From assembly GCA_015956445.1 (NCBI GenBank), contig WIUZ02000018.1, forward strand, positions 434,001-498,000: a DNA stretch of 64,000 bases, written 5' to 3'. Origin of the DNA: Thelephora terrestris (taxonomy: Eukaryota; Basidiomycota; Agaricomycetes; Thelephorales; Thelephoraceae). Both the position numbers and the translations under genes were made by a program. The notes under the pieces are model-generated. The model saw only the letters and a program-made list of their open reading frames with translations, did no database searches and was not told the DNA's origin. Below, in pieces: positions 1 through 64,000 of the stretch. Numbering within the stretch: the first letter of the stretch is position 1; every line of letters begins with the position of its first letter.

Positions 1-1004
1 GGACTCCGCCCGCCACTCCTTTCTATCTCCCGCTAATCACCGTGTATAAACACGGATACTATACGCCATGGTTATACCAGATGAATATGAAAACTATGCT
101 TCTTGCGGACATCTCGTGAAACAGGGGGGAATAAGAATTGACAAGCGGCGACCTGGACTGCAGTGGAAGTCTGGAATCCAGCTTCAAAGTCGGAGCGGGG
201 GGGGGGTGTGTTCTGAACGGTTGTGGCGCTGCTGTTTCAATTCATTGTCGGATCACTGCACTCTTAAGCAAGGTGAACGAGACTTGTTGGGCGGCACGAT
301 TTGGACCCATCACTACGCTGCGCAGAGACCGAACCCCCACGGCTCGTGAGGAAACGTCGAGGCGTGTGATAGGTACCGCGATACTTCTGGTTGAACGACA
401 GCGATTTGAAGCGTCCTGGAGTCAGCTTTTGCGTGGATTGCTAGTGGCCTTGTTCGAGATTGACTCATGGGTGCTGGAGTGAAGCATATTGGGATCCCCG
501 TGCGCGTTGTGATACATAGTGGGGATCATTTCCCGGCCTCTCTTCGGATAATTCACAAGTCGACTGACATCCTGAATGCTGAGCGCCGATGTTGATCAGT
601 CAATTGTCCGTATGCAAGGGCCCACCTGAGATTGCGAATTACCCCTGTCTACGCTCTGATACATATCACCCACCCACACTGAGAGACTTACAACCTGAGT
701 CATGCAGTTATAGCATTCCTCCTGTCCGCACCAAGTGGGGGAATGCATGTAGGGCGGAATGGCGACCTGTGCCCGTTACTGCTAGGCCGAAGTTCACAGG
801 CAGCGCGGTCACGTTTCTTCCGGGATTTCGAGATCGAGTTACGGTTCCCGCGTTTCTTCGCACGACCACTCGTCCGAGTCTACTCGCCACATCGGCAACT
901 CCCAAATCAGCAAATTGCCAATGCTTACGTTATGCAGGAACGCTGATGCCACGTTATATAAGAACCTAGAAGACGTGGGTTGACCGGTACCGCCATCCTC
1001 TACC
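1..1004. other. Left flank and promoter region of DUF4246 copy A
   Basis: No gene is supported here; the short reading frames lack recognisable domains. From about 485 the sequence is a diverged duplicate of 10108-10684 (shared stretch GTGCGCGTTGTGA followed by GGGGATCATTTCCCGG), so the duplicated unit begins near 485. Positions 1-484 have no copy elsewhere in the window. A TATA box precedes the gene. Confidence 0.6.
955..962 (+). promoter_or_regulatory. TATA box of DUF4246 copy A
   Basis: TATATAAG lies 43 bp before the ATG at 1005. The same element sits at nearly the same distance in copies B and C, so the core promoter was duplicated with each gene. Confidence 0.6.
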
Positions 1005-3118
1005 ATGGCGAGAACGAAACAAATTGTCAGACGGGGGGCTCGAGCTGTCAGACGCCCCACGCCTATTCAGCTTCCTAAAGATGGCTTCAACCATCCATTC
1101 CAGGAATCTGAATGGGATGTGGGCCCACGCCAAGGAAAGGAACATCCTAGGACCGTGAGCAATGACCCCTCTTTTCGCACCACAACAAGTCCAAATGTTT
1201 CACCAGATCGTCGAGCTACGGATGTGTGCTCTCTCCAACCGTCTCAGAGAGAAACCTCACTGGTGGGAGAAGATGGAAGATGAGAGTATTGTTGAGAAAT
1301 GGAGAGAGGAAGCTTTGCAACAAGCGGGAGACGATGGCAAGCCGGAGTGGAAATTGACCCCAGGCATGGTATGTTTCGCTTTCCGCCTTAGATTCACCGC
1401 CACCATTCCGAAACTAATATCTCAACTTGAAGGTCAACTACGTACTCGAGGAGCTTCGAGGATACGCAGATTTACGCGATTCAGAAACTGGGATAGAGGC
1501 ACGATTCAGCTTGCGAAGTCACAATTGCTGAACTGATACCGTATGTGATTCCAGGTCGGCCCAGCAGAGCGCGTCTGGAAGTCTGACGAACTCATCCCGA
1601 GTTCCTTGCGGGAGAGATTGCTCGCAGCGGTGGCTCCTCTAGAGAGCGTTCCCGACTCCGAAAAGGACTGGCACCCCGGTTCCGATGGTCTCGTCCTCGA
1701 CCTCGTCCACCCGTCTTTATATCCGATCGTCTATGAGCGCACGATGAGTAAGAACCCAGGTTCTGCTAGCCCCACGGTTGTAGAGGCTCCCGAATTTTGT
1801 GATCCCACCTTCACATCCCAGAAGTTCCAGTGGCTACCCTCCGATTTCTCCGTCGATCCCAACGGGAAAGTCACCCTCGCATCTCCGTACATTAACAACG
1901 CCCACCCAACTCGGCACAAAGAACTTTGCTCTGTCATTCCGGAGATCCTACAACACGCGCTCCCGATGTTCGAACGGGTGTTGTCTGATGCGATTAGGCC
2001 ACTTCTCCCGATGAGAATCGCCACATCCGGTATTCGTGGACTAGGCGATGAGCAAACTGCCGATTGCATCTGGGACGGTGGTATTCCTTGTCCCGGTTCG
2101 TCGAGCGAAGAGGAGTACATGCAGGATTCGCTTGCATGGCTAGACAAGCGCAGTTTCAAGACGCCTGATGCCAGGGAGAACTATGATGGGGATCTAGGGT
2201 TCATGGAAGATCGTATTTCGTTGAAGGGCCGAACGATTCAAGTCATCGTCAAGCTCGCGAACATTATTCTTACCCCTGAAAAGCCTGAATATCCTGGGGG
2301 CAAGTGGCACGTTGAAGGTCTGTATCAACAATTTCCTGTCGTGGAATGCTTCCAGCTTATATTCCTTTTCAAGGTATGATGAACGAGAACATCGTTTCTA
2401 GTTTCATCTATGTGAGTCTTCGCCGTGAGAACCGGTAGTTTTGTGTCTAACACCTTTTCAGTACTACGATTCGGAGAACATCAGCGAGAGTAGACTTGCG
2501 TTGAGGAGGGCAACATCAGAGCCCCATGCCCACCACCAAGATGATGGAAAGTGCATGAGAGTCCTTTATGATGTGGACCGGTAGGCTTCTTGTCTACGTT
2601 TACAAAAGTTGTCCAGTGAGCTGAAGGGAATGCATATCAGGTAATCACCCTTGGTTCAAAATGTCGGCGACGTGGTCACGAAGACGCACAGATGTGTTGC
2701 ATTCCCGAACCTGTATCAACATCAGGTTCAACCATTCCACTTGGAGGATCCCACCAAACCCGGTCACAGAAAAATACTGGTCTTTTTCTTGGTCGATCCG
2801 ACCCAGGTGATTCCTTCTGCCACGAATGTACCACCCCAACAGCGCGAGTGGGTGACCGAGGCCATGCACAGCGCGGATGGAAACTCTGCGCTGGCGAAGC
2901 TCCCTGTCGAGGTCATCACGATGATCTCGGAGGAAACCGATGGGACGATGACTCGTTCGGAGGCGGAAAAATACAGGGAGGAATTGATGGCTGAGAGGAC
3001 TGTATTCGTGAAGGCGAACAATAAGGATTACTTTGGATTTGTCAGTACCCCAATTTGTCTTGCGTTGATCGTTGACTGACCCTTCCATGCGGTGGTCTAG
3101 GAATTCAACATGTGGTAG
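1005..3118 (+). pseudogene. DUF4246 family protein, copy A (in-frame stop in exon 6)
   Basis: Fungal DUF4246 protein of unknown role, with exons at 1005-1154, 1207-1368, 1433-1498, 1555-2373, 2462-2580, 2641 to about 3039 and 3101-3118. Family hallmarks are LREKPHWWEKM, EKDWHPGSDGLVLDLVHPSL, FQWLPSDF, SPYINN, QVIVKLANI and PGGKWHVEGLYQ, then YQHQVQPFHLEDPTKPGHR and the C-terminal EFNMW. Intron 3 (1499-1554) begins with GC instead of GT. The exon 5/6 junction is followed by G-TAA, where copies B and C have G-GAT and G-GAA. The TAA at 2642-2644 would remove the last 140 or so residues, including the second metal-ligand-like histidine. Unless another acceptor is used, this copy is broken. TM-1 follows on the same strand. 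Confidence 0.8.
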
Positions 3119-4030
3119 GTTTCCAACTCTTCACCCGCTCAGGCATGTTTTCACGATTACGTTCATAGTGAACATTGAAACTGTCGATGGAGGTGTGCGC
3201 CGTGCAAGCGGGGGTTAATGAATCACGGGAAGTATTCTCACCAATGTAGAAGAACTGCTTCCTCGGAATTCGACCTATCCAACGATGTGCGGCCAACGCG
3301 AGATAAGCGACCGAATCAGTGCCGAGATCTTTGGCAATGAAGCCCTGAACAAGAATGAATCTGACGGTGTCAGATTTGGTCTTGTGGATGGCGCCAAACA
3401 GAGGAAGTGGACGCCCGCAGTCCCAACGGTGATGAATGGCGAACCAGCACCCGCTGTTGATCATCTGTCATGGGCAATCGATGCACCTGGCTCTCAATGG
3501 CTTCCACCCTTGACAATCCAAGTCAGATCTCAATTGCGCAGGCTTTGGGGTCTGATCCCTGTTGATCGCCGCTCGATTCACTCGTGTTTCAGACAAAACA
3601 CTTTCCATGTTTCATCCTTCAGTACTGAGCGTCACGTTCCCCGACTTACTGATGCCGTGCAAACCGTGTCCGTGAATTGAGCGCTGGAGTCTTGGGTTTT
3701 CCCACCGGTCCCTGGGGTCGTGAATTGACGCGGTCCCAGGCCATTCAACCTTGTATTAAATCGGATGTACTCTGCCGCCATGTCACTTGCAAGGATTGGC
3801 ATACCTAAAACCAACAACGAATATTGATTCCAGCCATGGCCGCTGGCATCAATGGGCGAGTACAAGGGCCTCTGGGTCTTACCACCACCGCATCGGAATC
3901 CATCAAACATAATGTATCTTTTAATCGGACCGAGGTGTTTATAACCCGTTGGTCCTTCATATCCGTCCAAGTTCTTTTCTGTATACTCCCTCTCCCCTCG
4001 TGTATTGGTATCCTTTCTCCAGACTTAAGC
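3119..4030. other. Spacer between DUF4246 copy A and TM-1
   Basis: Noncoding. It is collinear with 20362-21269 and, in part, with 12756-13419, so the spacer was copied with the gene pair. The short reading frames are interrupted in the paralogous spacers. A segment of it also occurs in inverted orientation at about 9740-9950. Confidence 0.6.
3938..3945 (+). promoter_or_regulatory. Conserved TATA-like motif upstream of TM genes
   Basis: The stretch GAGGTGTTTATAACC precedes TM-1. It recurs before TM-2 (about 13316) and TM-3 (21221-21228, 42 bp before its ATG). The variant AAGCGTTTATA occurs before TM-4 and TM-6. Conservation in diverged spacers suggests a core promoter; this is inference. Confidence 0.45.
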
Positions 4031-5003
4031 ATGTCCGATTCACTGGAGAAGCCCTGGCCAAATGTTACACATGCGGTGTATTTGGGGGAGAAGGCATATT
4101 TTGTGGGAACCTTTCTTGGCGGAATATTGAACGGTGCGCCAGCTTATCCATCTGTCTTTCCACGTGTATATTGTTTATTTGATGCACCCTCCTAGGGATT
4201 GGCATTGCTCTGTTCTTTCAATGTATGGCTGCTTTGCTCAATCATGAAGATCACAGAACGAAGCCAATCAAGTGGGGACTTGTGGTCCACACTGCGGTTA
4301 TGTTCATGTCCTTGACGACATCTGGCTGGTTATACGCAGACCATCTGATGCTTTCCTACATCGATAATCGGCAATTCCCTGGTGTTGACGACGGCATGCT
4401 CCCTTCTGGACCCTTGGGATACTGTGCCCTCAGTAGTGCCCTCACCCTCGCCGCCATCCTTCTATTTCTCTTGAACCAATTGCTAGCTGATGGGTTCTTG
4501 GTAAGCTTGTGGTACGATTGACTGCCCAGATGTTCAACACAGGCTGCTGCACAGCTCTATCGTTGCTATATCATCTACTCCATGAACTATTGGTTCATCT
4601 TGTTCCCATGTTTACTGTACCTCGCCTCCATGGGTGCGTGTTTAATCCTTTGAACGTTGGCAGCGATACTCTTGGATAACGTCACCGATACAGCAACGGG
4701 TATCACCATCTTATACGACGAGAGCCCGAATGTACGCATTGCCTGGACGAGAACCCTTGACCGAACAATCAGCCCTTCATACAACGCGATTTCCCTTTCG
4801 CTCAATGTCATCCTCACTCTCATGGTTATCACACGACTCGCCCTGCAGAGAAGGAAGAATCAAAATGCTATGGAGGGTTTTGCTGGAGCAAATGGGTTGT
4901 ACAAGTCCATTATCATCATGCTTATTGAGTCTTGTGCTCTTTACGCAACCAGCTTTCTGTTATATACTGTGACGGGGGTTCTCAATCCCACCGCTCAGCA
5001 GAT

Positions 5004-7937
5004 TGTCAGCGTGCTGAATTTTATTCCCTTTTTGAACCATTTTTACACCCAACTTTCGCCCACTTTCCTTACCTATACCCCTTTCTTATCTTAATCATTT
5101 CCTTCATCCCGACCCACACGTCATCAAGGAACACAGACAAGGACACTGATGATATTACACACAGCACGCAGCGAAGACACAAGACTACAAAACCGATGGA
5201 GTTGGATCCGCACGGACTCTATGGACGAGGACCAAGGTGTACAAACCCTAGCCGTCAAGACCTGGTCTGCCAGTACTCCTCAGCACTGGCAACCTCCTCC
5301 TCCGTCCCCTCCGAGGCATTCTCGTCGACTTCCTCGTCGACCATCTCGACGACCCGAGCTTCCTCCAGACGATGAGCGACGGCCAACTGAACCTCGGCGC
5401 GAAGGCGGTTCCTCGCTGAATCGGCCATAGTCTGATCCAGAGTCCTCTGGACTGACCAACCCTCCACTCTCTCGGTCAGTTGAGCCACCAGGCGAACGGC
5501 CTCCGCTGCACGCTGGACCGACAAGAGCGTAAGGTCGGTTAAGCCGTTCACGTCGACGGACTCCACCGGAATCAGTTCGCCACGATCCAAGTGACACTGT
5601 AGCATCGTCGCATCGGAATAGGACGGTGGATTCGATGTCTCCACCCTGGCGGACGACGTTGGGATTACTGGGACGCATACGGTGCGCTGGACGAAGTGCC
5701 CCGCGATAAGGAACCCAACGACGAGCACGGATAGAACGTTGCCCACGCACCGGCGAGATCGACGGAGGCGGAATCGGAACAGCCACCTCGTTCTCCCCCG
5801 CGTACTCCAACTCGGGAGAACTGCTAACCAGATTCACGGCTGTCTCCTCGGACGTCTCGCGGACGACCTCTTCCCCGCCATCTGTGTGCGCTGGTGTACG
5901 GTACGAACTGTCGGAGGCTAAAAAGGATGTCAGTGGACAAAGCCAAATATGTCAACCGACATCCCACCTATGGGAGAAGCCATCCGATCCGGTATCGACT
6001 CGTCCTCGGACTCGTCGCGAACCGCAGCCACCGAACGAGTGCGGCAGTGACACAACCGCTCGCTCATCGATTCGACCCGAGCGCCCAACAATGGCAAAGC
6101 GTCGTCCAACGTATCAACCTAGGAAGTGGCATGAGCTCTCTAGGACAAAGACCAGGAGAAGTCGCACCGACCTTGGTGTCGAGCTCATTCAGAGCCCTTC
6201 GGTGACGGTTGAGCCGTCGGTCGACCTCGATCAGGTCCCGTTGGATAGTGTCATCCCGTTCCTTCAAGGACTCGACCAACCGGTTGTGTTCTTCGCGCAT
6301 CGCTAGCATCTCGCTCTCAAACGTAACACGGAGCGTATCGTTCATCAGGAGCAGCGTTTTCTTCATGTCCAACGCTTCCGAGTACATCCTACGGGCATCA
6401 TCCTTCGCTTCCTTCACTTCACGCTTCAGCCGCTCATTCTACAAGCCTGTCAGTGTTATCCCACAAGCGGGATGCACAGACCGACTCACCGCTTTCTGTT
6501 CTGTCCTCAAGAGGAACCAAAGGCGGTGACCGACGGCTGCTGTATAATGTTGCGAATGAGTCGCCCCTGGCCACCTTCCTTCGCCGTTTCCCAGATCGTA
6601 GATCCCCATCTTCAGGAGACCCCACAACGACGACGCCACCGGAGTCTCCCATGGCATACGCAGCTCGGTGTCAAACGTGACCCCGCGCATAGACTCTTGT
6701 AACTTGTGGTCGATCAAGTTGTGGTACCACAGCTCGTCGTCTATGGTCAAGTAGTTGGGAGGCTTGGCTATCGTCGCCTCCAGTTGTCGGGCATCCACTT
6801 TGGCGGCAACCGCGAAGATCTACGATGCGATGTCAGTTGTTGCCAGCAAACGGCGACACGTGACGTCGCACCTCGCGATAACTGGGGTACACTACGTTGG
6901 CGTTCGGAAGGAAGTAACCCTTGTTCTGCACGGAGCGCGGATCCGCAGACTCGATGGTAGCAGTGCTGTTCTCAGCACGGAAGACACGATCGGAGATCAT
7001 GGGCATAGTGGATGAGTAGTTGGTCGGTGGGATTGTTGACTTGGGAAGAAGGGAGTTTGATGGATCCAATGGCCGGTTCGCACTACGCTTTATTCGACCC
7101 TCGACAGCGCTCGCACCCTATTCGCCATTGGCTCGGCCCATCGTTTCACCGGTCCAGACTCCTCATACATTCGCCCTCGACATTCAAGCCCCACTTGGTC
7201 CTTTGTTGTCCCAATTGGACGAGCTGACGCGTCGTCTTTTCATTGGTTCATCTTCACATGTGATATTATCCTTTGTCATTCCTTTCCCACACGACGTCAT
7301 GACCCTTCCCTCATTCTCTCACGAACCCTGACCCATTAGTCATTCCTTTATCATTTCTATTCTACATCCCGGGCCGCTTACTGTTCCAGCTTACTCTCGG
7401 CCCTTCTTTGCTCCGAGTTATTATTAGATAGGGTTATCTATGTCCCGGCCACTCTCCTATATAAGTACCAGTAGAGTAGCTGAGGACTCCCCATCTTTGA
7501 TATCTCGGGAAGTCCTCTTCTCCTTACAGCATCGGTGTATTTGCTGTAGGCCACTGAAGAGCTTATCGAGTAACTCCTTGAACCGTTCGCTCTCCTCTCT
7601 CACTCAGTCTTGACCCTTAACCGGTGTTTGAAGCGAGCTCGGACACGACATCGAGTTCCGCATTGCTCTTTGGATCAAGTCATCAGTTTGAGGCGCCATC
7701 CTCGGGCTCTTGTATCTGCCCTCAGAAGACGATAGGGATTTACCTGATAGAGGCTCGGCACTCCTGCTGTGAATTCAGACAACCTACCGGAGAACGCTCG
7801 TCCATCGTGTTTTGGACCACGTAGACTTTGGGTGGATATAGGGAAGTCGTTCCCCCTTTGCCCCATTGTTTCTTGTTGGTTGGAGTTGCGACTCACCAAC
7901 AGCACTGGTACCTGAAGGGCAAAGAGTGGCCCTGACA
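5004..7937. mobile_element. 2.9 kb mobile element with TGTCAG...CTGACA ends
   Basis: An insertion inside exon 4 of TM-1. The ends are TGTCAG and CTGACA, a 6 bp inverted terminal match of the TG...CA type typical of LTR elements. The 5 bp duplications CAGAT lie at 4999-5003 and 7938-7942. No reverse transcriptase, integrase or DDE motif was seen, and no long direct repeat was found by eye between the two ends, so the class is unsettled: a degenerate or non-autonomous LTR element, or another 5-bp-TSD element. Its gene is on the minus strand. The right part (7340-7640) looks promoter-like, with CTATATAAGTACC at about 7459. Confidence 0.7.
5255..7006 (-). CDS. Unrecognised coiled-coil protein carried by the 2.9 kb element
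   Basis: A multi-exon minus-strand gene; no known family was recognised. Starting at 7006 (MPMISDRVFRAEN), exon 1 reads NKGYFLPNANVVYPSYRE. It splices (GTGCGA...GTAG) to IFAVAAKVDARQLEATIA and LTIDDELWYHNLIDHKL. A further intron (GTGAGT...GTAG) leads into a long heptad-like coiled coil, NERLKREVKEAKDDARRM to NELDTKV. The 3' half is less certain; reading frames there include a Pro/Arg-rich stretch with the motif PPPSISPVRGQRS. The protein could be a Gag-like or accessory product of the element. Start and first exons are fairly secure, the 3' end is not. Confidence 0.45.
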
Positions 7938-8294
7938 CAGATTGCATTCGTCTTCAAACCTATCCTCGCAGTGACTCAGGTTTGTGCTGTTCTTACGTGC
8001 ATCATTGGAGGGTCGTAGTCTAATCGCCATGATGAATAGTTTATTTCTCCGTTGCTCATCGTGCTACGGGTCGCCAACCGGACCGCGGTGATAAGTGACT
8101 CTTTTGGCTCCAGCAACCTTGGTTCGATTTGTTTCATGGATCATGAGCATTCAACGAGCGATGACGGAATCGTTCCTGATGGGAGCGGCACCGTAGGTTC
8201 AACAGAAATGGGCGAGGAGGTTCCTGGTGAAGTAGGGGTTGTGGTCGAGAATTCCATCGAGGAAGTTCCGTTCAAAGGGTTTTCGCACGATTGA

Positions 8295-9740
8295 TACTCC
8301 TCCATCGACCATCATTCAACTTCCTCACTTCCACTGTTTAAACTGTACAATCGTGTTGAGCGTTTTCAACATTCCCTAGCTCCGATTTAGTTCTCATTTG
8401 TACATAAATTGTATTTACTGTCCCAATCCGACCAACTCGGTTGGTCATTGTCATCAAGGGGTCCGCCCGCCAGATTTTTGGGCTCTTGTCATCAGTCATC
8501 AGGGGGGCCGCCGCTATGTTCGACTCGTGTCATCAATTTTCAGCGGTCGCCCACCACGGGCGCTAGAACTTGAAAAAAAAAATCTTAAGGCGAACGAAAA
8601 TTGTATATCTAGAGCTCTTGAAGGAAAATTTCTACGTGCTGGTGGCATTACATCTCACCCAACCCAATAGAAAGTGGGGGGTCCCAAGTTGTATTGTCTT
8701 AAGACCTGCACTGAACTAATGGGAGTCTTCGCAAACAAGGCCACAATTTCATCCCTGATCTTCATGAGGATTCATTGCTTCCCAGTACTGGCGCAGACTG
8801 GCGCCATTGCTGTATTGACACCTCTCTGCAAAGTGGGGACTTAATTGCATTGTCTCACTCTGCCGATGCTGAGTTGTAACGGATAGAAGGGATATGCTAG
8901 TTCGCGAGGCCAGCTTGAGGGCAAAGAGGTCTGAAATATAACAGGATTTGGAAGTTAAACGATGCCAAGTACCAGAAGTCACCGTCACCAGGCAAGGCGG
9001 GGCCTGGTTCAATGCTGCCCAGCCGCGTGTTCATGCTGAGGGCCGCCGCCTGGGTCCGGGTGTCATTGTCATCCAGACACCCGCCGCTGTCACTGACCCT
9101 GATATTTTTTGTCATCAAAAATCCCTTCGCCGACTTGGTCGGATTGGGACAGTACTGTTCATCAATCCTTCGCGAAGCGGTCAGTCAAATCGAGAGGTTC
9201 CAGGGTGAGAGTGAGGGAGACGAAGCAATCGTGATCAGGTAAATATTCGTGGGGTGGCTGGACGTCCAAGGATGCAACACAAATCCGCAGCATGCTCATA
9301 GGAGGTTCGCGCAAATGGGGGGGGGATATTCATTGTTGCAAGTGGCATGGTGATGCAGCTCTGCCTAATACGGTGCGAATTGAATGAATTGGGACAGCAT
9401 TCTGTTAAAGCTGGTTAGTTCAATCGAGATCGACATTCAGCTCGCAGGGTTCAGTTCTGAGAAATCTGAAGGCTTCACTCTTAAGACACAGCCCGGGTGT
9501 GATGCAAAATCGTGGAAAGTTAGATGCAGCCTCGAAGGGTGGCCTATAGGAGCACGCGTGAGAAGACTCTTCGTTGGAGATGACAAATCGAGCAGCAACC
9601 CTAACGACATCCAGCGACTGCCAACAATGTATGACCCTGAGCCAAGTTGTGGTCCGGTCACAAAGTCTACCCTCGAAGTTCTGATTGCTTTCCAATCCGT
9701 TGGGATTGTAACCACCGTGCTTTCACCAGTTGGCACCATC
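8295..9740. other. Spacer after TM-1
   Basis: No gene supported. Positions 9180-9260 match 16327-16410 (TCAAATCGAGAGGTTCCAGG followed by GTGAG), a tail sequence shared by units A and B and, weakly, by the region near 22780. The open frame at 9384-9758 has no recognisable domain and runs into the inverted repeat segment. Confidence 0.5.
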
Positions 9741-10100
9741 CACAACACCAAAATCTGACACCGCCAGATTTATTCTTGTTCAGGGCTTCGCTGCCAACGA
9801 TCCCGGTACTGTTTCGCTTATCTCGTATTGGTCGCAAAACATTAGATAGGTTGGATTCCGAGCAAACCGTTCTTCTACATCAGTAATAATACTTTCCACG
9901 ATTCATTGACCCCCGCTTGCATAGCGCACACCTACATCGACAGTTTCAATGTTCACTGTGAAACGCAATCGTGAAAACGTGCCTGAGCGGATAGAAGTTG
10001 GAAACCTACCACATGTTGGATTCCTAAATCACCGCATGGAAGGGTCAGTCAATAGTCAACGCAAGACCAATGCGAGTACGGACAAATCCAAAGCAATCTT
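9740..10100 (-). repeat. Inverted fragment of the DUF4246 3' end and downstream spacer
   Basis: Read on the minus strand, 10100 to about 9740 reproduces the end of DUF4246 exon 6 (GACTGACCCTTCCATGCGGT), the last exon with AACATGTGGTAG, and the following spacer seen at about 3040-3420 and 20280-20640. It is an orphan, inverted partial copy at the junction of units A and B. Confidence 0.75.
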
Positions 10101-10626
10101 TAAGCACATTAGGATTCCCGTGCGCGTTGTGACAGTGGGGATCATTTCCCGGCCGCACTTCGGATATACGGGGTAGGAGACTATTCACGACATCCTGAAT
10201 GCTGAGCACCGATGTTGGTCAGTAAATTGTCCACATGCGGGGCCCACCTGAGATCACGAATTACCCCTGTCTACGCTCTGATACATATCACCCACCCACA
10301 GTGACTCGAGGGTCAACCAGACTGAGAGACTAACCTGAGTCATGCAGTTACGGCATTCCCCCCGTCCGCACCAAATGGGCACGATAGCGGAAGACTCTAG
10401 CCTCGAGTCCCCAAGCCCATGGCGCAATGGTGGCCTGCGCCCGTTACTGTTAGGCGGAAGTTCACAGGCAGCGGTTTCTTCCGGAACTTCGAGATCGAGT
10501 TACGGTTGCCGCATTTCTTCGCACGACCACTCGTCCGAGTCGACTCGCCACATCGGCAACTCCCAAATCAGCAAAATTGCCAATGCTTACGTTATGAAAC
10601 GTGATGCAGGAACAGTTATGCCGCGT

Positions 10627-10634
10627 TATATAAG
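10627..10634 (+). promoter_or_regulatory. TATA box of DUF4246 copy B
   Basis: TATATAAG lies 51 bp before the ATG at 10685, conserved with copies A and C. Confidence 0.6.
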
Positions 10635-10684
10635 AACAGAAGACGTGGGTCGACAAGAATTGACCGGTACCGCCATCCTCTACC

Positions 10685-12755
10685 ATGACGAGTACGACTC
10701 GAGCCGCCAGAGGCCCCTCGCGTCTTCAGCTTCCTGAAGATGGCTTCAACCATCCATTCCAGGAATCTGAATGTGATGTGGGCCCACATCAAGGAAAGGA
10801 ACATCCTAGGACCGTGAGCAATGACCCCTCCTTCCGCACCACAACAAGTCCGAATGTTTCACCAGATCGTCGAGCTACGGATGTGTGCTCTTTCCAACCG
10901 TATTAGGGAGAAACCTGACTGGTGGGAGAAGATGGAAGATGAGAGTATTGTTGAGAAGTGGAGAGAAGAAGCTTTGTAACAAGCGGGAGAAGATGCCAAT
11001 CCGGAGTGGAAATTGACCCCAGGCATGGTATGTTTCGCTTTCCGCCTTAGATTCACTGTCACCGTTCCGAAAATAACACCTCAAGGTCAAATATGTACTT
11101 GAGGAGCTTTGAGGATACGCAGATTTACGTGATTCACAAACTGGGATAGAGGCACGGTTCTGCTCAGTGCGACGTCACAATTGCTGAACTGATATCGTGT
11201 GTGATTCCAGGTCGGCCCAGCAGAGCGCGTCTGGAAGTCCGACAAACTCATCCCGAGTTCCTTGCGGGAGAGATTGCTCGCGGCGGTGGCTCCTCTAGAG
11301 AGCGTTCCCGACTCCGAAAAGGACTGGCACCCTGGTTCCGATGGTCTCGTCCTTGACCTCGTCCACCCCTCTTTATATCCGATCGTCTATGAGCGCACGA
11401 TGAGTAAGAACCCAGGGTCTGCTAGCCCCACGGTCGTAGAGGCTCCCGAATTCTGTGATCCCACGTTCACATCCCAGACGTTCCAGTGGCTACCCTCCGA
11501 TTTCTCCGTCGATCCCAACGGGAAAGTCACCCTCGCCTCTCCGTACATCAACAACGTCCACCCAACTCGGCACAAAGACATCTGCTCTGTCATTCCTGAG
11601 ATCCTACAACACGCGCTCCCGATGTTCGAGCGGGTTTTGTCCGATGCGATCAGGCCACTTCTCCCGATGAGAATCGCCACGTCCGGTCTTTATGGAGAAG
11701 AGACTGCTGATTGCATCTGGGATGGTGTTATTCCTTGTCCCGGTTCGTTGAACGAAGAGGATCAGGAAGCATGGCTGGACAAGCATCCTTTCAAGACGCC
11801 TGATGCCAGAGAGCACTATGATGGAGATCTAGGGGTCATGGAAGATCGTATCTCTTTGAGGGACCGAACAATTCAAGTCATCGTCAAGCTCGCGAACATT
11901 GTTCTCACCCCTGAAAAGCCTGAATATCCTGGGGGCAAGTGGCACGTTGAAGGTCTGTATCAACAATTTCCTGCCGTGGAATGCTTCCAGCTTATATTCC
12001 TTTTTAAGGTATGATGAACGAGAACATCGTTTCTAGTTTCATCTATGTGAGTCTTCGCTGTGAGAACCGGTAGTCTTGTGTCCAACAGTTTTTCAGTACT
12101 ACGATTCGGAGAACATCAGCGAGAGTAGACTTGCGTTCAGGAGGGCAACATCAGAGCCACATGCCCACGAGCAAGACGATTCAAAATGCATGAGGGTCCT
12201 TTACGATATGGACCGGTAGGTTCCGCGTGTCTACGCTTACCAAAGTCGTCCGGTGAGCTGAAGGGAATGCATATTAGGGATCTACCCTTGGTTCAAAATA
12301 TCGGTGACGTGGTCACAAAGGCGCACAGATGTGTTGCATTCCCGAACCTGTACCAACATCAGGTTCAACCATTCCGCTTGGAGGATCCCACCAAACCCGG
12401 TCACAGAAAAATCCTGGTCTTTTTCTTGGTCGATCCGACCCAGACGATTCCTTCTGCCACGAATGTACCACCCCAACAGCGCGAGTGGGTTACCGAGGCC
12501 ATGCACAGCGCGGATGGAAATTCTGCGCTTGCGAAGCTCCCTGTCGAGGTCCTCACGATGATCTCGGAGGCGAACGATGGAACGATGACTCGTTCGGAGG
12601 CAGAAAAATACAGGGAGGAATTAATGGCTGAGAGGACTGTATTCGTGGAGGCGAACGATCAAGATTACTTTGGATTTGTCCGTACTCGCATTTGTCTTGC
12701 GTTGACCACTGACTGACCCTTCCATGCGGTGGCTTAGGAATTCAACATGTGGTAG
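10685..12755 (+). pseudogene. DUF4246 family protein, copy B (stops in exons 2 and 3)
   Basis: Closest to copy A and with the same seven-exon layout. Exon 1 starts at 10685 (MTSTTRAARG). In exon 2, the codon CAA of copy A (CAG in copy C) is TAA at 10977-10979. In exon 3, the CGA codon of copy A (CAG in copy C) is TGA, giving CTTTGAGGATAC near 11106. Relative to copy A both are C-to-T changes. Exon 4 (about 11211-12008) and the later exons stay open, with PGGKWHVEGLYQ, YQHQVQPFRLEDPTKPGHR and a terminal EFNMW ending at 12755, so decay is recent. Exon 4 lacks a few residues before the CIWDG motif compared with copies A and C. The GC donor of intron 3 is conserved. TM-2 follows. Confidence 0.82.
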
Positions 12756-13419
12756 GTTTCAAAATTTTACCCGCTCAGGCACATTTTCATGATCGCGTTT
12801 CACAGTGAGCATTGAAACTGTCGATGGAGGTGTGCGCCGTGCAAGCGGGGGTCAATGAATCCGTCGCTTGCTGATGGCATCCGAACTATACCCTGTGCAT
12901 TGAGCATCGGAGCCTCGAATCTTCCGACACTGGTCTCTGGGGTTGAAACTGATTTCCAACGGAAAACCCGCCTTCAACACAATTGTGGACCCAGTTTTTA
13001 TTGAACCAAGCCTACTCTGTTGCCATGCCACTTGCCAGAATCTACATTCCTAACACAAATAATTAATATTGATCCCACAATTTGTCGCTGAAAACTCTAG
13101 TGACCGGAGAGCAGCCAGGAGAAGCAAGTCCTCCTTCAAACTCTCCCAAACCAAAACTACTCAGCAGTGCTAGCAGGCGAGAACGAAAAGGTCAGGTGAA
13201 GATATCCCAATGAAGGGGAAACCTGCATCACTGGGGGAGAATAAGGGCTCCCTGGATCTTGCCATCACCGTTATAAATTCATCATGCATCATGTATCGTC
13301 TTTCAATCGGACTGAGGTGTTTATAACCAGTTTTTCCTTCGTATCCATCCAGCTCCTCAGACCTTTTCTTTGGCCTCCCTTTGGCCTCATCTATTGGGAT
13401 CCTGTCTCCAGTCTCAAGC
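12756..13419. other. Spacer between DUF4246 copy B and TM-2
   Basis: Noncoding and shorter than the A and C spacers. The first 110 bases match the A and C spacers, a middle part has been lost or replaced, and homology returns before TM-2 with GAGGTGTTTATAACC near 13316. Confidence 0.5.
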
Positions 13420-16180
13420 ATGTCAGATTCACTGGAGAAGCCCTGGTCAGATAGTCCTAATGCCCCACAAATCCCGTATGCGGTGTATTTTCCGGAGAAG
13501 GCAAACTTCGTAGGAGGGTTTCTTGGCGCAATATTTTACGGTGCGCCAACTTACCCATCTCTCTGTCCATGTGTACATTTTTCGATACACTGTCCTAGGA
13601 ATCGGCATTGCTCTGTTCTTCCGATGTGCGGACGCTTTGCTCAATCGTGAAAATCACAGAACGAAGGCCATCAAGTGGGGACTTGTGGTCCACACTGCGG
13701 TTATGTTCATGTGCTTGACGGCATCTGGCTGGTTATACGCAGACAGTCTAATGCTTTCCTACATCGATAAGCGGCAATTCCCTGGTGTCGACGGCGCGCT
13801 CCAGCCTGGACCCTTGGGATACTTCATGCGCTGTCGGACATGAGAACAACTATGTCATTATTTATGATAATTCACCACAACAAGATTAGATTAGATAAGA
13901 TAACAGTCTTATCAGATAAGATTAGATTAGATAAGGACAAGAAACTCATGGAAAGTTACAGAAAGTTACAGAAAGTTCAGGAACATCCTAGAATACGCCG
14001 GAACATCCTGGAACTTGCCGGAATGTTCTAGAAGGTGACGGAACGTCACACCCCATGTGACACCGGTCACGCTTTTGTGACATTTTGTCACGCTTGTGAC
14101 GTCTGTCACTCCATTAATTACCATAGAATACAGTAGAAGGCCATAGAACGTTCTAGAATAATCTCACATGAAAAAGTATATAAAGAACTCACCCCCAGTT
14201 CTAAGGAAAGGCAACTCACCCATAACCTTTTACCCCTCTCTCTCTCTCTACCCAACAGCTGTTGGCCACTGGCCAGTAGTTGCCCCCTCTATCCCCTCTT
14301 CTCTCTATAACCCACCCTCTTTTACTCTACCCCTTTTCACCAAGACCTCTACTTTGCCTCACCTCCTTAGGCCTGAGTGGTTGAGTGATTTTCAGTAATC
14401 ACATACCATTTTGAGCCCCACCTCTGTGTGAATAAGTTCTAAGTTTGGACTTCTGAATAAGCTTAGTACACTTGACTCTGTGACGTAGCAATATCCTTAT
14501 CTCTGTTAGTACTGAAGGCAGACCCTTCAGGCAGAGAGTATTCTACCTCAGACTAGTGACTGACTAGGTGACAGACAGATTTAGTAAAAGTACCACATTG
14601 GTATCCGACATATCAGTATCTCAGACATATCAAGAAGTTTATCTTATCAAGACAGGTTCTCAAGTTTCAGCAGTATCAAGTTATCAGACGTATCTCAGCA
14701 GCATTTGGACGCACCTCAGCAGTATATTGACAGATCATCAAAACCACTCAGACATATCAGCACAGCCTCAGAAGTATTAGCACAGCCACCCCCCTTAACA
14801 CAGCCACAGCACAGCCACTTACACAGCCACAGTGCACAGCATTCTACACAGCCTTCTTCACAGCCTCATACACAGCCTCGATCGTATCAGTTTCACACAT
14901 CATTATCTCCATTCCCGATCATCAGCGTAGATCAGGAACTCCATTCTTATCAAGATCAGCAACCCCCTTTACATTATTACTAGGTGTTTGGACCAGGGAA
15001 TATACGTGCAGTAGTGATAAAGGTTACTGAACCCCTCTGAACACATCTGAAGGACCTACAACCTCCTTCAGCGAACTCATCAGGACAAGGAGCCGGAAAG
15101 TACGAAACCCCGCCCACCCTGTGGAGTTGATAGTCGGGATAACTGACTTCTCAACCAGCCTACTTAGTTGTTAACGCTTAGCTTCTAAGTAAACCAAGAA
15201 GGACTAGTAAGAGTTCTTATAGACCTCTTCACTACAACCCTAGCGAACTCGACAGCGCGCTAATGCGATTAACGCCGTCGCCGACCTTATGTTTCTCTTA
15301 AACCAATTGCTAGCCGATGGATTCTTGGTAAGCCTGTGCCACACTTGAGTGCCTAGATGTTCAACGTAGGCTGCCCACAGCTCTATCGTTGCTATACTAT
15401 CTACTCCATGAATTGTCGGTTCATGGTCTTCCCATGTTTATTGTACCTCGCCGCTATTGGTGTGTGTTCAATTCTTTGAAAATTGGCAGCGATACTCTTG
15501 GACAACGTCACTGACTCACAGATACAGCAACGGGTGTCACCACCACATACAGCCAGGACCCGGATGTAAGCACTATCTACGCGGAGACCCTTTTGCGAAC
15601 AACCGGTGCTTCATACGCCGCAATTTCCCTTGCGCTCAATGTCATCCTCACCCTCATGATTATCACACGACTCGTCCTGCATATCAGAAACATTCGAAAT
15701 ACCACGGGGGGCTCAACTGAAGCTGGTGGATTGTACAAGCCCATCATCAGCATGCTTGTCGAGTCTTGTGCGCTTTACGCAACCACCTATCTGGTATATA
15801 TCGTGACGATGGAAATCGATTTGTACCCTTTCTTCGCCTTCAGACCTATCCTCTCAGTGACTCAGGTTTGTGCTGTTCTCATGCGTAATATTGGAGGGTT
15901 GTAGTCTAATCGCCATGATGAACAGTTTATCGCTCCGCTGCTCATCGTGCTACGGGTAGCCAACCGGACCGCGGTGACAAGTGACTCTTTCAGCTCCAGC
16001 AACCTTGGTTCAATTCGTTTCAGGGATCAAGAGCATTCGACGAGCGATGACGGAACAGTTCCTGATGGGAGCGGCCACGTGGGTTCAACAGAGATGAGTG
16101 CGGAGGTTCTTGGTGAAGTAGGGGTTGTGGCCGAGAATACCATCGAAAAAGTTCCGTTAGAAGGGTTTTCGCAAAATTGA
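13420..16180 (+). pseudogene. Seven-transmembrane family protein TM-2, split by a solo-LTR-like element
   Basis: Starts MSDSLEKPWSDSPNAPQ at 13420. Exon 2 carries GIGIALFFRCADALL, SGWLYADSLMLSYIDKRQ and FPGVDGALQPGPLGY. At 13831 it is interrupted by a 1423 bp element (13832-15254) flanked by GCGC. Coding resumes as ANAINAVADLMFLLNQ and LLADGFL, then exon 3, exon 4 (ESCALYATTYLVY, FRPILSVTQ) and the last exon (LLIVLRVANRTAVTSDSF), with the stop at 16178-16180. With the element and one GCGC removed, the junction has the same length as TM-3, so the gene was open before insertion. As it stands the frame ends in the element. Confidence 0.8.
13832..15254. mobile_element. Solo-LTR-like element (1.42 kb) in TM-2
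   Basis: The ends are TGTCGGACATGAG and CGAACTCGACA, a TGTCG/CGACA inverted pair. The 4 bp target duplication GCGC lies at 13828-13831 and 15255-15258. It contains no coding region, which fits a lone LTR left by LTR-LTR recombination. Internal features include a TATA-like AGTATATAAAGAAC near 14175, tandem AGAAAGTTAC units at about 13951-13980, and a CACAGCC-rich tract at about 14782-14880. An intact element with flanking LTRs was not seen in the window, so the solo-LTR class is inferred from ends and length. Confidence 0.65.
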
Positions 16181-16948
16181 TACCCCTCCACCGACCATCA
16201 TTCAACTTCCCCACTTCCACTGTTGAAACCGTAAAATCGTGTTGAGCCACTTCGACATTGACTCGCTCCGATTCAGTTTCCATTTGTACATAAAATTGTA
16301 TTTATTTTTGCATCAGTCCTTCGCGAAGAGGTCAGTCAAATCGAGAGGTTCCAGGGTGAGAGTGAGGAGATGGAGCAATCGTGAGCAGGTAAATATTCGC
16401 GGGGTGGCTGAACGTCCAGCACAAATCCACAGCGTGCTCGTAGGGGGTTCGTGCAAGGGGGCACTCGATCACAACACCAAAGTGGGAAGCCCCGGGGCTA
16501 GGTGGGTCGCCCCCCTAGGTACCGTCCCCTCGCAAACCGTTCCTCCTCCGCCTCTGAATTCGAGGCTGGATCCCAGCCTACCCCGGGGCGTTCACCGTGG
16601 TCCACGAAATCAAACGAGTGAGGATTTCGGTGGATTGACTTCTCAAAATCATCCTATAGTTGCCAGCTTGCTGTGCAACAGGGAGAGGACTCAAGTCTGT
16701 TATACTTGGTACACGACTTGGACTCATCCCCGTACCAATCCACGGCTGCGGAGGAACGACCAAGCCATCGTTGTACAAAAGGGTAGCGCAGCAAACTCCA
16801 CTATTTTTTTCTCACGACCGGTCATCATGTAGTCAACCCGCCACGTCGCAACCCCCGAATCAGTGAAACTGACATCGCCAACACTAATCAGTAGCGCCAA
16901 CCCCACGCTGTATAAGGATGCGCCTGCGAAAGACACGGGTTGACCACT
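16181..16948. other. Spacer after TM-2, holding a 72 bp shuttled repeat
   Basis: No gene supported. It contains the unit-tail sequence (16327-16410) and a 72 bp repeat (16508-16579) shared with 27524-27595. From about 16830 a decayed DUF4246 promoter begins, with TGTATAAGGA near 16910. Confidence 0.5.
16508..16579 (+). repeat. 72 bp dispersed repeat, copy 1
   Basis: Identical except for one base to the reverse complement of 27524-27595. It begins CGCCCCCCTAGGTACCG and ends in the palindrome GGCTGGATCCCAGCC. CCCCGGGGC is present on both sides (near 16491 and 16582). Function unknown. Confidence 0.7.
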
Positions 16949-17690
16949 AACCCCTGCCGTGGGGGGATCGACCTTCTGGCAAAGTACCTCGATCGTTCAG
17001 GGGCCCTCCTCCACTTCAGCTTTCAAGAGATGGCTTCACCCATCCATTCGAGGAATTTGCTTTGGTGCAGGAACATCCGAGGACTGTGAGTGGCAATCCT
17101 TTTCCCGTGTCACACCAGGTTCCCATTTCCGACTTGTTTTCGGTCAGATCGTCGAGCTACCGATGTGCCCTCCCCTAATTACTTCGAGCATGGTATATCC
17201 TGCCTCCCAGCTTAGAGCCGCTGCCATCGCCCAGAATCCAACGTCTCAAGATGGACTCGAAAGGTTTCATGGTTGCGCAGATTGCGTGATTTGGGGACCA
17301 GGATCAAGGCAAAACCTAGCTTGTAGAGTCACAATCCTTGAACCGATACCATAAGCTGTTCCAGGTCGGTCCAGTGGAGCGTATCCGGAAGTCTGACGAG
17401 CTCAACCAGAGTTCCATATAGGACCTGCCTCCCAAACAGTTCTGGTGGCCCCAGAATTTGCATCCGGTGATTTCAAGTTCAAACGTTCACATCTGATAAG
17501 TGCCAGTGGCTGCCGTCGTCCCTCTCTATGATGGCGAAAATCCATCTCCGAACTCGGCACCAATATCTTTTTCTATCATTCCCGGATGTGACAATACGCG
17601 CTCCCGATATTCCAGAGGGTTCTATGACGCCTTCTCCCGAACCTATCCACAAGTCGGCTGTCATCCTGGACATTTTTGCTTCGTGAGTTG
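16949..17690 (+). pseudogene. Decayed DUF4246 relic between copies B and C
   Basis: Fragments align to the paralogs in order: a start region with MGGST, exon 1 residues ending at a GTGAGT donor near 17087, a collapsed exon 2 (CGAGCTACCGATGTGCCC), an exon 3/4 junction (GGTCGGTCCAGTGGAGCG near 17366) and scattered exon 4 pieces (CAGTGGCTGCC near 17502, ACGCGCTCCCGATATTC near 17594). Stops and deletions are numerous. It marks an older duplication. Confidence 0.65.
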
Positions 17691-18236
17691 TTTCAGCTGC
17701 CCATACGCGGGCTCACGGAAACTTCTCCCGTCTACGCTCTGGTGTCACCCGCCCATATCGAAGGGGTTGATGGGGATAGCGCCCTTGCGGCTTCTGCACG
17801 ACGACCTCTTCCGTTGTCTAATATTATGAACAAATAGGAGCAATTGACAAGTTTCATCCAAATGAATGACTCTCTCGGTGCTTGTCGTCTCAGCAACTGG
17901 TAGACAGACCGTTAAGTTGGTCGTCGACGAGGCCGGGAGACGGAGAACCTGTTACGGCACTTCCTCTGCTCACATCTACTTGATATGAGGGCTCAGAACT
18001 CGAAGCAAAGGCCGGCGTTTGTGGAGGGCGGAATGCCCGCTCAGCGCTTGGGACGGACTCATGGTTCCAGCGTTTTTTCGCACGACTGCTCGTCCTAGTC
18101 AATCGCCACGTCGGCAACTCCCAGATCAGCGAAATCTAAATTGCCGACGTTACACGGCATGATCCGGGAGCGCCGGTGCCTCACCCTATATAAGAACGTC
18201 GCTGCAAAAGGTGTGGGTTGACCACCACCTTCCACC
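17691..18236. other. Promoter region of DUF4246 copy C
   Basis: Noncoding. The last 200 bases are homologous to the promoters of copies A and B (CGCACGACTGCTCGTCC, CAACTCCCAGATCAGC). TATATAAG at 18187-18194 precedes the ATG by 43 bp. Confidence 0.55.
18187..18194 (+). promoter_or_regulatory. TATA box of DUF4246 copy C
   Basis: TATATAAG within CCCTATATAAGAACG, at the same spacing to the ATG as in copy A. Confidence 0.6.
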
Positions 18237-20361
18237 ATGGGAAAATCGACCCTACCTAGAAGATCACCTCGGTTCTACAAAGGCCCCCCGCCTCTTCAGC
18301 TTCCAAAAGACGGTTTCAAACACCCATTCCAAGAATCAGATATAGACCCGGGACCTGAGCAAGGGAAGGAACATCCCAAGACTGTGAGTGTGAATCCTCT
18401 TCCTGCACCCCCAAAGTTCCAATTTACGATACGATTTTGATCAGATTGTCGAGCTACGGATGTGTGCTCTCTCCAATCGTATCAGAGAAAAACCTAACTG
18501 GTGGGAGAAGATGCAAGACGATGCGATCGTCGAGAAGTGGAGAGATGAAGCTTTGCAGCAAACAGGAGACGATGACAACCCGGAGTGGGAATTGACTCCA
18601 GGCATGGTATATATCGCCTCCCGTCTTAGGTTCGCTAGCACCATTCTGAATCTAACGTCTTAAGGTCAACTACGTACTCGAGGAGCTTCAGGGGTACGCG
18701 GATTTGCGAGATCCAGAAACTGGGATTGAGGCACGATTCAGTTTGCGACATCACAACTACTGAGCTGATACCATGCGCGATTCTAGGTTGGTCCTGCAGA
18801 ACGTATCTGGAAGTCCGACGGACTTATCCCAGTTTCCTTGCGAGAGAAACTGCTTGCAGCCGTGGCTCCCCTAGAAGGTGTTCCCGACTCCGAAAAGGAC
18901 TGGCACCCTGGTTCCGACGGCCTTGTTTTCGACCTTGTCCATCCGTCTTTATATTCAGTCGTCTACGGGCGCACAATGAGAAAAGGTCCAAGATCTGGAC
19001 TGAAGGCCCTGGTAGCTCCGAGGTTTGAATCTGGTGATTTAAAGTTCACATCCGAGAGGTTCCAGTGGCTGCCCTCCGATTTCCTCATCGACGGTGATGG
19101 GAAAGCCACCCTCGCATCTCCGTACATCAACAACGTCCATCCAACTCAGCATAAAGAACTTTGCTCTGTTATTCCAGAAATCTTACAACGCGCACTCCCA
19201 ATGTTCGAACGCGTATTGTCTGACACGATCAGGCAACTTCTCCCGATGAGAATCGTCACATCCGGTGGTCGCGGATTTAACAACGAGGAGACCGCTGATT
19301 GCATCTGGGAGGACGGGATGCCATATCCCGGTTCTTCGAGCGAAGAGGAATGCGAAGAGGATCAGGAAGCATGGCTGGATAAGCACAGCTTCAAGACGCC
19401 TGATGCCAGGGAGCACTATGATGGAGATCTAAAGGTCATGGGGGAACGGATCTCGCTGAAAGGCCGAACGCTGCAAGTCATTGTCAAGCTCGCGAACGTT
19501 GTTCTTACCCCGGAGAAGCCCGATTATCCTGGGGGGAAATGGCACGTTGAAGGTTTGCACCAACGGTTATTTGTGATGGATCACTTTCAGCTAAAGTTGT
19601 ATTTCAAGGTATGCGAAACGAACAAATCGTCTCTAGCTTCATATACGTAAGTCTTCGCCGTGGCTGTGGGAGCTGGCAGCTTTATGTCTAGCGGTGTTTC
19701 AGTATTATGATTCGGAGAACATCAGCGCGAGTATACTTGCTTTCAGGAGGGCGACATCAGAGCCCTATAACCACGAACAAGATGATGAAAAGTGCATGAG
19801 GGTCCTCTACGATATAGAGCGGTAGGTTCCGCGTGTCTACGTTTACCAAAGTCGTCTGGCGAGCTGAAGGGAACGTATATTAGGGAATTGCCCTTGGTTC
19901 AAGATGTCGGCGACGTGGTCACGAAGACGCATAGATGTGTCGCATTCCCGAACCTGTATCAACATCAGGTTCAACCATTCCACTTGGAGGATCCCACCAA
20001 ACCCGGTCACAGAAAAATCCTGGTCTTTTTCTTGGTCGATCCGACCCAGACGATTCCTTCCGCCACGAATGTACCACCCCAACAGCGCGAATGGGTGACA
20101 GAGGCCATACACAGCGCGGATGCAAATTCGACGCTTGCGAAGCTCCCTGTCGAGATCCTCACGATGATCTCGAAGAAGATCGATGGGACGATGACTTGTT
20201 TGGAGGCGGAGGAATACAGGGAGGAATTGATGGCTGAGAGGACTGTGTTCGTGGAGGAGAACGATAAAGGTTACTTTGGATATGTCCGTACCCGCACTTC
20301 ACTTGTGTTGACCATTGACTGACCCTTCCATACGGTGGTCTAGGAATTCAACATGTGGTAG
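18237..20361 (+). CDS. DUF4246 family protein, copy C (intact)
   Basis: The only fully open copy. Exons: 18237-18383, 18445-18606, 18665-18730, 18787-19608, 19703-19821, 19884-20283, 20344-20361, giving 577 residues, normal for the family. The N-terminal part (KPNWWEKMQDDAIVEKW) is followed by EKDWHPGSDGLVFDLVHPSL, FQWLPSDFLID, SPYINNVHP, LQVIVKLANVVLTPEK and GGKWHVEGLHQ. The C-terminal part has HRCVAFPNLYQHQVQPFHL, KPGHRKILVFFLVDPTQ and VPPQQREWV, ending EFNMW. The HxE, later H, then R pattern resembles a 2-oxoglutarate/Fe(II) oxygenase core; this is inference and no substrate is known. Intron 3 (18731-18786) uses a GC donor. No signal peptide or TM segment is seen, so a soluble protein is likely. 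TM-3 lies 0.9 kb downstream. Confidence 0.88.
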
Positions 20362-21269
20362 GTTTCCAACTTTTACCCGCTCAGGCACGTTTTCATGATT
20401 GCGTTTTACAGTGAACATTGAAACTATCAATGGAGGTGTGCGCTGTGCAAGCGGGGGTCGATGAATCATGGAAGGTTTCATCACCGATGTAGAAGAACGG
20501 TTTGCTCGGAATCCGACCCATCCAACGATGTGCGACCAACGCGAGATAAGCGAGTGAACTGGTGCCGAGATCTTCGGCAGCGAAGCCCCCCTGAACAAGA
20601 ATGAATTCGACGGTGTCAGATTTTGGTCTTGCGGATCACGCCAAACAGAGGAAATGGACACCCACAGTCCCAACAGATGTGGGCAAACAAACAGAACTCC
20701 GTGGGCACTGGGCAGCCCTGGTTAACTGGCGCCCGTTGTCGATCATCTGTCACGGGCAATCGCTGCACCTGGTTCTCCGTGGCACCCACCCCTCGACAAT
20801 TTAAGTCAGGTCCTAAATTCCACCGGCTTTTGATTCCTGTTGATCGCCGCTCGATTCAGTTGAGTTTCAGGCAAACGTGCGCTTTCCATACCTCAGTGTT
20901 CAAGACTAAGCGTCCCTTTCCCTGACTTACTGATGCCGTACAAGCCGTATCCATGCATTGAGCGCTGGGTCTTGGGTTTTCCCATCGGTCCCTGGGGTCG
21001 TGAATTGATGCGGTCCCAGGCCTTTCAACCTTTTATTGAATCGGACGTACTCTGCCGCCATGCCACTTGTAAGGGTTGACATACCTAACACAAACGACGA
21101 ATATTGATTCCAGCCATGGCCGTTGGCATCACTGGGTGAGAACAAGGGCTCTCTGAAACTTGCCGCCACCGTTTCGAATTCATCAAGCATGATGTATCGT
21201 CTTGCAACCGGACTGAGGTGTTTATAACCCGTTCCTCATTCTCCGAAGACCCTTCTTCCAGACTTAAGC
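20362..21269. other. Spacer between DUF4246 copy C and TM-3
   Basis: Noncoding and collinear with 3119-4030. GAGGTGTTTATAACCCGTT at 21216-21234 is the likely TM-3 core promoter. Confidence 0.55.
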
Positions 21270-22594
21270 ATGTCCGATTCACAGGAGAAGCCTTGGTCAG
21301 ATAATCCCAATGCCCCGCAAATCCCATATGCGGTGTATTTTCCGGAGAGGGTATATTTCTTGGGAATTTTTCTTGGCTCGATATTGAACGGTGCGCCAAC
21401 TTATTCATCCTGCCCACGTGTGCATTGTTTGTTTGATGCATCATCCTAGGAATTGGCATTGCTCTGTTCTTCCGATGTATGGGTGCTTTGCTCAATTATG
21501 AAAATCGCAGAACAAAGCCCATAAAGTGGGGACTTGTGATCCAAACTGCGGTTATGTTTATGCTCTTGACGGCATCTGGCTGGTTGTACGCTGACTATCT
21601 GATGCTTTGTTACATCGATAAGCGGCAATTTCCTGGTGTCGATGGCGCGCTCCCTCCTGGACCCTTAGGATGCTCCCTCCTCACCAATCCAATCATCACC
21701 GTCGCCAATCTTCTATTTCTCTTGAACCAATTGCTAGCCGATGGGTTCTTGGTAAGCTTGTTCCACGCCTAACTGCTCAGATTTTTAACGTAGGCTGCCC
21801 CACAGCTCTATCGTTGCCATACTATCTACTCCATGAATCATTGGTTCATCGTGTTCCCATGCTTACTGTACCTCGCCTCTATGGGTGCGTATTTAACTCT
21901 TTAAAAGTTGGCAGCAATACCCTTAAATAACGTCACCGATACAGCAACGGGTATCACCCTCATATACGATGAGAGCCCGGTTGTAAATTTCGTTCCGAAG
22001 ATCCTTTCCCGAACAATCGGTGCTTCATACTCTGCAATTTCCCTTTCACTCAATGTCATCCTCACCTTCATGATTATCACACGCCTCGTCCTTCATATCA
22101 GGAACATTCGAAATGCTACGGGGGGTTTAATCGAAGCTAGTGGATTGTACAAGTCCGTCATCAGCATGCTTATCGAGTCTTGTGCTCTTTACGCAACCAG
22201 CTATCTGGCATATGCTGTGACGATGGTTCTCAATGGGTACATGTCGCTCGTCTTCGGACCTATCCTCGCAGTGACTCAGGTTTGTGCCGTCATCATGCGC
22301 AATATTGGAGGGGCGTAGTCTAATCACCACGTTAAACAGTTTATCGCCCCATTGCTCATCGTGCTACGGGTCGCCAACCGGACCGCGGTGACAAGTGACT
22401 CTTTCGGCTCCAGCGACCCTGGTTCGATTCGTTTCAGGGATAAAGAACATTCGGCAAGCGATGACGGAACAGTTCCTGATGGGAGCAGCCCCGTGGGTTC
22501 AACAGAATCGAGTGAGGAGGTTCCTAATGAAGTAGGGGTTGTGGCCGAGAGTACCATCGAGGAAGTCCAGTTCGAAGGGTCTTCGCACAATTGA
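21270..22594 (+). CDS. Seven-transmembrane family protein TM-3 (intact reference copy)
   Basis: Exons: 21270-21390, 21450-21751, 21806-21884, 21945-22279, 22340-22594, all with GT-AG introns, giving 363 residues. Seven hydrophobic segments can be read: around GIFLGSILNGIGIALFF, KWGLVIQTAVMFMLL, ITVANLLFLLNQLL, WFIVFPCLLYLASM, SLSLNVILTFMIITRLVL, the ESCALYATSYLAY segment, and PILAVTQFIAPLLIVLR. Family signatures are FPGVDG, LLADGFLLYRC, SGLYKS and ESCALYA. The acidic, Ser-rich tail (about 75 residues) is likely cytosolic. The family resembles widespread basidiomycete multi-pass proteins without a known function; a receptor-like topology is possible but unproven. It pairs with the intact DUF4246 copy C upstream. 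Confidence 0.85.
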
Positions 22595-23418
22595 TACCCC
22601 TCCACCGACCATCATTCGACTTCTTCACTTCCACTGTTGAGACCGTACGATTGCATTTAGCATTCATTTTCAACATCCCTTATCAGTTCCCGTTCGTGAA
22701 TAACATTGATATTTATTGTTCATCAGTCCTTCCGTTCGCGTTGAGAAGTGGGCGGTCTCCAAGAATCGCGAAGTGGCCAGTCAAATCGAGAAATTTCAGG
22801 GTGAGAGTCAGGGAGACGGTCTCGAGATCTGAGGTCGCTTGCTCTTTGCCACCGTGTCGACAATCGACCAAAGCCCGTTTAGTATACGTTTCCTTGCGTG
22901 GATAATTTCAACTTCAAGTGCGGCAATGCCGATCAGTCTCGTGACTATTTTAATGTACGTGCCACTGCCAAACGTACCGTCGTACTTGTCAACACCGCAT
23001 CCGATACCGACAACAAACGTCGTTCGTGCGTTAATCGCAGACGCCTCTAGAGACTCAGGAACGGACGGGGAAAGACCTCCCTTCAGCTCCGAGACCGTTC
23101 AAGGATCCAGAAAATCAGAACGGAAGGTGAGCGAGGGAGAATAACGTCAGGTGGGGATATCAGGAAAGCTGGCATCACCGGGTGAGAACAGGGACTCCCC
23201 GAGGCATACGAGGTCACTCATAGCTTGATCCCTATTGGAAAGTCGCCATCAGCTTCCCGAACTTTTCACTGGGCATCATCCATCATCCATCACCTTTCAG
23301 TTGGCCCTGCAAGCGTTTATATATTATGACTTATTAGCTCCTTCCACTTCCACCGAGCTCCTCGTCCCTCCCTCTGTCTTGAGTACCTTTGTCCGTCGAA
23401 GTCCCGTTTTCCAGGCTT
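22595..23418. other. Spacer between TM-3 and TM-4
   Basis: No gene supported. It holds a diverged piece of the unit-tail sequence near 22780 (CAGTCAAATCGAGAAATTTC) and, close to TM-4, AAGCGTTTATATATTATGA (23310), a likely TATA region. Confidence 0.5.
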
Positions 23419-24664
23419 ATGGCCGACTCTTCGGGAAAGCCTTGGTCAGATAGTCCAAACGCTCCACGGATCCCATACTCGGAGTACCTTCAGGAGAAAT
23501 CATTGCTCGCTGGAGTGTTCCTTGGCGCGATACTTTGTGGTGCGTAAGCCGACTCACCTCTCGATCTACGCTCACCTCGGCCATGGGATGTGCCACTCTA
23601 GGGATTGTAATCGTTCTCTGCTTCCGATGCGTCGGTGCGTTGCTCGACCCGGCCAATGACAGGACGAAGGTCGTCAAGTGGGGACTCGTGGTCCACACTA
23701 CGCTCATGTCCACGTTTGCGGTGATATGCGGCGCGTTTTACATCGATTTTCAACGAGTTTCCTACATCGATAACCGAGAATTTCCCGGTGTCGACGGCGT
23801 GTTCCCTCCTGGACCCTTTGGATACGGCTCATCCGCTTTCTCTGATGCGATCAGCATCATTCCCTATTTTATATTTGTCTTGAACCAATGGCTGGCTGAT
23901 GGCTTCTTGGTAAGCGCTGTGTCACGCTCAAGTCGCTCAGATGCCAAACCCAGGCCCACTTCTCAGCTCTACCGTTGCTACGTTGTCTACTCCAGGAACC
24001 GCTGGGCCGTCGCCATCCCATGTTCGATGTACCTCGCCTCTATTGGTACGTGTTCGAGCCTCTTTGATTAACATCCTTGGCTGATGTCACCGATACAGCG
24101 ATGGGCATCACCCTCGCATACCTCGCGGCTTCGGGACCAGAAACCGCTGCCCTCACCTTCTTTTCCGACAAGATCACACTCTCATACCTCATGGTTTCCC
24201 TTTTGCTCAATATCCTCCTCACCCTCATGATCGTCGCACGCCTCTTCGCGCACAGCAGGAACGTTAGACGTGGCATGGGGGCTTCAGCCGACGCTAGCGG
24301 ATTGTACAAGTCCATCATCAGCATACTCATCGAGTCTTGTGCCCTTTATGCCGGCTTTTTTCTGGTATACATCGTGACGTCGGCGCTCAAAGGGGACGGT
24401 CAGTACATCTCGGGGCTCTTCCAACCGATCCTCGCAGGGACTCAGGTTCGTGCTGTCCCTGACGCGCATTTTTGGAGCGGCATAGTCTGATCTTGGACGA
24501 AACAGGTCATCGCTCCGTTGCTCATCATTCGGCGGGTCGCTGACCGGTCTGCCGTCACAAGCAACACGGTCTCCTCAGGGGACCCAGGCGCGATGCGTTT
24601 CAGGAGTCAAGGCCAGTCCACGAGTGACGAAGGAACCATTCCTGACGAGATCCCCGTGAGCTGA
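23419..24664 (+). CDS. Seven-transmembrane family protein TM-4 (shortened tail)
   Basis: Starts MADSSGKPWSDSPNAPR. Exon 1 ends at LGAILCG before GTGCGT; exon 2 (GIVIVLCFRCVGALL to LADGFL) ends at GTAAGC near 23910; exon 3 is LYRCYVVYSRNRW; exon 4 runs from AMGITLAYLA to QPILAGTQ; exon 5 begins VIAPLLIIRRVADRSAV. The seven-TM pattern and the FPGVDG, LADGFLLYRC and ESCALYA signatures are kept. The reading frame stops at 24662-24664 (IPDEIPVS), about 40 residues before the paralog ends, although homologous DNA continues beyond it. The membrane core is complete, so it may still be functional. There is no DUF4246 gene directly upstream. Confidence 0.78.
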
Positions 24665-26186
24665 ACGGCGAATGAGTCGGGAGGCCCCTGGTAAACTGAG
24701 GGTCGCCGATAAGAATATTATCACAGGAGTTTCATTTGAGGGGTCCCCGGAAACTTTATGCTCCGCTACGGACTGGTCCATTTCGAACCCCCCCGCGCCA
24801 AGAATCACGCTTGCCCGCTCTAACCGCTAGAAAGAAAGAATCACGCTGGGCATTTATCGACGTTTCCTCGCTCTGATCAGGGCTCCATTCATGCCTGTAT
24901 ATAGGGTAACATTAATATGTATTGTTCAGCCTTCTCCTACGAACTGAGGAATGAGCGCTCTCTGAGTAACACCGGCGGGTTGGTCACCATCGAGGAGTGC
25001 CAAGCTTCACCGGGCTTGTAGTACAGAATTGATCCAGGGAGTCAGGGAGACAAAATGGTCGTGAACAAGTGGGAGTTCGCGGGTGATGACTGGGTGGCTA
25101 ATGACACTCATCCTCGCACCTCCTCGACAAAATCCAGTACCGGGCGTCGAGAGCTAACCTTAAGGAGATGGGTAAAAAATAGGGCAGCCTCTTCGCGAGT
25201 CGTCATCAGCACTGATAGAGGTTGGTTCTCTGCTACCGAGATGGCGTAGAATTGGGATCCTCGGATGTGTTATATGATAGCGGGTATCGTTCCCATGCTT
25301 CCTCCTGATATGCGCGCGGGGTAGAAAGTCCGTCCGCAAGTCGGTCGTTCGTCGTGGGCTGGAAAGCGTGACATGGATATGCTGAAAACTAAGAGAAAGC
25401 AACAGGTCTCGTCCACGTTCAAACAAATGGTCAGTTCAATTGTTGTTGTCCCTAGCAACAAGCAATCCAATAGTCGACCGAACCGGTGGGGATGGACGCC
25501 CTGAGCGGCGCTGTGGCAGTCTTTCCTCCGCCAGCCTGATGAATGGAGCAGTGAGCACGCACAGGGCTACTTACCGAGCTCCAGTGGAGGGTCCGGCAGG
25601 CAGGGTCGATCTGAGCGTTGAACGGTCTGAGCTGGGGTCTGAGCGCACGTGAACGCTGAGGGCGCTTGAGCGATTTGAGCGATCGGATCGTTTGTTGGCA
25701 GCTGGCAATTCCTCCCCAAACAGTTCAGACCCAATTTCTCACCTGCCTTCCTCAAGTCTAAGTCTGACTTGCTGATACCATTCAAACCGTTTCGTAAACA
25801 TCGAGCCTTGGCATTGCCAACACCGAATGACGATGTCCAATAAATTAACGGGTACAACAGAATGCGGTGGTCCCACCCGTTCCGGTGGCCTGAGGTCTCG
25901 CTGTATTGCCGCTCGCAAAAACCGAAGCCTCCAATTACCTCCATCGAACTCGGAAACCACTTCAACGGCGTGGGTCAAGGCGGCCGGATGGAATAGCAAC
26001 TTAACCTGATACTTGATGTCCCAACAAAGAGGAAACCCAGCATCACTAGGCAAGAACATGAATCTTCTTCCGTTCATCACGTATCGCCTTTCAATTCAAC
26101 CGCGCTCCCAAGTCCATTCGGTCCCCCCCTTCCTACCCTTGTCCGTCTCGTCAGAGTCTCTTTCTCCAGCTGCAAGCATCTTGGAC
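24665..26186. other. Spacer between TM-4 and TM-5
   Basis: The first 100 bases are the untranslated remainder of the TM-4 tail. The rest has no supportable gene. A GAGCG/TTGAGCG-rich stretch lies at about 25610-25690. Small open frames near 25567-26080 show no known domain. Confidence 0.45.
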
Positions 26187-27511
26187 ATGTCTGACTCTTC
26201 GGAAAGTCCCGGGTTGCATAATCCTAATGCTCCACGGATCCCATATTGGGTGTACCTTGGGGAGAAGGCATCTTTCGCTGGAGTGTTCCTTGGTGCGATA
26301 TCTTACGGTGCGCCAGCCTCTTTGTCTATCTATCTGCGCTCACCCTGTCTGTTCGATGTCCCATTGTAGGGATTGCAATCGTTCTCTTCTTCAGATGTAT
26401 CGGCGCTTTGTTCAACCCTGTCAATCGCAATCGGAGGGTCGTCAGGTGGTGGCTCGTGGGCCACACTACAGTCAGCTTCGCGTTTGCGACAATATACAGC
26501 ACATTGGGCATGGAGTCCCAACGGATACAGTGCATCGATAACCGAGAATTCCCGGGTGTCGATGGCGTGTTACCTCCTGGACCTTACGGATACGCCTTGC
26601 TCACTTACTCCGATGTGATCAACATCGCTCCCTACATCCTATTCCTCCTGACCCAGTGGTTAGCCGACGGCTTTTTGGTAAGCTCTGCCCCGCGCTCAGT
26701 CGCTCAGGTGCCCAACGCATGCTTCAGCTCTACCGCTGTTACATCATTTACTCCAAGAGCCGCTGGGCCATCGCCATTCCATGTTCGATGTACCTTGCCT
26801 CTATGGGTACGTGTCCAAGCCCCTGTAAGTCGATAACGACCCTCTTGGCTAACATCACCGATACAGCGACGAGCATCACCCTCGTATATAACGCGGCAAC
26901 AAGTCCAGACACCGACACCAACAGTCCCTCCGACGAGAGGATCATTTTTTCATACTTCATGATTTCCCTTTTGCTCAATGTGCTCCTCACACTCATGATC
27001 GTCACGCGTCTCATCCTGCATGTCAGGAACATGCGAAACGCCATGGGGACTTCAGTCGAAGCGAGCGGATTGTACAAATCCATCGTCAGCGTACTGGTTG
27101 AGTCTTGTGCCCTTTACGCAACCAGTTTTCTGGTATATATCGTGACGTGGAGTCTCAAAGGCAGCGGTCAGTACGCTTCGGAGGCCTTCCAACCGATCCT
27201 TGCAGAAGCTCAGGTTCGTGCTGAACCGACGCGCAATCTTGGAATGGTGTAGCCTGATCATGATGCATGGACAGGTGATCGCTCCGTTCCTCGTCATTCT
27301 ACGTGTCGCAAATCGGACCACGGTGACAAGCGATACGGTCGCCTCCGGCTCGCTTCACTTCGGGAGTGAAGGGCAGCAGTCGACGGGGGACGACAGAACC
27401 CTCCCGGATTGGACCCCCACGGGTTCGACGCAGATGGGTGAGGAAGCTCTTGGTGAGATAGAGGTCGCGGTTGAAGATACCATTACATTGGGGGCGTCAT
27501 CGAAAATTTGA
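26187..27511 (+). CDS. Seven-transmembrane family protein TM-5
   Basis: The start at 26187 (MSDSSESPGLHNPNAPR) is set by alignment with the paralogs, although the frame is open further upstream. Five exons: LGAISYG before GTGCGCC; GIAIVLFFRCIGALF to LADGFL; LYRCYIIYSKSRW; ATSITLVYNAATSPD to QPILAEAQ; and VIAPFLVILRVANRTTV to the stop at 27511. Signatures FPGVDGVLPPGP, SGLYKS and ESCALYATSFLVY are present. Seven hydrophobic segments and a Ser/Thr/acidic tail match TM-3. No disruption is seen. Confidence 0.83.
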
Positions 27512-27512
27512 T

Positions 27513-27608
27513 AAGTAGTGATTAGGCTGGAATCCAGCCTCGAATTCAGAGGCGGAGGAGGAACGGTTTGCGAGGGGACGGTACCTAGGGGGGCGAAGTA
27601 GTGATTAG
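27513..27608. repeat. 72 bp dispersed repeat, copy 2, flanked by 13 bp direct repeats
   Basis: The reverse complement of 16508-16579 (one mismatch) occupies 27524-27595. It is bracketed by AAGTAGTGATTAG at 27513-27525 and again at 27596-27608, starting two bases after the TM-5 stop. The direct repeats look like a target-site duplication, so this copy is probably an insertion. The class is unknown; it has no tail or promoter boxes that I can recognise. Confidence 0.65.
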
Positions 27609-27739
27609 CCCAGACTCAAGGCCAACTCGCGAGTCACGACCGTGTTTTTCCCCACGACAGCTCATCCTTGCCAATTTTCCACGTCATATCCCCCGAATCA
27701 GCGAAACTGTCTCTTGCGTTATACGACGCGATTCAGTAA

Positions 27740-28480
27740 CGCCACGCTATACAGAAATGTTCCAGCAAAGGATTTAGGTTGAATTCTGAGCGCCAACCTC
27801 CGACATGGGGAAGGCGGCCCTTGTAGGTCCCCGGCGAGTTTCAGTTTCCGAACAGGTGGCTTCGACCGCTCATTTAAAAAATCAGCTTACGACATATGAT
27901 TGTGAGCAGTAGTTCCTCTTCCTGTACCGCGCTAGGTTTCCTTACGGATACATGCTCTCTCCAACGGCAGCAGAGAAAACCCTAACCAATGTGAGAAGAC
28001 GAAGAACGAGGTGGTTGTTGAGAGGTGGAGAGGAAGGAGCCTTGCGCGCGCGGAAGACGCCATAAAAAACTGGGTGGAAAGCGACTCCAGGTATGGCACA
28101 TCTCGCCTCCCGCCTTGAATCTATCTGTTGCTATCACCTTAAGTCTGACGCCTGAGGGTCAACTACCTCTTCGATGAATCTCAGGGATACGCAATGTGAA
28201 AGCGTCACTGCGCGTTGAAAATTTCCACCCACCTCGACGTAGAGAACTTTGCGCTCCCATTCCGAAGATCCCCTCCCAATGTCCAAACGGATGTTGACCG
28301 GCACGATTCGGTCATCCCCCCTAACTAGAATCCCAATATTCGTCAGTCGTGGTTGGAGCGACGGGGAGATTATACGGACGGCATCTGGGATGGTGGTGTT
28401 CCCGAAGTCACCGGATGGGCGTTGATCTTCAGTGGGCTAACTGGCTTCAACGAAACGCGGCCCTAACTGTTCCGGTTTTG
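27740..28480 (+). pseudogene. Decayed DUF4246 relic between TM-5 and TM-6
   Basis: Pieces align in order with DUF4246 genes: promoter remnant (CGCTATACAGAAATG), start ACATGGGGAAGGCGG near 27805, exon 1 remnants (TTCCGAACAGGTGGCTTCGACC), exon 2 remnants near 27950-28085 (ATGCTCTCTCCAACGGCAG, AGGTGGAGAGGAAGGAGCC), exon 3 (GGTCAACTACCTCTTCGATGA near 28158) and exon 4 scraps (GGCATCTGGGATGGTGG near 28380). Many frame breaks. It implies TM-6 also once had a DUF4246 partner. Confidence 0.6.
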
Positions 28481-29063
28481 CATTATATTGGGCGGAACCC
28501 CACGTTTCGCCGCTCTCAAAGGGTCAACGTTAGCGCCTGCGGGCGGCGTGGCTCACGAACGGTCCAAGTGACACAGACTTGGCATGTTGATTTATCTGAT
28601 TACTCGACTCTGCTTGGTCCCCCTCTCTCACGTCTTCCAGTATACCTTCCATCTAACTTCAGGTGTCCCTTGTAAGACATTACATCATGCTATCAAACAT
28701 AGAATTATCAAGTTTCGATGATATTGGTCGTTACATCAAGGTGAGCCCCCAGGCGGTGGTTGAGGGGTGAATATTCTATGTCGATTTCAGAGGCCGAGAA
28801 AGCAAACAAGAATAACATCAGAAAAAGTAATCTGAGGGGAAGGATACCTGGAATCACCAGGTGAGACAGCCGTCTGAGCCTTACTGTTTCAGACTCGAGA
28901 TGCATGATGCATCGCCTTTTCAATTGGGCCTCCAAGCGTTTATAACCTATTCGCTCCCTTCACTTCCTCCCATCTAACGAGTCTTACACTTTCCTATTAC
29001 CTTGAGTCCCTTCCCTATCCTCGACCACCGGGGTCCTCTTCTCCAGTTGCACACGTCCGAGGC
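28481..29063. other. Spacer upstream of TM-6
   Basis: No gene supported. Close to TM-6 the conserved stretch CCAAGCGTTTATAACC (about 28933) provides a TATA-like element. Confidence 0.45.
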
Positions 29064-30355
29064 ATGTCTAACTCCTCTGAAAAACTCTGGTCAGATAACC
29101 CCAACGCTCCACGGATCCCGCACTGGGTGTATTTTGCGGAAAAGGCAACTTTTGCTGGAGTGTTCCTCGGCGCGGTTCTGTACGGTACGCCACCCTATCC
29201 GCCTCTGCATCGATACTCATTTTTTCTATTCGGTACGCCATCCTAGGGATCGTCATCATTCTCTTCTTCCAATGCATGAGGGCTTTGCTTGATTACGCCA
29301 ACCGTAAAACAAAGGCCGCCAAATGGGGACTCCGGATCCACACTGCGTTTATGTTCATGAGTGTGACGATATGCGGCGCGTTATACCTCGATTATCAACG
29401 GATCTCCTACATCGATAACCGAGAATTCCCCAGTGTCGACGGCGTGTTACCTCCTGGACCCTTTGGGTACACTGTACTTACCCAGTCTAGTGCGATCAAC
29501 GTCGCTACATATTCTCTATTCCTCGTGAACCAATGGCTAGCCGATGGCTTCTTGGTAAGCTCTGTATCATGCTCGGTCGCCCGGGTGTCCAACATAGATC
29601 GCTCCTCAGCTTTACCGTTGTTACATCATCTACTTCACGGATTTTTGGGTCATCATCTTCCCGTTTTTAATGTACCTTGCCTCCATCGGTACGTGACCAA
29701 GCCTCTCCGCCAGGGGACAGCAACACTCTGAGCTGACGTCCCCTATACAGCGATGGGAATCACCCTCGTGTACAACCAGGCCTCAGATCCAGACACTGTC
29801 TACATGACTGTCTTCGCTACGAAATCCATGCTCTCATATCTAATTATTTCTATCTCACTCAATGTCCTCCTCACCCTCATGATTATCACACAAGTCCTCC
29901 TGCACCGGAAGAGGATTCAAACTGTGATGGGGGCTTCGGCCGAAACCAGCGGATTGTACAAATCCATAATTAGCATGCTTGTCGAGTCTTGCGCCCTTTA
30001 CGTAGGCAGCTTTCTGGTATATGCTGTGACGCGGAGCCTCAATGACAGCAACCAACTCATCGCAGAGGTCTTCAAACCGATCCTCGCAGAGACTCAGGTT
30101 CGTGCTCTCCTGTGGCGTAATTTTGGAACGCTTGAATTGAATCAGTATGAAATACAGGTCATTGCTCCGTTCCTCACCATTCTACGAATCGCCAACCGGA
30201 CCGCGGTGACGAGCGACTCGATCACCTCATGCAGTGGTTCGATCCGTTTCGCGAGTGAAGAGCAGTCGACAAGCCATGACGAAACCATTCATGATGGGGA
30301 CCCAGTGAGTTCAGGGATGAGTGGGGAGATTTTTGGTGGGCTATGCGCTGTGGTT
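29064..30355 (+). pseudogene. Seven-transmembrane family protein TM-6, 5' part (tail cut by the 15 kb transposon)
   Basis: Starts MSNSSEKLWSDNPNAPR. Exons follow the family pattern: GIVIILFFQCMRALLD, FPSVDGVLPPGP (Ser instead of Gly in the usual FPGVDG), LADGFL, AMGITLVYNQAS, ESCALYVGSFLVY, KPILAETQ and VIAPFLTILRIANRTAV. At 30355 the tail coding sequence meets the transposon terminal repeat. The remaining 48 bp of the exon lie at 45440-45487. The present frame runs 66 bp into the element and stops at 30421, so a protein with a complete membrane core and an altered tail could still be made. Confidence 0.82.
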
Positions 30356-30391
30356 CATCAGCAAAATCGCCTCAGCGTCTACTCGGGTACC

Positions 30392-30417
30392 GTCGGGTAC
30401 CATCGGGTACCAGCTTT
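30392..30417. repeat. Subterminal GGGTACC repeats, left end
   Basis: Three GGGTACC units in a row (CGGGTACCGTCGGGTACC, then ATCGGGTACC) just inside the left terminal repeat. Two more occur as an overlapping pair at the right end near 45391-45405, next to GCGTACC variants. They are candidate transposase-binding sites by analogy with CACTA elements. Confidence 0.5.
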
Positions 30418-30708
30418 GTGAAACCGGTTCGTAGGATATCGCGTACTTCAACAGGTTTTGGTGCCCAACATCTCCCGTTTCCCACGAACCGCACTAGTTT
30501 CGTTAGTAAGCGCGATTGCGTAAAAATTCTGAAGGCCCCTAAGCGATTTTGATGGGTGACATAAAAGCGATCACATCATCACAACCAAGCGCGTGAGATT
30601 CGTGAAAACAATCCACGGCTGGTTCCCATTTTGCAGAAAACCCATCGCCACAAATTGGGAAGAGCAAAAAGTTGTAGATTGTTTGGGAGGGAGGGTACAA
30701 AGTAGTAA

Positions 30709-33700
30709 CTAAGTAGCCAAGCTATCTCTCATATAGAAAAAGTCCTCCTTGTCGAAATAGTGGTTGAGATAGAAGTCACGAGAGGCGTTGAAACTTGTTC
30801 GGGAAGTGAGATTGGGGTCAGCTTTCGCACCAAACTTGGGAACCAACTGAACAGGTTGACGAAGGTGATACAAGGGGATGACAGCACCCATTGGCGATCC
30901 GTCACTCCTACATGCCCGGCGTAGGATATACATTCCCCAAATCAGGTCGGGGGCCAACCTTTGGCCCCTAGGGAGATCAGCTTGAGGAACCACGTCAAAC
31001 CGCTCGACATAGGCGAGGTAGAGTGGTAACTTTGTCTGAAGGTCCCATAGGGGATGGAAAATCGTGCGGATCTGACCTACAAAGAATCCTAGTCATGGGA
31101 TCAGCACCACTCAAGCCGATTATAGCAGGGATACCTACCGTCCAATCCAGGTGGAGGCTGCAGGGGCCCAGCGATGGCGTCGTGCGAAAATATTGCTGTA
31201 TCACAACGTCCATTAGGCCATTCTTCACCTGGCGGCAATGCGAACAGCTTCTGCGGAGGAGCAACACCGGAGGAAAGCTGACTATAGGTTTGTACTCGAA
31301 CGGAGTGCCATACCCGAACTTCTTTGAAGGGTATAGCGACGTCCCAGCCAGGGCCACGCCTTCCAGCAATCATGCGAGTGTTCTGGTTGTGCAAAAAGTG
31401 TTCGAAGAAGTCATGTGTTGCTTGAAGGAGATCGGGGATCTCAAATTGAACAGAGACCTCCTCGATCGTTGAACGTGAAAGGTTGGCTCGATTGTTCAGG
31501 TGAAATGCTGTTGTAGGGGTAGCGAACGTTCGAGGAAAGGGGGAGGGGTTGTGCTGTGATTGGGCGTCTGCCGAAATGCGAAGAGGTCAGCAATCACTCG
31601 AGGGGTCTCGAAAGCCTCAGCGACATCAGGGAAGTCTTGTTTCCAGTCGTTATCGTCGTCGACCTGATTGAAAACCCAATCAGGGTCATCGTCCCTGTTC
31701 GGAAAGCCAGGCACGGCAGAGATCACCTCTTCGAGTCTAGTAGCGAGGTCAAAATACCTGCACTTCTCCTGACGATCGAGGTTGCGGCAGATCTGTGGAG
31801 GGTAGTCACGGCCATTGGTGTTCTCGCGGGGTGTTTTGATGTAGACGATGTGGAGCCGTTCGGTGATGTCTGCTGACCATTGGGGAAGCGTCCCTGACCA
31901 CTGGATGCATGCTGTGATGGACTGGAGTAACTCGAGCTTCGGAATCTGGAAGTGGTCCATAGGGCCCGCTTTGCCAAGGCGGAGGCCAAGGTCAATGATT
32001 ACCTGCTTGTAGGTGTGGAAAAGTTCCAGCGCGCTGGAGATGGCTTGGAGGTCGCGTTGTGTCACTTGGTGAAGTTGCGAGAAGTAACGAAGGTCGAGGA
32101 GAGCCCGTATACACAAGACAAACCTCTCGTCAGTGTTGGGGGGGATCAATGCGAGGAGGTAGCGCTGGATGTCCCGGTGTTCACGACCAGTGACTTGCTT
32201 CAGCGATGAGATCCCGGAGGAGAAATGGCGGTAACCATTGCGTGGCTGAATGAGTGTAAAACGGAGGTCCAGTTCGAGGTCCCCGACAGCTCGGATGACC
32301 CATTTGACATCGTGATCCCAGAACGACTTGTGAAGGTGATGGAGGATTTCAATGGGGAAGATCTGATGCGGATTGGGGAGGGTTCCATCTGGAAGGAACC
32401 AGTCGCGCCAAAATGGTAGATTGACTCCATTTAAGCGGAAGAGAGCCTTTGCATTGCTTGTGTAGGTGGCGACTTGGGATGGATCAAACTCAGAGGCAAG
32501 GGTGTTGAGCGATGTAAGGATGCTGGCGGCAGTCCGGGGTTGATGTCGGATAGGGTCGCCGAACTCCCTGAATGTGGCCATTGTCAGATGAGAGGTCTTC
32601 CCGGCAACACCAGTGAGAGCGGTTGCTTCTGGAGTGTCAACAATGTAGGCAACCAGCGGCGTAAAACAAAAGCGTGTATTGCCAGCGTAGTCAGAGAGCC
32701 AGGCCCCGTCTTGCGATGCGATCTTGAGGGGGTGAGTGATGAAGTCAAGACACGAGTGTGTAAGACGGTTTTCGATGACTCCGTGGAGGCCTTTCTTGAC
32801 GCCGACAAACTTCGGGACAGGCAACAACGCCAGTAGTGAAAAAGCGTGTGAGGAGATTGACGACCGAACTGAAGAATCAATGTTGGCAAGGGTGATGAGT
32901 AAAGGGTGGGCAACGCGATCCCCTGTCATGGCGCTGAGCCTGGTCTTATCTGAGGATAGGGTGATGCCTAGGAGGGTGGAGTGTGACGGAAGGCGGCACT
33001 GGGTCATTGACAATGAGAAAATTAATAAGGAGTACATAATGGTGTGGTGACGCACCTGCAAGTCCCATGCCCCATCACTAGTAATCCAGTCTCCATACGT
33101 ACGATCGCCTGAAACATCGAAGTCTTGACGAGGCTGGTACTGAATCTTGCCAGAAAAGAGAGGGTTCTTCATGAGGAATTCTATACATTCCATTGGGTCC
33201 CGATAGTACAACACGAGGGGGTCCTTTGTAGCGTAGCCGGGGATCGAGACTGTTGTAGACTTCCAAGGTGGCCCGCTGGGAAGCAACTCGACCTTTCCGC
33301 AGAGGGTTCGTGCACAATGAAAAGAGAGGGCGAGGCCAGTGATCTGAAAAGGGATTAATGGCATGTCACTGAAGACATGGCATAAACGTACTAAGCTGAG
33401 CGAGAGAAACTCATCGATCTGTTTCATCGATAAGCCGCAACGGGTGAAAAAACCAGCAATTTCCCATTCGCCTTTGGAGAGGAATGGGTAGTATGGGTTG
33501 CTGGAGCGAGCACCGGCGTCTTTGTCGTTGTGGAACCAACCGAGGAACCCTGGACCTGAGTCAAATACATGGCCAGCGTTGGGGAAGTGATAGGAGCGTG
33601 GGGGGGCATGAGTTTCCAGCGGAGATTGACTGTGAAGTGGCGACTGCTGAGGGGGGTTGGTGAACCAGAGGTGGCAAGACGTGTATCGGTGATTCATGTG

Positions 33701-33763
33701 CTTGAGGACAGCGGAGCTGTTCTTGAAGACTGCCTGGCAGTTGGGGCATGCGGCCGCTGGCAT
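30709..33763 (-). pseudogene. Plavaka-type transposase (one frameshift near the C-terminus)
   Basis: The N-terminus starts MPAAACPNCQAVFKNSS at 33763 with a C2H2-like finger (CPNCQ...LKHMNHRYTSC). Plavaka-type hallmarks follow: NPYYPFLSKGEWEIAGFF, YGDWITSDGAWDLQ, STLLGITLSSDKTRLS, ANIDSS, FCFTPLVAYIVDTPEATAL, and a C-terminus FYLNHYFDKEDFFYM. Introns are at 33344-33391, 32999-33055 and 31077-31138. Between about 31530 and 31550 (a C-rich run on the coding strand) the frame must shift by one to continue into TAFHLNNRANLSR, HNQNTRMIAGRRGPG and IRTIFHPLWDLQTKL. Without that shift the protein ends in LQQHFT. The element may therefore be inactive unless the shift is a sequencing error. It is divergent from the coiled-coil gene, 58 bp apart. 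Confidence 0.85.
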
Positions 33764-34175
33764 GGCTATTGAAAGAGCAGTGGGAAGTTTCGGAAATTTC
33801 CGCATCCACTTGCTCTCCGCTATGTCACAGCTCATCGAATCAGAACCCCTCACCCATTATACTGAGCTCATGAATGAGCTTTTACCGGTAAAGCCTCACT
33901 CTATTCAATCCCTTTCTTAATTCTGATGTTGTTTTTTTGGTAGAAGTATGAGATTCCTGGGGATCCAAATCCCACCACTGAGGCTCGTCAGAACTTCCTG
34001 CGCGATGTTCGTGCTGCTCGCGACACATACATGCAAGACCGAACCCGGGCCGAGAACCAGTTACTGGCCGCTCAACAACTTGTCACTGCTTTAACAAGAC
34101 AACTACGACTTGCCGACGAGAAGCTGACCTCCCTCGAAGACCTCATTGGGGAGGTGAGGCTCAGAATGCGCACGC

Positions 34176-35231
34176 TGACATGCCTCCATTCTCTGGAGTA
34201 CTCGTCGGCGACATTCCCTACGTCCCTTTCCCTCGGGATGCTTCGCGACGTTTCGCGACGTTTCGCGACGTTTCTATACTCTCTATACCTTCCTACCCCC
34301 CCCCCTATGCATCCCTATACTTCCCTACATACCCATATATCTCCCTTTACCTCACTACTCCCTTCCCTATACTAACCTACTCGTCCCGATGCTTCGCGAC
34401 CTTCCCGATGTTTTAGTATTCTCCCTATCTCTCGCTACCCCCCCCCCCCCCGACCTCCCTATATCCCTCCCAACACTACACCATTCGCGACCCCTCCCTA
34501 TACCTTCTCCCGACTTCCCTATACCTTCGCGATATCTCCCTACACCATTCCCCTCGATCTCTCGATCCCTATGCTCGATCATTCCCTTTTGGTTCATTTC
34601 TCAACCACATCTCTTTCCTTGGTCGTTCCCTTCGATCCCTCGCCCTCCCTATGTCATAGACTCGTCATTAGGTCTTTTGACATCATTTGGTTCATTCCCT
34701 CTTGCTTCCTACGTTCTCAGAGCCTCCTAGATTAGTATATAAGCCTCTGTATTCGATAGACTCACCAGAGACCAATCCAGGGGACTGATTCCCATGTTTT
34801 CCTTTCCCTATCGTTCTCCTCTCGTCGTCGTCGTCTCCCTATAGTCTCCTGCGTCTTCCCTATCGTTCTCGTCGTCATACCTGCGTCTCTGCGTTCTCGT
34901 CGTCGTCTCTAGCGTCCTGTCGTCATCCCGAAGATCCCGACCTCCCGAAGTTCTCATCGTCGTCCCGAAGTTTTCCCTCGTCGTTTCTTTGTCTGTTTCA
35001 TTGATTCCCTTCTGTTATCTTTAGTTATCTTTAATTCCCTCTTGATATCTACTTCTCCTTACACGTCCCGACGTTCCCGACATTCCCGACGTTTCACTAC
35101 ATTTCCCTACAGTTCCCTACGTGTCCCTACGGAGCTAGGAGGCATCGTACGACTAAGGACCACCTTCATCGACGTTGACAGGGCACCCCATCTTCTCCCC
35201 ATCCGACCTTAGCTCACATAGCCCCTGTTCA
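34176..35231 (+). repeat. LTR 1 (1056 bp)
   Basis: TGACATGCCTCC to GCCCCTGTTCA. Near its start it carries the 10 bp unit TTTCGCGACG in tandem. A poly-C run of 14 lies near 34438-34451. TATA-like TAGTATATAAGCC at 34733 probably marks the retroelement promoter. Confidence 0.88.
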
Positions 35232-35233
35232 CC

Positions 35234-35248
35234 TGGAACCCACGCCGT
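35234..35248 (+). other. Candidate primer binding site
   Basis: TGGAACCCACGCCGT begins two bases after LTR 1 and is repeated after LTR 2 (38926). Position and the leading TGG fit a tRNA primer site; the tRNA was not identified. Confidence 0.45.
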
Positions 35249-35321
35249 GTTAGTCTCCCTGCCTCCCTATTAGCTCCCCAACCCTCGCGACTTTCCCCCC
35301 TTCCCTCTAAAGCCATCTACC

Positions 35322-37484
35322 ATGCCAACTGGATATTCCCTCTATGATCTCAACCGCCTTATCGAGCACACTGCGGACTATCGGGATATGAATCGCGAAC
35401 AGCTCCACACCTATTACGAGCGATTCCTCTCCATGAGCGACTATCTTGTTGACAATGACGACCTCTGTGATTCCCGATGTGGCACTTTCTATCTTCAAGG
35501 TTTCCCTCACCCAATCCGGGTAGAGATTTGTCAGAGGCTCTCGAAAACAAGGCCCTATGATAAAGTATATCATCTTGATGATGTTCATGAAGCTGCACTC
35601 TTTATCTTCGCTAGCAGGCCTCGCGACGGTCGCGATCCTCCCGATCATCAGCGCCGTGATAGACAATTCGAGGAATTTCTTGCTATGTTTGCTGAACTCC
35701 TTGCTACCAATGCGCTAAATCCGGTCGCTCATCCCTACTCTCAGCGTCTTCCTTCTCCTACTCCAGGAGGAGTAGTTCAAAATCCCCCCCGGTGGAGCCT
35801 AGCCTGTGTCTTCTGCGATTCGCACGAACATCTTGTTCGCAGTTGTCCAACAGCTGCTCACTACCTTGAGCAGGGATGGATAATCCGCAACAGCTCTGGG
35901 AAACTCGCTTTTCCCACTGGACACTCGATTCCTCGGAGTGTTCCTGGAACAACCTTGCAGGACCTCGTCATCAAGTATTGGGACTCTCGACGTCTTCGCG
36001 ACGAAGAACAGAACCATCGCGACGCTTTTGGGACAGACTCCCCTGCAGGTTCTAACCACAACAGCGGAGTCGACCCTGAGCAGGAGCAGATGGAGTTTTG
36101 GCAAGCTCGTATTGAGGTTCTCACGAAGAGAAGAGAAGAACTGCGCAGGAAAGCTGAGACTAGTCCTCAGATTAGTCCTCCTCGTCATCAGACCCCTCCA
36201 GCATCCCCTCAGCCTCGCGATCCATCCCCTCAGCGTTCTTATCCACCTCCCGAACCTCTCTACCCATCTCCTCAGCATCCCTACCTATCTCCTCAGCCTC
36301 ACAATCTATTCCCTCAGTCTCCCGACCGATCTCCCCAGCATCCCTACTCACCCCCTCAGTCTCCCTGCCCATCTACTCAGTCTCCCTCTCCATTTCAGCT
36401 GGCGCCGACGCAACTCGACGCTGTCTATGCTGATATCCAACGGAGAAGACAAGAACAAGCCTGGGAAGCTGAGCCTGATTCCCAGACCAGTCCTATCCAT
36501 TGCCAAAACCCCCTAGTACCTCCCCAGCCTTCCCACACCTTCGCTCGGCTTCGCGACGTGTCTCCCGAGCTCTCCTATGTTTCCTCTCAGTTCTACACAT
36601 CCCCTCAGCCTGTCTACGCACCTGAGCCTCCCTACACATCGTCCAAGCCTCCCCATGCATCGCTACAGCCTCCCTATCATCGCGATCATTCTTTTGATAG
36701 CGAGGAGCCCATCGTGAACGTTGAGGAAGAAGACGATCTTCTCGATTCCTACCTTTCCACCTTCTTCGGGCCGGAAGACGCTTCTCCCGACATCCCTACA
36801 GTCGCGAGTCGCGACCCTCCCATCCCTACAACTTCGCTTGAGGTTGTCTCCATCCCTCCTCCCTTCTCCTCTCCTTGTTCCGAATCTTCGTCCAACAGCC
36901 TCCCTACTACCTCTTTCGCCTCTCCCTACACTTCCTCTATCTCTTCCCCACTATCATACATGCCTTCTCCTTCGCTATTCAAGTCTCCCTCATTACTTCA
37001 GTCTCCCTTTACACTCGTAGCCTCCCCTTCCCTATCTTCCTCACTCCACAAGCCATTTTCACATTTCCATTACAATTCCCCTTCGCTATTCACTTCCCTT
37101 CATAGTTCTCCTTCCCTATTTCATTCCCTTCAGGATTCGAGTTCGCTACCTCCTTCTGTTTGCGGTTCTCCGCCTCTAGCCCATCCCTGTGATGATTATC
37201 TTTCCCTATCTACTTCCCCCACTTCCCTACACCACGAATCTTCTCCCTACTCTTGTTCTGGTTCTACTCCCCGTTGTTTCCCACACGATTTATCTAGTCC
37301 TCTTCACGATTCATGTTATCCCCCTCCCGATCTATCTCTTTCACTTCCCGACTTTTCTCCCTTTTCTGCTTCTCTTCCTCCGTTATTGTTTTCGAGCAGC
37401 TCTTCATCTATTGCATCTGTTCGTAGTCCTACTCCCCAGTTCCCTATTCCCCCAGCAGACCATCGCGATGTTCCACTCCTCTGA
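35322..37484 (+). CDS. Retrotransposon Gag-like protein, unit 1 (intact, 720 aa)
   Basis: The N-terminal part (MPTGYSLYDLNRLIEH, FYLQGFPHPIRVEICQRL, KVYHLDDVHEAALFIF) resembles the capsid region of Ty3-like Gag proteins. A CCHC zinc knuckle at about residues 166-179, CVFCDSHEHLVRSC, has the exact CX2CX4HX4C spacing. The remaining 500 or so residues are Pro/Ser/Tyr-rich low-complexity sequence, first with SPQ-type repeats, then an acidic patch (VEEEDDLLDSYL) and long Ser/Pro stretches. There is no polymerase domain, so the element depends on enzymes from a relative. The codons reflect a strongly pyrimidine-rich coding strand. Confidence 0.82.
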   Translation: MPTGYSLYDLNRLIEHTADYRDMNREQLHTYYERFLSMSDYLVDNDDLCDSRCGTFYLQGFPHPIRVEICQRLSKTRPYDKVYHLDDVHEAALFIFASRPRDGRDPPDHQRRDRQFEEFLAMFAELLATNALNPVAHPYSQRLPSPTPGGVVQNPPRWSLACVFCDSHEHLVRSCPTAAHYLEQGWIIRNSSGKLAFPTGHSIPRSVPGTTLQDLVIKYWDSRRLRDEEQNHRDAFGTDSPAGSNHNSGVDPEQEQMEFWQARIEVLTKRREELRRKAETSPQISPPRHQTPPASPQPRDPSPQRSYPPPEPLYPSPQHPYLSPQPHNLFPQSPDRSPQHPYSPPQSPCPSTQSPSPFQLAPTQLDAVYADIQRRRQEQAWEAEPDSQTSPIHCQNPLVPPQPSHTFARLRDVSPELSYVSSQFYTSPQPVYAPEPPYTSSKPPHASLQPPYHRDHSFDSEEPIVNVEEEDDLLDSYLSTFFGPEDASPDIPTVASRDPPIPTTSLEVVSIPPPFSSPCSESSSNSLPTTSFASPYTSSISSPLSYMPSPSLFKSPSLLQSPFTLVASPSLSSSLHKPFSHFHYNSPSLFTSLHSSPSLFHSLQDSSSLPPSVCGSPPLAHPCDDYLSLSTSPTSLHHESSPYSCSGSTPRCFPHDLSSPLHDSCYPPPDLSLSLPDFSPFSASLPPLLFSSSSSSIASVRSPTPQFPIPPADHRDVPLL

Positions 37485-37861
37485 TCTCCCTTCTCAGTGG
37501 CAAGTCATCTGGACGTCTCCCTTCCTCTCCCGACCACACCCCTTTGATTCCCGAAGCTTCCCTATGGTTTCCCTCCCATTCACGAGGCTTCCCTACAGCT
37601 GCCCCCTTCATTTATTCACCGCATCTTCACTCATCCCGAAGTTTCCCTACACCCTTCCTCCAATTTTCGACATCTCCCTACCGCTTGCTTTTGGCTCCCG
37701 AGGTCTCCCTTTGCCCATCCTCTCACCCTATATTGCTCCCCTCCATTCCCTTACTCCCATTTTCTTCGGGATCACATTGGGACGAGCCAGTTGGTATCAG
37801 AAGTCCCAAGGAGTCCTCCCTATTCTTTGGACAACCGAGGACGGTTGTATTCTGAAGTCCC

Positions 37862-37868
37862 AAGGAGA
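37862..37868 (+). other. Polypurine tract before LTR 2
   Basis: AAGGAGA directly abuts TGACATG, the LTR start. The same arrangement occurs at 41553-41559. The upstream sequence GAAGTCCCAAGGAG is present twice within about 70 bp in each unit. Confidence 0.6.
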
Positions 37869-38923
37869 TGACATGCCTCCATTCTCTGGAGTACTCGTCG
37901 GCGACATTCCCTACGTCCCTTTCCCTCGGGATGCTTCGCGACGTTTCGCGACGTTTCGCGACGTTTCTATACTCTCTATACCTTCCTACCCCCCCCCCTA
38001 TGCATCCCTATACTTCCCTACATACCCATATATCTCCCTTTACCTCACTACTCCCTTCCCTATACTAACCTACTCGTCCCGATGCTTCGCGACCTTCCCG
38101 ATGTTTTAGTATTCTCCCTATCTCTCGCTACCCCCCCCCCCCCGACCTCCCTATATCCCTCCCAACACTACACCATTCGCGACCCCTCCCTATACCTTCT
38201 CCCGACTTCCCTATACCTTCGCGATATCTCCCTACACCATTCCCCTCGATCTCTCGATCCCTATGCTCGATCATTCCCTTTTGGTTCATTTCTCAACCAC
38301 ATCTCTTTCCTTGGTCGTTCCCTTCGATCCCTCGCCCTCCCTATGTCATAGACTCGTCATTAGGTCTTTTGACATCATTTGGTTCATTCCCTCTTGCTTC
38401 CTACGTTCTCAGAGCCTCCTAGATTAGTATATAAGCCTCTGTATTCGATAGACTCACCAGAGACCAATCCAGGGGACTGATTCCCATGTTTTCCTTTCCC
38501 TATCGTTCTCCTCTCGTCGTCGTCGTCTCCCTATAGTCTCCTGCGTCTTCCCTATCGTTCTCGTCGTCATACCTGCGTCTCTGCGTTCTCGTCGTCGTCT
38601 CTAGCGTCCTGTCGTCATCCCGAAGATCCCGACCTCCCGAAGTTCTCATCGTCGTCCCGAAGTTTTCCCTCGTCGTTTCTTTGTCTGTTTCATTGATTCC
38701 CTTCTGTTATCTTTAGTTATCTTTAATTCCCTCTTGATATCTACTTCTCCTTACACGTCCCGACGTTCCCGACATTCCCGACGTTTCACTACATTTCCCT
38801 ACAGTTCCCTACGTGTCCCTACGGAGCTAGGAGGCATCGTACGACTAAGGACCACCTTCATCGACGTTGACAGGGCACCCCATCTTCTCCCCATCCGACC
38901 TTAGCTCACATAGCCCCTGTTCA
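37869..38923 (+). repeat. LTR 2 (1055 bp)
   Basis: Matches LTR 1 except for a poly-C run of 13 instead of 14. It serves as the 3' LTR of unit 1 and the 5' LTR of unit 2. Confidence 0.88.
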
Positions 38924-39013
38924 CCTGGAACCCACGCCGTGTTAGTCTCCCTGCCTCCCTATTAGCTCCCCAACCCTCGCGACTTTCCCCCCTTCCCTCT
39001 AAAGCCATCTACC

Positions 39014-41175
39014 ATGCCAACTGGATATTCCCTCTATGATCTCAACCGCCTTATCGAGCACACTGCGGACTATCGGGATATGAATCGCGAACAGCTCCAC
39101 ACCTATTACGAGCGATTCCTCTCCATGAGCGACTATCTTGTTGACAATGACGACCTCTGTGATTCCCGATGTGGCACTTTCTATCTTCAAGGTTTCCCTC
39201 ACCCAATCCGGGTAGAGATTTGTCAGAGGCTCTCGAAAACAAGGCCCTATGATAAAGTATATCATCTTGATGATGTTCATGAAGCTGCACTCTTTATCTT
39301 CGCTAGCAGGCCTCGCGACGGTCGCGATCCTCCCGATCATCAGCGCCGTGATAGACAATTCGAGGAATTTCTTGCTATGTTTGCTGAACTCCTTGCTACC
39401 AATGCGCTAAATCCGGTCGCTCATCCCTACTCTCAGCGTCTTCCTTCTCCTACTCCAGGAGGAGTAGTTCAAAATCCCCCCCGGTGGAGCCTAGCCTGTG
39501 TCTTCTGCGATTCGCACGAACATCTTGTTCGCAGTTGTCCAACAGCTGCTCACTACCTTGAGCAGGGATGGATAATCCGCAACAGCTCTGGGAAACTCGC
39601 TTTTCCCACTGGACACTCGATTCCTCGGAGTGTTCCTGGAACAACCTTGCAGGACCTCGTCATCAAGTATTGGGACTCTCGACGTCTTCGCGACGAAGAA
39701 CAGAACCATCGCGACGCTTTTGGGACAGACTCCCCTGCAGGTTCTAACCACAACAGCGGAGTCGACCCTGAGCAGGAGCAGATGGAGTTTTGGCAAGCTC
39801 GTATTGAGGTTCTCACGAAGAGAAGAGAAGAACTGCGCAGGAAAGCTGAGACTAGTCCTCAGATTAGTCCTCCTCGTCATCAGACCCCTCCAGCATCCCC
39901 TCAGCCTCGCGATCCATCCCCTCAGCGTTCTTATCCACCTCCCGAACCTCTCTACCCATCTCCTCAGCATCCCTACCTATCTCCTCAGCCTCACAATCTA
40001 TTCCCTCAGTCTCCCGACCGATCTCCCCAGCATCCCTACTCACCCCCTCAGTCTCCCTGCCCATCTACTCAGTCTCCCTCTCCATTTCAGCTGGCGCCGA
40101 CGCAACTCGACGCTGTCTATGCTGATATCCAACGGAGAAGACAAGAACAAGCCTGGGAAGCTGAGCCTGATTCCCAGACCAGTCCTATCCATTGCCAAAA
40201 CCCCCTAGTACCTCCCCAGCCTTCCCACACCTTCGCTCGGCTTCGCGACGTGTCTCCCGAGCTCTCCTATGTTTCCTCTCAGTTCTACACATCCCTCAGC
40301 CTGTCTACGCACCTGAGCCTCCCTACACATCGTCCAAGCCTCCCCATGCATCGCTACAGCCTCCCTATCATCGCGATCATTCTTTTGATAGCGAGGAGCC
40401 CATCGTGAACGTTGAGGAAGAAGACGATCTTCTCGATTCCTACCTTTCCACCTTCTTCGGGCCGGAAGACGCTTCTCCCGACATCCCTACAGTCGCGAGT
40501 CGCGACCCTCCCATCCCTACAACTTCGCTTGAGGTTGTCTCCATCCCTCCTCCCTTCTCCTCTCCTTGTTCCGAATCTTCGTCCAACAGCCTCCCTACTA
40601 CCTCTTTCGCCTCTCCCTACACTTCCTCTATCTCTTCCCCACTATCATACATGCCTTCTCCTTCGCTATTCAAGTCTCCCTCATTACTTCAGTCTCCCTT
40701 TACACTCGTAGCCTCCCCTTCCCTATCTTCCTCACTCCACAAGCCATTTTCACATTTCCATTACAATTCCCCTTCGCTATTCACTTCCCTTCATAGTTCT
40801 CCTTCCCTATTTCATTCCCTTCAGGATTCGAGTTCGCTACCTCCTTCTGTTTGCGGTTCTCCGCCTCTAGCCCATCCCTGTGATGATTATCTTTCCCTAT
40901 CTACTTCCCCCACTTCCCTACACCACGAATCTTCTCCCTACTCTTGTTCTGGTTCTACTCCCCGTTGTTTCCCACACGATTTATCTAGTCCTCTTCACGA
41001 TTCATGTTATCCCCCTCCCGATCTATCTCTTTCACTTCCCGACTTTTCTCCCTTTTCTGCTTCTCTTCCTCCGTTATTGTTTTCGAGCAGCTCTTCATCT
41101 ATTGCATCTGTTCGTAGTCCTACTCCCCAGTTCCCTATTCCCCCAGCAGACCATCGCGATGTTCCACTCCTCTGA
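39014..41175 (+). pseudogene. Retrotransposon Gag-like protein, unit 2 (single-base frameshift)
   Basis: The nucleotide sequence matches unit 1 up to the stretch TTCTACACAT, after which one C of a short C run is missing near 40292. The frame shifts and ends at 40406-40408, giving 464 residues with the capsid-like region, the CCHC knuckle and the first part of the Pro-rich tail. The original frame then continues open to 41175. Either unit 2 is mutated or the missing base is a sequencing or assembly slip. Confidence 0.82.
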
Positions 41176-41559
41176 TCTCCCTTCTCAGTGGCAAGTCATC
41201 TGGACGTCTCCCTTCCTCTCCCGACCACACCCCTTTGATTCCCGAAGCTTCCCTATGGTTTCCCTCCCATTCACGAGGCTTCCCTACAGCTGCCCCCTTC
41301 ATTTATTCACCGCATCTTCACTCATCCCGAAGTTTCCCTACACCCTTCCTCCAATTTTCGACATCTCCCTACCGCTTGCTTTTGGCTCCCGAGGTCTCCC
41401 TTTGCCCATCCTCTCACCCTATATTGCTCCCCTCCATTCCCTTACTCCCATTTTCTTCGGGATCACATTGGGACGAGCCAGTTGGTATCAGAAGTCCCAA
41501 GGAGTCCTCCCTATTCTTTGGACAACCGAGGACGGTTGTATTCTGAAGTCCCAAGGAGA

Positions 41560-42614
41560 TGACATGCCTCCATTCTCTGGAGTACTCGTCGGCGACATTC
41601 CCTACGTCCCTTTCCCTCGGGATGCTTCGCGACGTTTCGCGACGTTTCGCGACGTTTCTATACTCTCTATACCTTCCTACCCCCCCCCCTATGCATCCCT
41701 ATACTTCCCTACATACCCATATATCTCCCTTTACCTCACTACTCCCTTCCCTATACTAACCTACTCGTCCCGATGCTTCGCGACCTTCCCGATGTTTTAG
41801 TATTCTCCCTATCTCTCGCTACCCCCCCCCCCCCGACCTCCCTATATCCCTCCCAACACTACACCATTCGCGACCCCTCCCTATACCTTCTCCCGACTTC
41901 CCTATACCTTCGCGATATCTCCCTACACCATTCCCCTCGATCTCTCGATCCCTATGCTCGATCATTCCCTTTTGGTTCATTTCTCAACCACATCTCTTTC
42001 CTTGGTCGTTCCCTTCGATCCCTCGCCCTCCCTATGTCATAGACTCGTCATTAGGTCTTTTGACATCATTTGGTTCATTCCCTCTTGCTTCCTACGTTCT
42101 CAGAGCCTCCTAGATTAGTATATAAGCCTCTGTATTCGATAGACTCACCAGAGACCAATCCAGGGGACTGATTCCCATGTTTTCCTTTCCCTATCGTTCT
42201 CCTCTCGTCGTCGTCGTCTCCCTATAGTCTCCTGCGTCTTCCCTATCGTTCTCGTCGTCATACCTGCGTCTCTGCGTTCTCGTCGTCGTCTCTAGCGTCC
42301 TGTCGTCATCCCGAAGATCCCGACCTCCCGAAGTTCTCATCGTCGTCCCGAAGTTTTCCCTCGTCGTTTCTTTGTCTGTTTCATTGATTCCCTTCTGTTA
42401 TCTTTAGTTATCTTTAATTCCCTCTTGATATCTACTTCTCCTTACACGTCCCGACGTTCCCGACATTCCCGACGTTTCACTACATTTCCCTACAGTTCCC
42501 TACGTGTCCCTACGGAGCTAGGAGGCATCGTACGACTAAGGACCACCTTCATCGACGTTGACAGGGCACCCCATCTTCTCCCCATCCGACCTTAGCTCAC
42601 ATAGCCCCTGTTCA
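41560..42614 (+). repeat. LTR 3 (1055 bp)
   Basis: Ends TGTTCA, followed by the target duplication ACGC and the resumed coiled-coil gene. Identical to LTR 2 where compared. Confidence 0.88.
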
Positions 42615-42938
42615 ACGCGTGGAATTTCTACACTTCCCCAAAGGCTACCTCCCAAGCATATCACTCCCGCTGCCGTCAGCACCAAGAGCACGATGGACAG
42701 TCCACCGAAGCGTAAGTGACGTGCCTCTGAAACACCTTGATGAATTCAAGTTGACACATGACCCTTTACAGTATTTCAGGCTGGGGAGTTGGGTAATTAG
42801 GGACCTGGGTAATTAGGTGTAATACGGCATATTGCCTCCATCCCAAGATTATCTACTTTGTACCCTATAAGAACCCATATACATCCCTCCTCTGTTCTTC
42901 GCCGCACTCGTCTCCCTCTTTTTTTTTTTATCTAAGTG

Positions 42939-44980
42939 ATGCCAGGCCCCGGTAGGCCACGTGGTGGAAGAGCAGGCAGCACTGCTGCTCGTTCCACCAG
43001 ACCCCCACCAACCACCCACGGCTCTGATCAACCACTTCTCCCAACCAACTCACGTACCACTCGAGCCGCTGCCGCTGCTCGCAAGAGGCAGGGTGCTGCC
43101 GATGACGAACTTCTCCCCCCAAAACCAGCAAAAAACCCTCGAAAAGTATGTAATTTTTTCCTTTGCGTGCAGGGTGCCTCCCTCACTGCTTTTTACCAGA
43201 ATGCAGAAACTGTCCATACCGCTCCTTTGATCTCTCATACCGCTACTGGCCACAATACCATTAATGCCCCTACCGTCTATTTTGCTTCCGGACCGTCTTC
43301 AGGATACGCTCACCCCACTCATAATAATGTTCATATCAGCTCGTCTAGACTACTGGCGCAACCCGGTTCCCAGCCTTCGCCTCATCTCCAAGCTCCCGGT
43401 CAATATTTGGTCACTTCACACCACCTTCCTGGCACAACCTCAGTGACTCCGCATCACCATGCTGGCCAGCAATGGATATATCCCCAACAATGGCCTGGCT
43501 CGCACTCCGGTACCCAACCCTCGATCCCCTTGCCTCACGGTTCTCACCCTCCGCCATATCAATCTCCGCCACCTGAAGTTGTCGTTGTCGACAACGACTT
43601 CTCCGATGGTGAGGAACACGAAGTGGAGCCTGCAGAGGACTTTGGTGGTGAAGCAGATGAGTCTACTGGTGTTCAGGCAAGCGTAACAATATATAAAATC
43701 GCTCTTCTCACCCCACCTGCAGTTTCTCCCCTCATGGGACGTCCTTCATGAACACTGGCAGAAAAATGGTCCACCTGTGCCTCCTCAAATGGCCTCTCAC
43801 AACGTCCACCTGAAGCCTGCCGAACCGGCCCGATTCCATCAACCTGCCCAGCCCGCCCCTCCAGCCCTGCTACCACCTCCTTCCCGGCCCTCCCCTGTCT
43901 CGCAAGTGCCTGCCCCACCCATCGCTCCCACAGTCGTTGAAGATCTTGATGAACACACGAACCCCTACACCCTCCCAGCACTCAATCCCGATGATCCACC
44001 CCCTGCACGGAGCTGGTACCCCAAGCCCTGGCAGCAACTCATTGATCACGCGCAGAGTTACATCCTCAACTACATGGCCTTTTTCGACCCCTTCCCCAAT
44101 GGCATCATCAGTCAAATCAGAGCCCGTGAAGATATGGCGGCTGCGTTCAGGACATTTCCCATGATCTCTGAATACTCCCTCGACGTGAGATCTTGTAAGT
44201 AAAGCTGCTCACTTGTCGCCACTTGAACTGACTCTTACCTCCCCTGCACTCTAGTTGAGGAGCATCGCCAGAACCTCGGGACCCTTGTAGGTTTCCTCTC
44301 ATCAATTTTAATCGACGTACTGACTGCTCTCTTCAGGCTATGAAGGGTGCACGTAGCCACCGTGGAAGGTTCAAAACAGCAGTCTTGAAGGCCCTATATG
44401 AAACGAAGGAGTTTGGAATCACCCCCAAGACCTCTGCCACGAGCGTTGCTAGTCGAGTGGAAGCACTTTTGCGTCACGACCGCTTCCTCGATGCCACCAT
44501 TCCTGTGAGTGCATCCCATCATCGCTTTAACAAACTAACCAATCACATTCATAGAGTGCCTCCTTACGTGTACCTGGCAGTTCAATGTACAAGTCGCCCA
44601 TATTGAAGAAAGCAGTTCAGATCCTCTACACGACTGAACCATGGTACACCGCCATCTCACAGCCATGGTTTACGGACATTGAAGACTCCGAACAATCATT
44701 CAAGATGTCCCCTCCAGCCGGGTTTGTTGCGTTTGCTGCGTGTGCAGTAAGTGGGCCTAATTTCCTGATGTGCCTTACTGATCTCTGGTATTTTTAGTTC
44801 CACAATGTCCTCGATTCACTTGCTTCTGGCACGGAAGAAACTGTCCAGTTCAGAGAAGACACATACTCGCCCATCTACGAACGTCTTCTCGAGTCGGTCA
44901 AAGCTGACATGGATGATTTCCACACAGGGTTGGTCGTCTCTGCCAACATTCAAGCCTTCATTGTGGAGATCACCATCTGA
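42939..44980 (+). CDS. DUF6532-like protein carried by the transposon
   Basis: The ATG at 42939 gives MPGPGRPRGGRAGS. The N-terminal half is low-complexity (Pro, His, Gln, Ser) with basic runs, then an acidic stretch (DNDFSDGEEHEVEPAEDF). The C-terminal half resembles the basidiomycete DUF6532 family: WQQLIDHAQSYILNYMAF, FPNGIISQIRAREDMAAAF, ARSHRGRFKTAVLKAL, MYKSPILKKAVQILY, FVAFAACAFHNVLDSL and EDTYSPIYERLLESVKAD. About seven exons with GT-AG introns, except the intron at about 43677-43722, which starts GC and ends CAG; using it gives VQ-FLPSWDVLHEHWQ. The function is unknown. Its place inside the terminal repeats suggests it is a transposon accessory protein or captured cargo. Confidence 0.7.
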
Positions 44981-45244
44981 CCCCTCCTGCCCCTGGGCAA
45001 TCCATCTCGTGTTTCGCTCTCTGTGTCCCCCGTCTTGTTTTCGCTGTGCCCTGAGGGCCCCTTTACCCACGAGTAGTACCATTTTACCGAGGTACCACCC
45101 GTCGCCTTTATTGTTGATCAATACATTGGTTTCCCGTTCTCCCTACGCTCTACCCTACTGAGTTCAGAACTGAGCACTAGTACTGATTTCCGTGGGAAGG
45201 AACCCATGGACTCCACCCCATCAAATCTCGCATACCATCCACAT

Positions 45245-45360
45245 CGCGTACCACCGACCACCGCGTGTCTCCAAGTTCACCATCGCGTACCACCAAAACA
45301 TCGCGTACCACAATAAATCATCATAAGTCATCGCGTACCAACTTTAGCCGCCGCGTACCA
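45245..45360 (+). repeat. Subterminal CGCGTACCA repeats, right end
   Basis: Five copies of CGCGTACCA at about 45245, 45284, 45302, 45332 and 45352. A CGCGTAC unit also occurs near the left end (about 30441). They are likely binding sites for the Plavaka-type transposase, by analogy. Confidence 0.55.
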
Positions 45361-45439
45361 TGAAGGTACCCGAATGGTGCTATCTAAGTCGGGTACCCCC
45401 GGGTACCGTCGCGTGCAGGCGGTCGATTTTGCTGATGTT

Positions 45440-45487
45440 GAGAAGACTATTGAAGCAGTTCCATTAGAGGGGTCCTTGCGTACTTGA
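45440..45487 (+). pseudogene. TM-6, displaced 3' end
   Basis: The last 48 bp of the TM-6 tail exon (EKTIEAVPLEGSLRT, then TGA at 45485-45487) directly follow the transposon. Homologous to the tails of TM-1 to TM-3 (for example ESTIEEVQFEGSS). Confidence 0.85.
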
Positions 45488-45779
45488 TACCAACATCAGG
45501 AAAAACATCTGTGGCTAAGAGACTCTAGTTGAGCTATGCAACAAACTTGCCACCTTACAATCAACCCCTCGGCCTCCCCACACCCAAACATCTCAATTTA
45601 TATCGATCACGGGTTTCGTTTCCCCACTCAAGTATAGTCAAACTCACCTTCGAGTCATTGACTTGAGAAATTGGGGGCTCGACCCTGAACCCAGCCGCAT
45701 CTCTCGTTACTATCAGCCTGAAGACAAGGTCTTGTTCTGAAAATTCGCGCGGGACGTGAAGAAAACCTCCAGGGATCAT

Positions 45780-45985
45780 CAGAGGCTTGCTATGCATTCA
45801 GGAGAATGAATCCCTTCCCGCGCGCATGTTGTACGAATCCTTGAAACCCCCACCAGTAGGTCCTGCTGTCCTATACGGGGAGGAATTTGAACCCTGGCAG
45901 GACCGTATTGTACAGGGGAACGATAAAGAGTACTTTTATTTGGTTCGTACCCTCGTTGGTCTCGTGTTGATTTCGTGACCGCAGT
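45780..45985 (+). pseudogene. DUF4246 relic beyond the transposon
   Basis: A fragment of the end of exon 6: GAGGAATTTGAACC, then GGGAACGATAAAGAGTAC and the donor-region TTCGTACCCTCGTTGGTCTC, parallel to GAGAACGATAAAGGTTAC and GTCCGTACCCGC in copy C. Nothing else of the gene remains nearby. Positions 45488-45779 and 45986-46300 hold no supportable gene. Confidence 0.55.
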
Positions 45986-46379
45986 CAACCTTGGGATCGT
46001 ATCGGTGAAGAAGGTGAACGCCGCATATGTGGGGGGCCAAGGATTCGTGATCTGGAGGCCAACAGAAGGCGAACACAAACCAAACCCCATCGGAACGAAC
46101 AGAAAAGTCGGACACGCTCCACGGCGCGAGTCAAGATCCGCTTGTGATTCAGGAGACTGCAGTGCCTGGTTTGCGTCCATACTCAACCAATTTCGCTTCC
46201 CCAAAGTCTCCGCCATCGTCAGGAGCGACCAGCCTCGGTTTCAATCTTGAATGGGAGTACCTTCCAGTCTCATGGCAGGTGCGAGAGTTGCTTCCAAATG
46301 GGACGGGGATGCCAGAGTCGCGGATGGGGGTGTTAAAGAGATGAGATTTCTGGTGGTCCGTGACGATTAATACCCACTC

Positions 46380-46888
46380 GGTGAGGATCCGTAGCGTCGA
46401 GTTACGCAGCCTGATTCAAAGGTGGAAAGGCCTCCCAAAAAAGCCAAGCCTCAAGACAGCTCTCTCCTGTAAGTAAGCATTTCTTAGCAGGCAGAATGAC
46501 GCACCTAACCCGGTTGGTTGCAATTCAGGCGTGGTTGGCTACATCCCGACAGTCCGGCCGGCGGTGTACCAACTGCCACGCCTCGCAACGGGATCCACCG
46601 AACCGTTGCCAGAGAGCTCGAAGAGAGCCAGGAATGAGCGGATGAGGAGAGACGCGGAGCGAAGGCTGTACAGGGAGCTGAGTCGGTACTACCAACTGGG
46701 CGGCAACTCTGGGGAGAAGGTGTGGACGCGTCTGCCTTTGCTGATGGAAGGTAAGCATTAATCCAACCACTCATCACATGAACAACATTCCACAAACGAC
46801 ATTCCGCTAACTTGCATTCCTCTCAGTCCTACAAAATCTGAAGGTCCGCCATCCTCCGACAGGTCTTGCCAACGCGCCAAATCCTTGA
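46380..46888 (+). CDS. Possible basic helix-loop-helix-like protein (partial model)
   Basis: Two or three exons can be read. An exon ending RWKGLPKKPSLKTALS splices (GTAAGT...TTCAG) to VVGYIPTVRPAVYQLPRL. The segment SSKRARNERMRRDAERRLY then RELSRYYQL looks like a basic region plus helix 1. After a short loop, KVWTRLPLLME continues across an intron (GTAAGC...CTCAG) into VLQNLK, a possible helix 2, and the frame ends at 46886-46888 after ANAPNP. The 5' end is not found. The bHLH call is by pattern only, and the gene may be a fragment. Confidence 0.35.
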
Positions 46889-47675
46889 GCTCCGGCGCAG
46901 ACGGTACATAGCAGAAGTGAGGACGTTGTTTAGTTTATCTCACCCTGTACTTCTAGAGCTCGATCAATGAACTCCCCGGTCTGATCATATCGTGTGCTGG
47001 ATTGACCTAAGAGAACGCGGGAACTATACGGCGACGCAGCCTCCCAGAATACCTGCAACTGGGTCTGAATGGCACCCCCTCGGTTTGCATCAGGCCCAGC
47101 GGACAAACATTGAATGGCGGATACGCAAATCTAGTAGACTTCGACAGCGATCGCGATGCAATTGAAGCCATCCACGACACTGCGGGTCACGCCAACACCT
47201 GTCCAAAGACATAAGCAGGCAGAAACCAATCGTACTGGTCGCAGAGGTGGTAGAGGGTGAAATCTGGAGGCAAAATTCCCATGGCGAAGTGAAAGAGATG
47301 ATTACCGGCGTGGGAAACGGTAAATTTCCCTGAACGAATGGAACAGTAGGAATCGGCGTTCACCGAGATTGAGAATGAACTGTTCTCTCCGCTCGCGATA
47401 CTGAGGAGCTGTTCGCAGGCAGCGCTGTGGCAAACTTTGCCCTTCATGTGGCGTTTGGGAGTTCCTCCGGCCGATTCCCGCAGAGACTCAGGTTTGTGCC
47501 TGCTCTGACGTGCAATCCCGGAGCGCTTCCATACGAACTTGAAGACGAAACATAAGCCTACCAACGGTATCGTGATGAGGACATTAGAGAATCGACGGAG
47601 GTTGTAACCGAATAAACCAAATCCATGCCCTACTCGCCTACAATGCTACTGGACCATCGGGCACGATGACGACCC
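46889..47675. other. Intergenic region with a TM-gene relic
   Basis: No complete gene. At 47478-47530 the stretch CGCAGAGACTCAGGTTTGTG followed by GACGTGCAATCCCGGAGCGC resembles the exon 4/intron 4 boundary of TM-6, a trace of a further TM copy. Confidence 0.5.
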
Positions 47676-49559
47676 TTAACCACCACTCCGTTCCTCGATG
47701 TCCAACCCGTGGTTCACCCTCCACAACACATCCCGCACATACCAACTAAAAGTGCTATGGGGAGTGACCACCAGCCGAGCCGCCCTCGCAATCACCATCG
47801 CGTCCAAAAACGGCACCAACATCTCCCCGATCCCCACCCCACTAACCGGATCGCGGATACCAGCGATCGGCTCTACCTCCCCCGGAAACCCTCCGAGGAA
47901 GTATAAGCAGGGGAACGTCTGACGGAACAGCCCGAGGTGCACGTCGGTATAGGGGTCTTCCGAATCCGTTGCGATAAAAAGCGGGACGTTGAGCCGTTCC
48001 AGGTCAGGTTCTGTATGTAGCTCTCCTTTACACTTCGGCTGGTGAACGTCAGCAATGAAAGGGCGGTAGTCAAGCGGGAGATGAACGCGAAAGTTCGACT
48101 GTGAGATATACCGCTCAAATTGGCGAGACCAAGAGCTGTTCCCTGTGATCCCGCAGTCGAGCTCCAGCCGACGCGTGCGTTCTTTGGATAACCCTAGAAT
48201 CCCATGGACAAGCTTCCACCAGAGCATCCTAGAATTTTCCATCGCAGTGTCCCGAAAATAGCCGTCATTACACCTTAAATGGGCACCTAGAAAACCAGGA
48301 CCAGAACCGGAGACCTTTCTAGAGATATCGGCAGATGATTTTTGCAGGAGAGGATGCTTCAAAGCCATATGTCGTCGGATCTGTCTCCGTAGTGCCTTGT
48401 GGGAGGGATCCGAGAGTTTCAGACGACGTGTACCAAACAGAGTCCCGATTTGAATGAGTCTCGCAGGGTGATTCGTGAGGGAACTCAATGTGATGTCATC
48501 CGAATAGGTCGAGTTTGCAAAAAGCCTCGGCTCTGACAAGGGATCCAGGATGATCTCGTCAGTGAAGCGGTAGTTGTATTTTGACGTGTCTGCGATGATC
48601 AAGACCTCATCTACGCTTGGGTCAAGCCGAGTGGAGAGCCAGTGATGGGTGCTGCCGAGAGTTTGGATGGTGGGCTGCAGTCGTGTGATGGAGTCAAAGT
48701 CGGTGACGGAACCCCAAGGGAGGTAGGCATGAGTGACCGGTTCCCGTTCCTCCGTGAGTGAGCAACGTTCTATAAGGTCCGGGAAATCCAGCAGAACCGT
48801 TTGCGCGGCAGGAGTATTAGTTCGGTGAGCGGCGTTATTAGAGAGTTGACACAGATACGACGCGTGATCCACGTCCAAGATGCGTTGAAGAACGGTAAAG
48901 TTGCGATACGGGATTGCCTTGCCGCCAAATCTAATAGGCGGGACGAGCAACGTTCGATTGAGCAGGCGAGCGAGTACGAGGGCGTTTTCGAGGGCGATGC
49001 GCTGATTGTGGAATCCGCTATGAGGCAGATAGCTCAAGAATTTTTCGTCAGGCCGTGCTTGAAAATTTCGTTGGCGGGTTTGAGCGAGATCGAGCTGTGA
49101 TAACGAGGTAGAAGTTGCGAGTGAAGGCCTGAAGAAGTATGTATTAGACATAGGTACGCTAGTGAGGGTATCGTCTTGGTGGAAGGGAGCAATTCGAGGT
49201 TGATCAGCGAAAAGCCCGGGCGTGACACCCATTCTGGAGGAAAGTGAAGCCTACCTCGAGGTGGTAAACAGATAATAGGCGGTCCCAAAACAACAAAAAG
49301 TCGCAAACACCAAGAACATCACGAGCAGGACGAGCCGTTTCTCCTGCGATATCAAACTGGCTGATATAGCTTGTGATTCTGTCCGTGGAGTTGGCCCAGA
49401 AGCGCTGATTCCTCCAGGAGGCGAACGGCGTTTGGTTGAAGGAAATGTGATGTCTTCCGGGTTTCGTAGTAGAGGACCTCTGCGAATGCGATACGCGCCC
49501 TTCTCCATGGTGACAGAAGGGGAGTTTTGAGCGACGCGATGACTGAGGAGGCTGGACAT
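47676..49559 (-). CDS. CigA / GDP-fucose O-fucosyltransferase-like type II membrane protein
   Basis: Two exons, 49559-49255 and 49128-47676 (intron GTAGGC...TTCAG), giving 585 residues. The N-terminus has a short cytosolic part, then one membrane anchor (LVLLVMFLVFATFCCFGTAY), the layout of a Golgi type II glycosyltransferase. The lumenal part opens with FLSYLPHSGFHNQRIALENA and ARLLNRTLLVPP, the nucleotide-sugar-binding signature of the O-fucosyltransferase-like fold found in fungal CigA proteins. GFLGAHLRCNDGYF probably holds the active-site arginine, and VPLFIATDSEDP and VVTPHSTFSWYVRDVL are typical later motifs. NxS/T sites are present (NRT, NFT, NST, NSS). Fucose as donor is not proven. 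An ATG at 49508 (MEKGAYRIRRG) is an alternative start. Confidence 0.78.
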
Positions 49560-49831
49560 CCGAGAGATGTGCGGTGATGTAGGACGCGACCGTGAAGTGA
49601 ATGATGGAACCTGGTTCGAACGTCGTAGTCTTTCTCAAGCTGGAATCCACGTGATCCAGCCCAAGAAGATTACTCCGATGCTCGAGGATTGGACACAAAT
49701 CAGACGCGACGCAGGTGCATGAATGTTCTATGTATACAGTAATGAATTCAACACGGGTATCGTCGTGGGTTGTCTGGCGGCTCATACTGCAGGGTCACCA
49801 GCCTCAATTTGATAGCCCCAGCAAACCCAAA

Positions 49832-51560
49832 TCATACCCCATCCGCAATCATCCTCTGTGGGTTCTCAACCCACCCCCTCCATGTCTCCACGAATGCGGC
49901 AAGCTCAGCCCCCTCCACGACCCGGTGGTCCGCACTCCAGCTCACTCCAACCTTCAACCTTCTTTCCCCGTTCTCATTCCTGTTCACGTCCCATACCCAC
50001 TTTGCACGTCCGATGGCAACGATGGCAACTCCACCTCCGGGTACCAGGACGGGGCTAGCGAAATCTCCATCACCAATTGCGCCGACATTCGATACGGTGA
50101 TCGTCCCCCCTCGCTTCGGCATCTCAGCGGGAGTGAGACCAGAGGGCACCTGTCGACCCAGATGGGAGAGATGTTTAAGCGTCGAAGCCAATGAATATAC
50201 GGATTGTGCAGAAACGTTCCGGATCGTAGGCGTATAGAGACCAGTGGGAGTCGACAATGCGATTGAAATATTCGCCCCTGGCCTGATCGTCAAGGTAGGT
50301 TTCGGAGGTGGGGATGACGAGGACAGGGATGTTTGAGGTGTGATTGAAGAACGGAACAATGGCCACTCTGACATTGCCCTCGAGAGCGTCTTGAGCAGTA
50401 TAGGAAGGTAAGTCAGTTTAGTATACTGGCCGGAGCCTGGGATCGGGGTGGTGGAAGGGGGGTTTGGAAGGACTGCAGTCGGCGAAACAAGGGGAGGGAC
50501 GTTCGATTGCGAAGAAGCTGGTAAGTATTGCTGTGGAATGTGTGCATTTATTAGTGGCAACAACGCATGCAGCTCGGTCAGATCCAGAGTGGTCGAGTAT
50601 CTAGACAATTCGCGTTAGAAACCACCGGACGAACTACGGCGGGATGAACAATGGGAGGGACATACCCAAAATGAGGTATTTCGAGGCTCTGAAACGCATA
50701 CAATCAGTGGTATGTTGAATATCCTACACATCTTCGGATCCTCACCTTGACCATAGCCTTCCACATCCCATACCTGGTTCGTCCCAATTCCACAACCAAG
50801 TCTTCCCCTTGAGGTGTAACGGTTGGCTGAGAGGACGTTGGCCGAGGTGCGGAGGCAGCGAGATAGGCCTCCACATCGGGCCTCTCGATTCTCCCGTTCT
50901 TCCCGCTACCAGGCATGAGTTTGGACAAATCTAGAATGCCATTCTTCATGGCGAAATGTCGGACAGACGGGATTGCTAGGGCATCGTCCGAACTGAGGTG
51001 AACCGTTCCCGATGGCTTGTTAGGATCTAGGGGGTGGTGACGACGCGGAATGGCGGAAGGGGATGGTGTATCCCTCGAGGGTGTAGTTGTGGGTTCGGTG
51101 GATGGAGAAGCAGCCTGAGCGGGTCCTGGTTGACCTTCAGTGACAGTAGTCTCGGCAGGGTCCGCCTGTTCACCATCTTCGGCCTCAATGAGACAAAGCG
51201 GTTCTCCCACCTTCGCAACTTCTCCCTCTTTGACAAGGATCTCTTTCAGCACACCGTCAAATGGACTGGTGATCTCAACGCTAGCTTTGTCACTCTGCAC
51301 TTCGCAGAGGACGTCGAAGGCCTGAACGGTCTCGTGCGACTTGACGCTCCTGCCACAGCATCGTTAGGGTTCGCCTCGGGCTTCACGGAAATACAAGCGC
51401 ACCAGCTAATGACTTCGCACTCTGTGATTCCTTCTCCGATGTCCGCGAGGTTAAACTTTTGGAGTTTGGGAGCCAGCCAGGCCGGACAGCTGTGAAATCG
51501 AGCAATTTCCAAGAATGGTCTAGCAGAATGGATGCGACCGCGGAATCTGGCGAGGAACAT
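49832..51560 (-). CDS. Branched-chain 2-oxoacid dehydrogenase E2 (dihydrolipoyl transacylase), mitochondrial
   Basis: Transfers branched acyl groups from E1 to CoA in mitochondrial Val/Leu/Ile breakdown. The start at 51560 gives an Arg-rich presequence (MFLARFRGRIHSARPF). The lipoyl domain reads KFNLADIGEGITECEVISW and CEVQSDKASVEITSPFDG; the Lys of SDKAS is the lipoylation site. Linkers are Pro/Thr-rich. The peripheral subunit-binding domain is SVRHFAMKNGILDLSKLMP to RPDVEAYL. The catalytic domain has MPKRGGTITVSNVGAIGDG and SADHRVVEGAELAAF. In that last motif the usual HxxxDG is HRVVEG, with Glu in place of Asp. Introns follow ECEVIS, MWKAMVK and SLEIPHFG. The SDIGEG-type motif and SDKAS favour the branched-chain enzyme over pyruvate or 2-oxoglutarate E2. 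Confidence 0.87.
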
Positions 51561-53221
51561 GGGAGAGGATTGAAGAAAGCAATAAAGCGACCCACCCGGA
51601 TCTTGAGACTTGTCACCGGGAGAACGGGTGAGCACACATGAAGCGCTGGCCAAACGCAAGCAAATAAACGTCTTGCGTGACGTCACACCATAACCCCGTC
51701 CTTCCGCCCGAGGCTGCCGCGCACCAGCATAAGGAATCCACGATTGTTACTTACGTTGCGCTAGTATAAGGATTCAGAGCCTTCGATTCTGGCTACTAGC
51801 GTCGACTTCCCTTCGCTCCTGCCGTCCGTCAACCCGTCCTAACCCTCGTTGCAGTCCGAAATGCGGGCGGTGTTGCGTCTGGCGCACGTCTCATGCCATT
51901 CAGCCACACGTTATGTGGGTCAGAAGTTCTCGTCATCTTTCTTTCTTGCTGTTAAAACTATCCCCGAACTCGCTGCGTTTCAAGTCCGGAATTCCATAAT
52001 TATTCGGTGCCAGCACTTTGATCTTGTCATGCTACAAAGTCCCGGGCGGCATTAGCTGATGGTCTTGTCATAGAAACTGTGCGCGATCCTCATCCCATCA
52101 ACGAATCTCAACCTATGTATCCTCCGTCGCGACTCAATGTTGACGGCAACGTGTGGTAATAAACTGATTTGACCATCAGAACCACGCATACATCTCGGAA
52201 TGGGCAACCTTCGATTTTCTCCCGCTATGGACGTGCCACCCCCGCCCGCATTGTCCTGGTTCAGACGTCCAATGCTCGCTTCCTGATCTTGTAGATCTCA
52301 CAAACGGGATTTTCTTCTCAATTGCACCCGCGCTTGTCTGTCGGACATTTGTGTTCGCCAGCAGCAAGGGGGATAAATCTCAGTCGAAATCGCCGAAAGC
52401 GAAGGCCCCTCATCGGTGAATCAGCCTACCATTTCTACCAATTGACGTGTTTTCAACGCAATAGACATGGAAATCGACTCGGGCGACGTCAGTACACGTC
52501 AACGACAAGGCAGACAATTTGAAAGTACATCCGGGCGGATTTCCCCAATGGTCGATTCCACGCGGAAAGTCTCTCGTCGGTATCTATCATCCTCACGAGT
52601 CACTTTTTCGTCAGGTATGTGTCTGTCAACTGCGCAATGATCGATGGGTTGCCGGAACCAGATTGCAGTTGCGGGAATACCTCGACCAGCAGATAGGCTC
52701 ATCGGTCACTAAAACCCGCCCGCCATCACGGAGAGAGGATTCTCGGGATTTTTACTCGTAAGTGTCTTCGACGCTAACCCCACCTTGCAAAGGGCGAAGC
52801 GGTGGGCGGCCGATGAATATACCCCAAACACCAATCCCTGATACGCCAGGGGTCCGAGCGTTTATAACAGGAATATCCATATGGGTCATGGGAAAACAAC
52901 TTCACGGAATTGGAAAATTCGATGGGTCGCGGTGTTCTGATCGACAGGATTGTCCCATCTGGACTGATGCTCAGTCCATCGTGGCATGACAAAGTCTTGG
53001 TTTTACGGGTGAGACCTTAATAAAATTATTATTTGATTACCCGGTCTCGATAGGGCATTCTAGGACAGTTGGAGGTTACCCTACACTATTAGGGTCACCG
53101 TGGGGCCCTCACCGCTTACGATCAGCCACCCAGTTCACCGTTTAAAAGAGCCTGACTATGCCTGTCTCTCTTCTCACGACTTCTCGAAATCTTCTCCCAG
53201 ACTTTCCGTTCTTCGACCACA
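51561..53221. other. Upstream region of the E2 gene and spacer
   Basis: No gene is firmly supported. A frame starting at 52468 (MEIDSGDVSTRQRQGRQF) reaches a GTATGT donor near 52615 but could not be continued convincingly. It may be a short gene or a fragment. A CRE-like site lies at 51678. Confidence 0.4.
51678..51685. promoter_or_regulatory. CRE/ATF-type bZIP palindrome TGACGTCA
   Basis: A perfect TGACGTCA about 118 bp upstream of the E2 start codon. This is the classical binding site of fungal CREB/ATF bZIP factors; a role in the E2 gene is inference from position. Confidence 0.45.
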
Positions 53222-54322
53222 ATGGACTCTAATCACTTTCCGGGATACCTGCTATCCGAGTCGGATGGCCTCGGTTCTCTCCGACCAGACACAAGCGACC
53301 GTTATTTCCCCATCCAAAATACCGCTACATATAGACCCACTAGTTTTCTTCCCGTGCAACATACCTGGAACCCGCCCCCGGTAGTGACTTCTGCAGATCA
53401 TCTTATTCATTAATACTAAAGGAAGCATCACAGGAACACTGTCTCCTTCGCAGTACCCCAAACCCACCGGGCATCTTCTGCAGACCCCAGGTTGTTATCT
53501 CTCCCGCACCACACACTCCATTGGACATGAACCGCTGACAAGACATTCTAGCACGCATATCCCTCTTACGCGGAGAAGGCCACACAGACAATTCAATCAG
53601 ACTATGCAAGCGAGGGTGACATAACTGCAGTACAGAAGCAGCGGCGACCGATTCTGCGCCCAGTACCTCAAGTGGCCTATAGATCCATGCGACACCAGAC
53701 AGCTCCTTGCACTATCGAGTTTTTCGTCAATGGCAAGAGAGGAATCTGTCTCTCTGATGCATTAGAAGGCAACTGGGTGGGCCTTGAAGGTCGTGACGAT
53801 AGGTCCTTATTTGAGGATGGCCGCCTTCAGATAATGTTCAGATTTCAGGTGAGACTCTCTCCAAGTAAACTGATGGCTCCTAATAAATCCTGCTAGCCTG
53901 CTGGGTGTTCGCCCTGGCAGTCGAAAGTAGGAGTTTCAGGTTTCGCCTATCGCCCGTTGCTCTTATACACTTCGCAGATTAATACCACTGACTTCAGGGC
54001 AAAGCGCCGACCAATTACAAAAATGAGGTTAGCCGCAGAAGTCGCTAAAAGCGTGACCAAGTTCATAGCGGTGAGTTGAGAAAACCATACATCCCAAACC
54101 TTCTTTCTTCTCACACGATAATAACAGAGGGAAAAACTGAATGCACATGATGCTGGTCATCTCCGCTGCGAATGGGGAGACGTCTCGATGAGGAATGTCT
54201 TTCTCACGAAACTCGTTCGCGTTTCTGTCGCTTCGTGGCAGCCGGAAATTTTCGTGGAACGGCTGTCGGTTTCACCACAGGTTGCGGCACCATCTTCATT
54301 CCCCTCAAATCCGCTTACCTGA
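53222..54322 (+). CDS. Basidiomycete-specific protein of unknown function (family recognised, model approximate)
   Basis: Several exons belong together by similarity to a common Agaricomycete family without a name. The likely start is MDSNHFPGYLLSESDG at 53222. A later exon reads CTIEFFVNGKRGICLSDAL and NWVGLEGRDDRSLFEDGR, ending RFQ before GTGAG at 53849. Another exon reads INTTDFRAKRRPITKMRLA and EVAKSVTKFI. The last exon has SMRNVFLTKLVRVSVASWQ followed by PEIF and a stop at 54320-54322. The order VNG...LEGRDD, RPIT...VAK.V..FI, then L..V..ASWQP is the family layout. The first exon junctions are uncertain, because an in-frame stop follows HLIH at about 53411. No function is known. Confidence 0.5.
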
Positions 54323-55365
54323 AGAACCTGCCGGGGGTCCTGAAGAGTGGGATTGCAGTGTGGGTTAATCTGCTACGGAAATCACTTTCTTTGGCACTAC
54401 ATAGTAACGTTTTTTTCCTCGCGGGGGTGTGGATACTATGATAGATGGTATAGCCGTGTTCCCAATGTGCATAGATACTGGCAGTGTCGATACTCAACAT
54501 TGCTTGCGATAGCGAGTAGATCGGTGCGACAATCACTTCATGAGCTGACGGCAGGTTCCTATCCCACCACCGCAGCATCGTGACCACTGTAGGCTTCGCC
54601 TGTTAATCCGAACCCACTGCACTGTGGAGAAGGCTTCTGGACGTTCGTTGGATAGACCATTGCTGTGCCTGGACCATTCGATGCCCAAACACGTGAATAC
54701 CTGTTAATTGTGCGATGCAAATTTCCACCGCAGTGTAGGCTAGAATCCAGAGCGGGGGGTTGGCCACCGATCTAGCTCCAGTATTTTATCGTCCTCTGGA
54801 TCGGGAGAGACGGCTTAGCTTTTCTCGATGAAGGGTAGGGGTAGGGTTCCGTTTTCGAATCCTTGCCATTGGCCAATCGCTACGCATTTCCTAGCTATGC
54901 GTTTATTTATTGGGTCGCTGTATTCACCGGGGCGCGTTTCTGGGGAGTTGATCATCTATCCCTCAGCTGGAGCATTGCCCTTCTTTTCCAAATGAAAATG
55001 GATAGTTGAGGCTGCCATCGAATACGCTCGAGGAAGCACCATGCCAACAACGATCTCAGCTTCTGACACGACCAATCGACCCTGCACTACGAGATAGATG
55101 GATTAGTCCATGCTGTACCATTCCTCTGACGTAACCTTGACTCCTGATATATATCTCGAGTCGCTGCCATGTATAAAAAAGTGTCGGCGTATCACCATCA
55201 GCGAGCAGTCCCCTGGCCAACTTCTCAACGTCCACGGGCATCCAAAGAGCATCATCGACTGGGTTGCTTGCCAAGGAGATCTACCAAACGATACAAACAT
55301 TTGTATGTGAGTACGGTTGATCGAGAGATATCACAGAGGCGCATACAGTCACGTCATCTGGGTCA
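54323..55365. other. Intergenic region
   Basis: No gene supported. A short minus-strand frame at 55056-55274 (starting MASNPVDDALWMPVDVEK) shows no recognised domain and could be a fragment. Confidence 0.4.
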
Positions 55366-57177
55366 CTAATCATAGTCTGACTCAAGACGCTCGCGGCAGC
55401 ACTCCACGCTGCCAACCCATTGCTTCAGCTCTTCCTCCATCCCCAGTGGAATACTCTCTTTGCGGATCACCACATGTCCGAAAGGCGTCCCCAGCTCGTG
55501 CTGTGACCTAGCAAGCCCCAAGATCGCCGCCTTACATTGCTCATCGGATAGGTACTCTGGGTGGGAGATGGTGAGTTCTTTGATTGGCGGGAACACAACC
55601 GGTTCCTTAACGAAGTCCTCGGGAAGGATGGGAAATGGATCAAAGTAGGGTCGTATATCGCAGTCGTGGATGACCAACTCTTCCAAAGGGCCCATCGACC
55701 TGAGGAGTTGTCCCACTTCGTCCGCAATATACGAGGTCTGGACGGAGCGTAAACTGTGGCAGATGCGAAGGCGTTTGACGCCAGCCAATTGCGGGTGATC
55801 CCGGATAGTCCTGGTGGACTGGGTGATGAGTTCCTTCTGCATATCTTCGGAGGGGATGTAAAACCCGGGAACGGGTCTATCGTACACTTCGAAACACAGT
55901 TCGATGAGCGTCGCATCGGCAGACCGAAAGGTGAGTTTACACGTGACGAAGAGGGTGACTTTTATCTCGAGCGTGATCTCCTCGACCGGACTTCTGGTGT
56001 GCTGGTGAACGATCGCGCTCCATAAAGCCGAAGCCGGGAATATTACGTGCGGGACTACGTTGTCAGCTCCCTTCCTGTGCGTCAGTGATGTGAACGCTGC
56101 AGCAGGACATGACAGATGGGTGGCGATCTTGTACCCGGGTCCGGCATCGCTCACAGTCAAGTTGAGATTTTCGACATTGGGAAGGATCACAATCCTCCCC
56201 TGAGGAACGCCTGCGAACGATACCTCCGCATGAACCTTGATGCGCACCGTTCGTAGCGTCGGCGAAGCTTCCAGAAAGTCGAGCAGCTGTGAAGTGAAGA
56301 ATCCTTCCCGTGGTCTCGTCGAGAAGTCAAATGAGACTAGCCAGGGGAAAACGAAGCAAGTGAAAGAATGCGACCGCCTCGAGTGGAAACGGAGCACCCT
56401 CAGATTCCTTGCGTTCCTGAAGAGGGTGGGAGGCGGAGGGGTTCCCGCGTCAATGTCGTCTGCTAAATCGATCGCGAGGACATGCAGGAGTGGGAGCGGT
56501 CCAGGATTGACTTCTGAGAACCTTTGGATCTCTGTCCATTCGTTGCATGAGAATTCGAGGCTCCTGAATCGTTTGGTGTGGGGAGAAAGGAGCGCCATCG
56601 TACTGACGGCAACCCTATGATTAACAACGATATCCAGAGCGGACCCCTTCGCACGTTCGAGGAAAGTTTTCAGACATGTCTTGCCATTTGAGAGTATCAG
56701 TTTGGACCACAGTTCGACGCGCTGAAGGAAAGTTCTGCGCCAGTGACGGCACACGGAACTGGCGCAGAGGCGTTCGCTCTGGAATGAGAGATAGGTGGGG
56801 ATGAGAGAGAGGATATCCAACGGGATTCGGTTTATGCCAAGGAGCGAGTTCCTCCATTCGCGAGTAGTAGCAAGCGCGATAGAGATATCCTGATCGAATT
56901 GGGAGACATTGTCGAAGGTGAATCTACAAAGGAAGTCAGTGTATCGATCCCGAGATAGCGATAATTTTTTTGCAACTTACGACGGAGAATAAGCCGCGCG
57001 CTTCAGCTCCTGGTTCAGGGCAAAAATAAGCTGTGAAAGGGACAGGCCCTTCCCGGGATAAGTTTCCGCGTTCATAGAGGAGACAGAGGGCACAGGAGAA
57101 TTGATCGAATGGCGTGGGGTATCAGAGCTACCTCCGAGTGCACGTGATAAACTCCCAGAGCTCATGCCTTCTACCAT
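55366..57177 (-). CDS. F-box-like protein
   Basis: Two exons. Exon 1 starts MVEGMSSGSLSRALGG at 57177 (a second ATG at 57165) and ends before a GTAAGT donor near 56984. Exon 2 starts at 56923 (FTFDNVSQFDQDISIAL) and runs to the stop at 55366. The F-box-like segment is RIPLDILSLIPTYLSFQSE, CASSVCRHWRRTFLQR and VELWSKLIL. The rest is a degenerate leucine-rich stretch typical of Agaricomycete F-box proteins (FRSLEFSCNEWTEIQRF, LRVLRFHSRRSH, MGPLEELVIHDCDIRP). Such proteins are expected to be substrate receptors of SCF ubiquitin ligases; the substrate is unknown. Agaricomycete genomes hold large, fast-evolving sets of them. Confidence 0.72.
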
Positions 57178-58189
57178 CTCGACGCGAATTTCACGATAGG
57201 TTTCTAGTTTTTTTGCCCCCTGAAGACGTCCCAACCCCAGCTGGAAATGAACGTCTTCTACACCGTCACGTCGTGTTGGCAAGCCGTCCGCCGATTTCCC
57301 GTGGACTGGCTGTTTCCTATTCTTCTACCATAGGCCTCACTGGGGCCTGCCGAACATTTTGCTACCTGATGCTAGGAGCATCCGTTCGGTTCTCCGCAGG
57401 ATAACGTGGACCTGAAACGGCTCTCTCCGAGGAGGGTGTTACCAGGATACCGCGTTCTTCTTGGGGGAAGGAAAGGAAGTTGACGTTGAGAAAAGTTCAA
57501 TCTATCCGTTGTTCCCTCTCATATCATCTGCGAGCGGTTACCTCGGTAAATTGTTCGACTCAAGAACAACCGACAAACACGGTCGATTGGTCTGCCTGCT
57601 AGGTGGATACATCGTACAACACGAACATCTGTAACTATGTCCGGAAAAGATTCCAGATTCCAAGACTTTCCCAGACACAAACGCATGGAGGGATGGCGGT
57701 GTGCCCGGTCTAAGTGTGTGGGTCGCACCTTCGGGCCCCCCGCATCGTGTTAGGTGAGCAAGCTTGAACCCTGCTTGAACCTCGACAGGGTTGATCAAAT
57801 TACCCCCCATCGTGAAATACGAACCTCGGCGCGCAAGAAGGAAAAACCGATTGCACATGATGGTTTGCGAAATGGGGAGTGCTCGGGAAGAACGTTCGTA
57901 ATTCATTCCAGAAAAGATGATGAGATACCAGTCAAGAGGTGTGCGAACATTTTTCATCATTGATGCGAGGAACACTGCGAACCTACTAAGTACAACTTAA
58001 GTGACACCCCAGCCACCACCGCCGCTGATCTGAACGCGCTCGGCCTCTGGCCGCTTACTCATCCCGCAGAAATACCACATTCATACCCAACCACTTCTCG
58101 CAATCCACATGTCACTGGGCTAGGTTTGACCCCGCAGCAGACGGAAAAAAATCAAGAAATGATATAGATACACGCAACAAGCTCATCGA
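57178..58189. other. Intergenic region between F-box-like and BTB genes
   Basis: A minus-strand frame at 57538-57975 (MFLASMMKNVRTPLDW) is open for 145 codons but shows no domain and overlaps other open frames. I do not accept it as a gene. Confidence 0.4.
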
Positions 58190-60921
58190 CTATACAAATA
58201 TTGCCTGACACGCTCTTCTGAGGCATCGATTCCGACTCCCCGTCCGTATGAGATTACATGACGGGCATTGCATGAAGGGCCTCCCCCTGTTGCGACTTCT
58301 TGATGGACATCTAGGGCAACGCGCACCCCCATTGTAAAGGTCTTGCATCCTCGCACGTTTGCCGCATTGGAAACACTGTAACCACACAGCGCCCAGGGGA
58401 ACAAATTCAGGTTTGCTTTCCTGAGTAGAAGGCGAGGGGACGGGGCTGGGGGTCGGGTCAGCTCTGGGGGTGGAATTTGGTACTTGCGTGGCAGAAGCAG
58501 GCTCTGCGGCACTCTGGCCCCCAGTTTCAGTTGATTTTCCCAGGGTAGAACCGGTTGAGGTTGACTGTACAAAGAATTTGTCGATCAATTTGCCGTAAAT
58601 CAAACTAAGCGTCCCAGGAAGGAACGGTGTTTCCCCAGACGCCATTCTCTGGATGTGCTCCATCAGCAGTTTGGGGTTCCTCTCGGTAAAGTTTTCAAGG
58701 AGGAACTGGGTCTCTAGATCCATGACAGCTGTATGGCTAAAAGAGTTCGAGCGTAAGCAAGAATGAACGGAGCAACTTTTTTCTACCCACTTCGCGGCAA
58801 ATGAAGTAAACATTTCTTTCGCTATGTTCGACATGGTGAGTTTGAGTTGGATATCTTTCAGTGCGTCATTCCTGATATGTTCGATCCCAAGCTTCAAACC
58901 TGTCAGGACTAAGCGGGGTAAATTCATTGAAAATGCTCACTGCCGTAGCCAAGGAGTACATTGAACGAGGGGAGCAAGATTGTTGCCGCTGCATATCGGT
59001 AGTCGCCAGTGGATCTCCTTCACCGGTAGAAGCCTGCAGAGGCGCAAATGTCATCTTGTTCGTATAAGCATAGGACAGGAGTGATTTCCACCTAAGAACG
59101 CATCTGTCACTCGTCATGCAAAAAGTCTGAAATGACCATGACCCACGTTCTCCATGCCCCTGACAACACCACGGCTTCAAGACCTTCGGCGGTGGGGGCG
59201 ACTTCGGTCCGGTGATTTCTAATCAGAGCGTGAGCCTGTTCCAAACCGAAGATAATCCGTACGAGCCACTCACAGGATGGGTTTGTCTTCGTGCAGACCG
59301 TCTGTAAGCCCCCCATCCCAATATTCATAATCATCAGTGAGTCCGTCCATCAGGGGTGCGGCTTTGAGGTTTATCCCCGTGATTTCTTTATTATCCGTTA
59401 AAGCAGACTAAATCGAGAGGGATCTATCAACTCACGTGTCGTGATAGCAGGTGCCCATTCTTGGATCACGATGCTTGAAGTGAACACCGGTTTTAGGTCG
59501 AACGGTTGGCCGTCGCCGATTGCATTACATGCATACAACTGGACGTCGATGAAAGTTCCTGTGGGTATGGACTTGAGGAGGGCGAGTTTCATCCTCTGCC
59601 AATTCGAGGTTAAGGGAAATATCGCCCTTTGCCACATCGAAAATTGGTTGGATCTCGCGCGATCAGTGGATTGTGGCTCTGGCATACGCGGATCCGGTGG
59701 CCCCGTTATGCCGTCCCAGATCATTGAAAGGGCGTCCGTTGCACGTGCCAACTGTGACTGGGGTAAAGCACCGATTTTACTCCGAAGCTGCGCTCTTGTG
59801 TCGCCCATCCTTGACTCCTCTCTTATCATGCTAACGAGTTGCGAGACTTGCACAGAAAGTATCTCCGGAAAGCTAGGGCGTGATAGTGAGCGTCTATGAA
59901 TAGGTCAAACGAGGCAGTAACTTACGAGAGGGAGAAACTGGAAAAGATCTCGTCTACTATATTGCAGTGCAGCACGTTGTCGTAGATGTAGGTCTTCGCC
60001 CGTTCTTTGAGTATTGGTATATCGTACTAGAACTTGATATGAGCCAGTCGAAACCATACATAAGAAGGACTTTCACCTTGTCAGCGAGTCGGTAAATCGA
60101 CTTGGCTGATGGTGATGGCATTCTTGGAACACGCCAGTCCCCGGTTTTTTTCTCATTAGAGATTTCATAATCTGGGTGCGAAGTGAACAGAGCGAATGTT
60201 ATCTCGCCGGTGTATAGGAAATAGATCAAAGCCTCAAAGCTAAATTGGGTCAGGCATGGCAATCAAGCAGTGGGAGGTTTCGCATACGTTAATGCTGCCA
60301 TGTCACGAATAACGGCAACCTTCCCCATCCTGACCGAACCGTTGCTAGACCTGTGTCGGAAGTCAGTTGGGCACTTCAACAGGCGACGGGGCCGACCAAT
60401 GATCATCTTTGCCCTCAATTATGTCTGCCAATGGCAGTGGAAGATCCCCGGAGGTTGTTGTCGACGGAACTTGTGAATCTGACTCTTGAGGACCACACAG
60501 CTCGGGCTCATCCTCTCTGAGGGGTCCCCCAGTACTGTCACCTTCATGAGGCTGGTCCTCATCCTCTGAACAGGGTGGCTCGTCTTCTAGGTCACTGTCA
60601 GACAAGTAGCCATAATTATCGGTGTGAGGAACGGCGTCAGAGGGCAAAGCCATGTCCATCATCTGTCCTTCCAAAAACCCTTCCGAGAACACTTCAGGGC
60701 GCCTCATCAGATCCAAAATGTCGCAGAGGCTCCTGTAGCTTACAAGTGGAGAAGTAAGGAACTGTGTTGAGAACATGACTGTTGCAGTACAACGGTTGGG
60801 GTGAGCCGACGCGCCCCGAAGCTTCTCTGCGAGAAAAGACCAAGAACTTGGTATCGATGAATGTTCCGGAAGTGATAGAGTCGTCCAGGGAATCCAGTAG
60901 AAAGTGTGGCGGTGAGTCCAT
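58190..60921 (-). CDS. Double-BTB domain protein with C-terminal zinc ribbon
   Basis: A multi-exon gene starting MDSPPHFLLDSLDDSITSG at 60921. The first BTB domain reads GTFIDTKFLVFSRRE, LYCNSHVLNTVPYFST, an acidic insert (YGYLSDSDLEDEPPCSED), FEALIYFLYTGEITFALF, SPSAKSIYRLADK and LKERAKTYIYDNVLHCNIV. A linker (VSQLVSMIREESR) leads to a second, more diverged BTB: LLKSIPTGTFIDVQLYACN, FTSSIVIQEW, SLLSYAYTNKMTFAPLQ and SPRSMYSLATAV. The C-terminus has MDLETQFLLENFTERN and a zinc ribbon (CFQCGKR, CPRCP, MQCPSCNLIRTGSRNRC, RRAC). BTB domains usually mediate dimerisation or Cullin-3 binding; the role here is unknown. Exon limits were read by eye and a few are approximate. Confidence 0.68.
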
Positions 60922-61355
60922 GGTCGTGCTAGTTCGGGGTAACCCGCATTATGTGCCCATTAAAGTGTGGCTGAATCGTGGGCGTTCAGATCAGACTTCA
61001 CCGGCCCGCTTCTACACACGTTTGATCCGCCATGCTGATGGCACCGCTGCCTACGCCGTAGTGTGGCAGGGGCCCAATGTTGGGTTTCACACAGCCTAAA
61101 AGGTATATCATACTTAATGTAACACATATTTTGACACCGTTGAGCAGGGCAATGACCGGGGGGTAGGCCGCACATCAGTCATACAGGAGAAATTATGTTC
61201 ATAACAACTCATTGTAGTGGATAGCAATATGGATAACGGCATGGATAAAAAGTGATCACACTTTGCTTCAAACCCCTCCCTCGCAGGAACCCAATCAATC
61301 GAAATGACCACATGAGAAGCTCACCGAGGAGAGTGGGTTTAGAACAAACCTAGCA
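60922..61355. other. Spacer between the two BTB genes
   Basis: Nothing recognisable. Confidence 0.4.
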
Positions 61356-62817
61356 TCAGTCACACTCATCACTGTATTCTTCAACCAGCTGGTCGTAAAC
61401 CAAAGCAAGGGTCATGGGAAAAAATGGTGCTTCCCCCGATGCCATTCTTTGGATGTGCTCCATCAACAATTTCTTTGAATTCTTCGCAGTAAAGTTTTTG
61501 CGGAGGAACTCGATCTCAAGATCCATAATCGCTTTGTGGCTGCGCAGTATCCAAGCGTGAGAAAAAGAACAACAGAAAAAGTCCACCAGGTGAGCACCTC
61601 GTAGCAAATAAGGTAAATATCTGTTGTGCGATGTTTGAGGCGGTGAGCCTGCTCCGGATGAACTTCAGTGCACACTCATTCACATTTTTGATTCCAAGCT
61701 TTCTAACCTGTCAGGGATAGAATCAATAGACATAGGAGAAATACTCACAACCACTGTCAAAGAATACATTGAGCGAGGAGAGGAGAACTGGTACCATTGC
61801 GCTCTGGTCCCAGTCACTTTATCACTTTCATGAGTCAAACTCTGGAGGGGTGCAAAGCCCATCTTGCCCGTGTAAGCGCAGGAGAGGAGTGATACCCACC
61901 TACAATGCATCAATTACTTGTCACACAAAATGGAAAGAATACCCCACGTTTTCCATGCCCCCAACGTCAGGACCACCATTTCATGACTTTTGACAGTGGC
62001 AGCGGCCTCTGTCCGGTCATCTCTAAGCGGGGTGTAAGATCGCCCAGAATTCCACGACTTTGGCACGTACACGAATGTCTTGCCTTTCTGCAGCCTTTCT
62101 GGAAGCTCGCCATTCAAAGATTCATAATCATCAGTCAATCCATCCAGCAGCCATCCGGCTCGACAATCCATCCCTACTGCTTCTTTGTCATGCGTCAGAG
62201 TTGGACAAATGGGATATGCTATACAGCTTATGCGACATAATGGCGGCCGACCACTCTTCGATCACGATACTTGAGGTAAACAAAGGCATCAGATCCAGAG
62301 GTACACCGTTGTGTATGGCATTGTGTGCGTGAAATTCAACGTCAATGAAAATTCCCGTGGGAATTGACTTGAGGAGAGCAAGTTGTACCCTATCCCAATT
62401 CCGAGATGGGGTAGATTTCGGGGGGGAAGTGGACTCAGGATCTGGCAGAGGTGGGTCCAACGGACCAACCACACCATTCCAAATCATGGCGAGAGCGTCC
62501 ACAGCACGCGTCATTTGTAATTGGGACAAAAAAGCAATCTTTTGCAGGAGTTGACTTTTCGTCTTGCTTTCGGTGCTCTCTGTCAATTCCTCCCTTATCT
62601 TGCTAACGAGTTGTGAGACTTGTGTCGACAATATCTCAGGAAACCTACGTTGTGATGATGAGAATACGTTGACTGTTCGAGCCAGAGTGACTCACGAAAG
62701 GGAGAAACTGGAAAACACCTCGTCTACTATATTGCAGTGTGCCAGATTTTTGTGGATGTGGGTCTTGGCCCGCTCTTTGAGGGTTGGTATTTCATACTAG
62801 TACTGATGAGTCCGGTG
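61356..62817 (-). pseudogene. Truncated paralog of the double-BTB protein
   Basis: Homology to the neighbouring gene begins at 62817 in the middle of the first BTB domain (YEIPTLKERAKTHIHKNL, IVDEVFSSFSLS). It continues with VSQLVSKIREELTEST, LLKSIPTGIFIDVEFHAHN, FTSSIVIEEWSAAIM, SLLSCAYTGKMGFAPLQS, SPRSMYSLTVVV and MDLEIEFLRKNFTAKN, and ends EEYSDECD at 61356 without the zinc ribbon. The first-BTB 5' exons are absent; upstream DNA (62818-63450) is unrelated. It is either a fragment or a shorter gene starting at MSTQVSQLVSKIREE (62631). Confidence 0.6.
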
Positions 62818-64000
62818 GTGTCAGGCCGACGCGACCTCTATAGTTCAATAGCACTCTTGCTATCCAAACCTATTGTCACGAACGCGTGACATAGTAGCCA
62901 AGATCACACAAATAATTCAAGACATTGGTCTTATTCGCAGTAATAAAAGTACAAGAGTGGCTAAAAAGGACTACAAACTCAGACAAGAACAAACGGGTCG
63001 ACATCACAGGAGCAGTTCTGAGGAAGAGGACAACGATGAGCGAAGTGGTGAGGATTGTGAATACTCTCAGGACAGTAGGACCACTCTCGCGTCGCCGGAT
63101 CCTGCCAACACTCCCTACACCCCAACACATCGTGAGATAGACTGTCATACATCTCTCGTCGCATGTCCGACAAGGCCCCGCTCACTAATGCGAACCCATA
63201 CCGGTCTTGGAGACCCGCCACCTCCACCTTCAACTTCATCCTCACCTGACGTGACTTGTCGGAGGGACGACAACGTTGACCAGAACGAGTCATCGGACTC
63301 TTGTGGGTCTTCTTCTTCTGGGACCTCTCCACCATCTGGCGAACTGGGGCAGGACTCCAGGGAGGGGATGGAGGGAGAGGAACGCCCTGATCCTGGCGGT
63401 GGCGAAGGGACGACTGGGGACTTGCAAGGGGGGTCGGTGCAATAAGCCCCGTGACATTGGTGTCCGAAATATCTGAAGAGAGATGCTGTCAGGAACATGG
63501 TATTTTTAAACTTTTTATAACACGCTCTTTCTTCGAACTCTTCTTACCAATTCTTATGTTTGAATGCTTCACATTCCTTATCCTGCACACCATTCATTCA
63601 AAACACACAAAACGCGCATACATTCACGGCAATACGGAACAACATGGCTATACTAGTGCTTATACAACGTCCTCAAAAGTCGACTCTATCTACGGCAGGC
63701 CTGAAGGTCATCAACTGTCCATCCCGGAGATCGAAGTGCTGGCCCCTCCTCGCTAGGACCTCCCCGAACATGGCGTCACCATCTTCGGCACTCAGCTGAA
63801 CGACTAGTTCAAGCCGATAGGAAGAGATACCTTCGAGCGGACCGATCAGCCTCCCAGATGTCACCGAACTGCTGAACACCTGGTCCCACATCTCCATCAC
63901 TGGGTGACTGCTCGACAGCACTATCGACGTAGTCGGCAAGCGACCCTCCGTCTCCCTCGTCGGACCCCTGGGTGGGATCCTGGATTGCGAGTCGACGCTG
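62818..64000. other. Right flank
   Basis: A Ser/acidic-rich 190-codon frame on the + strand (62873-63445) overlaps two open minus-strand frames, and I cannot decide which, if any, is real. On the minus strand 63673-63939 (MPTTSIVLSSSHPVMEMWDQ, then GRLIGPLEGISSYRLELV) may be the last exon of a gene continuing beyond the window; the family was not recognised. Confidence 0.3.

Follow-up and report, generated by a model that had tools for sequence, protein, structure and literature searches.

A DUF4246 gene and an orphan seven-transmembrane gene duplicated together at one locus of Thelephora terrestris, probably as chance neighbours

Does the repeated joint duplication of two unrelated gene families mean that their products act together? 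The question is raised by an array on contig C10 of the fungus Thelephora terrestris (genome of 40.6 Mb in 60 contigs), in which DUF4246 genes lie next to genes encoding proteins with seven transmembrane segments (7-TM, with genes here called TM). The window, i.e. the whole stretch of 64,000 nucleotides that was analysed, corresponds to C10:434001-498000. The units within it are called U1, U2 and U3, an inverted unit outside it is U0 (DUF0 and TM0), and a DUF4246 copy at C10:658 kb is referred to as DUF658 or U658. All fungal comparisons were made within this one genome, and those outside the fungi comprised a prokaryote pattern scan, a viral-contig scan and a plasmid search. Spliced gene models were assembled manually on the basis of splice sites that the copies have in common, and the stops and frames called on the copies assume splicing like that of DUF3 and TM3.

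The features of the array are listed in Table 1. An earlier, sequence-only reading had counted three recognisable DUF4246 copies with at least three relics, and six 7-TM copies with one relic, and both counts were confirmed, with all nine copies on the forward strand and an inverted fragment among the DUF4246 relics. Spliced DUF3 matches PF14033 (E 7.9e-119; 397.8 bits against a curated cut-off of 26.7) as well as PF21666 (DUF4246_N; E 4.7e-15, above the curated cut-off), and the only difference seen from DUF4246 as defined by these two models is copy number. Intron 3 is of the GC-AG type in all five copies aligned, namely DUF0, DUF1, DUF2, DUF3 and the C10:658 kb copy. If DUF1 and DUF2 are spliced like DUF3, the latter is the only intact DUF4246 gene in the window; it adjoins the intact TM3, as had been described, but the window holds four intact TM genes rather than one, all five exons being open in TM3, TM4, TM5 and TM6. 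An apparent frameshift at the start of DUF2 was ruled out as an alignment slip, the lesions of this copy being the two stops, and a supposed 32-base insertion in exon 4 of TM1 was rejected as the edge of a transposon. The tandem at 34-42 kb was also rejected as a member of the array and is an LTR-type element. An ORF for a Plavaka transposase was found as well.

Table 1. Features of the DUF4246-TM array, in window coordinates.
Feature	Position	Strand	Remarks
DUF1	1005..3118	+	DUF4246 copy; 8 exons, modelled on DUF3; exon 7 carries one in-frame stop
TM1	4031..8294	+	7-TM copy, split by a 2.9 kb transposon
Transposon inside TM1	5020..7940	.	At least 49 matches genome-wide (40 of 294 candidates scored); full-length copies 91-95% identical
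DUF4246 3'-end fragment, inverted	9730..10102	-	
DUF2	10685..12755	+	DUF4246 copy; two in-frame stops, in exons 2 and 3
Part of DUF2-TM2 spacer	12861..13225	+	Non-homologous to the other spacers
TM2	13420..16180	+	7-TM copy, split by a 1.4 kb transposon
Transposon inside TM2	13835..15250	.	Ends TGTCG...CGACA; at least 40 matches (40 of 160 candidates scored), up to 99% identical
DUF4246 relic, 5' part	16924..17620	+	
DUF3	18237..20361	+	Intact DUF4246 gene; 8 exons, 571 aa
TM3	21270..22596	+	Intact 7-TM gene; 5 exons, 363 aa
TM4	23419..24664	+	Intact 7-TM gene; 337 aa
TM5	26187..27511	+	Intact 7-TM gene; 363 aa
DUF4246 relic upstream of TM6	27825..28402	+	
TM6	29064..30421	+	Intact 7-TM gene; 372 aa
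DUF4246 relic, 3' part	45873..45970	+	About 98 bp
TM relic, exon 4/intron 4 region	47452..47528	+	Matches of 38-66 bp, best E about 1e-5

The joint duplication of the two genes far exceeds chance. One alignment (4255 columns, 79%) joins positions 843-4986 with 18063-22234 and spans DUF, spacer and TM, and a self-comparison of C10:374-508 kb showed that U1, U3 and the inverted U0 align through all three parts. U0 is a fourth full unit, located at C10:386-391 kb, about 45 kb to the left of the array and outside the window, and shares 87% identity with U1 along 4.6 kb. As homology runs on through the spacers of U0, U1 and U3, the idea that each unit recruited the pair separately was rejected; a separate origin may apply to the U2 junction only. 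The distance from the DUF stop to the TM start is 913 bp in U1, 665 bp in U2 and 909 bp in U3, and in steps of 250 bp DUF2 is 84-96% identical to U0/U1, as against 76-92% for the TM of U2. Since the U2 spacer is unlike the others and the identities of its DUF and TM parts differ, the U2 junction was probably rebuilt, either through recombination or through insertions and deletions. The earlier claim that the spacers and both promoters had been duplicated together with the genes is therefore borne out for U1, U3 and U0, but not for U2, where most of the spacer lacks homology. DUF3 itself is a mosaic, 96% identical to the C10:658 kb copy at 19063-19312 and 75% identical just upstream. The two families had also been described as alternating on one strand; all full copies do share the forward strand, but the alternation ends at 22.6 kb, after which TM4, TM5 and TM6 are consecutive, with no DUF4246 sequence detected just before TM4 or TM5 and only a DUF relic preceding TM6. 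The DUF and TM relics at 45.9 and 47.5 kb, about 1.5 kb apart, keep the order of the array and may represent a further, nearly erased unit.

Across the genome, PF14033 gave 28 exon matches, which by our own grouping correspond to 13 gene places at seven loci: the C10 array with U0, C10:658 kb, C10:691 kb (partial), C19, C23 (three in tandem), C5 (two in tandem) and C2 (a fragment). The TM exon-2 query gave 108 matches (all 114 candidates scored, fragments counted, and five rows on C29 and C42 repeating rows of C12), forming 48 groups at 20 kb linkage. A TM exon-2 match was present within 10 kb at one of the seven DUF4246 loci, namely the C10 array with U0, and at the six others there was none within 57 kb, the nearest being at least 57.7 kb away or absent from the contig. 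From the TM side, DUF4246 lies within 10 kb of 6 of the 108 matches, all of them at the array or the inverted unit, and no DUF4246 was found within this distance of the remaining 102. In tblastn searches (E 1e-3) of 20-28 kb around each DUF4246 locus, TM sequence was recovered only in the window, at C10:386 kb and at C10:421 kb. Confinement of the adjacency to one locus, which the sequence-only reading had named, together with absence from other species, as evidence against its own proposal, is thus what was found within this genome. Depending on the distance allowed, 1.4% (3 kb) to 3.3% (10 kb) of the genome lies near a TM exon-2 match, and the chance of at least one TM-adjacent locus among seven is 0.09 at 3 kb and 0.21 at 10 kb, on the assumption of independent loci and uniform placement. 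The DUF4246 tandems on C23 and C5 are without TM, and the largest TM groups, of 13 on C23 and 12 on C12 (fragments included), are without DUF4246; the TM family therefore multiplies in tandem without DUF4246. Six Streptomyces DUF4246 loci, a minimum as the prokaryote scan used two short peptide patterns only, had no common neighbour under a rough ORF filter, and two annotated plasmid neighbourhoods of DUF4246 contained no 7-TM product.

The region C10:650-670 kb is a broken duplicate, about 20 kb long, of window coordinates -17.5 to +3.5 kb. Its DUF4246 gene is open over the full length and lacks a TM partner, the homology to the array stopping between DUF and TM, and DUF4246 thus stayed open without its partner; the dN/dS of DUF658 against DUF3 is 0.20 and 0.24 in two alignments. 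A copy of the TM1 transposon starts 1.3 kb past the end of homology, and no TM sequence was recognised in between. The neighbouring TM, found at C10:421 kb in the original, is missing from the duplicate except for its first exon, and this remnant lies about 7 kb from DUF658 (E 6.5e-4, in a smaller search); the locus was therefore not always without TM sequence. Among the four full units, both genes are intact in U3, both are broken in U1 and U2, and in U0 an open TM0 stands next to a DUF0 with several frameshifts, while TM4-TM6 are without a full DUF4246.

Among U0-U2, dS is 0.16-0.18 for DUF and 0.16-0.24 for TM, and the agreement of these values within error is predicted by joint duplication. 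Between U3 and the other units, dS is 0.52-0.57 for DUF (95% intervals within 0.42-0.71) and 0.26 for TM (within 0.18-0.35); the bootstrap intervals do not overlap, and DUF3 is about twice as diverged as TM3. This pattern suggests either different histories of the two genes of U3 or a renewal of TM3 by gene conversion. The dN/dS of DUF is 0.16-0.37 among U0, U1, U2 and U658, and 0.16-0.33 between the now-broken DUF0, DUF1 and DUF2, and these low values show that the now-broken copies were long constrained, in DUF0, DUF1 and DUF2 until recent times, and therefore that the DUFs beside TM worked for much of their history. Pairwise dN/dS is 0.40-0.77 for TM versus 0.16-0.38 for DUF.

DUF4246 is probably a 2-oxoglutarate/Fe(II) oxygenase, as indicated by an HxE...H motif and by fold matches of weak models, in support of the oxygenase-like character assigned to it earlier. 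The motif, H378-x-E380...H460 in DUF3, is invariant in four aligned fungal proteins and present in six Streptomyces proteins; as an exception, R replaces the second H in one of the C5 copies. Of the possible basic residues for 2-oxoglutarate binding after the second H, K477 is invariant in the four fungal proteins and R476 is not. The structure models, both of low confidence, are of intron-free Streptomyces DUF4246 proteins, and they align with the 2-oxoglutarate/Fe(II) oxygenases HrmJ and BelL (PDB 9dqq, 8jms) at 11-17% identity, differing from these in having E as the acidic ligand and an extra N-terminal part. A Foldseek search with the full DUF4246 model returned no match at E 0.001, the A3 profile had no match in the PDB, and the one PDB match of the DUF3 sequence (E 0.85) was taken as chance. 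The scan of viral contigs yielded 42 candidate stretches and no DUF4246 relatives, and no paper on DUF4246 function was found in the open-access library that was searched.

In a Kyte-Doolittle scan, seven hydrophobic segments were detected in TM0 and TM4 and six in TM3, TM5 and TM6. TM3 had no Pfam match at E 0.1 and no sequence match in the PDB, and TM4 and TM5 had no match to DUF6533 or DUF6534 at E 5, where the weak matches of TM4 (Cortexin, PIG-P) and TM5 (7tm_7) were far below cut-off and were not used. DUF6533 (Snowball/SNB1; PMC10949477) and DUF6534 (GPCR candidates; PMC12842992) are 7-TM families of basidiomycetes. The TM proteins of the array resemble both as basidiomycete 7-TM proteins of unclear function, but TM3, TM4 and TM5 match neither Pfam model, and on visual inspection the 3 DUF6534 and 43 DUF6533 matches in the genome showed no overlap with any TM exon-2 match.

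Together, the two genes were probably chance neighbours that were copied jointly by local segmental duplication, a process for which no functional coupling is needed. In a transposon-rich part of C10, a DUF4246 gene would have ended up some 0.9 kb upstream of a gene from a very large orphan 7-TM family, a founding juxtaposition that we infer to have been accidental; local segmental duplication and unequal crossing-over would have copied the segment, usually with both genes, to give the four full-length units now present, one of them inverted and about 45 kb away; and transposon insertion, nonsense mutation, frameshift, gene conversion and the copying of single genes would later have led the copies to separate fates. 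The array is located at an unstable, transposon-rich spot of the contig. Tandem segmental duplication with birth-and-death evolution is a general class, to which the array conforms in its repeated units, mosaic copies, pseudogenes and transposon insertions; it departs from this class in that the unit carries two unrelated genes, and is otherwise ordinary. The adjacencies are one unit copied at one locus, and therefore not independent events in favour of a shared function. The proposal that repeated joint duplication means that the pair acts together is accordingly not supported within this genome, with six of seven DUF4246 loci and 102 of 108 TM matches lacking the other partner at the distances given above. 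Several observations count against this reading: the two genes remain neighbours in a single order in all four full units, and possibly also in two decayed units (the DUF relic with TM6, and the relics at 45.9 and 47.5 kb); both partners are broken in U1 and U2, as joint loss would give; the DUF copies were under long-lasting constraint; the dS values of DUF and TM agree among U0-U2; and a TM remnant lies near DUF658.

The persistent adjacency is the whole of the case for a functional link. Selection could have held together a 7-TM protein, acting as a receptor or channel, and a soluble oxygenase that would produce, alter or degrade the ligand of this protein or act on the receptor itself, in keeping with the single order, the one intact pair in the array and a DUF4246 that is oxygenase-like and under purifying selection; such a pair is distinctly unlikely, however, when the adjacency is absent at six of seven loci, DUF658 is open without TM and TM0 open beside a dead DUF, dS is unequal in the sole intact pair, the Streptomyces loci share no neighbour under the rough ORF filter, and the two plasmid neighbourhoods show no 7-TM product. 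Its more elaborate form, a two-gene perception module in which an orphan 7-TM receptor and its own 2-oxoglutarate oxygenase, making or tuning the ligand, would have been amplified as a cassette with copies diverging in specificity, is very doubtful. Selection may instead have favoured amplification of the TM family, whose receptor-like genes would turn over by birth and death, while DUF4246 would be carried along passively and decay after each round. The number of intact copies at the locus (TM0 and TM3-TM6 against DUF3), the size of the family and its clustering elsewhere, and a dN/dS higher than that of DUF fit this explanation, which is nevertheless rather unlikely, two of the six TM copies in the window being split by transposons and pairwise dN/dS staying below 1, so that positive selection is not apparent at the level of whole genes. 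Units collapsed or falsely repeated in the assembly might be suspected in a multi-copy, transposon-rich region, the more so as C29 and C42 resemble alternative haplotypes of C12 by virtue of the five repeated rows, but the divergence between homologous parts of the units amounts to about 3-35% per 250 bp step, and their insertions and lesions are not the same, which makes an artefact extremely improbable.

Co-duplication of chance neighbours, as favoured here, carries a warning that repeated co-duplication at a single locus amounts to a single event observed over and over, and not to repeated evidence of joint function. Beyond the array, the analysis proposes a testable enzyme class for PF14033, a Pfam domain of unknown function whose Streptomyces homologues lack introns and lend themselves to expression, and it brings to light an orphan 7-TM family with about a hundred members in one fungus.

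The GC-AG intron 3 of the intact eight-exon DUF4246 gene (DUF3) is conserved at the same place in four further DUF4246 copies of this subgroup. Sequence bordering the array on its left recurs on the same contig as a broken duplicate, which carries deletions and an open DUF4246.

Features within and around the DUF4246 and seven-TM array (window coordinates unless prefixed C10, the contig)
Feature	Position	Remarks
Intron 3 of DUF3	18731-18786	GC-AG
74 bp element, first copy	16507-16580	inverse to second copy
74 bp element, second copy	27523-27596	inverse to first copy
LTR-type element, tandem	34176-42614	three LTR-like copies, two internal parts
DUF4246 3'-end fragment	C10:376.6 kb	window -57.4 kb
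DUF4246 3'-end fragment	C10:395.6 kb	window -38.4 kb
DUF4246 3'-end fragment	45873-45970	
Broken duplicate of left flank	C10:650-670 kb (L036, L037)	~20 kb

Several dispersed fragments originate from the same DUF4246 3' end. Two of these are associated with a repeat of 596 bp whose copies share 91% identity, and a mobile element has perhaps captured them. The two copies of the 74 bp element are 99% alike and have relatives of 65-71 bp on contig C19 and at C10:666 kb; the element is probably a small dispersed repeat. The copies of the tandem LTR-type element share 99.9% identity, with LTR-like copies of ~1.05 kb each and internal parts of ~2.6 kb each containing a 736-aa ORF with no Pfam match; the LTR-like part is dispersed across the genome.

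Five matches to the seven-TM exon-2 query on contigs C29 and C42 duplicate those on C12 with equal scores, and these two contigs therefore look like alternative haplotypes of C12.

An intron-free, full-length DUF4246 homologue is present in Streptomyces (L049-L054) and Embleya, including plasmid records (H1-H3). The fungal protein shares 42-45% identity with the six Streptomyces loci, and a transfer of DUF4246 between kingdoms is possible.
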